64,000 nucleotides of DNA from Euphorbia lathyris (lineage: Eukaryota; Streptophyta; Magnoliopsida; Malpighiales; Euphorbiaceae): positions 37,787,501 through 37,851,500 of the forward strand of contig NC_088915.1 of the NCBI RefSeq assembly GCF_963576675.1, in the 5' to 3' direction. The notes below the pieces were generated by a model. It was not told where the DNA came from and did not search any database. It was given only the letters and a program-made list of their open reading frames with translations. This document shows, one piece after another, positions 1 to 64,000 of the stretch (position 1 is the first letter of the stretch; each line of letters opens with the position of its first letter). The translations under genes were made by a program, and so were the position numbers.

Positions 1-917
1 CACTTAACTTATATAATTGGAGTTGACTCGGCCTGTACAAGTAAAACGAACGTCTCGCTATATGTGACTTGACATTATCCATAGTCATAAGATTCAGTTC
101 AAGGATGTAGTTGATAAAGGATCGAATTATACTGTAACTAATACGGAAAGGTCAATGACAGAATCAACCTGTCTTCTTATAGCTCTGGGGGAATTAATTG
201 AAGGAAGCCCAACTGAGCCCACTAAGGCCCAGTACATAGGGTGGGGCGATTTTCATGTATGAAAATACATGAATAATTTAATTTGATTTTAACAATCCTA
301 ATTAGATTATGATTGTGAATTAAATTAATTAAAGGATAAATAAGTTAGGAGTTTTAATTAGATTAAACCGCTCCTATTATTATCCTATAAGGTTACTATT
401 ATTATCTTTATATTTAAGATATAATTATAGATAATAAATAAGAATTATATTCCGAATTAAATTCTTATTCAGTAACCTAATTCTATCTAACTAGGGTTTA
501 GATACAAGAGAATATAAATACCCCCCATGTGCAATTTCGAAATACACATACTAAACCGGGAGAGAGAATTTTCGACCCACACCATAAGGACGAGATTATC
601 CACCGTTTCCTTCCGTTCAATTGATTACATCTCTTTTCTCTTTATCCTTGATCTTGTGTTGATTAATTAGAGACAATCTATTTTGGTTGTTATATACGGT
701 TGAATTCTAACTTGATCTTCAATTGTTTGTTTTGTGCTTGGGAACTTGAAGTAAGAGTTGTGGGCACTTCGTTTGCAATGGTAGATAGAACTTCTAAAAG
801 GTATTTCTTTCTATCCCTCTTTATATGAAATAACGATTAACAGATCTTGGGTTAATGGAAATAGGTTAAAATTTTGTATTTCCGCTGCCAAACGTTAGCC
901 TATTTTTCCTTCATACA
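1..917 (+). mobile_element. Copia LTR, 3' part, cut by window edge
   Basis: This stretch matches the two long terminal repeats at 50830-52689 and 58446-60303 in reverse complement, so it is the same or a sister Copia family lying in the plus orientation. Shared landmarks include the GGCC-rich stretch near 205-245, the CCCTAGTT-like block near 490 and the terminal TTAGCCTA block near 895. The end is more diverged and is placed at the CA at 916-917. No primer-binding site follows, so this is a 3' LTR or a solo LTR whose body lies left of the window. It interrupts the MULE-A transposase. Confidence 0.8.
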
Positions 918-1282
918 GTTCGCAGTTTTTTCCCAAACAAACGTTTCAAACATATCATGAATCTGTTAACTGGGCAAAACAGACAGCAATTGGGATCCGC
1001 TTCGAGTTAACCACAACGTCGCACAAGACAGGGGGCATGTCAAAATGGATATTGGTTAAATGTGCTCGTGGTATTAAGAATTATAGAAGGAAAAGGGATA
1101 TGGATATGGATATGGATATGGATATGGATATGGAGGAAGTAGTACGGAAGGATACAAAAACCAAGTACTGTGGTTGCAAATTCCAGATAAAGGTTCTGGA
1201 AATCACTGAATTAGGCGGTTGGGTGGTGAATGGGATTGATGGAGATAGAGGACAGCACTGTCATCAGTTGGCTGTATATCGT
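918..1282 (+). pseudogene. MULE-A transposase, N-terminal fragment (FAR1-type zinc domain)
   Basis: The frame through AACTGGGCAAAACAG encodes a WAKQTAIG-like segment, then KCARG, KYCGCKFQ and HCHQLAVY. This is the C, C, H-x-H ligand order of the FAR1/WRKY-GCM1-type DNA-binding domain found at the N-terminus of plant Mutator-like transposases. The same protein region is encoded on the minus strand at 62632-61937 in MULE-B, where the ligands read RCSRG, CRCKF and HNH. The reading frame stops only because the Athila element enters at 1283. It resumes in frame at 16322 with the 5-bp TSD ATCGT shared. The 5' end is lost under the LTR at 1-917. Confidence 0.8.
1096..1133 (+). repeat. (GGATAT)n microsatellite inside MULE-A transposase
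   Basis: About six copies of the hexamer GGATAT encode alternating Asp-Met in the transposase frame. The unit is a multiple of three, so the expansion keeps the frame. The MULE-B counterpart has no such tract, which suggests that it grew locally after the copy was inactive. Confidence 0.85.
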
Positions 1283-2767
1283 TGTTAAGCCCAAAATATA
1301 CCTAAAATATCATATATAAATACGTTAGATTTACATTGAAATCGTGCTAATTATATTCATTTAGAGTACTTTTACGTCTTTATTTACTTTTTTGATGCAA
1401 GGTACTTAATTATTTGGTTAAATCTAAAACGGAGCTAAAACGGAGGAAAAACCTAAATTACGTGCCAAGAATATGTATCGATCAGGAGACCGACTCAAGG
1501 AAGACAAGAAGCAGCCGAGAGACGGGGAAGAAAGCCCCGAACACCAGTCACCGGAAATTCGAAGTTTTCAGCTCGTCCCTTCACCCCCTGTCGCGACTGA
1601 GATTCTCGAAATCTCATATGAGACAGCGAAGAATTCTACACAGATTTCACATGTTTAATTCCAAAAAACGTGTCTGTTCGTGTGGATAAAAGCGACCCTT
1701 CACCAGCGGACATGACCCTTCAATTACAACCCTTTACCAACTATAAATAAGTGATCCATTTCAAGAAATCAGAGTTGGCTAAGTTAGAAAAGTTAGAGAA
1801 ATCAGAGAGTTATTATGTTGAGTTTCTGATTTAGAAAGAGTCAGAAAGTTAGATTTCATTTCTGTATAAACAAACTTGATGTACATAAGTTGTTATTAGA
1901 TTAGTTATAAACACAGTAGTATTAGTTTAGTTTCAAAGGTTGATCAGAGATAAGTTTTCATTCTGGTAGTGGACTGACCGGTCTCTATTCCGAAGATTCA
2001 ACGAGAAGAACTAACGGCTGAAGCGCAAAGAGGTCTGACAAACCTACGGAGTTTGAGGGAAAGATTGACAACCCGGATCTCAAAGTTTTTGTCAAAATGC
2101 TATCCATGTTTCTTCTTCTCTGTTAACTTGTGAAGATTCACAATTCACTAATAATATATTTATTTTATTCAACACATTCTTCCTGTTGTTATTTTGATCT
2201 TGTTCTGACAAAATGATTTTCAAAATGATAAATTGGTGTTTTTATTAAAACGTTTTATACAATCATATTTATAAAGAAACTTTGTTGAACACTTGAAAGA
2301 ATTAGTTTTTACGGAAGATATGATCGTGACCGCGACTTATCGGATATAAAATACTAATTTGATTAAGGTAGAAATCTGCTCCGACCCAGAGAGATTTCTA
2401 CGGTTCAAAGCCATTTAATTGCATAAATTCTTATGTTATTACATGTTAATAATCTTACCAAAGTTATAGTTGCTTTCTTTGCTTAATGAAAATAAGTTTT
2501 ATACCTTCGATTTGTTCCAAATACGAAAGCGTCTGTCTTGTAATCAAAATCTCAAGACAGAATTGTTCTCTAAATTCAATATAATATTCTTATCTAATCC
2601 TAATTTATCCAAACCAATACAATCAATTAAACGATTTTCTTTAGTCAAACCTAAAGACGTAAATAAAACTGAATTGAATAAGTTTTTAGTTAAAAAGTGT
2701 TCCCTGTGGGTTCGATATCTTTTATTACTACAAGCGTATACCGTGCACTTGCGGAAATCGCTCAACA
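1283..2767 (+). repeat. Athila element 5' LTR (1485 bp)
   Basis: It is near-identical to 14787-16321, and both begin TGTTAAGC and end in CTCAACA. It is 50 bp shorter than the 3' copy, mainly because it lacks a 40-bp block carrying a 37-bp inverted repeat and an 11-bp block near 1424. A 37-bp TGTC...GACA inverted-repeat motif is present once, at 1589-1625. The transcription start and poly(A) site cannot be placed with certainty. Confidence 0.92.
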
Positions 2768-2773
2768 AGTTTT

Positions 2774-2791
2774 TGGCGCCGTTGCCGGGGA
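2774..2791 (+). promoter_or_regulatory. Primer-binding site of the Athila element
   Basis: TGGCGCCGTTGCCGGGGA starts six bases after the 5' LTR. It is the primer-binding sequence usual in Athila/Tat elements and is complementary to a tRNA 3' end (tRNA-Asp is the usual assignment; this was not checked against a tRNA here). Confidence 0.85.
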
Positions 2792-2958
2792 ACGCTAAAT
2801 TTTTTAACAAAAATTTAGATTTTTCGTGTTTTATTTCGAATCTAGGTTTAAACATACTTATTTTAATTTTTGTAATTTATTAATTTTAATTTACTAATTT
2901 ATTAAATTTTCAAATTCGATTTTGTAGGTAGTTTCAGTTCGTGCAAGATTTCAGGTTC

Positions 2959-4974
2959 ATGTGCAGTTCTCGAAGTTCAGGCATTGTACCAGACCCTATA
3001 GACCCAGAAATTGAAAAAACCATTAGAAAGAACAAGAAAAACAAGAAAAACAAAAATAAGACTCTAGTAAAAACACATACCGAGCCGGAGAAAATGGCAA
3101 ACCCACCAACACTTATGGATTACGTTAGGCCAGGTGTGGTCGGTGTAACCAATAGTGTAGTTAGACCCAGAATCACCGCAAACCAATTTGAAATTAAGCC
3201 AGCTTTGCTTAATATATTGCAAAATAATGTAACATTTTACGGGTTACCTAACGAAAATCCTAACACCCATTTGACAAATTTTCTTGAAATTTGTGACACT
3301 TTTAAAATTCCAGATGTGACTGTCGAAGCAATCAAACTTCGCCTCTTTCCTTTCACTTTGAAGGATAGAGCCAAAGAGTGGTTAACTTCAATGCCAGCCG
3401 CAACTTTTGAAACTTGGGAACAATTAGCCCAAGCCTTTTTATCAAAATATTTTCCTTTAGCAAAAACCGCAAGAGTCATAAAAGATGTAACACCCTGATC
3501 CAATACCATGTAGATATTGTCCGCTTTGGCCCAATTCCAACACATTGGGCCTCACGGCTTTAAAACACGTCTGCATGTATTGGATTCACATCTTACTAAT
3601 AAGCCCCAATCACTCTCTCTCCATTTCCGATGTGGGATTCAGTTCATTCCTGCCCCCATCGCCATCCCTTAGGGCCGCTCCTTGCTCAGGCCTTCTACCC
3701 CGGCGCCACCCACTCCGGACCGGGTCGTTACAGGCCCACCAGCTTCCGCCTGGTTCGTCCTCGAACCACACATCGTACGTGGAGAGTCGGCTCTGATACC
3801 AATTGTAACACCCTGATCCAATACCATGTAGATATTGTCCGCTCTGGCCCAATTCCAACACATTGGGCCTCACGGCTTTAAAACGCGTCTGCATGTATTG
3901 GATTCACATCTTACTAATAAGCCCCAATCACTCTCTCTCCATTTCTGATGTGGGATTCAGTTCATTCCTGCCCCCATCGCCATCCCTTAGGGCCGCTCCT
4001 TGCTCAGGCCTTCTACCCCGGCGCCACCCACTCCGGACCGGGTCGTTACAAAAGAGTTAACATCTTTTTCTCAAAATGATAATGAAGCTCTTTATGAGAC
4101 TTGGGAACATTTTAAAGAACTTCAACGTTTATGCCCACACCACCAATTACCCGATGAGCTTTTAATACGAACATTTTACAATGGACTAAATCCTACAACT
4201 AGAGGTTCATTAGATGCCATGTCGGGAGGGCTATTTATGAAGAAAACATCAGCCCAAGCAAGAGAACTTTTGGAGGAAATGGCAATCAACAGCAGTATGC
4301 GGCCCGCGGAACATGGACATATACCGGTGGCGAAACCATCATCCTCAACCACATCATCAGTTAAAGGTATAGTGGAACTTGATCCAGTCGCGATGTTACA
4401 AGCCCAATTTTCTTCTTTGTCGCACAAAATTGATAGGTTTATGGCACCGTGCGATACCAATGGTAATCCAATCCAAACGAACGTGGATTATGAAAATATG
4501 AGTGAGATCGAACAGGTAAATTTTGTCCAAGGGCAAAACCAAACTAATAATCCTTATTCTGCTACTTATAATTCTGGATGGAGGAATCATCCTAACTTTA
4601 ACTGGAAAGATAATAATAATGCAAGTGCTAATCAAAATCGTACTAGTAATTATCAAAATCAGTCAAGAGATACGATTAGCACTTTATCTTCTAAAATCGA
4701 CAAATTCATAGATGTTATCAGTGGAAAAATAAGTAATCACGATGATGGTTTTAAACGGATCGAAAATAAATTCGATCAGCTTATTAAAAACCACTCATCT
4801 AGCATCCATAATTTGGAGGTCCAAATTGGTCAACTTGCTAAATCAATTCCATCCCGAAAAGAGGGAAGTCTTCCCAGTCATACGGAAGAAAATCCGAAAG
4901 AGCAGGTAAAGGCTATCACTCTTCGTTCAGGGAAAAATTATCTCGGTCCGGAAATGCCCGGAGATGCAACATGA
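2959..4974 (+). pseudogene. Athila gag, interrupted by a TRIM
   Basis: This is the retrotransposon gag-like protein. The first ATG in frame is at 2959, and a second possible start (MANPP) is at 3094. The part before the TRIM contains the capsid-like stretch with RLFPFTLKDRAKEWL; the part after it has NGLNPTTRG and ends with AITLRSGK, a hallmark of Athila/Tat gag. Removing the TRIM and one TSD copy rejoins the frame exactly at an IKE/LTS junction. A TGA at 4972-4974 separates gag from the protease, and the frame simply continues after it. A lysine/asparagine-rich low-complexity tract lies near residues 30-40. Confidence 0.85.
3486..4050 (-). mobile_element. TRIM (miniature LTR element), 565 bp
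   Basis: Two 247-bp direct repeats at 3486-3732 and 3804-4050 both start TGTAACACCC and end GGTCGTTACA. They flank a 71-bp centre. The centre ends with GCTCTGATACCA (3790-3801), which on the minus strand is the initiator-Met-tRNA primer site TGGTATCAGAGC, so the element lies in minus orientation. The target duplication AAAGA is at 3481-3485 and 4051-4055. The two LTRs differ at about three positions. There is no coding capacity, and no 5S-rRNA-like block as in Cassandra was recognised, so the TRIM family is unassigned. Confidence 0.92.
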
Positions 4975-5630
4975 CCAGGAACTGATTTACCAAAGTCCAA
5001 AGAAGGTATCTTAAACACAAAAAGTTCACCAATTGACTTAGGTACAAAACCTTTGGTACCCAAACCACCTTTTCCGCACAAAGTCCGAAATAAGGACTAT
5101 GACAAACAACTCTTAACATTTTTAGACAAACTTAAAAATTTGCACATAAATTTGACGTTCATGGATGCAATTACGCAAATTCCTAACTATGGTAAGTTTT
5201 TAAAGGATTTAATTTCAAAGAAAATCAGTTGGGAAGGAATTTCATCCATTTCGTTAACTGAAGACTATAGTTCAATTGTGTCAAGTAATTTTCCCACTCA
5301 ACTCAAAGATCCCGGATGTTTTACTATTCCGTGTAAGTTGGGAGATATTGAATTCCCAAGTTGTCTTTGTGATTTAGGAGCAAGTATAAATTTAATGCCG
5401 TTGTCTATTTTTAATAAGTTGGGCTTAGAAGAAGATATCAAACGTACTAATATGGTTTTGCAATTAGCGGATCAAACCACTAAGAGACCATACGGTATAA
5501 TTAAAGATGTTTTAGTCAAAGTCGATAAATTTATTTTTCCTACCGATTTTGTTATATTAGATTTTTCATATGACGTTAATTATCCACTAATTTTTGGTAG
5601 ACCGTTTATGAACACAGGACGTGCTCTAGT
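4975..5630 (+). pseudogene. Athila aspartic protease region
   Basis: This continues the gag frame after the 4972 stop. It encodes the retroviral-type aspartic protease that processes Gag-Pol. The active-site block reads CDLGASINLMP, where DLGAS replaces the usual D-S/T-G-A; this form is normal in Athila elements. The later block NYPLIFGRPFMNTGRALV is the second protease motif. The frame is broken at 5631 by a reverse-strand insertion and resumes at about 6649 with DVSEGKVVLRIGED. Confidence 0.85.
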
Positions 5631-6648
5631 TGTAACATCCCTACAATTTCCTCAGCTCTGAGTGCAGATTCTACTAACAATCTAAAGCTCGTTTCATGTG
5701 CATGAATCCCCATTCTAACATCTGGGTGTAGACCATGTTCAAACCTACGACATTTTGCTTCTTCTGTAGCCACATTTGCAGGTGCATATTTGGCTAAGGT
5801 GTTAAACTTAAGCTCGTATTCAGCCACAAACATATCCTCCTACATAAGGGTCAAAAACTCTGTTTGTTTCCTATCTTTGTATATCATTGGCATGTACTTA
5901 TTAGTGAACAACTTCTTGAAAATATTCCATGTTATTTCAGTTCTAATTCTTGTCCTTTTTATAGATCTCCACCATTCACGGTTTCTGAGTCGTTTCATTT
6001 CTTGTCCCAAAATCTCTAAAGGTTGCTCACGAATAGTCAAGTCTGTGTTCACTATTGCAATCTCAGGTTCAAGAATCATATGACTTGGGTCTGATCTATA
6101 TTTTCTTAATACTGACACATGAAATACATCATGTATTAAAGACAATTCCGGTGGTAAAGCTAACCTATAAGCCATGGCTCGCATCTCCACTAGTGAATTT
6201 AAACTATAACTCTTCATACTAGCCACAATATCAACACTCTTTCTACTCAAAGCATCTGCAACCACATTAGCTTTTCCTAGATGGTAATCTATTGTACAAT
6301 CATAATCTTTTAATAGCTCAATCCATCTCCTTTGTCTTAGGTTCAACTCCTTTTGTGTAAAGATGTACTTCAAACTCTTGTGATCAGTGAGAATCTGAAA
6401 TGTCTCCCCATATAGGTAATGTCTCCATACCTTAAATGCATGGATGACTGCTGCCAACTCTAAGTCGTGTGTGGAGTAATTCATCTCATGAGGTCTCAGT
6501 TGCCTAGAAGCATATGCAATGACTTTCCCATTTTGCATTAGAACACATCCCAAACCTTGTCCTGAGGCATCTGTTCACGTACTCATATATCTCAACACAT
6601 GTGCTTCCGGCTCACAAATATCATGTGATCCAAGTGAGGCGGTTACAT
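5631..6648 (-). mobile_element. Chimeric Gypsy fragment inserted in reverse orientation
   Basis: The minus strand encodes a Ty3/Gypsy RNase H ([50 protein letters not shown] at 6553-6240). It then jumps directly to a chromovirus-like C-terminus ([11 protein letters not shown] near 6100), and after that comes gag-like sequence (EYELKFNTLAKYAP, 5833-5606). Integrase is missing and gag follows pol, so the order is rearranged. The segment starts TGTAAC and ends GTTACA. Flanks CTAGT (5626-5630) and TTAGT (6649-6653) could be a TSD with one mismatch. It splits the Athila protease/RT junction. Confidence 0.75.
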
Positions 6649-9600
6649 TTAGTAGATGTGTCGGAAGGGAAAGTGGTTTTGAGGATAGGAGAAGATAAAA
6701 TCGAGTTTAATATGAACAAAGCGATGAAATATCCTATGGAGGAATTCGCTTGTATGAAACTTGATTTAGTTGAAGAATGTGTCAATGACGTTATTCAAAA
6801 TGACGAGATAATAGAACCTATAATGGGTGAAGAATTAAAAGATAAGGACCCAGAGCCTTTGATTCGAGAAGATGGACCAGTTCCGCCTTCGATTGTATTA
6901 CCCCCTAAATTAGAACTTAAGGAATTACCCAGTCATTTGAGGTACGCTTTCTTAGGCGAAGGCGATTCTCTACCTATAATTATCTCTAACAAATTAACAA
7001 ATGATCAAGAAGAAAAATTGAAAGAGGTTGTTAGAAATAGGATAGGAAGTATGGGATGACAAATTTCAGACTTAAAAGGAATTAATCCTAGCATCGTAAT
7101 GCATAGAATTCACTTAGAAGAAGATAAGCCACCTAAAGCGGATAGGGAAAGACGCTTAAATCCGAACATGAAAGAAGTAGTCAAAAATGAGATTACTAAA
7201 CTTCTTGACAATGGAATCATTTATCCGATATCGGATAGTGAATGGGTTAGTCCAATCCATTGTGTACCTAAAAAGGGAAGCATAACTGTTGTAAGGAATG
7301 ACGAAGGTGAATTGATACCTACACGAACACCACCGGTTGGAGGGTTTGTATAGACTATAGGAACCTAAACAAAGCAACTAGGAAAGATCATTTTCCTCTA
7401 CCTTTCATTGATCAAATGATCGAAAGGATAGCCGGACATGCATTTTATTGTTTCCTAGACGGTTATTCCGGATTCTTTCAAATTTACATTTACCCGGATG
7501 ACCAAGACAAAACAACCTTCACATGTCCTTATGGAACATTTGCATATAGGAGAATGCCCTTTAGTCTATGTAATGCACCAGCAACGTTTCAACGATGTAT
7601 GACAGCAATATTTAATGATTTCATTGAAGATATAATAGAAGTTTTCATGGATGATTTTTCAGTTTATGGAGATTCTTTCGATGCATGTTTACAGAACTTA
7701 AATAAAGTATTGTCTAGATGTGAAGAAACGAATTTAGTATTAAATTGGGAAAAATGTCATTTCATGGTAGACGAAGGAATTGTTTTAGGTCATAAGATAT
7801 CTGAAAAAGGTTTAGAAGTGGATCGAGCAAAGACTTCAGTTATAGAAAAATTACCCCCACCAACTACTGTTAAGGGAGTAAGATCATTTTTAGGTCATGC
7901 AGGTTTTTACAGAAGGTTTATAAAGAACTTTTCTGTAATCTCCAAACCACTTACTAATTTGCTTATGAAAGATTCAACTTTTGATTTTAATGAGGATTGT
8001 TTACAAGCTTTCAATACATTGAAAACAACTTTAGTCAGTACACCTATAATATCGAAACCCGATTGGAATTTACCTTTCGAAATTATGTGTGATGCAAGTG
8101 ATTTAGCTGTCGGATGTGTATTAGGTCAAAGGAAGGATAAGAAACTTCATGTTATATATTATGCGAGTCACACATTATCCGGTGCACAGTTAAATTACAC
8201 CACAACTGAAAAAGAAATGCTAGCGGTAGTTTTTGCATGTGATAAGTTTAGATCATACCTGTTAGGATCTAAAGTCATCATTTATACAGATCATGTAGCT
8301 TTAAGATATTTATTTGCTAAGAAAGATGCAAAACCGCGTCTTATTAGATGGGTCTTATTATTGCAAGAATTTTACATAAAGATTAAAGATAAAAAGGGAG
8401 TTGAAAACCTTGACGCCGATCATCTATCAAGACTTGAAAATGAAAACGGTCCCATCGGTGAAACATTAGGCATTCGAGATGATTTCCCCGATGAATATCT
8501 CATGCAAGTACAAAGTTTCATAGCACCATGGTATGAAGATATAGCCAATTACTTAGCTGCACATGTTGTGCCAGATGGATTAAATTCTCAGTAAAAGAAG
8601 AAATTCTTTTCGGAAGTTAAGAAATATTTTTGGGAAGATCCATTTTTGTTCAAAACATACGGCGATGGAATGCTTAGGAGATGTGTTAGTGAGTTTGAAT
8701 ATAACTCTATAATGTTGGAATGTCATGCAAGCGCTTATGGAGGTCATAACAGCGTAAGCAAAACAGTAGCTAGAATATTAGAATGCGGATTCTTTTGGCC
8801 TACTCTGTTTAAAGACGTCCGTTCATTTATTATCTATTGTGATAAGTGTCAAAGAACCGAGAATTTAGGAAGGAAAGATGAGATGCCTCTCACAAACATG
8901 TTGGAAGTTGAAATCTTCGACGTGTGGGGAATCGATTTCATAGGTCCTTTTCCTACTTCTTTTGGCAAAAATTATATATTAGTAGCCGTAGATTATGTTT
9001 CAAAGTGGGTTGAAGCAATTGCAACCCCGACAAATGATTCTAAGGTAGTTGTTAAGTTTTTAAATGAAATATTCTGTCGATTTGGAATCCCTAGAGTTAT
9101 GGTAAGCGATGGATGTACTCATTTCGTAAATAGAAGCTTTGAGTCACTTATGAGAAAATACGGAGTACACCACCATGTATCTACGCCATACCATCCTCAA
9201 ACGAATGGTCAAGCGGAAATATCAAATAGAGAACTCAAATGGATACTTGAGAAAACAGTTTCATCTTCTAGAAGAGACTGGGCACATAAACTTAACGATG
9301 CGTTATGGGCATACCATACTGCATTTAAAACACCTATAGGAATGACACCTTATAGATTAGTCTATGGTAAAGCTTGTCATTTGCCAGTAGAGTTAGAACA
9401 TAAAGCATATTGGGCTATAAAAACCCTTAATTATGATTTGCAAAGCGCATGAAAGAAGCGTTTGTTCGACTTAAACGAGTTGGATGAATTACGCTATTTG
9501 TCCTACGAAAATGCAAGAGTTTATAAGGAAAAAGTTAAAAAATGGCATGATGCCAGAATCAAAATTAAAAGCTTTAATGTTGGGGATAGAGTTTTACTTT

Positions 9601-9809
9601 TTAATTCCAGATTAAAGTTATTTTCAGGTAAGCTCAAGCCTAGATGGAATGGACCGTTCTTGGTTGTTAAAACATTTGATTATGGAGCTTTAGAGCTAGA
9701 AAATTCCAATGGCGATCGATTTAAGGTTAATGGTAATCGATGCAAAATTTATTACGAAGGAGCTCCAATTCAAGCAATTGAATTCGTGGACGAATTCTAT
9801 GAAAATTAA
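6649..9809 (+). pseudogene. Athila pol: reverse transcriptase, RNase H, integrase
   Basis: The RT finger/palm is preceded by MHRIHLEEDKPP. A TGA at 7057-7059 stands in place of a conserved Trp codon, and a one-base shift near 7340 changes frame just before [20 protein letters not shown]. The catalytic box is [10 protein letters not shown] (FMDD for YxDD), normal for Athila. RNase H shows [22 protein letters not shown] and [10 protein letters not shown]. After a TAA at 8592 comes the HHCC zinc finger ([14 protein letters not shown]) and the DDE integrase core ([26 protein letters not shown]). A TGA at 9450 precedes the basic C-terminal domain, which ends in YEGAPIQAIEF. Not functional as it stands. 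Confidence 0.92.
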
Positions 9810-10365
9810 TTTATTTAGTTTTCATATTTTTAATTTTTAGTTTTTCTTATTATATCTTCATGATTTTTATTTTTCTTTCTGTTTAATTTTTAGGTTAATT
9901 TATTTTTTTGTTTTTATTTTTATTTATTTTTATTTTTGAATTGGTGTACAAATAAGGTTTTGTAAAATAAAAATCAAATCTAGTCATGTTTTTAAAATTT
10001 TCACTAAGTGTTAAGTATTTTTGAAAACAATATATATCCAACAATCTCAGTTGAGATTCTCCTTGTTTCAGGATTTGGAAAATCTCAGTTGAGATTCCGA
10101 AAATCTCAGTTGAGATTTTTAGTATTTTAAACATTTTGATGTAACTGTAAGAGATTACAGATATTACATTTCAAAAATTCAGTCAGTTAAATCCAAGAGG
10201 TATCACTTTGACATCTTTTATTTTTTAACAGACATAACCTTTCACTTATATCACCTATATATTCCTGTAGGTTCAGAATTCCTTCATTGCATTTTCATCA
10301 ATTTCAGAATTTTGAATTTCTTTCTTCAATTCTAAATCCTACAGACACCATCTTATCTCACAAAC
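9810..10365 (+). other. AT-rich spacer with GAATCTCA-GT-TGAGATTC dyads
   Basis: There is no coding sequence. Three copies of a dyad built on AATCTCAGTTGAGATT lie at 10043-10060, 10081-10097 and 10101-10119. A TATA-like CTATATATTCC lies near 10254-10264, about 100 bp before the ATG of accessory ORF A, and could be its core promoter (inference). Confidence 0.6.
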
Positions 10366-11307
10366 ATGACCAAATCTCTGAAAAATGTTAGGAAGAACAC
10401 TTCTGCTCGAAGCAAGAGAGTTGATATCTCTTCTCGCTATGGAGCATGGTTTCCAATCTACAATCATGACGAAGGGAAACGTTATTTGCAATTTAGATGT
10501 GCACAATTTTATGGCATGCTGTATCTGGATGAGTTCCTGAACGAAGAACTCGGGATAAGCGATGACATGAATCGCTATCTGACAAATTTGGGATGGACCA
10601 AGTTTGCTTCCATGAAGTTTCCTATAATTGGGAATTGGGTTCTAGAGTTTCTATCTACCGTTCGATTCGTCAATAAGAGGCGTGTTCATCTCAGTTTTCG
10701 TTGTGAAGGGAAGATATTCACTTTTGGATATCCTGAACTTCATAATGGGTTTGGTTTTCCACCACGGGACACCACTCCACATCATCCTGGCAAAGATATG
10801 ACTTCTACAGATATCTGGAGAATGTTGATGGGATTTTGGAGATTCAATCCACATCTTGCATACAACAAATCAATAACTTCTAACTCCATGCTGTTTTTGC
10901 ACAAATTTCTCTGTCATAGTCTATTTGGTCGAGTCAGAAGCAGTGTTGTCCAGGATACCGATTTATATGTGCTAGGTGATATTTTCCAAGGTAACACAGT
11001 TAATTCCTCAAAGATTTTGATGGAGGGATTAGTTGCCGCTTCCCGTTCGAAGAATCGGACAATAGGGTTTGGGAATATTATATGTGGAATAATCCTAGGA
11101 ACCAAGGGATCAGTTTCTGTTCCTTGGACTGATAAGGAACCATTTCCCATAATGAATTACGAGTTTCTGAAAAATGAGGGACTTGTAAAGAGAGAGCTTC
11201 GTTCTGGTCCAAAATTTCTTTCTCCTACAGAAAGGGAAATCTTCATTCAGGCGAAGATTGACCGGGCCACTGTTCATCGTATTCCAATTCATAGGAATTC
11301 TATTTGA
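10366..11307 (+). CDS. Athila accessory ORF A (ORF-1-like), 313 aa
   Basis: This is an open 313-codon frame between integrase and the 3' LTR, the position of the extra (often called env-like) ORF of Athila elements. Visible blocks are LTNLGWTKFASMKFP, LEFLSTVRF, GFGFPPRD, FLHKFLCHSLFGRV, DLYVLGDIF and GFGNIICGIILG. This pattern fits the plant transposon ORF-1/putative plant transposon protein group. Its molecular function is unknown, and no clear signal peptide or transmembrane helix is seen. It is clearly homologous to ORF B just downstream, which aligns over nearly its whole length but has an extra C-terminal tail. It is intact while gag-pol is broken. Confidence 0.8.
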   Translation: MTKSLKNVRKNTSARSKRVDISSRYGAWFPIYNHDEGKRYLQFRCAQFYGMLYLDEFLNEELGISDDMNRYLTNLGWTKFASMKFPIIGNWVLEFLSTVRFVNKRRVHLSFRCEGKIFTFGYPELHNGFGFPPRDTTPHHPGKDMTSTDIWRMLMGFWRFNPHLAYNKSITSNSMLFLHKFLCHSLFGRVRSSVVQDTDLYVLGDIFQGNTVNSSKILMEGLVAASRSKNRTIGFGNIICGIILGTKGSVSVPWTDKEPFPIMNYEFLKNEGLVKRELRSGPKFLSPTEREIFIQAKIDRATVHRIPIHRNSI

Positions 11308-11971
11308 ATTTATGTTGTTTGTTTCTAAATAGTGTATATATGATTGTTGTTTTTATGCATAGATATTTTTATGTATATATGGAATAAGGTATTTTATTGT
11401 ATTTCTTTTCATTATGATTAATAAAAGTGCATTAATTCTTTCCTTAATTTCTTTTATTTAAGGAACAACCTTTGGTTTTCCTTCAATTTAATGTTTCATT
11501 TTTGTTTATTTCAGTTTCAGGAATTAAAATTAGCATTAATGTCACTTAATTACAAGAGGAGTTGAATTAATCATGTTGATATTGTCAAATAAGTCCAATT
11601 TTCACCCAGAAATTCCAGAATCTCGGTTGAGATTCTGAAATCTCGGTTGAGACAGCAAGAAACAAATTTTTCAGCAGAATTTATCCCACTGGAGTGCTTG
11701 CTGTCGCGACTGCTATGACGGGATTTGGATGGTGTTTTTCATACCTATTACTCTATCCTAATCAATACCTACTACTTCCACCTATTTATATCACCTCTAT
11801 TTACACCAATCACTCATCTTTTACTCTTCCCAACACAAAGATTCACTCACCTTCCCCATAAATCTTTACCCTATTCATCTTCTTCTTCCCTAAATCACCA
11901 CCATTATCTTTTACTCTTCCTTTCATTCTTTCAAATTTCTTCATCTCTTTCACCAAATTTCACAAACAAAA
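11308..11971 (+). other. Spacer between accessory ORFs A and B
   Basis: This is noncoding. It holds two further TCTCGGTTGAGA dyads (11618-11652) and a TGTCGCGACTG block near 11701. A TATA-like CTATTTATATCACC near 11782 is followed by a pyrimidine-rich stretch up to the ORF B start, as expected of a plant core promoter and 5' UTR (inference). Confidence 0.5.
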
Positions 11972-13228
11972 ATGCCTAGACAAAAGACAGTTGCTAACAA
12001 AACCAAAGCCTCCGAGGTCACTAGATTTCGCGTTCAATATGGAGCACCGCTCGATATTGCGACGGAGGCCGAAGCACGAAAATTTCGTCATTTTTCTAAT
12101 AGCGAAGTGGTGTTCGTCGACATGCCTTTCCTTGACACCGAAACGGTAAACATATTTTCTTTTACCGACCGTATTGATGAATATCTATCTGTTCTTGGTT
12201 GGACAAGATTTGCTAGTATGCGTTTTCCTAGTAATAAATTGCATATTTTGGAATTTTTGGTCACGCTAACCTATGATAAGAAGAAGGGTATTATCTCTTT
12301 TCGAAATAATGGGATTCGTTTTGAAGTCGGGTATGCGACAATGAACCGATGGTTTGGTTTTCCTACTCGGAATTTTTATTCCAAACCAAGGACTTTTAAT
12401 GCACACACGGTTTGGCACACTTTAACCGGCTTAGATGTTTTTCATCCGAAGAACACTTCTAGTAAGTTACTTAAGGATAATTGTATCTTTTTCTTTCACA
12501 AGTTTTTATCCTTTTCTTTATTTGGTCGGGTTGAAAGTTCAAAGGTGCAAGTCCGTGATTTGTTTGTGTTGGATAGTATTTTTAAGAATTTGACCATTGA
12601 TAGTATTGAGATGATATTTACTAATTTAGTTCGAGCTTCCAAGTCCCGCAATAAGCAAGTGTCAATGGGTAATTTAATTACCGGCATTATTTTGGGTGCT
12701 CGGGGTGAATTAGCGGATTATCAAAATATGCCCCATGTTGGTTTACCTTCCTTGGATATCACATCACTTCAACGAGCCAATTTATTGAAGAAATTGGGAC
12801 CACCCGCATTTATCTCCTATGAAGATCGTACGAGACGTGTTTTTGCTACTTTGGGTGGTGAAGCTTCAAGTTCTCAAGGTTTAGGTGCCCAAGATGATGA
12901 TGAAGAAGATAATGAGGACTTTGATGAAGAGGGGGAGGAGGAGAATGTTGATGTTAATGATCACGAGCAATCAAATGTGGAACCGAATGTTGAAGAACAA
13001 GTTGGTTGGCAACGTGTTTTGACACAAATGAACGAGCATAACCGTCAAATGAATTTGCGGTTAGATGAAGTCGTTGCCAACAATACCGAAATGAGTTCGA
13101 GGATAAACACGGTGGATGCCAATATCACTACATTGAGACGTGAGCACAAATCTACTCGTCGCTGGTTGCTATCTTTCTTCCGACGCCAAGGAGTTGAGAC
13201 TACGCCTTCTCCACCGAGTTCACATTGA
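11972..13228 (+). CDS. Athila accessory ORF B (ORF-1-like), 418 aa
   Basis: This is a second open accessory frame, homologous to ORF A. Matching blocks are LSVLGWTRFASMRFP, LEFLVTLTY, WFGFPTRN, FFHKFLSFSLFGRV, DLFVLDSIF and SMGNLITGIILGARG. After about residue 300 it adds a strongly acidic stretch (DDDEEDNEDFDEEGEEE) and a region with heptad-like spacing near residues 345-400 (NEHNRQMNLRLDEV), plausibly a coiled coil. It ends with a basic tip, RRWLLSFFRRQ. A second, independently evolving copy of the accessory gene in one element is unusual. No biochemical role can be assigned. Confidence 0.8.
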   Translation: MPRQKTVANKTKASEVTRFRVQYGAPLDIATEAEARKFRHFSNSEVVFVDMPFLDTETVNIFSFTDRIDEYLSVLGWTRFASMRFPSNKLHILEFLVTLTYDKKKGIISFRNNGIRFEVGYATMNRWFGFPTRNFYSKPRTFNAHTVWHTLTGLDVFHPKNTSSKLLKDNCIFFFHKFLSFSLFGRVESSKVQVRDLFVLDSIFKNLTIDSIEMIFTNLVRASKSRNKQVSMGNLITGIILGARGELADYQNMPHVGLPSLDITSLQRANLLKKLGPPAFISYEDRTRRVFATLGGEASSSQGLGAQDDDEEDNEDFDEEGEEENVDVNDHEQSNVEPNVEEQVGWQRVLTQMNEHNRQMNLRLDEVVANNTEMSSRINTVDANITTLRREHKSTRRWLLSFFRRQGVETTPSPPSSH

Positions 13229-14786
13229 TAGGTTTTATCCTTTCTATCTTTAACTCATTTTCGTTATTATTATTATGTTTTGTTCAAGTTTGGTACAATA
13301 TTTTTAATTATGTTTGGTATAATTATTTTTATTATTCTGTTTGAATGTTATCGTACTATATTTTTCAATTCTAATTCGTATGGTTTATTTCGTACTATTT
13401 TTCGTGTTTTATCGCTTTTTGCACCAATGAGGACATGGTCCAAATTAAGTGTGGGAGGAGATATTTCATATTCATTTTAATTTTAAGTACGAATGAATGC
13501 AACGAATGAGAATGAATGCTATTTATTTAAAGTATAAATGCATATTGTTATTCAATTTTAAGTAAACTATATAATGCAACATTTTCAAACAAAAATATGC
13601 AACATTTTTCAAAAACAATTGCAACATTTTTATATAAAGTGCAACATTTTTTTAATAGCAATTTTCCATAAACGTAAAATTTCTGTTAACTATATATTTC
13701 ATATGTTTCAAACAATTTAACTTTCAAAAATAATGTTAATCATATTTTAAGGTTATCATTATCGTTAGAAATAATATTTCTATACGGGCAATATTTTTAC
13801 AAATATTTTTACAAACCTCCGATACGATTTTATCAAAAACATCTCGAGTAAATGTATATAAGTAAATTTCTTTAGTTTCAAATCTCTATTTTATATCATG
13901 AATTCATGATAAATATAAATCTTATTTTCAATTTTCAATTAGGTTTATAGGCATAAATCAAACTAACAACTTTAGCTTTTTAGCTCGGTATGATTTTCGT
14001 CTTACATTAAAAACCAATTGAAGTTTTTAAGGAAACTTTAGCCATAATACATGTTGAATTTCAAGTCAATATAGGATGAATGTGCTATTTTTCTTTTCCC
14101 AATTTATAATTTTCATTTTTATAACTCGTGTTAATTAAATCAAGTAGTCGTATTCTTAACTTTTGGCAACGATTGAGACCAACCTTATCACAATCGAGGT
14201 ATGAAAGGGAAGAACATTAAGTACCGTTTACTTTTGGCCACGATTGCGACCACCCTTATCACAATCGAGGTATGAAAGGAACGTTAAAAAATTAAAGCAA
14301 AATTAAACGTGTTTAAAGTTTTAAGTAACGATTGCGTCCACACATGGCATGGTCGGTACCTCTTAAACGAACACAAAAGCAAATTAATTCATATAAAGTC
14401 ACGGACGAGACCACCCTTATCACGGGCGTGACTAAGTAAATATATTAAACCTAAGTCCTTAATAAATCTATATTTGTAATAGCTTAGGTTTGGGAAAGGA
14501 AATTTTGTGCTTTGAAATGCCTTGAGACGAAAGATTCAAAAACATACGTGCTTACACCGTCCCAAATACTTCAATATAAAAATTGAGATACAAGACGAAT
14601 GATATATCTCTTTTACACTAGCTAGTTTGATATTTTGCGTATAAATTTACCATGAAAGTTTTTCTTTCGGTTTAACTAATTTAAAGAGGAATATATGGAT
14701 ATATGTTCTATTTATAAAGAGATTGATTAAAGAATAAATTCAATGAAATTTTGCTCGGGACTAGCAAAAGCTTAAGTGTGGGAGTT
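13229..14786 (+). other. Noncoding 3' region of the Athila element with hairpin repeats
   Basis: About 1.56 kb without a credible gene, rich in A/T. Diverged copies of a stem-loop unit lie at 14170-14196 (CGATTG/CAATCG stem), 14241-14267 (same stem) and 14398-14432 (GTCACG/CGTGAC stem). All enclose a variant of GAGACCACCCTTATCAC. A fourth, degenerate copy lies near 14328. A polypurine tract AAGTGTGGGAGTT ends at 14786, next to the 3' LTR, and would prime plus-strand synthesis. Confidence 0.7.
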
Positions 14787-16321
14787 TGTTAAGCCTAAAA
14801 TATACCTAAAATATCATATATAAATACGTTAGATTTACATTGAAATCGTGCTAATTATATTCATTTAGAGTACTTTTACGTCTTTATTTACTTCTTTGAT
14901 GCAAGGTACTTAATTATTTGGTTAAATCCAAATAGAAGCTAAAACGGAGCTAAAAAGGAGGAAAAACCTAAATTACGTGCCAAGAATACGTATCAATCAA
15001 GAGACCGACTCAAGGAAGACAAGACACAGTCGAGAGACGGGGAAGAAAGCCCCTGTCGCGACTGAGATTTTCAGAATCTCAGTCGGGACATACGAACACC
15101 AGTCACCGGAAATTCAAAGTTTTCAGCTTGTCCCTTCACCCCCTGTCGCGATTGAGATTTTCGGAATCTCATATGAGACAGCGAAGAATTCTGCACAAAT
15201 TTCACATGTTTAATTCCAAAAAACGCGTATGTTCATGTGGATAAAAGCGACCCTTCACCAGCGAACATGACCCTTCAATCACAACCCTTCACCAACTATA
15301 AATAAGTGATCCATTTCAAGAAATCAGAGTTGGCTAAGTTAGAAAAGTTAGAGAAATCAGAGAGTTATTATGTTGAGTTTCTGATTCAGAAAGAGTCAGA
15401 AAGTTAGATTCATTTATGTATAAACAAACTTGATGTACACAAGTTGTTATTTGATTAGTTATAAACACAGTAGTATTAGTTTAGTTTCAAAGGTTGATCA
15501 GAGACAAGTTTTCATTCTGGTAGTGAACTGACCGGTCTTTATTCCGAAGATTCAGCGAGAAGAACTAACGGTTGAAGCGCAAAGAGGTCTGACAAACCTA
15601 CGGAGTTTGAGGGAAAGATTGACAACCCGAATCTCAAAGTTTTCGTCAAAATGTTATCCATGTTTCTTCTTCTCTGTTAACTTGTGAAGATTCACAATTC
15701 ACTAATAATATATTTATTTTATTCAATACATTCTTCCTGTTGTTATTTTGATATTGTTCTGACAAAATGATTTTCAAAATGATAAATTGGTGTTTTTATT
15801 AAAACGTTTTATACAATCATATTTATAAAGAAACTTTGTTGAACACTTGAAAGAATTAGTTTTTATGAAAGATATGATCGTGACCGCGGCTTATCGGATA
15901 TAAAATACTAATTTGATTAAGGTAGAAATCTGCTCCAACCCAGAGAGATTTCTACGGTTCAAAGCCATTTAATTGCATAAATTCTTATGTTATTACATGT
16001 TCATAATCTTACCAAAGTTATAGTTGCTTTCTTTGCTTAATGAAAATAAGTTTTATACCTTCGATTTATTCCAAATACGAAAGCGTCTGTCTTGTAATCA
16101 AAATCTCAAGACAGAATTGTTCTCTAAATTCAATATAATATTCTTATCTAATCCTAATTTATTCAAACCAATACAATCAATTAAACGATTTTCTTTAGTC
16201 AAACCTAAAGACGTGAATAAAACTGAATTGAATAAGTTTTTAGTTAAAAAGCGTTCCATGTGGGTTCGATATCTTTTATTACTACAAGCGTATACCGTGC
16301 ACGTGCGGAAATCGCTCAACA
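14787..16321 (+). repeat. Athila element 3' LTR (1535 bp)
   Basis: This is the direct copy of 1283-2767. It holds two copies of the 37-bp TGTC...GACA inverted repeat (15054-15090 and 15144-15180), where the 5' LTR has one. The first copy sits in a 40-bp block absent from the 5' LTR. It ends CTCAACA and is followed by the TSD ATCGT. Confidence 0.92.
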
Positions 16322-16670
16322 ATCGTCAGGGCTACAGACAGATGAGCGGACTTAGCCCGGGTTCCAAAAAACGTGTTCGTGAAATGAGTTCAGCTTAAGC
16401 TAAGCCTTATGCTATTTTTGCTGCAATCAAAGAAACACATCATGAGGATTGCCCGACACAAAGACATGTCTATAACTACAGGGAGAAAATCAGGACTGAG
16501 AGCTTTGAGGGTCGGGATGTAATCGGTCAGTTTTATCGGTTTGCTATAGATAAGGAATACGTACATTGGACGCAAGCGGTGACGGGCAGCAATGTTGTGA
16601 CTCACTTATTCATTACTGCTTGCATGTACTGAATGATGAGCTCAAGTGTATCCGCAGATTGAGTATGGAT
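16322..16670 (+). pseudogene. MULE-A transposase, second fragment, DDE domain deleted
   Basis: It resumes the frame left at 1282, with YRQMSGLSPGSKK, then KPYAIFAAIKETHHED, HVYNYREKIRTES and VVTHLFITAC. This is the FAR1-type domain tail and linker before the transposase catalytic domain, homologous to MULE-B 62632-61937. A TAA stands at 16396-16398. Right after THLFITAC the sequence jumps to a segment readable as HVLNDELKCIRRLSMD in another frame. That segment normally lies after the DDE domain, so roughly the whole catalytic core is missing here. The Sirevirus-like Copia then enters at 16671 with TSD TGGAT, and the frame continues at 28129. Confidence 0.78.
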
Positions 16671-18009
16671 TGTTGAAACACCTTTCCACATAATTTTGAT
16701 TTGACAAAATTGTTTAAGTATAAATTAAAATACATATTCTAAACACACTAAGTTTAAATGCTTTGATTTATTCTACTAATGTGTTTGTTTAATGTTGAGT
16801 ATAAATGTTATAAGTAATAAGGATTGGAAGGCCCAAGCCCAATACGGAAGCCAAGGCCCAAGTCAAACAACTCAGTACACTCGGCCCGCGTATGTCAAGA
16901 CGTTGCCGTTTTGAACAAAAACGCAACTCAGCAATCGGAAGGATCTAGAAGACCTTCAGGAACAACTTCACAATGAAGCTGCTGAGTAGTCTCGACAAAC
17001 CGTACAAGACAGCAGCTGGCAAAGGAAAACTTCCAGACAAAGTGTTTCCTCTTTTGGCAAAGTTCAGACGACACAGTATGCTGTCCAGTTGACTTTACCA
17101 TAAAAGGAGAGACCATCTGCTGAGCTGACCGAGGACAGAAGATACACGATTGTGATTGGCCGAGAGCTCTGTACAAGTCAGGATGACAATGACACATAGC
17201 CGTTTCCCTCCAACGGTTATTTCGAAATTCAAAATGACCGATGACCCAGACGTCTCTATAAATAGTGCCATCACAAGCTTCACAACACACAGAACTTGAT
17301 CAAGCCATTACGCTGACCAAATCTCTACAAGTTCTGCAAGCAAGAAGCAAAGCAAAATTCTTACACTACATTTCTCATATCTGTGTAAAAGTCTAGAGTG
17401 ATTGTAAATCGTCTAAAGTGTCTTAGCACATCTTTGTATTAGGACAAAACACTTATCATTTCTAGAGATAGAAAGGAGAGGCTGAGTACTCGGTTTTAAG
17501 TACTCAGCGGAGAGATTAGGATTGAGTAGAAGTATAGAGGAAGGTACTCTTGTCATACTCAATTGCTGATATTGTAAAAGGTTTGAGGCTCTACCTTTAA
17601 AGAGCTCAGTAGAGTATTTGAAATCTCGGAACGTGTTCCGGGGACAGGACGTAGGCTTAGAAGAAGCCGAACCTGGATAAATCTGCTGAGTGAAGTATTT
17701 CTTACCTTAACTCCTTATTTATATTGCTTGCTTTAAATAATCAAAACTGACCAAGTAAAGAGGTCAAGTTGAGTTGTGCGCGTTGAACGTCTGAGCTCAG
17801 GAATAGACTCTAAGTGCTATCTCCTGACTCAAGCTAAGAAACTGACCTAGTCACCTGTTGACTAAGCCAGTACCTTACTATTCACTCAGCGCCGCTGTTC
17901 AAACTTTCTTTAGAAAAAGAAGTCTGCCTAAATTGCGAAAAAAGTTTAAATAGTTCCTAACCCCCCCCCCCCCTTGGAACTATACTTGCAACTAAACAAG
18001 GGACCAACA
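16671..18009 (+). repeat. Sirevirus-like Copia 5' LTR (1339 bp)
   Basis: It is nearly identical to 26790-28128. A perfect 10-bp stem with 8-base loop, GCTGAGTACT/AGTACTCAGC, lies at 17481-17508, just after a purine-rich GAAAGGAGAG. A C tract of about 14 bases at 17961-17974 precedes the end. A TATA-like TCTATAAATAG occurs near 17255. Confidence 0.93.
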
Positions 18010-18011
18010 AG

Positions 18012-18023
18012 TGGTATCAGAGC
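18012..18023 (+). promoter_or_regulatory. Primer-binding site (initiator Met-tRNA type)
   Basis: TGGTATCAGAGC starts three bases after the 5' LTR and is the common Copia primer site complementary to the 3' end of initiator methionine tRNA. Confidence 0.9.
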
Positions 18024-18071
18024 TTAAAAGCTCACTTTAAAAGGTCTAACAACCTTGAGCTGATCCCTACC

Positions 18072-19810
18072 ATGGGCGAAAACAGCACTCGGTTTCTCCC
18101 TGGAAACCAAACAACTCAAATACTGCTTGAGGGGCTGTCCATTACTAGGCCTCCCCTATTCTTCGGGTCAAACTATACCTTCTGGAAGAATAGGATGAAA
18201 AACTTCATTCAGGCTACAAACATGAGTGCCTGGCTATCCATAGTCCAAGGCCCGTTTGTACCTGTCGAGGTTGTGGCTGGCCAAACAGTTATAAAAGCTG
18301 AGGCCAAATGGACAGAGGATGATCTTAAGAAGCTTCAAAACCATGCTTCGGCTATCAATATGCTTCACTGTGCGCTCGATGCTGCAGAATATAACAAAAT
18401 CTCAGGTTGCGAGTCGGCACAAGAGATCTGGAAAAAGCTGGAAGTCACCTACGAGGGAACAAATAAAGTAAAAGAATCCAAGGTGAATCAGCAGATGAGA
18501 CTGTACGAGCTGTTCGAGATGAACAATGATGAGGGCATTTCAGACATGAACGCAAGATTCACCAACATCATAAATGAGCTCAAGAGACTTGGGAAAATCT
18601 TCACTGAGGAAGAACAAGTCAAAAAGATACTCAGGAGTCTTCCGAAGGACTGGCAAGCAAAGAAGACAGCAGTTGAGGAAGCTCAGGATTTAACCACCTA
18701 CAAATATGACGAACTCATCGGTTCATTGCTGACCCATGAGATATCCATGAAAACTTTGAGGTGAAGGAAAAATCTGATGACAAGAAGCAGAAGTCACTTG
18801 TCATGAAAGCTGACTCCACTGACGGGAGTTCAACTGATGATGAGGAGATGGCTATGTTCACAAGGAAGATGAAAAGGCTGTTCAGGAAGAACGACAAATA
18901 TTCTAAAAAGCCTTACAAAAAGTTTGATAAGTATAAGGCTGACTCAAGCGACAGCAAATACAGAAAGGACAGCTCAAAGACCATTACATGCTTTGAGTGC
19001 CATCAAACTGGCCATATTAAGTCAAACTGCCCCACGCTGAGGAAAGACAAGAAGAGTGGGAAGAAGGCAATGGTGGCTACTTGGAGTGACAGTGATGAAT
19101 CTTCATCAACAGAAACTGAGGCCACCGAGTCAGCGAAGATAAGCTTTATGGCTGACGAACTTGCTGAGCCATGCGTCTCTGAGCATGCTGACCCATCCAT
19201 CGCATCAGATGATGAAGAGCAATCAAATGAGGTAATTTCTCTTCCCCAGCTCAGAAACGATATGGTTAATGCCCTGAGTGACCTCTATACACTTGTTAAG
19301 AAGTGTAATAAGAAGGTTAGAGCACTCAGCAGGCACTGTGACGAAGTGGAAGAGGTCAAACTGAGTGACCTCAGATACCTTCTTCAGGACAATTCGACTC
19401 TGCATGATAACATGAAGATCATGCATGAGTATGTCTCTGAAGTCCAGTCAGTTTCAAAGAAACTGAGGAAGGACGTCACAACCATCCAGAACCAACTAAA
19501 GGTTCCTAAGAAAAATAACATTCCTCTGAGAACTCAGTACCGAGGTACTCGGCAGAGATAGAATCCCCAGCGAAAAGTCTAATGTGACTTTTGTGGGAAG
19601 TTAGGACACACCACTAAGGTGTGCTGGCACGCTCAGCACTGGGGTGCTGACAAGTCAGTAAAAAATCCTAAACAGAAGGTCAGTTGTGACTTCTGTGGAA
19701 AGAATGGCCATACTGTCCATGTATGCCGCCATAAAATAAAGTATGATGTTATACCTGTTGCACCTAACAAGTCAGGACCCAAAAAGAATTGGGTACCTAA
19801 AAGTAACTAG
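18072..19810 (+). pseudogene. Sirevirus-like gag with three CCHC knuckles
   Basis: The ATG lies 62 bp after the LTR. The first part carries the Copia gag fold (FFGSNYTFWKNRMKNFI, YDELIGSLLTHEISMK). A single missing A near 18750 shifts the frame, and the sequence continues at 18761 with KEKSDDKKQKS. A canonical nucleic-acid-binding knuckle CFECHQTGHIKSNC follows, then a long charged region. After stops at 19559 and 19580 come two further knuckles, CDFCGKLGHTTKVC and CDFCGKNGHTVHVC. It ends at TAG 19808-19810. In the family gag packages the RNA; three knuckles rather than one is noteworthy. Confidence 0.85.
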
Positions 19811-19815
19811 TTACA

Positions 19816-22800
19816 ATGCAGGTAAGCCTGAGATGTGCCGAGAAGTCAAAGATGTGGTATATTGACAGTGCATGCTCAAGGCATATGACGGGTGATGAAA
19901 CTCAGCTCATCACGTTTGAACGTAAACGAGGAGGGAGCGTAAGTTTTGGAGACAACAAGAAGGGTAAGATAGTAGGCTCAAGAACCATCGGAGGTAATCC
20001 TACTATTGAATCTGTCTCCCTAGTCAGCGGACTCAAATATAACTTACTCAGCGTAGCTCAGCTATGTGACAATGGGAGAAAAGTTATATTTGATGCTACT
20101 GGATGTAAAATATACGAGGGTAAAACAAATGAGTTAATTTTAACTGCCCCTCGGATAGATAATGTCTTTATGCTAGACTTAGAGAAAACGTTTTCAAAAA
20201 CTGTGTGCTTAGTAACAAAGGAAGAAAATTCCTGGCTATGGCACAGGAGACTTGGTCATGTAAGCATGGACCTCCTGGCCAAACTAGCAAGAAAGCAATT
20301 GGTTGAGGGACTGCCCGAACTTAAATTTCAAAAAGATCAATTATGCCACGCTTGCCAAGCTGGAAAACAAACCAAACAATCTTTTCACAGTAAAAACATT
20401 GTCTCAACTAAACGTCCGTTAGAGTTGCTACACTTGGATCTCTTTGGTCCAGTCCAGCCGCTGAGTCTGGGTGGAAGAAGATTTTCCTTGGTCATTGTAG
20501 ATGACTTCTCTCGGTATACGTGGGTCATCTTACTGACCAGCAAGGATGAGACCTTTGAGACATTTTCAAATTTGGTTAGAAAAATTGAAAATGAAAAAGA
20601 CCTAAAATTAGCTCATATCCGTAGTGATAACGGTGGAGAGTTCAAAAACCAAAAGTTTGTTGAATTCTGTGAAGCCAGCGGCATGGACCACAATTTTTCT
20701 GCTCCTAGAACACCTCAGCAAAATGGGGTTGTAGAAAGGAAGAACAGAACTCTGGTTGAAATAGCCAGGACAATGCTGGATGAGCATAGGCTTCCAAAGT
20801 ATTTTTGGGGAGAGGCTGTTAACACAGCATGCTACATTCTTAATAGGGCTCTAGTTAGACCTATACTCAAGAAAACCCCCTATGAACTTTGGAAAGGACG
20901 AAAGCCCAATATTGGATACTTTCGTGCCTTTGGCTGTAGATGTTTTATTTTAAATACCAAAGATAGCTTAGCAAAGTTTGATTCAAAAGCTGATGAGGCT
21001 ATCTTTTTGGGCTACTCAACAAACAGCAAAGCATACAGAGTTTTTAATAAGCGGACTCAAGTTTTAGAAGAGTCAATACATGTAGAGTTCGATGAAACTG
21101 ACCCTACAGGTAGATACCAGCCGCTGACCGAAGATGATCCAAACTCAGTAACCATCGCTGACCCAGAACCAGCTACTGAGTCATTCACGAAAAGGCTGAC
21201 CAAGAGTAAGAGTGAACCTAAGATTACTTTTACTGACCCATCTACTTCTGCAGAGATTGTTGAAACAGGAACAGCACAAGACATAAATCTACCCAAAGAA
21301 ATAAGGATTCCAAGAGGGCACTCCGAAAGTGCAATCCTTGATTCTGCTGGGAATACCCTGATGATGAGGAATCAACTCAAGAAGTACCTCAGCAATATTG
21401 CTTTCGTCTCAGTACAAGAACTGAAGAATTTCGCTGAAGCTGAGTACGATGAATTCTGGATGAATGCAATGTAAGAGGAGCTCGATCAATTTCGAAGAAA
21501 TGATGTATGGGAGTTAGTGCCTCATCCAAAGAGTCAAAAGACCATCGGAACAAGATGGGTCTTCAGGAACAAGATGGACGGACAAGGAAACGTAGTCAGG
21601 AACAAAGCAAGGCTTGTAGCTCAGGGCTACAGTCAGCAAGAAGGTATAGACTACGGTGAGACCTTTGCCCCAGTGGCAAGGCTAGAGGCAATTAGAATAT
21701 TATATGCATATGCATCTTACATGAATTTTAAATTATTCCAAATGGATGTCAAAAGTGCATTTCTTAATGGAGTTATAAACGAGGAGGTTTATGTAAATCA
21801 ACCTCCAGGTTTTGAGGACCCTAAGTTCCCAAACCATGTTTACAAACTCAAAAAGGCTCTGTACGGCCTCAAACAAGCACCACGTGCTTGGTATGAGAGG
21901 CTGACCAGTTTCCTGCTGACTAGAAATTACGTCAGGGGCAAAGCTGATACAACCTTATTCATTAAGAAAAAGGGTAAAGATACCCTGCTGGCCCAAATTT
22001 ATGTTGATGATATAATATTTGGTGCAACTAACGAATCAATGTGCAAGGAGTTTAGCAAACAAATGCAGACTGAGTTTGAAATGTCCATGATGGGAGAACT
22101 CAACTTCTTCCTCAGTCTTCAAATTAAACAAGGAAAGAATGACATCTTCATCAGTCAAGCCAAATATGCCAAGGAGATCTTAAAGAAATATGACTTGGAA
22201 AATTGCAAGCCAATATCCACTCCTATGGGCACTGACACTGTCCTCTGTGCTGATGAGAATGGTAAGTCAGTAGACAGCAAGGTATGATAGGCTCTCTACT
22301 TTACTTGACAGCCAGTAGATCGGACATTCAGTTTTTAGTATGCTACTGTGCTAGATATCAATCTAACCCTAAGGAATCTCATTACATTGCTGTAAAAAGG
22401 ATCCTTAGATATTTGCAAAGCTCAGTGAATGCAGGTTTGTGGTATCCAAATACTCATGATTTTACACTCATCGGATACACTGACGCTGACTATGGACGAG
22501 ATAAGCTGGAACGAAAAATCACCTCTGGAGGATGCCACTTCTTAGGAAGCTGTCTTGTATCCTGGTTCAGCAAAAAGCAGGTGTCAGTAGCCCTGTCCAC
22601 CACTGAAGCTGAGTACATTGCTGCTGGTCATTGTGTTGCTCAAGTCCTATGGATCAAGCAACAGCTTGAAGACTATGGTGTTCAAACGAAAACAATTGAA
22701 GTCAAATGTGACAACAAAAGCGCAATTGATCTTTCCAAGAACCCAATTCAACACAGCAGAATGAAGCATGTCAGCATCAGACATCACTTCATTAGAGACC

Positions 22801-22937
22801 ATGTACTCAAGGGTGAGATCAAGCTGACCTTTGTCCCAACGGACGAACAGCTTGCTGATATCTTCACGAAGCCACTGGCCCGTGAGCAGTTCAGCATATC
22901 GAGAGAAGCAATTGGTATGTTTAATCCTCTTCAGTAA
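19816..22937 (+). pseudogene. Sirevirus-like pol: protease, integrase, RT, RNase H
   Basis: Protease active site reads WYIDSACSRHMTG, with Ala where the classic D-S/T-G triad has Gly. Integrase shows the HRRLGH...CHAC zinc motif and the DDE residues in LDLFGP, RSDNGGEF and VVERKNRT. A TAA at 21472-21474 replaces a probable Gln codon before EELDQF. RT has [11 protein letters not shown] and the catalytic [10 protein letters not shown] frameshift with small loss at about 22284 precedes GSLLYLTASRSDI. RNase H carries DADYGRDK, STTEAEYIAA and KCDNKSAI. The last residues FNPLQ end at 22937. All enzymes are recognisable but the chain is broken. Confidence 0.92.
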
Positions 22938-23419
22938 ATTCTTGTGCTAAATTAATATGAATGCTGAGTGAATTACATGCTGAATGATTTTTTGTTTGCT
23001 GAGTATCTCATTGAAACTGACTGAATATACAATACTGAGTACACTTGCACACTGAGTAAATTAGTTTAGAACTTGACCTTAAAATCATTCTTAAATAATG
23101 CACTGACCACTCAGAATATCAAACGCTTGACATTCTAAATACTGAGTGATTAATCCGTTAGCATAAATGCAAAGCACGCGTATAGCCTAGGATGACGTAT
23201 TCTCCGTAATGTGTCATAAATGCCAGGATCATTGTCGGTACATGATCCCAAGGCAAAACTGACACATGGATTCGATTAAGATCCACACCGTTCATTTCGT
23301 CTATAAATTATGGGTATTTCCCCATCTTTTACTCTTTACGCTTAATCAATTCTTAAGGCAAAGAAATCACTTAGAACTTCTTTTCTTTCAAATTCCTCTA
23401 ATTCCTCCATCTCCGAAGA
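22938..23419 (+). other. Spacer between pol and the extra ORF
   Basis: Noncoding, with many short CTGAGT/CTGAAT/ACTGAC words. A possible TATA box TCTATAAATTATG lies near 23300, about 115 bp before the next ATG, which would allow separate transcription of the extra ORF. This differs from the stop-codon read-through described for soybean SIRE1, since pol and the extra ORF are far apart here (inference). Confidence 0.5.
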
Positions 23420-26257
23420 ATGACTAAGTTATCTTTCAAAGTCTCCGGTGCCGGCCACCAAAAGTCCAGCTCCGATGAACCTTCACAAAACCCTTCTACA
23501 CCGAGCAAGGGTAAAACTGGCCAAACTTCTGGAAAAGAGAAAGTTGTTAAGATCAGGACCTACTCCAAGGTCTTCGACAATATATCTGAATGGAAGGTAG
23601 AACCCTCTAGATGGGTTTCGGAGCACTTTGTGCAGAACGAATAGCCATTTGCCGAATGGATTTCTAAAAACGAGTGGACTGGGCTGTTCTCGGTCAGGGA
23701 TGAGACATATCCTGACCTAGTGAGGGAGTTTTACCACAACCTCAAGGTTGCCAGTGACTCCGCCGACTACCTAAGCACTGAAGTAAAAGGGAAAACCATC
23801 TTCATCAACCCTCTGTACATAGGAAATCTCCTCCAGCTCAAAACTGAGGGAGTAAGGCTGAGGAAGTCAGGAGATCAGGACAAAACCGACTACGTCCATA
23901 CCTTCTACAAACCTGAGGGTCACTCAGGAGAGATCTCAGCATCTTCAATGGGTCAGCACCAGAAGATGGCTCACTACCTGCTGAGCTACTTCATTTACCC
24001 AAAGATCAACTGCACTACATCAGCAACCAACTTTGAACAGTGCTTCATATGGCACATGCTGACGTACACCCCCATCAACATGCCGATTTTCTTAGTTGTT
24101 GGGTTTCTACGCAGCACGGGTACGATGAGACTTGGGTCACTCATAACTCGAATTCTTCTTGACCACAAGATTGATCTCAAAGGCGAGGAATCCTTCAGAG
24201 GAACTGAGATCACAGCTGCCTCGCTGAGGGCACTTAAATTTGGACAACCCTTGAAGAAGGGAAAAGTTGCTGCTGCTGGTCAAACTGACCAAGCTGAGGA
24301 ATCCACTGCTGTGCCTCAGAAAGGGCGACGATCTAAGGCCCCAGCTTCTCGCAAGAGAAAGTCTGCTGAGACTCCTTCACCAAATGTTGAGTCTCCTGCA
24401 AAGAGGCAGAGGTCAGCTGGAAAGTCAGCTGAAAAGAGAACCAGGCAAGATGAGCCTGGAACTGAGGAAGCTGCTGAACTACCTCAGAAGAAGCAAAAGA
24501 CTTCAACACTGGAACCTCTGGACGTTATACCGACCGACTTTATTATACCGGGTGATTCTCATTTCACTCAATGCCAAGGTACCGATGCTACGGAAACTGA
24601 GGTCCAGTTAGATGACCACTTCATCTCCCAAGTTGAGGAAGAACTTGATGGAGACAGCACTGCTGAAGAAGAAGCTGAAGCCAGTGGTCAGGATGACGCT
24701 GAGGAGTCTGAAGAGTATGACAGCGAAATCGAGGTTGAAAATGCTAACACTGGGTTAGAGTGTGGAGCTGTGCAAACTGACACCGAGTTAGCTGCTGGAG
24801 TTGAGCAAGTTGAGCAAGTTGAGCAAGCTGACCAGACCCATACTGAGCACAAGGAACCTTCTCCTACTCACTCAGAAGAACCTGCTCATCATACCACTCC
24901 ACCGCGTAGAAGGCGAAAGCTGGTTAAGGCCAGTGAGAAAATGGTCAGTGAACCTCTTGTGCAATCACCTTCTATTCCTGAACTTGTCCTCTCCAAGACA
25001 ACAAAGGAACCTTCTACTGTCAAACTGACATTCTTCAAGCGGCAATCCACTTCAACTTCCTCCGCACCGTTGGAAAAACAAGCCTCTGTTTCTTCTCAAC
25101 AGGAACATGCGGACCATAACACTTCAACCACGTCAACTAGTCAGGTTGAACCGACCACTGCTCATGCTGTCTCCTCAAGCATGGTGCTGACTCCCCATCT
25201 TTCCGCCGTCAGCACAGACAGTGTTCGGGTTATTACTTCTACAACAACTTTCTCTGCTGATCAATCAACAATTCCTCCAACTCAAGTGCAGATTGAGCCA
25301 ACTCATCCAGTCACTGACCAGGGTACTCTCTTCACTCCACTTTCTTCTGGTCATACTGATGTACATCAGGATGCCACTGAGTCCGGTAAAAAGCTCATTG
25401 ACTTAGTACAAGCACTCATCCACGATCTTCAACACTCCGCTTCGCCTGCTGCTGGATCTTCAATTCCTAAGACAACTCAACTCTCCCAGGTCACTCTACT
25501 TCTCAACGAAGTCAAGGGACTCAAGGATCTGCTGAATGTAGTCTTGTCATTCCAAGCCCATCAAGCTAAACAGGATTCACTTGCCAAGTTGGCAGAGATA
25601 CAGCTGTCAACAATTCAACATCTGAACTCTCTCCATCAGCAAGTTCAGAAGTTATCTGCTGTGAACACTGACTACGCCACTTCCTCAGAACTCAAGATGC
25701 TTTTTGCTCAGCTTCATACTGAGCAACTTAAGACAAATGAGCAAATGGTGTCCTATAGTCAGTGCTCAGTCGAGCAAATCGGTGAGGCCATCAGGCTACT
25801 TAACCTCAACAAACAAGAGATGGATACTGACGCGTTGAAACAGAATGAGTTGCTATCTCTCGCACAGCAATCCTTCAATCACATCCGTCATAATAATATC
25901 CAGCGTCATCATTATGACTCAGCTCTCTTGAAAACTTTCCACCAAGTCTTTGCTGGCCTCTCTGAAGCTCTCATCTGGCAAGCCAAAGCTCAAGCTTTCA
26001 GTGTAAATATGCTCAGTGCTGCTGATCTTCATATACCAGTCAAAGTATCAGCTGATGGAGTTGCCATTTTTAATGGCGTAAACGAAAGTGCTGACAAACT
26101 AAAAGAGCTTTCACAAGAACTTTCTCGTGGTGTCTTAACCGATGCGTTCAAGCTCCCTGAAGTTGACAAAACGGGGGAGAAAGCGCAAGCTGCCAGAGCT
26201 CAGCATGAGCGATGTCAGTACGAGCGAAGTCAGTCACAGGGCAAGAAAAAGAAATAG
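23420..26257 (+). pseudogene. Sirevirus extra (env-like) ORF, 945 codons with one stop
   Basis: One TAG at 23642-23644, readable as a mutated Gln codon, splits an otherwise open frame. The N-terminal third has EWISKNEWTGLF, VREFYHNLKV, KMAHYLLSYFIYPKI and MRLGSLITRILLD, a pattern of the putative plant transposon protein group. It can be aligned with part of the Athila accessory ORFs. The middle is low-complexity, with basic nuclear-localisation-like runs (RRSKAPASRKRKSAET, PPRRRRKLVK) alternating with acidic stretches. The C-terminal third is Gln/Leu-rich and may form coiled coils. No signal peptide or clear membrane anchor is seen, so a real envelope role is not supported. Confidence 0.75.
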
Positions 26258-26789
26258 ATAGGCTAGGTCTTAACATTTGTAATCTATGTGCTATGTTTAT
26301 TTCTTTTGCTGTGTAACTGCTGACTTCTTTCAACTTATATATCATACTTACTTTTCTTATTCAAATACTGAGTTATGATATATGCTAATAAGTACTGAGT
26401 TATTATGTATCTTCATTTATATCAGCTTTGTTTAACACTTATAATATTTATTGACTAAATGATATGCTGATAACATGTTTGACATGAACCTATACACTTA
26501 TGAAATATTCTGATAAGAACTCATTGAACAACAAATTACTCAGCGCGCTCTATATGTCTAAAAACTTCCGCCTAACACTGAGTAAATAGAATATGTGATA
26601 TAGCTGACCTATATCTGAAAACTGACCTTAGACTTACTCATTTAAATCCTTAAATGTCTTAAGTAAAACTAAGTCAGTAGCTCAACCCTTACGGGGGAGT
26701 TTGCTTAATTATACTAGGTCAACTATCATGGGGGAGCTCATACTGAGTTCCTTGTTGAATAGTTTTGCCAACATCAAAATGGGGGAGTT
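26258..26789 (+). other. Noncoding stretch before the Copia 3' LTR
   Basis: Contains many CTGAGT/ACTGAC words and three GGGGGAG purine blocks (26693-26699, 26730-26736, 26781-26787). The last is the polypurine tract; the upstream ones resemble the multiple polypurine tracts described for Sireviruses. Confidence 0.6.
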
Positions 26790-28128
26790 TGTTGAAACAC
26801 CTTTCCACATAATTTTGATTTGACAAAATTGTTTAAGTATAAATTAAAATACATATTCTAAACACACTAAGTTTAAATGCTTTGATTTATTCTACTAATG
26901 TGTTTGTTCAATGTTGAGTATAAATGTTATAAGTCATAAGGATTGGAAGGCCCAAGCCCAATACGGAAGCCAAGGCCCAAGTCAAACAACTCAGTACACT
27001 CGGCCCGTGTATGTCAAGACGTTGCTGTTTTGAACAAAAACGCAACTCAGCAATCGGAAGGATCTAGAAGACCTTCAGGAACAACTTCACAATGAAGCTG
27101 CTGAGTAGTCTCGACAAAGCGTACAAGACAGCAGCTGGCAAAGGAAAACTTCCAGACAAAGTGTTTCCTCTTTTGGCAAAGTTCAGACGACACAGTATGC
27201 TGTCCAGTTGACTTTACCATAAAAGGAGAGACCATCTGCTGAGCTGACCGAGGACAGAAGATACACGATTGTGATGGGCCGAGAGCTCTGTACAAGTCAG
27301 GATGACAATGACACATAGCCGTTTCCCTCCAACGGTTATTTCGAAATTCAAAATGACCGATGACCCAGACGTCTCTATAAATAGTGCCATCACAAGCTTC
27401 ACAACACACAGAACTTGATCAAGCCATTACGCTGACCAAATCTCTACAAGTTCTGCAAGCAAGAAGCAAAGCAAAATTCTTACACTACATTTCTCATATC
27501 TGTGTAAAAGTCTAGAGTGATTGTAAATCGTCTAAAGTGTCTTAGCACATCTTTGTATTAGGACAAAACACTTATCATTTCTAGAGATAGAAAGGAGAGG
27601 CTGAGTACTCGGTTTTAAGTACTCAGCGGAGAGATTAGGATTGAGTAGAAGTATAAAGGAAGGTACTCTTGTCATACTCAATTGCTGATATTGTAAAAGG
27701 TTTGAGGCTCTACCTTTAAAGAGCTCAGTAGAGTATTTGAAATCTCGGAACGTGTTCCGGGGACAGGACGTAGGCTTAGAAGAAGCCGAACCTAGATAAA
27801 TCTGCTGAGTGAAGTATTTCTTACCTTAACTCCTTATTTATATTGCTTGCTTTAAATAATCAAAACTGACCAAGTAAAGAGGTCAAGTTGAGTTGTGCGC
27901 GTTGAACGTCTGAGCTCAGGAATAGACTCTAAGTGCTATCTCCTGACTCAAGCTAAGAAACTGACCTAGTCACCTGTTGACTAAGCCAGTACCTTACTGT
28001 TCACTCAGCGTCGCTGTTCAAACTTTCTTTAGAAAAAGAAGTCTGCCTAAATTGTGAAAAAAGTTTAAATAGTTCCTAACCCCCCCCCCCCCTTCGAACT
28101 ATACTTGCAACTAAACAAGGGACCAACA
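26790..28128 (+). repeat. Sirevirus-like Copia 3' LTR (1339 bp)
   Basis: Direct copy of 16671-18009 with the same length and a handful of substitutions. The GCTGAGTACT/AGTACTCAGC stem-loop is kept at 27600-27627. It ends GACCAACA, followed by the TSD TGGAT. Confidence 0.93.
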
Positions 28129-29316
28129 TGGATGTGGTAAGTGAATGTGGATGCGTGTTGCCCATGACCCATGGCATTCCGTGTGCATGTGAGCTTAAAA
28201 CGTATATTGACACGAACACATCGGTCTGTGCTGACCGCATCCATCCTTTTTGGAGATCTCTTGCATTTGAAGGTTTGAGTGACATACCAGTTACTACTCC
28301 CTTATATGCTGACGGGTCTGAGGATCACCGGTTTTTTCACTCTCTTGTGGAAAAGGTTGAAAAATTAGATCCTTCAATGGTGCGTAGCATATCGATGATG
28401 ATTCATGATCAGATAAACCCGGAACAAAGTGGCTTCAAAGAACCTGAGGTCAAAGACACTGTTAGGGGTAGACCAAAGGGGAATTCATCAACGAAACGAA
28501 ATCCGAGTGCATGAGAGTACAGTCAGGCACCACGAGGTCGAGCACGGTCCTCAGGTTCGAGGAGTAGTTGTAGTCGAGGCCGATCCTTATCCTCATCTAT
28601 GCATAACAACGAGATGTCAGGTATATTTTATTTTAGTAATATATATGTTGAAGTTAAAGTAAACATATTTTTTTGATGAATTTCATATATTAATATTTTC
28701 AGCCGGATTTGATGCGGATATCGCCGGTTACCACCATTTACATCGGGTTCAAGGTCTCATCGTACCATTTATTACTGGATACCATGATGTTGTAGCAGAT
28801 GGTAACTGTGGATTTCGTGTTTTAGCCGATGTCATCACCTATAACCAGGAGGAGTGGAAGCTGATGAGAGTGCTCATAGAGAATGAAATGCGGGCAAATC
28901 GTGATCTGTATGCGCCAGTGTTTGGGAATGGATTCGATGTTGCCTTCGCGCGTATTAAATGGGCAGGAGCGGGGTGTAGTGAGTCCCACTGGATGGTGAG
29001 TCTGGATGACTTATATGTTGCTGCATCTGTTTTGAATGCATTAATATTCCTTTTTACTACATCACAGTTAGGATGTTGCACTATACTGCCAATGCGTTCG
29101 GACGATGGAAGACCACCAGAGCGAGAGATTGTGATTTGTCATTTGGGGAGTTATCAACACTACATACGTCTTTATTTAAGACCTGAATTTCCAGTGCCTC
29201 CCATTGCCACCCAATGGCGTATATTTCGGGATCCGAGTGTTCGTCACTTGGACAATCTATACGTTGAAAGAGAGCGACTTGGACTAGATTATATTAGTTT
29301 TATGTGTTGTAATTAA
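28129..29316 (+). pseudogene. MULE-A transposase C-terminus fused to an OTU protease domain
   Basis: Exon 28129-28620 encodes ECGCVLPMTHGIPCACEL and HPFWRSLAFE, the CxC...C-x-C region and tail typical of MULE/FAR1 transposases. A basic low-complexity stretch (APRGRARSSGSRSSC) follows, with one TGA at 28512. An intron with GT at 28621 and AG at 28702 leads to exon 28703-29316. This exon shows VADGNCGFRVLADVI, the Asp/Cys block of ovarian-tumour (OTU) cysteine proteases, SHWMVSLDDLYVAASVL, and YQHYIRLYL with the catalytic His. OTU enzymes cleave ubiquitin chains. Such fusions are known in plant MULEs. The OTU exon is intact although the DDE core is gone. Confidence 0.82.
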
Positions 29317-29435
29317 TAATATTTATTCATGAACTTATATTATTGTTACTGATTTTAGTTAAAATTGTATGGTATTTTTAGGTTTTAAGTACAATTCTGT
29401 AGTTATGGGTTTAACGGCCTATTTACGGGTTTAAT

Positions 29436-29677
29436 AAGCTATTTTTTTTGCCAATCCGTCATACGGACGTGATAGCCACACGCCTCACCGCATGGTCGGG
29501 CATATGGCTGTCATGCATCACCGTGTGGTCGGACGTGATAGCCACACTCGACCATGCGGTGAGGCGTGTGGCTATCACGCCCGACCACACGGTGAGGCGT
29601 GTGGCTATTACGCCTGACCACGCGTTGAGGTGTGATAGCCACACGCCCACGTGACGGATTGGCAAAAAAAATAGCTT
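29436..29677. repeat. MULE-A subterminal inverted repeat with 33-bp dyad units
   Basis: The outer arms 29436-29461 and 29652-29677 are perfect 26-base inverted repeats (AAGCTATTTTTTTTGCCAAT plus CCGTCA). Inside are GC-rich units such as CGTGATAGCCACACG and CACCGCATGGTCGG recurring at a 33-bp period (29468, 29534; 29486, 29519). They then appear in reverse complement, so the whole folds on itself. It lies in the 3' flank of the OTU exon. Confidence 0.9.
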
Positions 29678-29700
29678 TTTCATCCCCATAACCCATGAAA

Positions 29701-29762
29701 GGGCATTTTCGTCCTTTCACGGGGCTAGGGGTGGGAATTTGGGGCTGGATTTAACAACACCC
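29701..29762. repeat. Right terminal repeat of MULE-A
   Basis: The block GGGCATTTTCGTCC...GGGAATTTGGGGC...AACAACACCC lines up with the MULE-B right end (63115-63172) in base pattern and spacing. It therefore marks the right terminus of MULE-A near 29762. The left terminus is outside the window, so the TSD cannot be tested. Confidence 0.6.
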
Positions 29763-30432
29763 TTTTAATCTAGTTTTTAATTGGGTTCTAAATTTTATTA
29801 AAATACGGTATACATGCCATTTTTATTATTCTTTGTAAATTTTAGAATAGTTTAAAATTCTATTGTAATTCAAAGAGGAAAAGAAACCTAGAACAAAGCT
29901 CATGCCCAAATTAAGGAGATGCAGCACGAAGATTTTCTTATTATAAAAGTGTTAGTTTACTTTTCAATAGAATGTACTAGAATACCCATGTATAGTCAAT
30001 TATGTATTTTGTTTAGCATATCCATTTCACTCTGTTATATCCATAGGCTAGATAAGTCGTAATTAATCAATTAACTTGATAATTAATCCCAAAATATTAA
30101 GCCATTAAATGTTTTCTACAATTGTACCTTATCAAGGTGTCGATCATTTAAATGTGGGTCATGCCAAAGCCATGTACCTTATAGAGGTCTCGGCCCACTA
30201 ATAGTAGCATACATTAACATGGGTTATTTTAAAACGGGACATTAACTCATTTATTGGGAGAAAAAAAAACCATTTATTAATCAAACCTCTTTTTCTTACA
30301 TGTAGATAATCAAACTGTAATTAATAATGACACAATAACTGAACAGCAAATAAGAGTTTAATGGGCTTGGAGCCCAAGAGATTAAATTCTAAAAGAAAAG
30401 AATTGGGATGCTCTTTGTAATGAGTTGGACCG
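29763..30432. other. AT-rich spacer
   Basis: No gene, RNA or clear element was recognised. The sequence is A/T-rich with a short A tract at 30262-30269. Confidence 0.5.
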
Positions 30433-31384
30433 TTGTCAATTAGAAGATCCACTAAAAGAAAAGCGAAAGATGGATATGGACCGGACCCATACCATGTAAT
30501 GCAATGTAATAGAGATCAACCTCTCTGTTCCAACCTCGTGGGTATTGGATATCGGAAGTGGGTCTCTGTTCCAACCTCGTGGGTATTGGATATCGGAAGT
30601 GGGTCACATTTGCTCAAATGTGACAGGACTTATGAATATGAGAATATTCGCATAAGGTGAAGTAGACCTTAGAGTTGGTAACGGTGCACAGGTTGTAGCC
30701 TTAGAGGCAGGAGAGTTCCATCTCGAAATGCCAACATGATTGATCCTAGTCCTAAAGAACTGCTTCTATGTTCCCGTTATGAGTAGGAACGTAATTTCTA
30801 TATCTTGCTTGGACAATGATAGTTTCGATTTTGCTATTTCGAATAGAAGTCTAACTATCCGTCGTGGAGACGTATTTTATGGTGTTGCACCATTAAACAA
30901 TGGCCTATATGTTCTAGACTTGAGTAGCAATAGCTACTTCTATAACATAAACACCAAGTTAGTCAAGCCCAAAGAGCTTAACTCAACTCATTTCTAGCAT
31001 TGTAGGTTAGGACATGTAAATGAGAAAATAATCTCTAAGTTACATGGACTTAGATTCCTAGGGTCATTTGATTTGGAATCATATGACACATGTAAACCCG
31101 GCCTTAGAGGAAAAATGACTAAGAGTCCTTTCAATAAGCAAGTTGAAAGGACCAAAGACTTACTGGAGATGATACACATGGATATATGCGGTCCATTAAG
31201 TACCTTAGCCATAGGTGGTTATAGCTACTTCGTCACTTTTACTTATGACTTCAGTAGATATGACTATGTCTATTTGATGACGCATAAGTCAGAAACCTTA
31301 GAGAGGTTTAAGGACTATAAAAGTGAATTAAAGAACCAACTTGGGCAAAAGTATAATGGTTATCCGATCGCATTGGGCTGGTGA
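30433..31384 (+). pseudogene. Degraded Copia protease-integrase fragment
   Basis: Contains the protease block WVLDIGSGSH, then RNVISISCLDND, an HCRLGHVNEK zinc-finger start, and the integrase onset MIHMDICGPLSTLAIGGYSYFVTF. Several stops and shifts break it. A 41-bp tandem duplication at 30523-30563/30564-30604 lies over the protease site and changes the frame. It resembles the Angela-like Copia at 50830-60303 in its protein motifs. No LTRs were found. Confidence 0.8.
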
Positions 31385-31441
31385 GTACTTAATCCAAGAG
31401 TTCAATTTTTATCTTAGCCTTTTTATCATGTTTTTAGGCTA

Positions 31442-31605
31442 ATTCGATTTTGTTATTTCGAATAAAAGTCTAATTACCATCGTGGAGACGTTATTCATAG
31501 TGTGGCACCATTAAACAATGGTCTATATGTCATAGACTTGAGTAGCAACAACTACTTCTATAACATAAACACCAAGTTAGTCAAGCCCAAAGAGCTTAAC
31601 TCAAT
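31442..31605 (+). repeat. Second copy of part of the Copia fragment
   Basis: About 164 bp repeat 30823-30986 in the same orientation with scattered differences, and both end at the AAGAGCTTAACTCAA block. It may be a local duplication or a remnant of a second Copia copy. Confidence 0.8.
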
Positions 31606-31639
31606 TTATACACCTATTTACGCCTAGTGGAATGTAAAT

Positions 31640-33860
31640 TTACCGAAACAAGAAATTACAGACTCAACCCGGATGAAAATAGAACACAACAGAATTATAT
31701 AATTCTGCAGTAGTGGCTGATCGGCCACCACTATAAAATTACAGAATTCTGCTTCCTCGATGGCATCTGCTTTTTTTAGTTTAGCAATTTCTTCCTCTAG
31801 GGCTTTTTGCCTCTCAGGTCTGTGGTTTCGCCTCTTCTGGGGCTACAGGCGTTGCATCATCCGCCATATTCAGTTTGTGAGTGATTACGTCTAGGCTTAC
31901 TCTTGTTAACACTTCATTCTTCCAGGCGAAAGTACTTTCACACTCTACCAGGGCCTTTGTGATATCTTCTTTTATTTCTGATTTGAACCCTTTAGCAATT
32001 TTCACCTTCTTTCCTTCAGCAATAAGGTACATCTCTGTGTCTCCTAACATCGTGGTGATAGGCTCCTCATCTTCTCCTTCATCATCCTTGGCCCGTGGGC
32101 GGATGCATAACAAGGTTGAATACATCTCTTGTGCCATTTTCTGACTTCATCTGATCATGACTCCTCCTTTACTTGTGGGGACATACATCGTCAGGTGGCG
32201 GATAGAGATCAGAGCTGCGGCTTCAGAGAGGAACGGTCTTCCCAAAATAACATTGTATGTTAATTGCTTGTCTATGATGGAGAATTCTAGATCTCCATTC
32301 CAGGCTTGGTCGTCATCTGCAATCTCACACTCTAATGTTATTTGCCTTTTGGTCTAAATTGTGTGCCCTGTTACTCCAAGGATGTCCACAATTGTTGTTT
32401 CTACCTGTATGGGATCTACTTTCAGCTTGGCAAATGCCCCTCTGGTGATCACGTTGTATGAACCGCCAGTATCTATCATGACTCTCTTCATCTCTCAGCC
32501 TTCAATTGTCATCGTTATCACCAAGGCATCTGCATGAGGGCCAATTGTTGGGCCTGCTTCCGCAAAAGGGTGTTTGAGGGCTGTCTTGTCTAAGACAGAC
32601 GTTTTAGCTTTCTTTGTTGGTGGTTGATATCCAGGTCCGTCAACAATGACGTTGATAACCTTTTTTACTTCTTTTTGGGTTCCGTCTTTTGTTTGTCACC
32701 ATCTTTGTCTTTATCATCTTGGATGAACTTGTCAAGTTTGCCTCTTTCAATCAACCTATCTATCTCTTTCGCCAGCTCCCAGCATGCCTCAGTGTCGTGG
32801 CCATTTCTTCTGTGGAACTGACAGTATGCTTTGGCGTTTCTTCTGAAATTCACATGCTCCCCCCACCCCTTTTGGTTTGGGATATGTAATGTCCCGCTTG
32901 TATTTGATTTTTTCCAGTCATAAGAGGATTTCTTGCTTAGGAGTGTTCAATGTGGTGTATGTTGGTTTTACTCTTGAATTTCTCATGCCTCTGGATGGCA
33001 GGTCAACAACTTTGTCTTTTTCTTTCCTTTTGGATTCACCTCTTTCTTTCTTTTCTAGCGAATTCGGAATTCTATTGATGTCATCTATCTTAATGAACCT
33101 TTTACATCTTTCCATCAATTCTACAAGGCTTTGAGGCTTGTGTATCACTAGTTTTTCTTTTAATCTTGCACATCTGGTATTCTTTATTACTGCTTCTACA
33201 GTTGTATTGACATCAACATTAGTGATCTTGATGCACAACTTGTTGAATTTTTCTATGTACTCCCTGAGAGATTCGCCTTCCCTCTATTTAAGCTCATACA
33301 GTCTTCGACTAGATACGACAGGTGGGATACTTCCTACGAATTTTGCACAAAACTCTCGACTCAGTTGTTCCCAGATGTCGATGGATTTAGTAGCGAGTGA
33401 TTGGAACCAGTCGTATATTGATCACTTCGGGGTGGTTGAGAACATTCTACAAAGGATTCCTTCGTTGGCAGCATAAATATTCATCAACTCTCTATACTGC
33501 CTTGTGTGGGTCTTAGGATTGTCTTCCCTTTTGTAATGGGGTAGGTTGGGAGCTTTAAACAGCCTATCCGGCTCGTAGCCTAGGATCCGCGCTGTGAAAG
33601 GCGAATTCCTATTGACTTGTTCACAAAAAGATGGTGGTGAGAATTCATGTGTCGATTGTTCCATCTTCTGGGAGGGTATTGCGGCCAATGAAAGTTCTGT
33701 TATTTTTAGTAGAGGGTGGAACAGAGGCTCCTCTAGTGGAAGGGGTTGGTCCTTCCAATGTCATTATGCTCGTGGTAAAAACTCTATTAATCTTAGAGCT
33801 CCACGCTCACCGCACCAATTGATATCTCGCAGAATTTCCTTTCACCGGAATGCCTCTTAA
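31640..33860 (-). pseudogene. Tat-lineage Ty3/Gypsy gag-protease remnant
   Basis: On the minus strand, from right to left: a gag onset (YEPDRLFKAPNLPHYKRED, 33688-33422), the capsid part (CARLKEKLVIHKPQSLVEL, 33238-32918), and a zinc-like YCQFHRRNGHDTEACWELAK (32853-32665). Then comes an aspartic-protease stretch near 32500-32190 readable as MIDTGGSYNVI and YNVILGRPFL, then acidic sequence to 31814. These fit gag-protease of the Tat/Retand branch. Multiple stops and shifts occur. RT and integrase are absent, so it is truncated at the left end. Confidence 0.75.
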
Positions 33861-34568
33861 ATACCACCATTTTCTAGAAAAACAGTGATATGGCAGCGCA
33901 GGCGTATCTGTCTTGGCTGGCGGATCTGTATCCTTGCGTCATGTCGGATCCTTGTTGGCGTATCCCTAAGATAGCGGATATAGTCCCTGTGTTGTGGTTT
34001 TATTCCATTAGGTCATTGTATCCATTGACTCTTTGGGTTTCGCCCTAAGGATAATTTCTAGATGTTATCAGGAAACTACCCTAACACCTTATATATAGAA
34101 GATGATGTCACACAACAAGGTACACACAACTCCCCAATTCATGCTGAATTACTATGTACTCGTCTTTTTACACTCTATTAAGTTTAGCATTAGAGCGTGA
34201 TCATTTTTTTCCTATTTTACCACAGACACAACGTAAATTCTAATTGACGTCACAACATTATAGTCAGGTTTATTCGTATCACATGCATTAAAGTTAAATA
34301 TAAAGTTTTTCATAAACTATTGGAGTAATTTGAAAATGATTAGAAATTCAACCTTATAATGTGATGAATTATCATTATGGTATGAAGGTATCCGTCATGT
34401 TCAATGAGGTTAGAAGTTAAAATCTGAAATTAAAGAAAAGTCCAACTGGGTTGTTGAGTGCGAACCAACAAGGCAACCCCAAGTCTGTTTTTTCATTTCA
34501 TGTCACATTAGATCAATTTCAACCTTAACTTTAAAGTAAATCATAATTTTATTCTATGCTCTTTTAAA
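33861..34568. other. Probable LTR remnant and NPC upstream region
   Basis: 33861-34190 includes TATATATAAGG on the minus strand near 34095-34105 and lies where the 5' LTR of the minus-strand Tat element would be, but no second copy is present to prove it. 34191-34568 is AT-rich upstream sequence of the phospholipase gene with nothing further recognised. Confidence 0.4.
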
Positions 34569-34577
34569 GTATAAACC
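34569..34577 (+). promoter_or_regulatory. TATA-like box of the NPC gene
   Basis: GTATAAACC stands about 95 bp upstream of the first ATG, a usual distance for a plant TATA box plus short 5' UTR. Confidence 0.4.
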
Positions 34578-34665
34578 TTTTTCTTGGTATTTTTCTGTCT
34601 TAAATACTTCTTCGTATTTGTTTCTCTCACCTTTCCACCGGAATTTCTTCTCTCGCCCACCGGAA

Positions 34666-36957
34666 ATGGCTTGCGGCCGGCTTTTCCTCACCTTTTTGTT
34701 GTTTCTCTACTTAATTGTTTCTTCCCACTCTCTGAACTTCGAAAATTTGCACAGAAAACACAAAACCAAAATCCAAGGACCCATTAAAACCCTTGTAGTT
34801 CTAGTCATGGAGAATCGCTCTTTTGACCATGTTCTTGGCTGGCTCAAGTCTACCCGACCCGATATCGATGGTCTCACCGGAAAAGAATCTAACAAGGTCT
34901 CTGTTTCCGATCCTGACTCCCCTGAAGTCTTCGTCACCGACGATGCTTTATTCGTTGACTGGGATCCTGGCCACTCGTTTCAAGCGATCCGAGAACAGAT
35001 ATTCGGGTCGAACGAAACCGTAGGTAAGCAGCCTTTGATGAACGGGTTCGCTCAGCAAGCAGAGAGAATGGAAGAAAACAAGTCGAGAACTGTCATGAGC
35101 GGGTTCAAACCGGGTCGGGTACCGGTTTACACAGCGTTAGTTAACGAATTTGCTGTTTTCGACCGGTGGTTCGCGTCGGTGCCGGCGTCAACTCAGCCGA
35201 ACCGATTCTACATCCACTCGGCGACATCGCACGGAGCTATGAGCAACGTAAGGAAAGATCTAATTCATGGATTTCCGCAGAAAACGATATTCGACTCCCT
35301 AGACGAAAATGGCCTTACATTTGGAATTTATTACCAAAATATCCCCGCCACGCTTTTCTACAAGTCTCTCAGAAAATTGAAGCACGTACTGAAATTCCAC
35401 AAGTATGAATTGAAGTTCAAACGGCATGCGAGGTTAGGGCAATTGCCGAATTATGTGGTGGTGGAACAGCGATATTTCGACGTCGACCTTTCTCCGGCAA
35501 ACGACGACCACCCGTCGCATGACGTGGCGCGTGGACAGAAGTTTGTGAAGGAAGTGTATGAGACTCTGAGAGCGAGTCCGCAGTGGAAAGAAATGGCGAT
35601 TTTGATTACTTATGATGAGCATGGCGGGTTTTATGATCACGTGGCTACACCTGTTACTGGCGTGCCGAATCCGGATGGAATTATCGGGCCTGACCCGTAT
35701 TATTTCCGGTTCGACAGGTTGGGTGTTAGGGTTCCTACCCTCTTGGTTTCACCTTGGATTGAGAAGAGGACTGGTGAGTTTCTGCAAATATTTGCTCACT
35801 CTTTTCTTTCTTCTCTATTATGCCTAGAATCGGATATAAATGTAACAAAAAATTATAATTGTGTTAAATAATTAGTAGTAGGCCAAATTATCTCTGCTAA
35901 AAATGCACAAACAGTTCAGCTCCCCAACAGTGCCTCGGAATGTCACCCTGTTGGATTATATCTTAGATTTTAGGTGTAACTAGGGGTGTTAACGGAGTCA
36001 AACCGAAAACATCTCTCCCTAGGCTTGGTGTGATTGTGTATGGATGATAGCTGGTAATGCTATTAGTGGGATGAAAATTTGAGAGAGAACTCGGGGAGAT
36101 AGAAGTAGCTTAATCTTTAGAATTTGCATTTTGAACTTTGAATTCTTAAATTTTGGACTAGCCAAAGCCCGGAAGCAACCGCCATTAAGTGATTTGTTTT
36201 GGATGGACCTTATGAATGGATACATGAAAAACAATAGAGTAAATTAGGCTCAGGCTCGGTTTGTTAATGTCCCGAGCTGCTAGATACCTGGCTCGTTAAC
36301 ACCCCTTGTGGTGAAAGTTGAATACTTGGGAACTTAGTCCTTAAACTTTGTGTATTTGGTTTTACCAAGGTTAAGTTGATGGTTACTTATTTGGTGCAGT
36401 TATCCACAAGGCTGTTGGACCAACACCATATTCACAATTCGAGCACTCATCTGTTCCTGCAACTGTAAAGAAGCTTTTCAACCTCAACTCCAACTTCCTA
36501 ACAAAAAGAGACTCATGGGCTGCTACTTTCGAGAATTACTTTTACATTCGCGACAATCCACGCGATGATTGTCCAGGTCTGCATAATCTGTTGTTTATCA
36601 TCTGCATTTTGTTAAAGTTTCTTATTGGTGTAAAATGTGGGTACAGAAACTCTGCCAGAAGTAGAGATGTCATTGAGGCCAAGAGGAGCAGATGAGGATG
36701 CGAGGCTATCGGAGTTTCAAGTTGAAATGATCCAGCTAGCGTCACAGCTGAACGGGGATTATGTGTTGAATAGTTATCCAGATATGGGGAAAAGCATGAA
36801 AGTGGGGGAAGCAAACAGATATGCTGAGGATTCAGTAAAGAGGTTCTTAGAAGCTGGAAGGGCTGCTCTTAGAGCTGGAGCTAATGAATCTGCAATTGTT
36901 ACAACGAGACCTTCCCTTACGAGCAGGATCCATGATAACTTAGTAAAAGCTTATTAG
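34666..36957 (+). CDS. NPC1: Non-specific phospholipase C (NPC1-like), 3 exons
   Basis: Exons 34666-35773, 36400-36576 and 36647-36957 join with GT-AG introns in frame to 531 codons plus stop, the usual family length. NPC enzymes hydrolyse phosphatidylcholine and other phospholipids to diacylglycerol and the head group. An N-terminal hydrophobic run ([15 protein letters not shown]) looks like a signal peptide. Conserved phosphoesterase motifs are ENRSFDH (49-55), STQPNR (175-180), DHPSHD (281-286) and [12 protein letters not shown] (315-326); after the first intron comes [15 protein letters not shown]. The ATG at 34666 is the first in frame. The signal peptide and the spacing up to IQGPIKT favour NPC1 over NPC2/6, but the subclass is not certain. 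Intron 1 carries a MITE. Confidence 0.93.
35982..36307. mobile_element. hAT-like MITE in intron 1 of the NPC gene
   Basis: Perfect 13-bp terminal inverted repeats AGGGGTGTTAACG / CGTTAACACCCCT bound 326 bp within the 626-bp intron. The ends resemble common plant hAT MITE termini (AGGGGTG). No clean 8-bp target duplication was found. The splice sites are untouched. Confidence 0.65.
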
Positions 36958-37750
36958 TGATAGTTTGTATACAATTGAATATACAATATAGGAATACTAG
37001 AAGTGTAAATGTTTAGAACTAGTGATTGTAATAGATGTTGTTTATGCAAAATCCGCTTATTTCAGTCTGAATCTTGAGCAAATATTCAGTGAGGACACAA
37101 AGAAATCTTGCATAAACGACGGCGTTTTACCCAATCCATTATGTGCAAGTCACTGAAGTAAAACGCACTGCCAGTCAAGTCAATGACCCTACCAGAAACA
37201 ATACGAGTTGAGTAGTGAGCACAACCACCATTCGTAGTGTTTCGTACAATCATAATAATAGTGTCAATTGTATTATCACAATGGCCATCCTAATGTTCAG
37301 TTATTGATATGGAAATCCTTAGAAAATCCAATATGCCTCTGTTGATTTTTGTTGCTGATTAAAATACAAATTGGCCTATAGATCCAAATCTTTTTATTTT
37401 TTTTGGAAAGTGCAAATTACTCCAAATGTACCAATTTAATAAAATTTTACTCCTATGATTTAATTGTCATATCATTCCTTTTAAATAAGTTTTTGAGATA
37501 TTGTTTTTAATAGTTACTTGGTTGGAGTAATGGAGAGAGAGAGAGAGAGAGAGAGAGACGAGGGCGTTTAAGTGATTGAAGTAAAACGCAGTGGCTGGCA
37601 GTCCAAGTCCACAAGTTGAGGAATGACCCTACCAAGAAAAAACAAAAAAGTCTGAGAAGTGAGCACAACCACTTCAACAATTTAAAATTAATAGTTGCTG
37701 AAGCACCAAAATATCAACAATAACCAATCTCTTCTCCAACCAAGCAAGTG
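36958..37750. other. Intergenic region and AMT1 upstream region with internal duplication
   Basis: Two related blocks of about 108-111 bp in the same orientation lie at 37121-37228 and 37562-37672. They share GAAGTAAAACGCA, CAATGACCCTACCA-like and GTGAGCACAACCAC. The second ends 78 bp before the AMT1 ATG and therefore includes its core promoter/5' UTR. A (GA)n microsatellite lies between them at 37533-37558. Confidence 0.75.
37533..37558. repeat. (GA)n microsatellite
   Basis: An uninterrupted run of about 13 GA repeats, some 190 bp upstream of the AMT1 start. GA tracts are common in plant promoters and 5' UTRs. Confidence 0.95.
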
Positions 37751-39151
37751 ATGGACATGGAGGTTTCATGGGAACAAAGTGTAGCAGACTCTATCAACAC
37801 AATTTACCTTTTATTCTCAGCTTATTTAGTCTTTATTATGCAACTTGGTTTTGCCATGTTATGTGCTGGTTCTGTTAGGGCCAAAAATGCTATGAATATT
37901 ATGCTCACTAATGTTGTTGATGCTGTAGTTGGTAGCATCTCTTATTACCTCTTTGGCTTTGCTTTTGCTTTTGGTCTTAGCTCCAATTCTAATCCCTTTA
38001 TTGGTACTGCTTTCTTTGCTCTCAAAGACATTCCTAATTCTACTTATGATTATACTTTCTTTCTATATCAATGTGCTTTTGCTATAGCTGTTGCTGGAAT
38101 TACCAGTGGCTCAATAGCTGAAAGAACCCAGTTCAGTGCTTATCTTGTATTCTCTTTTTTCCTTACTGGCTTTGTTTACCCTATTGTCGCTCACTGGGTT
38201 TGGTCATCAACTGGCTGGCTCAGTCCGACTTCAACCCACTTATTGTTCGGCTCTGGTGCTATTGACTTTGCTGGGAGTGGTGTCGTTCATTTGGTCGGTG
38301 GAATTGCTGGTCTTTGGGGCTCTTTCATTGAAGGACCAAGGATTGGTAGGTTTGATGCATTTGGAAACCCTGTGCCCATGCGCGGCCATAATGCTACTTT
38401 AGTCGTGCTCGGTACATTCTTGTTATGGTTTGGTTGGTTTGGTTTTAACCCTGGTTCTTTCCTAAAGATTCTTGTACCCTACCCTAATACAACTAATCAA
38501 GGTAACTGGACTGCCATTGGCCGAACCGCCGTCACAACTACTTTGGCTGGTTCCAGTTCCGGAATTGTAACACTGTTCAGCCGGAGATTACTGATAGGCC
38601 ATTGGGATCCATTAGATGTATGCAATGGAATGCTTGGTGGGTTTGTTGCAATAACATCAGGTTGTGCTGTGGTTGAGCCATGGGCTGCTATCGTGTGTGG
38701 GTTCGGCTCGGCCTGGGTCCTGATCGGTCTAAATATTGTAGCCCTGAAATTGAAATTTGATGACCCGTTAGAGGCGACTCAACTTCATGGTGGGTGTGGT
38801 GCCTGGGGATTGATATTCACAGGGTTGTTTGCTAAGGAAGAGTTTGTGATTCAGGCTTATAATTCAGGTGAGAGTGTAGTGAGACCATATGGGGTGTTCT
38901 TGGGTGGGGGTTGGGGTCTGATTGGGTCTCAAGTAGTTGAGGTTTTAGCTATTGTTTTCTGGGTCAGTATAACTATGGGACCTCTTTTCTTTTTACTTCA
39001 TAAGCTTAGGCTACTCAGGATATCAGTAGATGAAGAAATTGCAGGCCTTGATATCTCTAGTCATGGAGGCTATGCTTATGTCGCTCATCCGGAAGAAAAT
39101 CAAACTCAGTTTTACGCCGACTATGTGCGACTGCAAGCTCAGAATCAATGA
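37751..39151 (+). CDS. AMT1: AMT1-type high-affinity ammonium transporter, intronless
   Basis: 466 codons, slightly short for AMT1 because of a brief N-terminus ([14 protein letters not shown]). AMT1 proteins are plasma-membrane trimers with 11 helices that take up ammonium. The pore twin-histidines are H180 ([10 protein letters not shown]) and H346 ([10 protein letters not shown]), with the conserved recruitment Asp at D172 (AIDFAG) and [13 protein letters not shown] downstream. The C-terminal tail carries [12 protein letters not shown]. In Arabidopsis AMT1;1 the equivalent of S436 is Thr460, whose phosphorylation closes the trimer; here it is Ser. Lack of introns is normal for AMT1. The start is the first ATG at 37751; GTG precedes it. 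The exact AMT1 subgroup cannot be fixed. Confidence 0.95.
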
Positions 39152-39208
39152 TCATTTCATCGTATCTGCTCTGTAATTATTTCTGTTGTTTCATCAGAAC
39201 ACGGTATG

Positions 39209-39228
39209 TTTGTAATGTACATTACAAA
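39209..39228. promoter_or_regulatory. 20-bp perfect palindrome in the AMT1 3' region
   Basis: TTTGTAATGTACATTACAAA is perfectly self-complementary and starts 58 bp after the AMT1 stop. UUUGUA words are typical upstream polyadenylation elements in plants, so this may help 3'-end formation on both strands between the convergent AMT1 and AIRP2-like genes (inference). Confidence 0.5.
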
Positions 39229-39495
39229 TTCATGAATCTTTTTATTAATCAAAGCATTGGCCACAAACAACAACAACTAAACCAAACAGACCTAAATTTT
39301 CGTATAACATAGCCATCTAGTTCGAGCTTTCCATATCGCTAGTTTCCATATAACACAACCATCTAGTTTGAGTTTTCCAAAATCTCTACCTTTGCAAGTA
39401 ATAATTCACAACCAAAGACATTTACATTTTCTTTCATTTAATATATACAGTCGTCGCTTATAATACAGTTGGAGTCTTGAGTTTCATAAACATCC

Positions 39496-41237
39496 TCATC
39501 TAACATGACAATCATACGGAATAATTACATGATCAGGAATAATAAGAGGCAACTTATCAATGTACATGAAGAGCCTCTTAGAATTCTCTCTAAATATTAT
39601 GGATAAATCAACAGTATCAGACTTATCTGTATAGATCCAAAGGTCATCGACATCGACTCTTTGTAGACTATCTCGACAGAAAGGACAAGATTGAGACCGT
39701 GTGTTCCTGTAATGAATACCAAGATCACACATTCTCAGATTCCAATCATAGTCAATACAGGGGAAAAAGATGTCTATTTAATCATATTTAGAGAAATCTG
39801 ATGGTTCTTTCTTTTCTGTGATGGTTCTTAATCACATTCTCAGATTGGAATCATTGTCAATAAGATGCTAAAACATGCTTATAATGTTCATTTTCTAGAT
39901 AGGTAAAGAATACAGAGGAAGCAGACAAAGCTTACCAATCTTGATAGCACTTCAAACACAAAGAATGGCAGCAATGGGGCAAAACGACCTTGCTGTTATT
40001 CTCCATACAAATCCCACACTCCTCTTCTCTTTCTATGTCAACTTCCGAGAGTTTTCCCCTCTCTAACTCATCTTTTCTTCTGTATCTGATATTACACATC
40101 TCCTTCTGCTTTTTATCTTCTAAATCGGTAATCCCTCTTTGAAGTTGCAAGAGTGACGGAAATATGACACCTGTCCGAAACCAAAACATTTAAACATAAG
40201 ATTTCGTCATTTTTGACAAGTTTTCTCCCCAATAAAAGGAAAAGTTAATCTTCAACTCACCATAAAAATCTCTAAGGCTAGCTCTCCTTTCGAATACAGA
40301 CATGGTTGTCTTTCCATCAGCATAAGTCTGCATGAAAATGATCACATTGTCACACCCAACAAGAAGTTGTAATCTTATAACTACATTGTTGAAGGTGATC
40401 AAATGCAAAAAGTATGTAAACAAACAAACAGAGAAAATAACAGATGCAAATGATTAAAAAGAGGACTAAAGAATGCAAGCTTGAAAGAACAAGGCACCTT
40501 GTAAATTAGAATTCTAAGCAAACCAAGTGCACCAGCAAGGTGACAATCTGTCCATTGAACAAGAAAAAGAAAAAATTGAGCGGCTGGACTATATGATAGT
40601 CTCATCTGAAGACGAGCTCCATCAGTTTCGCTTGGATAATCTAAAGCCCTGCATATAGAAACAGAGTCAAAATATATCCAGCAATTTCATATCATAGTCA
40701 TATGTTGAATAGACCACACTTTGACTAGTATCCACAATTTCTTCTTTCAGTGAATAAGCGCAGCAATTGTCATGTTTAGTCTAATTAAAATCAGTATAAT
40801 TATGAACAAAAGCTTTATTCGACAATCATTTTGAAGAACCCAGGTTTGAATAATGATTGGCATAGAAAGAAGAAGATTTTAGCCTAAAGGTTAAAACTGC
40901 TATATAGGTGAAGCAATTCAAGTTTATTGATGTTGATAATTCCTAAGCTAGAGGATGAGCTTTGATAGATAATGACCAGTAACATGAAATTGGTGCATTG
41001 TGGATGAACCTAGTTCCGATGATGACCCAAAAAAAAACAGAAAAAAAATCGAGTTGATCGATCAAAAATTCATATGGAAAAAACCCAAATGTGTTGAATT
41101 GTGCGGAATTAGAAAAATTAAATTAAATTATTAAAGAAGAAAAACAGAGGGAGAAGGAGGAGAAATTACAGAGTATTGGCGTGATGGATATCAGCTTGGA
41201 GTGCTTTGAGAGAATCCTTAAAAGACAACTTTCCCAT
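39496..41237 (-). CDS. AIRP2: AIRP2-like RING-type E3 ubiquitin ligase, 5 exons
   Basis: Exons 41237-41170, 40648-40498, 40327-40261, 40170-39936 and 39706-39496 join through GT-AG introns to 244 codons including stop (243 aa). The N-terminus MGKLSFKDSLKALQADIHHA, the block RLSYSPAAQFFLFLVQWTDC and GALGLLRILIYK are diagnostic of the AIRP2 family. A C3HC4 RING spans about residues 147-184 (CGIC, HCCHSLCLKC, CPFC). The C-terminus has LWIYTDKSD and YIDKLPLIIP. The Arabidopsis relative is a cytosolic E3 ligase promoting ABA responses; function here is by homology. It converges on AMT1 with a 344-bp gap. All splice sites and the frame are intact. Confidence 0.93.
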
Positions 41238-41404
41238 GGCGGATTGAAATTTAGGAGAAAGAAAATCCCATAAAAAAACGAATAATCTTCAGTTTTGAAA
41301 GTCGAAAAACGAAAATTCTTGCTATTGAATAGCTCATATATAAAAGAGAGAAAATGGTAAATTTGTCCAAAAAAAAAGAAAAAAAGAAATGTGTAGGTGA
41401 CAAC

Positions 41405-41425
41405 TCTCTCTCTCTCTCTCTCTCG
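41405..41425. repeat. (CT)n microsatellite upstream of the AIRP2-like gene
   Basis: About ten CT repeats, read as GA on the coding strand, lie some 170 bp before the AIRP2-like start codon, probably in its 5' UTR or promoter. Confidence 0.9.
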
Positions 41426-41958
41426 TCTTAACAAAACCACGGAGCAAACTAAACCACCTCCACGATACTGTCAGTTTCTCTAGACAGGTTTTTTTCGCTT
41501 CCCTTAATTACATATTTACCCTTCTCCTCTTCTTTATCTTTCCCACACTTCTATATTACGTCATTATACAATAAGATAGACAAAGGATAAAGATTAAAGG
41601 GAATATATTTACATTACATCTATAGAATCGTTCAATGAATTCAGATTAAAAAACAAAAAGACTTAATACATCATCACTGTGGTAGATTTGAGAAATAATT
41701 CATCACAATATCTTCAATATCTTCTCGATCATGAATCTAGTCATCTACACATGTTATTAAAGGATTTGCGATATAAATCTACAAAGTTATGGATCGCAAA
41801 GAAGACATTAAAGTTAAGCAATTAGATTATGTTCTAAAATATTAAGGGTATGATTGTGAATAGCTTTTAACATAATCAAAATTCTACATCAACGTATTAA
41901 GTGAAAAAATTAAGTCAAATTTTTTAATTTATTAACTTAAATGAATAATAACTTAATT
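41426..41958. other. AT-rich spacer upstream of the AIRP2-like gene
   Basis: Likely holds the AIRP2-like promoter on the minus strand, but no individual element is convincing. No coding sequence seen. Confidence 0.4.
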
Positions 41959-42327
41959 AATTCTTAGCATTTGCTTTAGGATGAACATTATTTTTACACA
42001 CATCTTTAGGGAAGGGAATCGCGTTGCTGATGCTTTGGCAAAATTTGGAGTCTCTTCCTCTGTGATCAATTGGTGGCCTTCAGCTCCTGCTTTGTGTCAC
42101 AGGTTTATCAATGATGACATCTGTAATATTTTTCATTTACGTTTGTCTTGATCTTTCCTAAACTTTTATTCTTCCCCCTTTTTCTTATTTGTTCTCCTTT
42201 CTCTTCTCTTGTTCAAACACTCATCTTTTCCTTTTTTAATATATGACGAGTTTGACAGTTCTTGGGCCATAGGTGCTCTACTCGCTCAAGTTCTGTCTCG
42301 TCCTAATTTCTATCAAATAAAAAAAAA
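41959..42327 (+). mobile_element. 5'-truncated LINE (L1-type) 3' end
   Basis: Codes in the plus strand for HIFREGNRVADALAKFG and VINWWPSAPALCHRF, the end of the RNase H domain that closes the second ORF of plant L1-type LINEs. It stops at 42149-42151 and is followed by about 175 bp and an A-rich tail. ACTTAATT on both sides (41951-41958, 42328-42335) may be the target duplication. Confidence 0.75.
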
Positions 42328-42521
42328 ACTTAATTGAATAAATTAAGACCCTGTTTTTTTTTTTGAGTAAATTAAGACTCTGTTCTTTATTGTTTAATTT
42401 CAGTAACATTCAGTTCAGTTCATTTCAGTATTCAGTTTCATCATTCAATAATTTATCATTATTTATTATAATTATAATTATTTATATATAATTTATTATT
42501 ATTATTATTTATGTATGATTT

Positions 42522-43281
42522 ACAGTAAAACCTCTATATATGAATACTCTATATAAGAATAACCTCTATTTTATTATAAAAAAACTTGGTCCCAACTTGG
42601 GCCAGTTATAAATAGGAATAACCTCCCAAACGTTATTTGTTATAGACTTTTCAAGTCCCATCTTTAGAAACTATGCCTCTATATAGTAATAATTATATAT
42701 AATATATATTAATAATTCAAACTAAATAATAAAATATATAAAAAAAACTATTGAAATTATCTATGAGTTCGAAACACAAAATACAACTTGAAATTATAAA
42801 TATTTGTTAGAATAACCGAATGGTTATTATTCTGTTTTAGGAAATATTGTTGTAGAGTTATTTGTAATTAGTAGGTTGATTTGTTTCCTAGATTAGCTCC
42901 TAAAATTACTCCTAGATTAGCTCCTAAAATTACTCTTGTTTCCTAGATTAGCTCCTAAAACAGAATAATAACCATTCGGTTATTCTAACAATATTTAGTA
43001 TTCTTATTGATGTTTACATTTTTACCATAAAACTCTTCCAATTATTTATATATTGAAAACCTAAACTCTAAATTGAAATTCTAAATATTTAATTTGTTCC
43101 ATTAATGTCTATTGTCATACATTATATATAAACCATGTATGTCGATGATAATTTTAACAAATTTCAAGTGGTATTATGTGTTGAGAAATTTTATTATACC
43201 AAACTTTATTTAGTAATAACCTCCCAATTGTTATACAAATAGTCTGGTCCCAAGTGTATTTCTATATAGAGATTTTACTGT
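42522..43281. mobile_element. MITE with CAGTAAAACCTC-type ends, carrying a nested element
   Basis: Terminal inverted repeats ACAGTAAAACCTCTATATA and TATATAGAGATTTTACTGT (one mismatch) bound 760 bp of AT-rich, noncoding DNA. Further inverted words (GGTCCCAA) occur near both ends. A 186-bp element sits inside. No clear target duplication was identified, so the superfamily is open. Confidence 0.7.
42805..42990. mobile_element. 186-bp fold-back element with 38-bp perfect inverted ends
   Basis: The ends start TGTTAGAATAACCGAATGG and are repeated perfectly in reverse over about 38 bp, ending CCATTCGGTTATTCTAACA. The 5-bp flanks ATATT at 42800-42804 and 42991-42995 match. The centre has the word TAGATTAGCTCCTAAAA about three times in tandem. 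TG...CA ends with a 5-bp TSD would suit an LTR-type or integrase-mobilised sequence, while the long inverted ends suit a DNA transposon. Confidence 0.85.
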
Positions 43282-43404
43282 GTTATTATTTATTATTACT
43301 ATTATTATTATTATTTATCTATAATTTATAATTATCTATAAATTAAATAAAAGTCAAGAAATGGTAGTTTATTAAAGTATACATCGTTTAATAAAAAATG
43401 ACGC

Positions 43405-44487
43405 ACGTGTAATGTGTAGATGACAAGATTCATGACCGAGGAGACGACTGATCATATTCTGTTAACGTGTGTTTTTTCGCAGGAGGTTTGACGATGAGTT
43501 TCTGCTTTGTTTGGGAGGCGTCTGGCTTTGGATGGTGATTTCCAAACACTGATTTTAGAAGCTGGTAAACAGAGGTTTAGTTTACAAATTGCTGAACTTT
43601 GGTCTACGGTTATTGTTAGCACTGTGTGGGCTATTTGGTTAGCAATGAACAATCAAACTTTTAAAGACGATAAACCGGTTATATCTTTGGTTCTTTGGCA
43701 TATTTGGAGCGCTATTCATATCAGGTTCGTGGTTTTACTTGGAATTCTTCTGTGGAATTACAAAATATTGGAGAATTGAGAATTGATAGAATATTTCCTA
43801 AGAGACCTCGTATTATTCATGTGGTTTGGCAGTGTCCTCCGGTCGGTTGGATTAAGGTTAATACTGATGTTTCTGTTTTGGATAGTCCGGATGCTGCGGA
43901 TTGTGGTGGTATTTACCGACCCCAAATGGTACGTTTCTTGATGCTTTTGCTTTTTCGTTTGATGTTTCTTTTGCATTTTTAACCGAGTTGAAGGTTGTCA
44001 TTCATGCCATTCATACGGCTTTTGACAAGGGTTGGCGTCACCTATGGTTAGAGAGTGACTCGATCTATATGGTTCAGTTGTTGCGTAGTAAGTCGTATAT
44101 TGTTCTTTGGGTGGTTCGACAGAGTTGGATTGATTGTCTGTCAAAACTTGATTCAATGCAATTTGTCATTTCTCACATTTATCGTGAAGAAAATGCGGTT
44201 GCTGATTCTCTTGCATCTGTTGGTCGTATGGTTGATAGTTTACATTGGTGGGATTTAATTCCAGATTTTTGTTGCTCGACTTTTTTGCATGATCTTGAGG
44301 GGCGTGGTTTTTATCGCTTCTCTTGACATGGTTTTGTTTTGAGCATTTGTATTTGGTTCTTTGTAACTTTTCTTTGCTCCTTTAATAATATTGGTTCGGG
44401 TTTGCTGTGATTTTCAGAGGTGCCAGCATAGCTGGGATGTCTGTTTTTTACGCTTTCTTGTTAACCGGCCTTTAATTAAAAAAAATT
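43405..44487 (+). pseudogene. 5'-truncated LINE: zf-RVT and RNase H domains
   Basis: Starts in the zinc-binding RT tail (ETTDHILLTCVFSQE near 43437-43482). After frame changes it continues with ELWSTVIVSTVWAIWLAMNN, PPVGWIKVNTDVSVLDS, TELKVVIHAIHTAF, LWLESDSIYMVQLL and HIYREENAVADSLASVG. These carry the Asp, Glu, Asp and His/Asp positions of the LINE-encoded RNase H (RVT_3 type). The stop is at 44324-44326 and an A-rich end follows near 44480. Stops and frameshifts (near 43493, 43780, 43910) make it a pseudogene. Confidence 0.85.
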
Positions 44488-45311
44488 ATTTCTCAAATTT
44501 ACCCAATTTATCAATGTTATGGACAAAATTGCACATTTTTAGACGTTAGGGGTAAAATTACTCATGACCCAAAATGTTAGGAGTATTTTTTGCACCTTAC
44601 CCCGTAATTGTAATAAAAAGTTAAGAGTTTGTATTCATATGAAAATTTGTATTTAATTTCATAGGCTTTAAATTGTATGTAAATTTATGTTTGTATGTAA
44701 TTTGTATTTTTAATTTAAATTATACTCATTTTTATTTAATTTCATAGGCTTTTATCGAGCCGAGATTTTATTTGATATTCTATTTAGTTTTATCTTTAAT
44801 AATATATTTATTTATTATTGTTATTATTATTATTATAACCATTATTATTATTATTATAAGCTTATTAATGTCTAATATTATCATTAAAATTATTTTAAAG
44901 ACTAATATCATCATTATTGTTAAGTTTGGTAGCATTCAGTTAAGTTAAGTTCAGTATTCATTAACATTCAGTTGAGTTCAGCGATAAATAATAGAGCCTA
45001 AGTGGCCAACCGAAAACAATTATCAAACATATTTAATCTAAATAAATGTTTAATCAATTAAATTAAGTGTTTTTTTTTTTTTGTTATCAAACATAACCTT
45101 AGTGTTAAAGAAAACCGTCGTTTGGACCATCTAGTTACTTGAAATCGAAAATCAGCTCTAATTTGTTTTTCCCGATTAATCATTTTGAGTGCTTTTTGGC
45201 CATTTAGCAACACCTAAGTTGCAATCGAAAAAACATTTTTATTATTATTTTGATAATTTTATTTTATTATAAATCACTTTGGAATATTATTGCATGTTTG
45301 TTGATAAATTG
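44488..45311. other. AT-rich spacer
   Basis: No gene seen. Repeated TTATTATTATTA tracts occur. The stretch 44925-44998 is an imperfect inverted copy of 42369-42440 (see finding). A T tract lies at 45070-45083. Confidence 0.5.
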
Positions 45312-46821
45312 CAATGTTATCAGAACCGGACCGGACATCAAACCGGATTTATAATCGGGTCACGGGTCACTTAGTCAGATCGGATGGCTCGGATTGGTCA
45401 GATCGGATGACGTAATTTTTTTTTTTGGTAGGAACAGGAAAGAAAAAAAACAAGCACCAAAAAACTATCCTGGGATTAGTTTAGGGAAGCTAACCCCAAT
45501 CCTATCATCTAACAGAAGAGACGAGAGAAAAGGAGGGGGTCCGAAAGGGTAGTAACACCTAACGTCCCCTCATGACCAGCCGCAGCTAACCGATCTGCAA
45601 CACGGTTCTGCTCTCTAAAAAAGTGAGTGAAATCTAAGGTCTCAAAGGAGGAGCGAAGCCTATTAATAGATCTGGAATGACGTAATTAATATATAAAAAA
45701 TATATAATTAATTTATTTTTATAAATTATATATAATACAATATATTTCATTAGATAAGTAAATACGAGTACAACATGACAATAGTAAGGATTAAAACCTT
45801 ACCCATATATAGGCCAAAGCCTAATATATGATCCACAAAGGGAATAGAAAAACTACAAAGAGCAGAAAATACCACAAAGGGAATATAAAGACTACAAAGA
45901 GCAAAAAATACCATAAAAGGTACATCTAAAATAAAAGGACAACAAATTTCATACTTCTCTCGAATCCAAATCCACCTGAAAGCAGCTTCAAACCAATCAC
46001 CATCATCTAATTTCTTCCGACTATTCGGATCTGAGTCCTTTATATTGGTGCAACCCCGTAGATCTACAGATCTACGTATAAGATAAGACGCTTCCGCTTT
46101 TGCTAAACCCGGAAAAAGTGTCAATGAAAGAGATATAGCTCAGGGATGCAAAACAAACGGAAAAAATCCAAAGAAAAGTATGAACTTCAACTGAAAAAAA
46201 AGAAACAAAATACCAATAAAAGCTAAAAAAGTAGGAATAAAGCCATAGATGGGAGGAAGAAGAAGGAAGATAATCTTCCTTCTTCCTCCTCCAGATCTAG
46301 TTCTTTTTGTTACTGATTAAGGTTTAAATCGGAAAATGAGGCCGGATTTGGTTTGAAAAATGGAAGAAAAAGGAAAGATGAAGGAGGTGGAAGAGGGGAG
46401 GGGCGGCGAGGGTTTCAGAGAGAGGCTATAATCTTAAGCTGAAAAGATATTGGCCCCATTTATGGTCACGGAGAGTCCTAATCTAAGAACTATGAGAATT
46501 TGAAATAAAAGAGTTTCCCACATCGGAAGTTTGAGGAAACCAATCAAAGGCTAGGTAGTATAAATAAAGGCATAACATCATCACAAAGAAATTGACTTAA
46601 GTTGATAAACGGGCTAGCACATTTATGCGCGCCACAGTTAACTTTTATAATCAAACTGGGATAAATTAATTATATATTTTGTTGACCGCCGGTTTCCGGT
46701 CTGATCCCGGTTCAATCCGGTTTGTTGCAAATGCAACAAACCAGTTCAACTCGGATCGGAGTTCTAACCGTTTTCCGGTTCAACTGGTCGAATCGGTTGG
46801 TCCGGTCTGAGTTATATAACA
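45312..46821. mobile_element. Non-autonomous MULE-like element with CCGG-rich ends
   Basis: The left end reads ATGTTATCAGAACCGGACCGG. The right end, reversed, reads ATGTTATATAACTCAGACCGG. Both ends continue with dense CCGGTT/ACCGG words. The 11-bp direct repeat TTGATAAATTG flanks it at 45301-45311 and 46822-46832, in the 9-11-bp range of MULE target duplications. The interior holds a LINE fragment and an unassigned 124-codon minus-strand frame (46124-45750) with a repeated ACTACAAAGAGCA segment. It may be a captured or chimeric interior. Confidence 0.65.
45418..45676 (-). mobile_element. Truncated LINE 3' end inserted in the MULE-like element
   Basis: The minus strand encodes HFFREQNRVADRLAAAGHEG, the last part of a LINE RNase H, and runs into a 3' A tail (T run at 45416-45426). 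ATGACGTAATT at 45407-45417 and 45677-45687 is an 11-bp target duplication. Confidence 0.85.
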
Positions 46822-46832
46822 TTGATAAATTG

Positions 46833-47984
46833 TATTAATCTGCTAATAAGTCGTTTAATGGCAGTTCCATCTATCACTTTATTGTGAAAGACCAGATTGG
46901 CCCGCTCGACAAAGCTACAGCTAATGGTGACAGAGAACGACCCTGCCATTTCCTCCTTGACATCAATGGTCTTTTTTTCCCACAACATCACAATACTCCT
47001 GCACTGCCCTCCGCGTGCTTATCAACCAATAAAAAACATATAAATTTAATTAATCTCTAACTAATCTTTGAAAGCTCTACTCATCTAATTAACGTGCAAT
47101 ATCTTTTACAATTTTGTATGATGTCATAAATCTATTTATGTAGATGTGGTAATATTACATAATTTTACACACACTAAAGTGTAAGTTTATTTTCATTCAA
47201 TAACCATGGAACTAATGTAATGAAGTAATTATATTTTTGAAAGTTTTATACGATTATATTACTAAATTTTAAGTTACTTGTTTTGTGATTTAATATAATT
47301 CATTAAGATATCATCTACTAAATGTATTGTCGTATTGATAAGATTATAGTAGATGGAATCATTATATTACACAAGTTCTTCAATAGATTACTCTATTGAA
47401 AGAAAATTGTGTTCTGATAATTGTGACATGTTTTTATGATTAATTTTCAATACGCTACAATGTTTAAGTGAAGATAAATAGTTTCTACTAAAAGAAATTT
47501 TTTTTTTTTTTTTTAATAAGTATGAAGAATTTAATATAGTTTGAACAAAATGGAAAAAGAATATAGTTGTAAGAGCTGAGGGTAAATTAGTAAAAGGGGG
47601 AGTAGTTTGGGGATAAGGAAGAAAAGAGAGACGCTGACTTTTGTTTTGTTTGGATTATCCAATAATAAAAGAAATATTGGATAAGGAAAGCGTTATCCTA
47701 GGAGTATTTAGCATTTCATTAATTAATTAATATAAACCCTATCCTATTGTTATTCTCAATCATTGCAATTTCCAATAAAATATCTTTCCTACTTTTCTCT
47801 TTTTGATGATGGGGGTAAGCTTCAATTTTTTTTCTTTTATTTTCTCTGTACATTAAGCCTTTAAAGCATAAAATGATACTGTAGTAGTAAAATTTCTAAG
47901 TAACAATCAATTTTATCCAATTTATTCCAACGTGCTAATTTTATCCTTATTTGTTTAGTATTTCAAATTAGTTTATCAATAATT
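46833..47984. other. AT-rich spacer
   Basis: Nothing coding was recognised. Contains a T tract of about 17 bases at 47498-47514. Confidence 0.45.
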
Positions 47985-48595
47985 CAACTCAACTATTAAA
48001 TACCGTTCCCAAATTACTTATCACCATCTCTTTTGGACTTTTTTGTCCTTCTCATAATTTTAATCAAAAACTAAAAATTCTCTCTCCAAAATCATAAACC
48101 CGAACAACAATAATTGAAATTATGAAAATAATTGATGTGTGACAATCCGAATCCCGAAAATGGATGATTACGAGTCGGAAACATTAAGATTACATCTTTT
48201 TATCAAAGAACTCATGAAATAATAAATATTTTTCATGACGATTTTGCATTTTTCATCACAAAAAATTGAATGATTTAGTATTTTTCGTCACTAAAAATTT
48301 TACGATTTTGCATATTTCAAAAATTGACCTAAACGGATGCGGCGTACCGCCCGACCTATGGCAGGAACGAATGCGGCATACCGTTCGACCCATGGCGGGA
48401 ACGGCTGCGGCATACCGTTCGACCCATGGTGGGAACGGATGCGGCATCCGCTCCCGCCATAGGTCGAACGGTATGCCGCATCCGTTTAGGCTAAATTTTG
48501 AATTTTCTCTCAAAAAAAAAAAAATTATGCCAAGGGCAAAATTTTCCAAAGAAAGCGGTGATAAGTAATTTAAGAGCGGTAAATAGCAATACCCA
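47985..48595. mobile_element. Short MULE-derived element with a 34-bp unit array
   Basis: The left end has AAATACCGTTCCC followed by AAATTACTTATCACC. The right end, reversed, has TATTTACCGCTC followed by AAATTACTTATCACCGC, so the ends form an inverted repeat of about 60 bp with mismatches. The right end also matches the base pattern of the MULE-B right end (GGGCA...GCGGTNA...GCGGTANATAGCAATACC). No transposase is encoded. Exact termini and the TSD are uncertain. Confidence 0.65.
48328..48490. repeat. GC-rich inverted repeat made of exact 34-bp units
   Basis: GCGGCATACCGTTCGACC units start at 48339, 48373, 48407 and 48441, exactly 34 bp apart. The last part returns in reverse complement, and CCTAAACGGATGCGGC (48328-48343) pairs perfectly with 48475-48490. 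Each unit holds two small dyads, CGGCATACCG and CCATGG/CCTATGG-type. Confidence 0.92.
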
Positions 48596-49235
48596 TAAAT
48601 CAAATACCCTTCTGTATTTTGATAAATTATTTATAATTGTGTCAATAAATAATTTTTTTTGTAATGCATGTATATTTGTAGTAAATGTTTTAAGTAATTT
48701 TTTTTCTTTTTGTGTTTGGTGTATATTTCTCAAAACTTAATGGTTGACGTTTTAACATATTGTTTGTAACTGTGTCAGTGATACATAATAAATATTTTAG
48801 ATATAATTAATGTTTATTAGATTTAATGTGACGGTTAAATAACGATAAACCAGTATGTTCAATTTTTTTTATTAGATTGTAGTAAAATTGACCTTATTTC
48901 ACAATGTTAAGGTTAAAAATTCATTATTTCATACACTTGGAGTAAATATACACTTCTCCAAGAATAATAGAGATAAATTTAAATTTTATGTTTTTAATTT
49001 TCTATTTAAATGTGTTAGTTTTAATGTGTTAGTTTTACAAATTTACTCCATCGATTTTATATAGAGATATAAAATTGGGTCAAATAGGAGGCCAATCTAC
49101 ATATTTAGACCAATTACCCAACACATTATATATCTAAACTATTTATTTACGAATCGAAACCATTTTTTCATCATCATGTTTCTTCTTCCTCTCTTTGTTT
49201 CTCTCTTCTTGTGCAAATTGAAGACATTATAAAAT
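48596..49235. other. AT-rich spacer with a copy of the right-flank minisatellite
   Basis: AAAATTGACCTTATTTCACA (and on to TTAAGGT) at about 48886 recurs at 63177 beyond MULE-B. A pyrimidine-rich unit GAATCGAAACCATTTTTTCA...TTGTGCAAATT at 49154-49220 recurs at 63275-63407. No gene. The last 9 bp (49227-49235) are the left MULE-B TSD. Confidence 0.7.
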
Positions 49236-49500
49236 GTGAGCGACTATATACCGCCCCCTAATTCCGGTTCACCGCACCCTGTTGACCATATTGCCCTTCT
49301 CATTATTTCAAACAAGAAATTTGAAAATTCCAAATCCTCTCTACTTTCTTTCCGTTTTCAAAAAACCGACCTAAAACGACATGGCACCAAAAGTAGGCAA
49401 GGGCAAAGGATACATGGGTATTACGGTAAGTTTTTCCGTTCAAATAATTAACGAATTCATGATTTTTAGCTCCGAAATCGGCAAAAAAAACCAGAATTCG

Positions 49501-49699
49501 CACCAGGCGGGTGCGATTTACTTGTTCCGCCTACGGTGGAACGCACGAACTGTGCGTTCCACCGTAGGTGGAACAAGTACGCGCCGCGCGCTCCACCTAC
49601 GGTGGAACGCGTATGAGCCACGCGCTCCACCTTATGGTGGAGCGCGCGGTGCGCCCGTTTGGCCCGTCGGCCAGGTGGTGTAAGCCACCCGCCCAGGCC
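49501..49699. repeat. GC-rich 34-bp unit array in PMD intron 1
   Basis: Dyads of the type CCACCTACGGTGG recur with TCC anchors at 49526, 49558, 49592 and 49626 (spacings 32, 34, 34). They alternate with GCGTATGAGCCACGC-type dyads. Outer words CAGGCGGGTG (49504) and CACCCGCCCAGG (49686) pair. The array lies wholly in the intron 49426-49820. Confidence 0.9.
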
Positions 49700-50829
49700 A
49701 AAAACAGGCCAGATTTTGTTTTTTTTTTAAAATTGTACGGACCGGACGTAGGCAGACCCGAACACATAAAAAATAAAAAATTTATGGTAAATTGAATATA
49801 ATAAATAAATAATATTACAGGATGAGGCGGGATCTGACCCCAGACACATGTCTTCACATCTTGTTACTGCATCTGCTCGGCGGGACCGGACGGAGCAGCA
49901 ACGGTTATTGGCGGCCGCCCGGAAGGCACATGCAGCACAGGCGGAGCGTTATGAGGGACAGGATGAGGCGGCTGATATAGAGATGGATGGAGATGACTCT
50001 ATGTCTCGTCCTAGTTCTGATACTATCCCCATACCTCGTGGCGTCGTGACGAGGGGTCGAGACGGACGATTTTCTTCTACCGCAGGATCGTCTTCTGGTA
50101 AGAGAAATTTAAAAATCTGCTTATTTTTATTTGTTTTAATCGTGATTATTGGAAAATATACAAAAAATTTAATGTAAACCGTTTAATGTAATTTCAGGTA
50201 GCAGCAAGCGATCGAGGAGTGCACCAGAGGATGACTGGGTTGTGAAGGACCCCGTACCCGGGGGTCCATTTGATGGTGCTGTGATCCCGAGCTTTCTGGG
50301 ACATGTTGCATGTGCTATCTGGGCCGGTCAGGATAGGGGCGTCCTTAGGTGTCATACTAGATCAAGGTATTGCTCGAAGCTGAGATTATGGTACAGTGGT
50401 TCTTCCGAGACGATCCAGTCGCGTATCGAGTCATCTGGCATGTTCCATTTACCTGGTATTATGCACAGTCATATAGATGCTGCTCTGATCACGGCATTTG
50501 TAGAGCGGTGGCAGCCAGACACGTCATCATTTCACATGCCGTTCGGCGAAATGACCATTTTGATGCATGATGTGTGGGAGATATTGCGCATCCCCGTAGA
50601 TGGTGCCATGGTGACTGCTGATGCGACTATTGATGAGCTTAAGGAGTGCGTGATGGATTTGTTTGGGATGACTCGGGTTGAGTTAGATGCCCGTCACTAT
50701 TCCTCTGGTGGTATACGAGCCGCTTCCGTCATGGAGCACTGTAGAGGTGATCGGATTCCTGAGACCTAGGCTATAGCTTGGACGTGGCTGATGCTCGGTT
50801 CCACCTTGTTCGTAGACAAGAGTGGTGAC

Positions 50830-52689
50830 TGTTGGAAATTAGGCTAAGGTATAGCAGCGGAAATATAAAAATTTTAGCCTACTTCCATATAACCATATGA
50901 TCCATTAATCGTTATTTCATATAAAGAGGGTTAAGAAGAAATACCTTACGATGAACAATCTACCGTTGTTAATGAAGTGCCCACAACTCTAATCCGAGTT
51001 CCCAAGCACAAAGTAAAACACAAGAAGATTAAGTTAGAATCAACCGTATGAGATGCAACCAAAATAGATTGCCTCTAATTAATCAACACAAGATCAAAGA
51101 AAAAGGGAGATAGATGAAATTAATCGATCAATGGAAGCCGTATGAATTCTTGTCCACGAACTAGGGGAGTCGAATTCTTTTCTCTCTCTCTCTTGCAAAA
51201 ATCGAAATTCACAAAAAGGGAGTATCTAGGCTTAGTCGAAATTCTATGTAGTAGGGGGTATATATAATCACTTGTATCTAAACCCTAGTTAGATAGGAAT
51301 AGGTTACTTAATAGGAATTCCATTCGGAATAGAATTCCTAATTATTATCTCACTATATATCTAATATATCTAGGATAATAATAAACAACCTTATTGGATA
51401 ATAATAGGAGTATATTAATCTAATTAAAACTCCTAACTTAATTATCTCTTAATTAATTTAATTCATATTCCTAATCAAATTAGGATTAATAAAATCAAAA
51501 TAATTAATTACTAATTATATATAAATTTCGGCCCCCTTTAATTAAATGGGCCTTACTGGGCTCAATTGGGCTTCCATCAATTAATAACATCCATCTCTCT
51601 TTTGGTTCCAAGTCTTATGTGTGATCCATTAGGTTTTTACTACTTCTGGCCGTATGCAACTATTAAATTAATTTCTTCAAGAATTATATTTAATCTTTGC
51701 ATAACGGAATGATGTACTGAGTATGTTATTGGCAAGTCTGTAATCATTCCCCCAGAGTCCGTTAAGAAGACAGGTTGATTCCGTCGTTAACCTTTCCGTA
51801 TTAGTTACAGTATAATTCGATCATTTATCAACTACATCCTTGAACTGAATCTTATGACTACGGATGATGTCAAGTCACATATAGCGAGACGTTCGTTTTA
51901 CTTGTACAGGCCGAGTCAACTCAAATAGATAGGTTAAGTGAAATCTGTATTTCAAGTCTTAAGCTATCACCTTGCAAGGATTTAGAGTCGAGTCTTCCAC
52001 AAGCGATCCTTGGATGTATCTCCCATTAATCGGGAGTGATAAATGCTCAATCCAATGTATAACTACCCTGACATTACCTCCTGTGACACCTAACCTTTGC
52101 CGTTCACACCCCAGAGTCATCTCTGTTAAGGATCGTGGGACAGCAGGATCAAAGTCTCACATTCAGTAATTCAGGATGACCAATTAACATTCCTTTGAGT
52201 CTGAGGATTAGTTATACCTATTAATACCAATGAGATGAACAGGTGATAAGGATGAATCTACCCATCCTGTTATCTCAAATCGGATCCCCAATCCTAATGA
52301 ACAACGTTTCATCGGATCTATGTAACTGTCTTGATATCTGTATATATGAAGCTCGTGAGATCAGCTTTCTGTCGGACAGAAGACATTGTTACATACAAGT
52401 CTCAACAGTGATATGTCAATCCCAAACATATCACTTGACTTGGGGTGGTTTTAAGTTTATCAGTTTACTATAAAGTTTTGTCCCACTTCATGCTTGTATG
52501 AACACTTTATAATCACTTTAAACAAACTTACGGATTTCCTTTTATTAGACTTTATTTAGTGCTTAAAAAGGGATTGCCTTTATATAGTTACAAAACATAT
52601 ATCTCATTAAACAAATGATATAAAGAACAATTCATTTACATTAAGTTTGTATCCTAGAACAATTGTCTATAGGACACTAAACCCCAATA
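50830..52689 (-). repeat. Angela-like Copia 3' LTR (1860 bp)
   Basis: Near-identical to 58446-60303. A minus-strand polypurine tract (AAGTGGGAGTA) abuts it at 52690. Conserved small open frames in both LTRs come from the duplication and are not taken as genes. Confidence 0.93.
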
Positions 52690-52703
52690 TACTCCCACTT
52701 GGA

Positions 52704-54830
52704 CTAAAGCCAATTGTTTCTAAAACTTATCCCAGTAGAAGTTAAATGACGATCATGTACTTTATGGGTTAAAGGCTTTGTCAACGGATCTGCAACATTG
52801 TCCTCTGTAGGTACTCTTTCTATTCTCACATCTCCTCTAGCCACAATCTCTCTAATGATGTGGTATCGCTTAAGGTAATGCTTGGATGCATTATGAGACC
52901 GTGGTTCCTTTGCTTGCGCAATGGCTCCATTGTTATCACAGTACAATGTAATGGGATTGACAATGTCAGGCACCACACCTAGTTCTGTAATGAACTTTCT
53001 AATCCAAACTGCTTCCTTTGCTGCTTCTGCAGCGGCGATATACTCTGACTCGGTCGTAGAGAAAGCCACGCTTCCCTGCTTGGAACTCTTCCAACTGACC
53101 GCGCCCCCATTCAAGATAAACAGGTATCCTGATTGGGATTTAAAATCATTCTCATCTGTGAGATGACTAGCGTCTGAAAATCCTTCTATTTTCAGATCTC
53201 CTTCTCCGTACACTAGGAACATATCTTTAATCCTTCTCAAGTACTTAAGAATGTTCTTGACGACAATCCAATGCTCATCTCCCGGATTCCCTTGGTAATG
53301 ACTCGTTACAGATAACGCGAACGCTACGTCAGGTCTAGTGCATAGCATAGCATACATAATCGAACCGATCGCGCTGGCGTACGGGACTACAGCCATGCGT
53401 CGTTTGTCATCATCAGTTTTAGGACATTGATGATTGTTTAACTTTACTCCATGTAGCATGGGTAAGTTACCTCGTTTTGATTCAAGCATGCTAAACCGAT
53501 TTAGCACCTTTTCAATGTATGTAGCCTGTGAAAGACCAAGCAGTCTTCTCGATCTATCTCTATAGATCTTTATACCAAGTATATAAGCTGCTTCACCAAG
53601 GTCTTTCATTGAGAAGTTACCGGATAACCATACTTTTACCGACTGTAATAGAGCAATGTCATTTCCCATTAACAGTATATCGTCCACATATAGTATGAGA
53701 AATGCTATAGAGCTCCCACTTGTTTTCTTGTAAATGCAAGCTTCTTCGCAATTTTGTTCGAAACCAAATTGTTTTATGGTTTCGTCAAAACGCTTATTCC
53801 AGCTTCTAGATGCTTGCTTGAGTCCATAAATGGATCTCTGAAGTTTGCAAACTTTATTTGCATCATTCGATATGAAACCTTCAGGCTGCATCATATATAC
53901 ATCCTCAAGCAGGTTTTCGTTTAGGAAAGCTGTTTTCACATCCATTTGTCAAATCTCATAATCGAAGTGAGCGGCAATTGCAAGCATGATTCTGATTGAT
54001 TTGGACATAGCCACAGGAGAGAAAGTTTCGTCATAATCAATTCCTTGCTTCTGACGATATCCTTTCGCTACTAACCTAGCTTTGTAGGTGCTAACCTTTC
54101 CATCCATGTCTGTCTTCTTTTTGAAGATCCACCTACACCCAATGGGAATTATCCCTTCGGGTGGATCAACCAAAGTCCACACTTGGTTAGTATACATGGA
54201 ATCCATTTCAGAATCCATGGCCTCAAGCCATGCTTTAGAATCTGGACTAGTAAGAGCCTCTTCATAGTTTTCGGGTTCTTCGTCTAACATGGGAACCTCA
54301 TTATCATCTCCCACTAGAAAACCATATCTAACTGGGAGTTCACGAACTCTTCGTGATCTACGAATAGGTGGCACTGGAGTCTCATCTAATGGGACTTCTT
54401 CGGGTACCTCAACCGCTTCTGTTGTTTCAGTCGGTGTTTCTTCTTCTTGAACTTCGTCAAGTTCAATCACGCATCCCTTTTGTGTTTCTTCGAGAAACTC
54501 TTTCTCTAAGAAGGTTGCGTGCTTGGATACGATTACTTTCTGATCATCTGGATGATAGAAGTAATATCCTATAGTTTCCTTAGGGTATCCAATGAAGAAA
54601 CATTTATCAGATTTCGAATCTAGTTTGTCGGACGCAATGCGTTTGACAAACGCTGAACAACCCCATACTCTCATGAATGAGAACACGGGTTTCCTACCAA
54701 CGAACAATTCATATGGTGTGGAACTAGCGGATTTAGTTGGTACTCGATTTAGGGTGAAGAGGGCAGTTTCTAAGGCATAGCTCCAGAACGTCTTTGGAAG
54801 TAAGGCCATGCTCATCATGGATCGTACCAT
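52704..54830 (-). pseudogene. Angela-like Copia pol: integrase end, RT, RNase H
   Basis: Reads from the integrase tail (SMALLPKTFWSYALETA) through KARLVAKGYRQKQGIDYDET, a TGA at 53946-53948, MDVKTAFLNENLLEDVYM and the RT catalytic LYVDDILLMG. RNase H follows with FSDASHLTDENDFKSQSG, FSTTESEYIAAAEA and LYCDNNGAIAQA. It ends at 52704. The reverse transcriptase and RNase H are complete in motif content. Confidence 0.92.
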
Positions 54831-56593
54831 ATCTAGTAGGGTACGATTTCTCCTCTCAGATACACCATTGTGTTGTGGTGTATAGGGAGGTCAGTTAGAT
54901 AATTCAGAAAATCATCTGAAAGATATTCGCCACCTCGATCAGATCGAAGCGTCTTTATTTTCCTTTCTAGTTGATTTTCCACTTCATTCTTGAAGCATTT
55001 GAATTTCTCAAAAGCTTCTGATTTGTGCTTCATCAAGTAGACGTAACCATATCGGGTATGGTCATCTATGAAGCTTATGAAGTATCTGAATCCTCCTCTT
55101 GCTTGGACTGACATAGGACCGCATACATCTGAATGAATAAGTCCTAGAGTGTCTGATACACGCTCACCTTTATTGCTAAAGGGTGTCTTTGTCATTTTAC
55201 CTTTTAAACATGATTCACATGTTTCCAATGATTCATGATCGATTGGATCTATAAGCCCATCTGAATGTAGCTTTAGCATGCGTCTCTTGTTTATATTGCC
55301 TAAACGACAATGCCACAAGTAAGTTGAATTATCTATCTTATGTCTTTTGGTATCAATTGCAAAAACAGGAGTTTTGTCATCCAACACATAAATCCCATTT
55401 TGTGATATTCCTGAAAAATAAAAGATCGAATCTTTATAAAAATTGCAACTATTGTTCTTTATTGAAATATGAAAACCGTCGTCAACAAGACGGCTAATAG
55501 AAATAATGTTGCGAGACATTTCAGGAACGTATAAACAATTCCTTAATTCTATTACAAGCCCAGAGGGCAAAGATAAAACATAATCTCCAATTGCGATGGC
55601 GGTAACTCTTGCTCCATTTCCCACTCGCAAGTTTATGCTTCCTTTCTTTAGTTCCTTAGTCTATTTTAGCTCTTGCATATTTGTACAAATATGAGATCCA
55701 CATCCGGTATCAAGTACCTAAGATTCAGACAGTGAAACTGTATTTATTTCAATATAAAACATACCAGATGTTGAAGCACCGCCGTTTCCCTTCTTGAGGG
55801 AGGCTAGGTACTCCTTGCAGTTCCTCTTCCAATGCCTGTCTTTACCACAGAAGTGGCACTCTCCTTTGGGCTTCTTCACTTCCTTTCCCTTTGCTTTGTT
55901 GGGCACGGCTTTCTTACCTTTCTTGGGATATTTAGGATTAGGATAATTCCCTTTCCTCTTCTTTGATCCCTTAATGACAAGAGCCGGTATGGCTTTGTCT
56001 TTCTTTATATTGGGCTCAACCGACTTGAGCATATTTGCAAGCTCTTCAAGAGAGGTTTGCAAGTCATTCATCTGATAGTTCATAATGAATTGTGAATAAC
56101 TTTCTGGGAGGGATTGAAGAATTAAGTCTACACTTAATTCGTTATCCATCGCAAATCCAATACTAGAAAGTTTGGTAATGTAGCCAATCATCTTGACACA
56201 ATGTGTCATGACAGATGTGCCCTCTTGCATCCTACTACGATATAGCAACTTGGATATCTCGTAGCGTTCGCACCTGGTTTGTTTCCCAAACAATTCCTTT
56301 AGGTGTATGATGATGGAATAGGCATCCATTTCCTCATGTTGCCTTTGTAATTCCGGTGTCATCGATGCAAGTATGATGCATCCGGCATGATCATCATCAG
56401 CCTTATGCTTCTAGTAAGCATCAATTTCCTCAATGGGAGCATCATCAGCAGGGATAGGGGGTATCGATGTATCAAGTACATACCCTATCTTATCGAACTT
56501 CAAAACAATTTTGAGGTTACGAAACCAGTCGGTGAAGTTTGAACCATTCAACTTGTTATTGGTAAGAATGTTTTGCAGATTGGTTTTAGTCAT
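54831..56593 (-). pseudogene. Angela-like Copia gag, protease and integrase core
   Basis: Gag starts at 56593 (MTKTNLQNILTNNKLNGSNF). A TAG at 56411-56413 splits it. The knuckle CHFCGKDRHWKRNC is near 55860-55815. After a stop at 55718 comes the protease block VLDTGCGSHIC, and a further TAG lies near 55661. Integrase has HCRLGNINKRRM, CESCLKGK, IHSDVCGPM and TLRSDRGGEYLSDDF. A deletion and frameshift near 54890 remove part of the segment before the catalytic Glu. The same minus frame otherwise runs from gag to integrase. Confidence 0.9.
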
Positions 56594-58432
56594 GATTTTA
56601 AGAGTGTGCGTTTAATTAAACCTGAGAGTGAGAAAGAGTAAACGTATGTCATTCATTTGCTTAAAGTATATCAATCTAAAATTATAGGACTTTTAGTTTA
56701 TTTTAGATTGCTCCCACTATTTTGACAAATTAATAGCCCTCCATATTAATTCGAAGAATTTCACAAATCTTTTAGTGAGCTAGGATCCTAACTCCTGAGA
56801 TTTCGCCTTGAGTTTACTCAACAAGCTAGTCTCATTCATTAGGTAGATTCATATGATCAATCACATCTCTAATGTGATTCCTAGGTTATTGGGTTACTAA
56901 CCACATTAGTAACTAATATGCTATTCATATTAATCCCAACCATCTTGCCCATCAGTTTATGACAACATGAGTTTACTCATCCAATTATCATAATCTAATT
57001 TAAGTATTACCCCATATTCATGAAAGAACGATTTTTGATAATTCAGGTGTTACCATAAGACCCCGAGCTTGAGTTTACTCAACAACCCAAAGGCCCCCAG
57101 TACTGCCGGCTGAATTATAATATTAGGGAGGGGCAACCGATTTTAATAACTTACTTATTTACTTAACTTTTTAATGAAGGATTTTATTTTAGGTCTCATA
57201 ATCTAACGTAGTCTTGATTTGCTTTAGCATACATCAGACACATACATTCACATACATTGGCGTTATGGACATATCATCTAAATTATTCCGTCGAGCCAGA
57301 GACGGAATAAAAGGGCAAACCTAAGGAAATACTAACTATTACATATTTCTCTTTAGGTCCTCCGTCTTCTTCATGGCGCCTTGAAATTACATATTAATTT
57401 CTATACTACTAAAGAAAACTTCAACTGAATTGAAGGGAATTAGATGAGAGGAGAAATTACAATAGATAGTAGATAGGCAGGACTCGCAGGCCCTATTTCA
57501 AAAATACCAAAAGACTAGAGAGAGAGTCCAAATATGTCCATAACTCCAAACATGCATAGACTCAATTAAATAAATTTAATTGGTTGATTACATAACTATC
57601 TTATGTAATATTTATGTTAATCACATTAACTTATCAAATTAACTATCATCCAATTTTACTTCTAATAGTTTCGTATCCTTTTATATTAAACTTTTAGGTT
57701 AATATAACTATACAAAACTTTAATTATGCATGTTCCAATTATTTAGATTTTAATTCATTTAACATTTTGATTTACAAATTGGTAAAACAAACTTTTAAAC
57801 AAATTTTCATTCGATAATCAAAAACAGAAAACTATCAATTTCTGAAATATATATATATTCAAATATAAAACGATTTTAAACCATTTAAAATCAAGTGGGT
57901 ATCGGGCCGGGCCCGAGAGTGGGCCGCTGCTGATTGGCAGCGGCCCTTAGGGCGCGCGGGACGCCGCTGCCTTGCGGCAGCGGCGCCCCAGCGCCGCACG
58001 CAGCTGCTGCCGCGAGGCAGCAGCCGCGCGCGATAGCGGCCAGTCGCGCCGCGAGGCGCGACTCGGCCCGCTATCGCGTTATATATATATATATATATGT
58101 ATCAGATTTTAAAACGATTTTAAAAACGATTTTAAAAATGATTTTCAGAAATAGGAAAAACTACAATAGGTTTCCGTTTTATCTTTAGATTTAATAAAAC
58201 TGATTTTATTAACCTAACTATAAAACTAATAGATTCTGTTATAATGATTATCAACCGAAATAATTAGGAACATATGCATAATCAATTTTAATTAACAATT
58301 AATTAAAACTTATTTATCCTTAGGATTAATTAATCAAAACTTATTTATCAATTAACCTAACCATAAATATTTATTCAATCCTATTGAAAAAACTTCTAAA
58401 TTTTCATATATGAAATAACGGATTTAACGATG
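56594..58432 (-). other. Angela-like Copia leader with a GC-rich hairpin cluster
   Basis: About 1.84 kb between PBS and gag, AT-rich and noncoding, apart from a GC-rich island at 57904-58078. The island holds four perfect stem-loops in a row: 57921-57946 (10-bp stem), 57962-57985 (10-bp), 58003-58024 (9-bp), and 58042-58063 (9-bp) inside an 11-bp outer stem 58029-58039/58068-58078. A (TA)n tract follows at 58079-58098. Confidence 0.8.
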
Positions 58433-58444
58433 GCTCTGATACCA
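58433..58444 (-). promoter_or_regulatory. Primer-binding site of the Angela-like Copia
   Basis: On the minus strand TGGTATCAGAGC follows the 5' LTR end CCAACA after one base; it is the initiator-Met-tRNA primer site. Confidence 0.9.
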
Positions 58445-58445
58445 C

Positions 58446-60303
58446 TGTTGGAAATTAGGCTAAGGTATAGCAGCAGAAATATAAATTTTTTAGCCTACTT
58501 CCATAGAACCATAGGATCCGTTAATCGTTATTTCATATAAAGAGGGTTAAGAAGAAATACCTTACGATGAACAATCTACCGTTGTTAATGAAGTGCCCAC
58601 AACTCTAATCCGAGTTCCCAAGCACAAAGTAAAACACAAGAAGATTAAGTTAGAATCAACCATATGAGATGCAACCAAAATAGGTTGCCTCTAATTAATC
58701 AACACAAGATCAAAGAAAAAGGGAGATAGATGAAATTAATCGATCGATGGAAGCCGTATGAATTCTTGTCGACGAACTAGGGGAGTCGAATTCTTTTCTC
58801 TCTCTCTTACAAAAATCGAAATTCACAAAAGGGGAGTATCTAGGCTTAGTCGAAATTCTATGTAGTAGGGGGTATATATAATCACTTGTATCTAAACCCT
58901 AGTTAGATAGAAATAGATTACTTAATAGGAATTCCATTCGGAATAGAATTCCTAATTATTATCTCACTATATATCTAATATATCTAGGATAATAATAAAC
59001 AACCTTATTGGATAATAATAGGAGTATATTAATCTAATTAAAACTCCTAACTTAATTATCTCTTAATTAATTTAATTCATATTCCTAATCAAATTAGGAT
59101 TAATAAAATCAAAATAATTAATTACTAATTATATATAAATTTCGGCCCCCTTTAATTAAATGGGCCTTACTGGGCTCAATTGGGCTTCCATTAATTAATA
59201 ACATCTATCTCTCTTTTGGTTCCAAGTCTTATGTGTGATCCATTAGGTTCTTACTACTTCTGGCCGTATGCAACTATTAAATTAATTTCTTCAAGAATTA
59301 TATTTAATCTTTGCATAACGGAATGATGTACTGAGTATGTTATTGGCAAGTCTGTAATCATTCCCCCAGAGTCCGTTAAGAAGACAGGTTGATTCCGTCG
59401 TTAACCTTTCCGTATTAGTTACAGTATAATTCGATCATTTATCAACTACATCCTTGAACTGAATCTTATGACTATGGATGATGTCAAGTCACATATAGCG
59501 AGACGTTCGTTTTAATTGTACAGGCCGAGTCAACTCAAATAGATAGGTTAAGTGAAATCTGTATTTCAAGTCTTAAGCTATCACCTTGCAAGGATTTAGA
59601 GTCGAGTCTTCCACAAGCGATCCTTGGATGTATCTCCCATTAATCGGGAGTGATAAATGCTCAATCCAATGTATAACTACCCTGACATTACCTCCTGTGA
59701 CACCCAACCTTTGCCGTTCACACCCCAGAGTCATCTCTGTTAAGGATCGTGGGACAGCAGGATCAAAGTCTCACATTCAGTAATTCAGGATGACCAATTA
59801 ACATTCCTTTGAGTCTGAGGATTAGTTATACCTATTAATACCAATGAGATGAACAGGTGACAAGGATGAATCTACCCATCCTGTTATCTCAAATCGGATC
59901 CCCAATCCTAATGAACAACGTTTCATCGGATCTATGTAACTGTCTTGATATCTGTATATATGAAGCTCGTGAGATCAGCTTTCTGTCGGACAGAAGACAT
60001 TGTTACATACAAGTCTCAACAGTGATATGTCAATCCCAAACATATCACTTGACTTGGGGTGGTTTTAAGTTTATCAGTTTACTATAAAGTTTTGTCTCAC
60101 TTCATGCTTGTATGAACACTTTATAATCACTTTAAACAAACTTACGGATTTCCTTTTATTAGACTTTATTTAGTGCTTAAAAAGGGATTGCCTTTATATA
60201 GTTACAAAACATATATCTCATTAAACAAATGATATAAAGAACAATTCATTTACATTAAGTTTGTATCCTAGAACAATTGTCTATAGGACACTAAACCCCA
60301 ACA
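58446..60303 (-). repeat. Angela-like Copia 5' LTR (1858 bp)
   Basis: Direct copy of 50830-52689 with scattered substitutions. In the minus orientation it starts TGTTGGGG and ends CCAACA. Confidence 0.93.
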
Positions 60304-61468
60304 GTGACCGCATCCGACCTTCTTGTCTGTTAGAGGTGCAGGACTCGGCAGCTGGAGCCGTTGGACTTTCTTGGGGATCGGCTGCACTAGCATATCTATA
60401 CCGTCATCTTGGTATTGCTACCAGAGGAGATTGCGGGCAGATGACGGGTTGCATGACATTGCTCCAGTCCTGGATTTACGAGTATTTTCCTTGCTTCAGG
60501 CCACATCGAGAGGTAGTTACAGTTGACCTGGATCTTCCTAGTGCTTCGATGTGGCCATCTATATCGATGGAGAAGAGCGATGAGCGGCTGAGAGCATTTC
60601 GTGCCCGGCTTGATGTGTTGACGATAGATGAGGTATACTTGCTATATAATTATAAATACTGTTCAATTAAAACAAATTTGTATTACTTGTATGTGTTAAT
60701 GTAATTTTATACATCTGTAGGTGATGTGGATGCCGTATGGCCCTGATGCCATTACGGAGACCCCGAGGACGCTATACGCTGGATGGATACGGTATCGGGA
60801 TGTGATCGAGCCGTACATACCGGGGAGATGCCTTCGACAGCTTGGACATGTGCAGACCATTCCTAGACCGATATTGCAGCCTTCTAAGGCTGTGCGTCCG
60901 TGGACCAGTTTGAAGTATCGTGTAGAGGTGCCAGCTGTGATGGTGCAGGGTATTTGGGACTCTTTTCCCTAGTCGACCGTCCTTAGATTGTCTGTATTCA
61001 CTCCAGCACATACTCCTCAGATTGTGAGGATCAGTACATGCATTGGTACACCCGTCACTCACACCCTCGTCTACTTTCGGAGATTGTTGCACCCGGACCG
61101 ACTGTTTATACTCGCTCAAACAGTGAGATTGTAAGTTATTTTTGGTTTTTCTTTACTGATCTACTAATGTGAAATGATATTTACTGAAGTGTGAAGTGAT
61201 ATTAACTCTGTTTTTTGTTCGTTACTTTTGACAGTGGGTTAGTCGATTAGCTGGCTGGGGTGAAACTGTGTTGGATCACATGAGTCATCTGGACGAGGAT
61301 GCTGCGATTGTATATAGGCAGTCGTTAGAGCAGATTATGGGTGCTTGGCATTTGGCCAAGTGAGTTATGACTGTATTTCGAAGTATTTTAGTACTATTAT
61401 GACTGAATTTGGTATTTTGATATTATCGTTTTTTTGTGGTACGCTTTGTTATTATTGCAAATTTAAAA

Positions 61469-61591
61469 ATACATTACAACGACATAAACTGAAAAAATAA
61501 ATTACAACGACATAAACTGAAAAAAATACATTACAACGACATAAACTGAAAAAAAATACATTACAACGACATAAACGGAAAAAAATACATT
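61469..61591. repeat. 31-bp minisatellite, four copies
   Basis: ACATTACAACGACATAAACT followed by GAAAAAAAT is repeated about four times in tandem, with A-tract length changes, between the PMD gene end and the minus-strand frame at 61597. Confidence 0.9.
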
Positions 61592-61596
61592 AGTCA

Positions 61597-61940
61597 CTAT
61601 CTTCTTCGTACTCGTCAATGTTTGGTGAAGATGTCGCTGGTACACCTGACTGTATTGCAAGGTATATCTCTTTCTCCTCTGCAATATTCGTCTCATATTC
61701 CACAGGAAAAATGTTCCATGGAGCATTTCCTCTATTTCTTGACCAAGCTCATCCTGGAAGGTAATCGTTCTTTGAAGCGCTGATACTCTGTAGTACTCGA
61801 ACCTCTAATTTATAGCGATCCCAATTTTGCACGATCGAGTAAGGATAAGTTCGATGAACCTCATGAGAAATTTCAGACTCTGTCCATCTTAAAAAGATGA
61901 TGGAGTTGAAATTTTTTCTAGGGATATTTCCTTCATTCAA
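61597..61940 (-). CDS. Unrecognised minus-strand frame in MULE-B (broken)
   Basis: A frame starting at 61940 runs through EVHRTYPYSIVQNWDRYKLE and one stop at 61749. It continues with APWNIFPVEYETNIAEEKE and VPATSSPNIDEYEEDSD to a TAA at 61591-61593. It lies just downstream of the truncated transposase, on the same strand. No family was recognised. An acidic end like this could be the real C-terminus of a gene whose middle was deleted, or a chance frame. Confidence 0.3.
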
Positions 61941-63035
61941 ACTGTGTGTGCAATGAACACATCAGCTGACTCTGGATGTGCCATGAACACATGCGTTATC
62001 ACACCTGAATCAGCCTGTGTGTAATTGACATATTTGTTCTCCACAGCAATATGGTAGAATTGACTAGCCAGGTCTCTACCTTCAAACCCGTCCCTCCTCA
62101 TTTTGTCCCTGTAATTATATATGTGTTTAATTACTGAGTTGTCCTCTAAGTGTTTTTCTTTAACTGCTGCTAAAATAGCACAGGGCTTTGCTTGAGCTGA
62201 AGTCATATCACGCATAATTTGTTTAGATGCGATACTGAGTCCGCTCATTTGCCGACTTCCCTCTGGATACATACGCATTGTATGGTTATGCATTCCAGTT
62301 AACCCAGCCTTAGCCTGTATCCCCCATCCAGAAAGGTCTGCATGTTGATAGGCTTTAATCTGAAATTTACAGCGGCACGCTTTAGTTTTACTTTTCCTAA
62401 TTGCAGGATCTTCATCAATTTTCACAACACCTCTATATCGTTCACCCCGTGAACATCGCAACAGCTTCTGTTTTCCCCCATGTTTGTGCGAAGATATTAC
62501 AATCTCAAACCCATTCTAAATAGCTATCTTTTTTGCCCAATCAATAGCATCCTGACATGAGGGGAAAACGGTATCCGTTATGAAACGTGAACTATAATCA
62601 ATGTTATCGGGGTTCCAATCTTCTATCGGTACCTGAATATACAAAAAATTGACATTAAAATTAAAAAAAAATAGTTCGGGGCTATTTCTCCCGTGCAAAA
62701 ATAGTTCGGGGCAATTTCTGCCCAATTTTGCCTGAACGGGCAGGCTGCCCGTTTCACCATAGGTGGAAACGGGCAGCGCGTACTGCCCGTTCCGTAGGTG
62801 GAACGGGTGGCGCATACCACCCGTTCCATGGGTGGAGCGGGTGGCGCATACCACCCGTTCCTTAGGCCGAATGGGTAGTTCATCCGTTCGGCCTAGGGAA
62901 CGGGTGGTATGCGCCACCCGCCCAGGCAAAAACCAAAAAAAAAAAAAAAATTCGTAAATACATAAATAACGTTTTTAATAATCGTAATATTACCTCGTGT
63001 TCGAACTCATTATCTTCGGGAATGCTTGGATCCAT
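61937..63035 (-). pseudogene. MULE-B transposase, N-terminal part, DDE domain missing
   Basis: Exon 1 is 63035-62994 (MDPSIPEDNEFEHE). The intron runs from GT at 62993 to AG at 62633. Exon 2 starts 62632 with VPIEDWNPDNIDYSSRF. A TAG at 62516-62518 is followed by NGFEIVISSHKHGG, the zinc domain (RCSRG, CRCKF, GMHNH), RQMSGLSIASK, YNYRDKMRRDGFEG and VITHVFMAHPES. The frame ends at 61937, just where the catalytic DDE domain should begin. It is the homologue of the MULE-A fragments at 918-1282 and 16322-16670. The transposase would bind the terminal repeats and cut, but this copy has no catalytic core. Confidence 0.85.
62726..62932. repeat. GC-rich 34-bp unit array in transposase intron 1
   Basis: GCGCATACCACCCGTTCC-type units start at 62776, 62810 and 62844, exactly 34 bp apart. 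The 24-base block at 62838-62861 pairs perfectly with 62897-62920, and the inner TAGGCCGAA pairs with TTCGGCCTA. The whole lies in the intron 62993-62633. Confidence 0.92.
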
Positions 63036-63172
63036 TTTTGTAAAATCCGGGATTTGTGCTCGGGAGAGAAAAGTAGAGAGAGTTTCTAAGGTTTTGGAAA
63101 AAAAAATGAAAAGGGCAATATGGTCAAAAGGGTGCGGTGAACTGGAATTTGGGGGCGGTATATAGCAATACC

Positions 63173-63600
63173 TTATAAAATTGACCTTATTTCACAATGT
63201 TAAGGTCACAATCGTTTCATCTTCCTCTCTTCCTTTCTATCGCTTCATCTTTCTCTCTTCCTTTCTTTTTATTGTGCGAATCGAAACCATTTTTTCATCA
63301 TCATGTTTCTTCTTCCTCTCTTTGTTTTTATTGTGCGAATCGAAACCATTTTTTCATCATCATGTTTCTTCTTCCTCTCTTTGTTTCTCTCTTCTTGTGC
63401 AAATTAAAGACATCGTTCTTCATCTTCATGTTTCTCCTTCCTCTATTTGTTTTTTTCTTCTTGTGCGAATCGAAGGCATCGTTCTTCATCGTTCTTATGC
63501 GTTTATCATATAGTTATTGTAGATTTCAAAGGCAAAAGGCGGAAAGAAGGTAAGTATCTACTATATTTCTACGTTCATCTTCCTCTCTTTCCAGAAAATG
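63173..63600. repeat. Pyrimidine-rich minisatellite, about 60-70-bp units
   Basis: After the MULE-B TSD, the unit TGTGCGAATCGAAACCATTT...CTTCCTCTCTTTG is repeated about three to four times with variation (63250-63495). One further copy lies left of MULE-B at 49154-49220. Open frames here are by-products of the repeat. Confidence 0.8.
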
Positions 63601-63610
63601 ACTTCGCATT

Positions 63611-63738
63611 ATGAGTTTGCTTCGCATTTTGTGAAAACTGCGAAGCAAACTCATCCATTGAAGTAGTATTTTCTCTAGAAAATGAATTCACAGAATGAGT
63701 TTGCTTCACAGTTTTCGCAAAATGTGAAGCAAACTCAT
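63611..63738. repeat. Pair of 44-bp perfect hairpins with compensatory differences
   Basis: 63611-63654 has stem ATGAGTTTGCTTCGCA, and 63695-63738 has stem ATGAGTTTGCTTCACA, each with a perfectly paired 16-bp partner and a 12-base loop. A third, shorter GCTTCACA/TGTGAAGC stem lies near 63768-63796. Confidence 0.9.
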
Positions 63739-63796
63739 ATTTGTCAGGTTGTATTGCTCTTCGCAGGCTTCACAATTTTGCTTACTGTGAAGCGTT

Positions 63797-64000
63797 CCTT
63801 TCATTATTTTCCTAAAAAGACTTAATTTTTGTGAAGGTTGAATACAAAGCCATCAAATTCAAGTATCTATTTAGCTTGAATACAAAGGCATCAATCATAG
63901 TGAGGGTGATTGGGATGTGATGAAGAAAGTGAAGATCAAATTAACTAGAGAGCAAATGTTGTCTTTTTGGTAGGGCTGGTGTGGACGAAGCCTACCTCAA
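63797..64000. other. Unassigned window end
   Basis: The GAATACAAAG-CATCAA word occurs twice (63840-63857, 63878-63893). No gene could be recognised before the window ends. Confidence 0.4.

Follow-up and report, generated by a model that had tools for sequence, protein, structure and literature searches.

GC-rich arrays of tandem 33- or 34-bp units are regular parts of related MULEs in the genome of Euphorbia lathyris, a statement that holds for the element tips examined. Four such arrays, A1 to A4, lie in the window (the whole stretch of 64,000 nucleotides analysed here) where a sequence-only reading had placed them. The best explanation, to which we give an even chance of being right, is that the arrays act in cis as subterminal components of these elements and that their dyads are putative protein-binding sites.

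Period and strong folding of the four arrays confirmed that earlier reading. Among lags of 5-89, the top self-match fell at lag 33 for A1 (29448-29665; score 0.52) and at lag 34 for A2 (48328-48490), A3 (49501-49699) and A4 (62726-62932), with scores of 0.75, 0.45 and 0.53. All four scores exceed the 95th percentile of the maxima reached by shuffles (0.37-0.41). Folding energies for A1 to A4 were -180, -115, -148 and -169 kcal/mol, and comparison of each array with 60 mononucleotide shuffles gave z-scores of -18.5, -10.6, -13.6 and -17.8. Two dyads per unit, as had been proposed, were recovered in A3 and A4, where the detected dyad centres are mostly 16-17 bp apart; in A2 the automatic search detected a single centre, and the dyads were read by eye. 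The further proposal that each whole array folds back on itself describes A2, the sole array forming one simple hairpin, and in part A1 and A4, which fold into lobes enclosed by a closing stem. It does not describe A3, which folds chiefly into a row of stem-loops.

The letters of the units differ between arrays, as had been noted, yet the period is 33 bp in the OTU type and 34 bp in A2 to A4, and the arrays are related. For the pairs A2-A3, A2-A4, A3-A4 and A1-A3, the observed similarity score was reached by none of 300 shuffles of either kind; similarity is weak for A1-A4 and A1-A2, since 14 and 36 of 300 pair-preserving shuffles, respectively, reached the observed score. Pairing between the arms of each dyad in A3 exceeds that of re-dealt arms (0.478 vs 0.372 ± 0.020, with a maximum of 0.445 in 2000). 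The sign of this arm covariation was reversed in A4 (0.112 vs 0.330) and A2 (0.317 vs 0.451), for which an off-centre anchor is an unproven reading. A fold scan of the window also showed a further GC-rich hairpin near 57890-58080; it was rejected as an additional array, having no 33- or 34-bp period and no similarity to A1-A4 beyond that of shuffles.

Four separate MULE contexts had been proposed for the arrays, and these reduce to three elements, because A3 and A4 are the two ends of a single PMD-type MULE (49236-63172) with a Copia element nested within it. Its TIR arms (49244-49326 and 63083-63165) are 84% alike, and a perfect 9-bp target duplication, TTATAAAAT, flanks it on both sides (49227-49235 and 63173-63181). 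A3 lies in the predicted intron 1 (49426-49820) of a PMD gene whose predicted first exon occupies 49381-49425 on the forward strand and whose later exons contain the PMD domain PF10536. A4 lies in the predicted intron 1 (62633-62993) of a transposase-type gene on the reverse strand, with its predicted first exon at 62994-63035 and its N-terminal part, interrupted by one in-frame stop, at 61937-62632; splice sites in both genes were placed by inspection only. The 61937-62632 segment had no Pfam match, and this PMD-type copy as a whole had no Pfam transposase match, but the segment shares 58% identity over 104 aa with the OTU-type transposase. A2 is the core of a roughly 600-bp derivative bounded by terminal repeat arms at 48001-48061 and 48521-48581 that are 77% complementary, and the family to which it belongs consists of tips plus array.

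A1, with six loop slots, belongs to an OTU-type MULE and lies close to its right end; the element's right terminal region (29680-29762) ends in ...AACAACACCC at 29762. A left tip 1390 bp before the start of the window probably belongs to the same element. The last coding piece (28663-29316, forward strand) had no Pfam match, and its OTU-like label comes from a DGNC motif recognised by eye. Assignment of the OTU type to MULEs is based on the MULE transposase domain PF10551 in copies L030 (1.2e-24) and L029 (3.9e-13), together with TIR pairs and target duplications, the latter measuring about 8-11 bp in MULEs. Left and right OTU-type tips share a TIR identity of 73-80% over 56 nt, and an 8-bp target duplication was seen by eye in four of six elements (L030, L031, L032 and L034); that of L029 is imperfect, and the right tip of L033 is cut. 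Left and right arrays are about 71-83% alike in matched stretches and differ in their loops. We also considered A1 as an independent foldback element merely located in a MULE, in keeping with the high number of first-look candidates (more than a thousand per query in the genome) and their near-constant length. This idea was rejected as very improbable, since the same right TIR adjoins 35 of 35 A1 copies and the copies have flanks in common.

The association of arrays with element tips was investigated by genome searches with array-free queries, which stop before the array; the tips counted are the best-scoring copies and are therefore probably young. An array was present in all 20 of the OTU-type left tips fetched from 40 found, and in 31 of 31 left tips overall. 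Arrays occurred at both ends in the first six OTU-type elements inspected by blastn, as well as in all 11 whose left tip is intact. All 29 PMD-type tips examined, from 40 found, carried an array, and 20 of 40 A4-type matches were paired with a properly oriented A3-type match. Copies without arrays, which the sequence-only reading had named as evidence against itself, were thus absent from both of these samples. They may exist among right OTU-type tips, because the exact array-end motif was found in only 110 of 247 exact tips and a loose capture-recapture estimate puts arrays at about 193 of 225. Elements with both ends have one array near each, placed in the predicted first intron of the gene starting there (both ends of the PMD type, left end of the OTU type); the right OTU-type array follows the last gene, at a distance of about 100 bp from the tip. 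Deletion derivatives of 1546 bp (L032) and 2019 bp retain arrays, and one of 640 bp (L104) has one array left. Since palindromes may favour the jumps that form such derivatives, persistence of arrays there need not mean function. Taken together, these data agree with the earlier claim that the arrays belong to MULEs and that period and dyads are conserved while the letters change. Beyond this genome, a search for the TIR pattern in viral contigs and a search of plasmids with a 401-base query gave no matches. Relatives of the transposase were seen in Euphorbia peplus and Mercurialis annua.

The right OTU-type arrays are built of six slots. The 7-base loops of these slots are found in two states, one the exact reverse complement of the other, and all six slots are kept in 35 of 35 copies, picked by similarity to A1 of the window. 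Preservation of inversions to keep the two halves of the array complementary was considered but not supported: the facing slots 2 and 5 are equal in 25 of the 35 copies (RR in 15, FF in 10) and complementary in the other 10. On a tree of the arrays with loops masked, slots 1, 2 and 5 require at least 3, 4 and 5 changes of state, and on a tree of the flanks 5, 8 and 6; both trees are poor, slot 1 on the flank tree doing no better than shuffled labels (5 vs 4.8). The reverse-complement states support recombination or conversion within arrays, in agreement with an earlier guess of recombination-driven repeats. Their source need not be repeated inversion, as slots or copies might instead have converted one another.

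Such turnover is also expected of a passive minisatellite, in which palindromic arrays born once in an ancestral MULE have since hitch-hiked without function, altered by hairpin-driven recombination. We regard this as a less probable account than cis-acting sites, though the leading alternative to them. Loop inversion, unit gain and loss, and shuffling of modules are what unconstrained palindromic repeats would show; the number of units in left arrays varies from 4 to 7, and recent changes in the outer A1 stem are mostly uncompensated. Set against it are the presence of arrays in every left OTU-type and every PMD-type tip examined, the constancy of six slots in the right arrays, albeit in copies chosen for resemblance to the array in the window, and the retention of dyads in A3 with different arms.

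Alternatively, the arrays might act as RNA, with double-stranded introns or 3′ regions giving rise to siRNAs, for self-silencing or as a decoy, or influencing the splicing of intron 1. The very strong folds and the location of three window arrays or their counterparts within a predicted first intron are consistent with this. We nevertheless consider it unlikely, as neither the lobed shape into which A1, A3 and A4 fold nor the prevalence of equal rather than complementary states in slots 2 and 5 suggests selection for one long hairpin. In addition, CpG transitions are rarer in arrays (4.5%) than in the neighbouring TIR (9.7%, from few flank CpG columns) and so give, weakly, no sign of extra methylation.

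Several known systems resemble the arrays in part, and none of the titles and abstracts retrieved in searches of open papers described them. As outlined in PMC2613891, CACTA elements (En/Spm; soybean Tgmt*) have subterminal stem-loop repeats that are bound by TNPA-like proteins and serve as cis-determinants. The elements described here share this layout of palindromic, strongly family-specific repeat rows just inside both ends. They belong to another superfamily, with a MULE domain instead of a CACTA-type transposase and with tips GTGAGCGAC / GGTATTGC and GTGGATT / GGGTGTT in place of CACTA termini; the CACTA motif given there is shorter, whereas the present units are 33/34-bp dyad pairs that often lie within a predicted first intron, that have loops of two states and whose binding is putative. 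In VANDAL MULEs of Arabidopsis, VANC targets are short single motifs, YAGTATTAY and AGTTGTCC/AC (PMC5735166, PMC10398659). These too are non-coding tandem repeats of MULEs, found also in introns of the elements' own genes and diverging fast between families, but the motifs are short, palindromes go unmentioned in the parts of those papers drawn on here, and VANDAL TIRs are described as degenerate whereas the present elements have clear TIR pairs and one family has a PMD gene. Muta1 and its relatives, mosquito MULEs termed 'type 2 Foldback', likewise have subterminal tandem repeats, 8-9-bp target duplications and many non-autonomous derivatives retaining the ends (PMC5225508); their repeats, as reported there, are 9-15 bp and within the TIRs themselves, in contrast to 33/34-bp double dyads that lie inward of the TIRs and are not alike at the two ends. 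Loops between inverted repeats are also found in either orientation in hairpins of chloroplast spacers, according to PMC2903610; here the setting is a nuclear transposon with serial slots, for which slot-to-slot conversion is an alternative.

By analogy with the CACTA subterminal repeats and the VANDAL target repeats, the arrays are probably bound by an element-encoded protein. The dyads would then be serial binding sites for a DNA-binding protein such as the N-terminal region of the transposase or the PMD protein, and the bound array might serve in end recognition or in shielding the element's own promoters from silencing. Hairpin-internal inversion and conversion, together with unit gain and loss, would allow rapid drift of the letters under constant symmetry and spacing, and it is proposed that related families therefore acquire different addresses. 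A bolder version, which we hold to be distinctly improbable, is a structural address system: rows of palindromes would be recognised, as cruciforms or paired half-sites, by symmetry and spacing more than by letters, and slots would switch between reverse-complement states, so that families could separate and evade sequence-based silencing without loss of function. The arrays have the look of a rapidly evolving transposon site for docking or control. MULE transposases are known to bind chiefly within TIRs. A subterminal array of constant layout and variable letters, shared by related MULE families of one genome, makes the coevolution of an element's protein with its DNA target testable, and hairpin-loop inversion in nuclear DNA is densely recorded in these natural arrays.

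Four GC-rich dyad arrays (A1, 29448-29665; A2, 48328-48490; A3, 49501-49699; A4, 62726-62932) are present as the sequence-only reading had described them, with the periods it had reported: the best self-match lag is 33 for A1 and 34 for each of A2, A3 and A4. Folding energies 10.6-18.5 standard deviations below those of shuffles uphold the proposed fold-back. A2 is the only single plain hairpin among the four; A1 and A4 form lobes enclosed by a closing stem and A3 mainly stem-loops in a row. Two dyads per unit, with centres mostly 16-17 bp apart, were recovered in A3 and A4.

The arrays had also been assigned to four separate MULE contexts, which does not hold for A3 and A4. Both belong to a single MULE (49236-63172), one at either end; it has TTATAAAAT on each flank and contains a nested Copia. 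The gene starting at its left tip encodes a plant mobile domain (PF10536), hence PMD-type, and the gene starting at its right tip, which is convergent, is of transposase type; A3 and A4 lie within the respective predicted first introns, all splice sites being predicted by inspection only. The transposase-type gene copy carries an in-frame stop, and no catalytic domain was recognised by eye in its frames. Within the Copia, between right LTR and gag, is a further GC-rich hairpin row (57890-58080; 200-nt fold -148 kcal/mol) that lacks the 33/34-bp period and is unrelated to the four arrays. Just outside the MULE is an AT-rich inverted repeat built on GAAGCAAACTCAT (63610-63739; 53-nt arms, 89% complementary).

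A second MULE has its right tip at 29762, with A1 situated 97 bp further in; we take this element to be OTU-type from a motif recognised by inspection, there being no Pfam hit. A left tip bearing an array (locus L112) lies 1390 bp before the window start (G000:C6:37786111) and probably belongs to the same element, which is seemingly split by nested LTR elements into pieces near 907-1288, 16350-16400 and 28080-29316. A2 is the core of a ∼600-bp derivative having its own terminal repeats. The tips around A2, A3 and A4 are 69-92% similar to one another and weakly resemble the A1 tip (29 nt, E 0.64), and the OTU-type and PMD-type transposases share 58% over 104 aa. A MITE-like stretch at 42804-42991 has inverted ends of 39 nt that match perfectly, together with an internal direct repeat.

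First-look candidates in the 1.02-Gb genome numbered 1642 for the A1 array, 1124 for the A4 end, 1119 for the A3 end and 2382 for A2; these are not copy numbers, because only 40 per query were scored. An A3-type partner lay within 80 kb of 20 of the 40 A4-type matches, at spans of 2.0-37.3 kb. The OTU-type right terminal inverted repeat (TIR) adjoins all 35 A1-type array copies, comprising that of the window itself and those at 34 of 39 further loci from the A1-array search. Copies of these MULEs without arrays, the outcome that would have told against the sequence-only reading, were not found among the left OTU-type and PMD-type transposase-end tips examined, all best-scoring copies. The left OTU-type tip was intact in 11 of 19 long loci surrounding A1-type arrays (6 first inspected, 13 later) and absent or partial within the stretch in the other 8; in all 11 the left array is present, with folds between -129 and -184. 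A query ending before the array found 40 left tips, of which 24 were covered: the 20 fetched all carry one (200-nt folds -97 to -172), and 4 more were among the 11. For the PMD-type transposase end, an array-free query gave 40 tips, of which 23, including the window's own, coincide with A4-end array matches; an array was present in 6/6 fetched from the remaining 17.

An exact 25-mer of the right OTU-type tip occurs 247 times, with GGCAAAAA at array distance in 110 and GATAGCCA at slot-6 distance in 33, slots being the loop positions of an array. Twenty-four of these 33 fall within the range of the 100 listed of the 110 GGCAAAAA tips, and 12 of the 24 are on both lists; GGCAAAAA therefore misses about half of the array-bearing right tips. 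A Chapman estimate, loose with 12 recaptures, places an array in 193 of ∼225 right tips, and some may lack one. Among similarity-chosen copies GGCAAAAA was found in 13/14 exact right tips, so that the chosen sample is not typical. Ten matches to this tip plus array motif, all sharing the same strand and length, cluster within ∼350 kb (C4:7495973-7848891) and are a local segmental amplification.

All 35 of 35 copies of the right OTU-type array have six slots, spaced 33 bp apart except at the central step of three copies (31, 32, 28). By strict match, 204 of the 210 slots are within two letters of ATAGCCA (F) or its reverse complement TGGCTAT (R), which differ at all seven places. Slots 3, 4 and 6 are invariant in state, while slots 1 (R 30, F 5), 2 (R 19, F 16) and 5 (R 21, F 14) vary, giving five combinations. 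Since slots occur in two reverse-complement states, loops were at some time inverted in place; the states may be due either to repeated inversion or to a small number of inversions combined with conversion from slot to slot or copy to copy. Left arrays, as read in the first six elements, have 4-7 slots at 33-bp steps (apart from single steps of 25 and 46), and left arrays hold reverse-complement loop pairs, such as ATGT/ACAT. An extra 34-bp unit is present in 4/21 A4 copies, and A3 copies show reshuffled palindromic modules with differing arms. Arms co-change in A3. They do so too in the outer stem of A1, where mismatches average 1.86 vs 3.04 when re-dealt (0/5000 as low); three columns carry the A1 effect, implying few events, and recent changes there are mostly uncompensated. 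In A4, three copies (L079, L080, L081) share a changed left-arm loop, matched in the right arm of L080 and L081 but not L079.

Deletion derivatives retain arrays. A 640-bp copy (L104) consists of the left tip and one left unit followed by a right-hand portion that includes that side's array and TIR, and both arrays are kept in elements of 1546 bp (L032) and 2019 bp (C9:66094522-66096540). Such retention would fit a part required in cis, and could also be explained if the palindromes themselves favour the jumps that generate derivatives. The arrays may alternatively be siRNA-producing hairpins; weakly against this, CpG transitions are rarer in the arrays than in the neighbouring TIR, a difference that gives no sign of extra methylation. 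In A1 array copies (L009-L028, L035-L048 and the window) they affect 77/1714 site-copies against 34/350 in the adjacent TIR, about half the rate, with few flank columns; conversion between arms is perhaps the cause.

The nearest known systems, from the portions of the reports available, are the subterminal repeats of CACTA elements (PMC2613891), VANC target repeats (PMC5735166, PMC10398659) and Muta1 subterminal repeats (PMC5225508); the double-dyad 33/34-bp unit with two-state loops found here does not appear in those portions. Taken together, the arrays are regular parts of related MULE families, end-proximal, palindromic and evolving unit by unit, and we infer that they are protein-bound cis sites.
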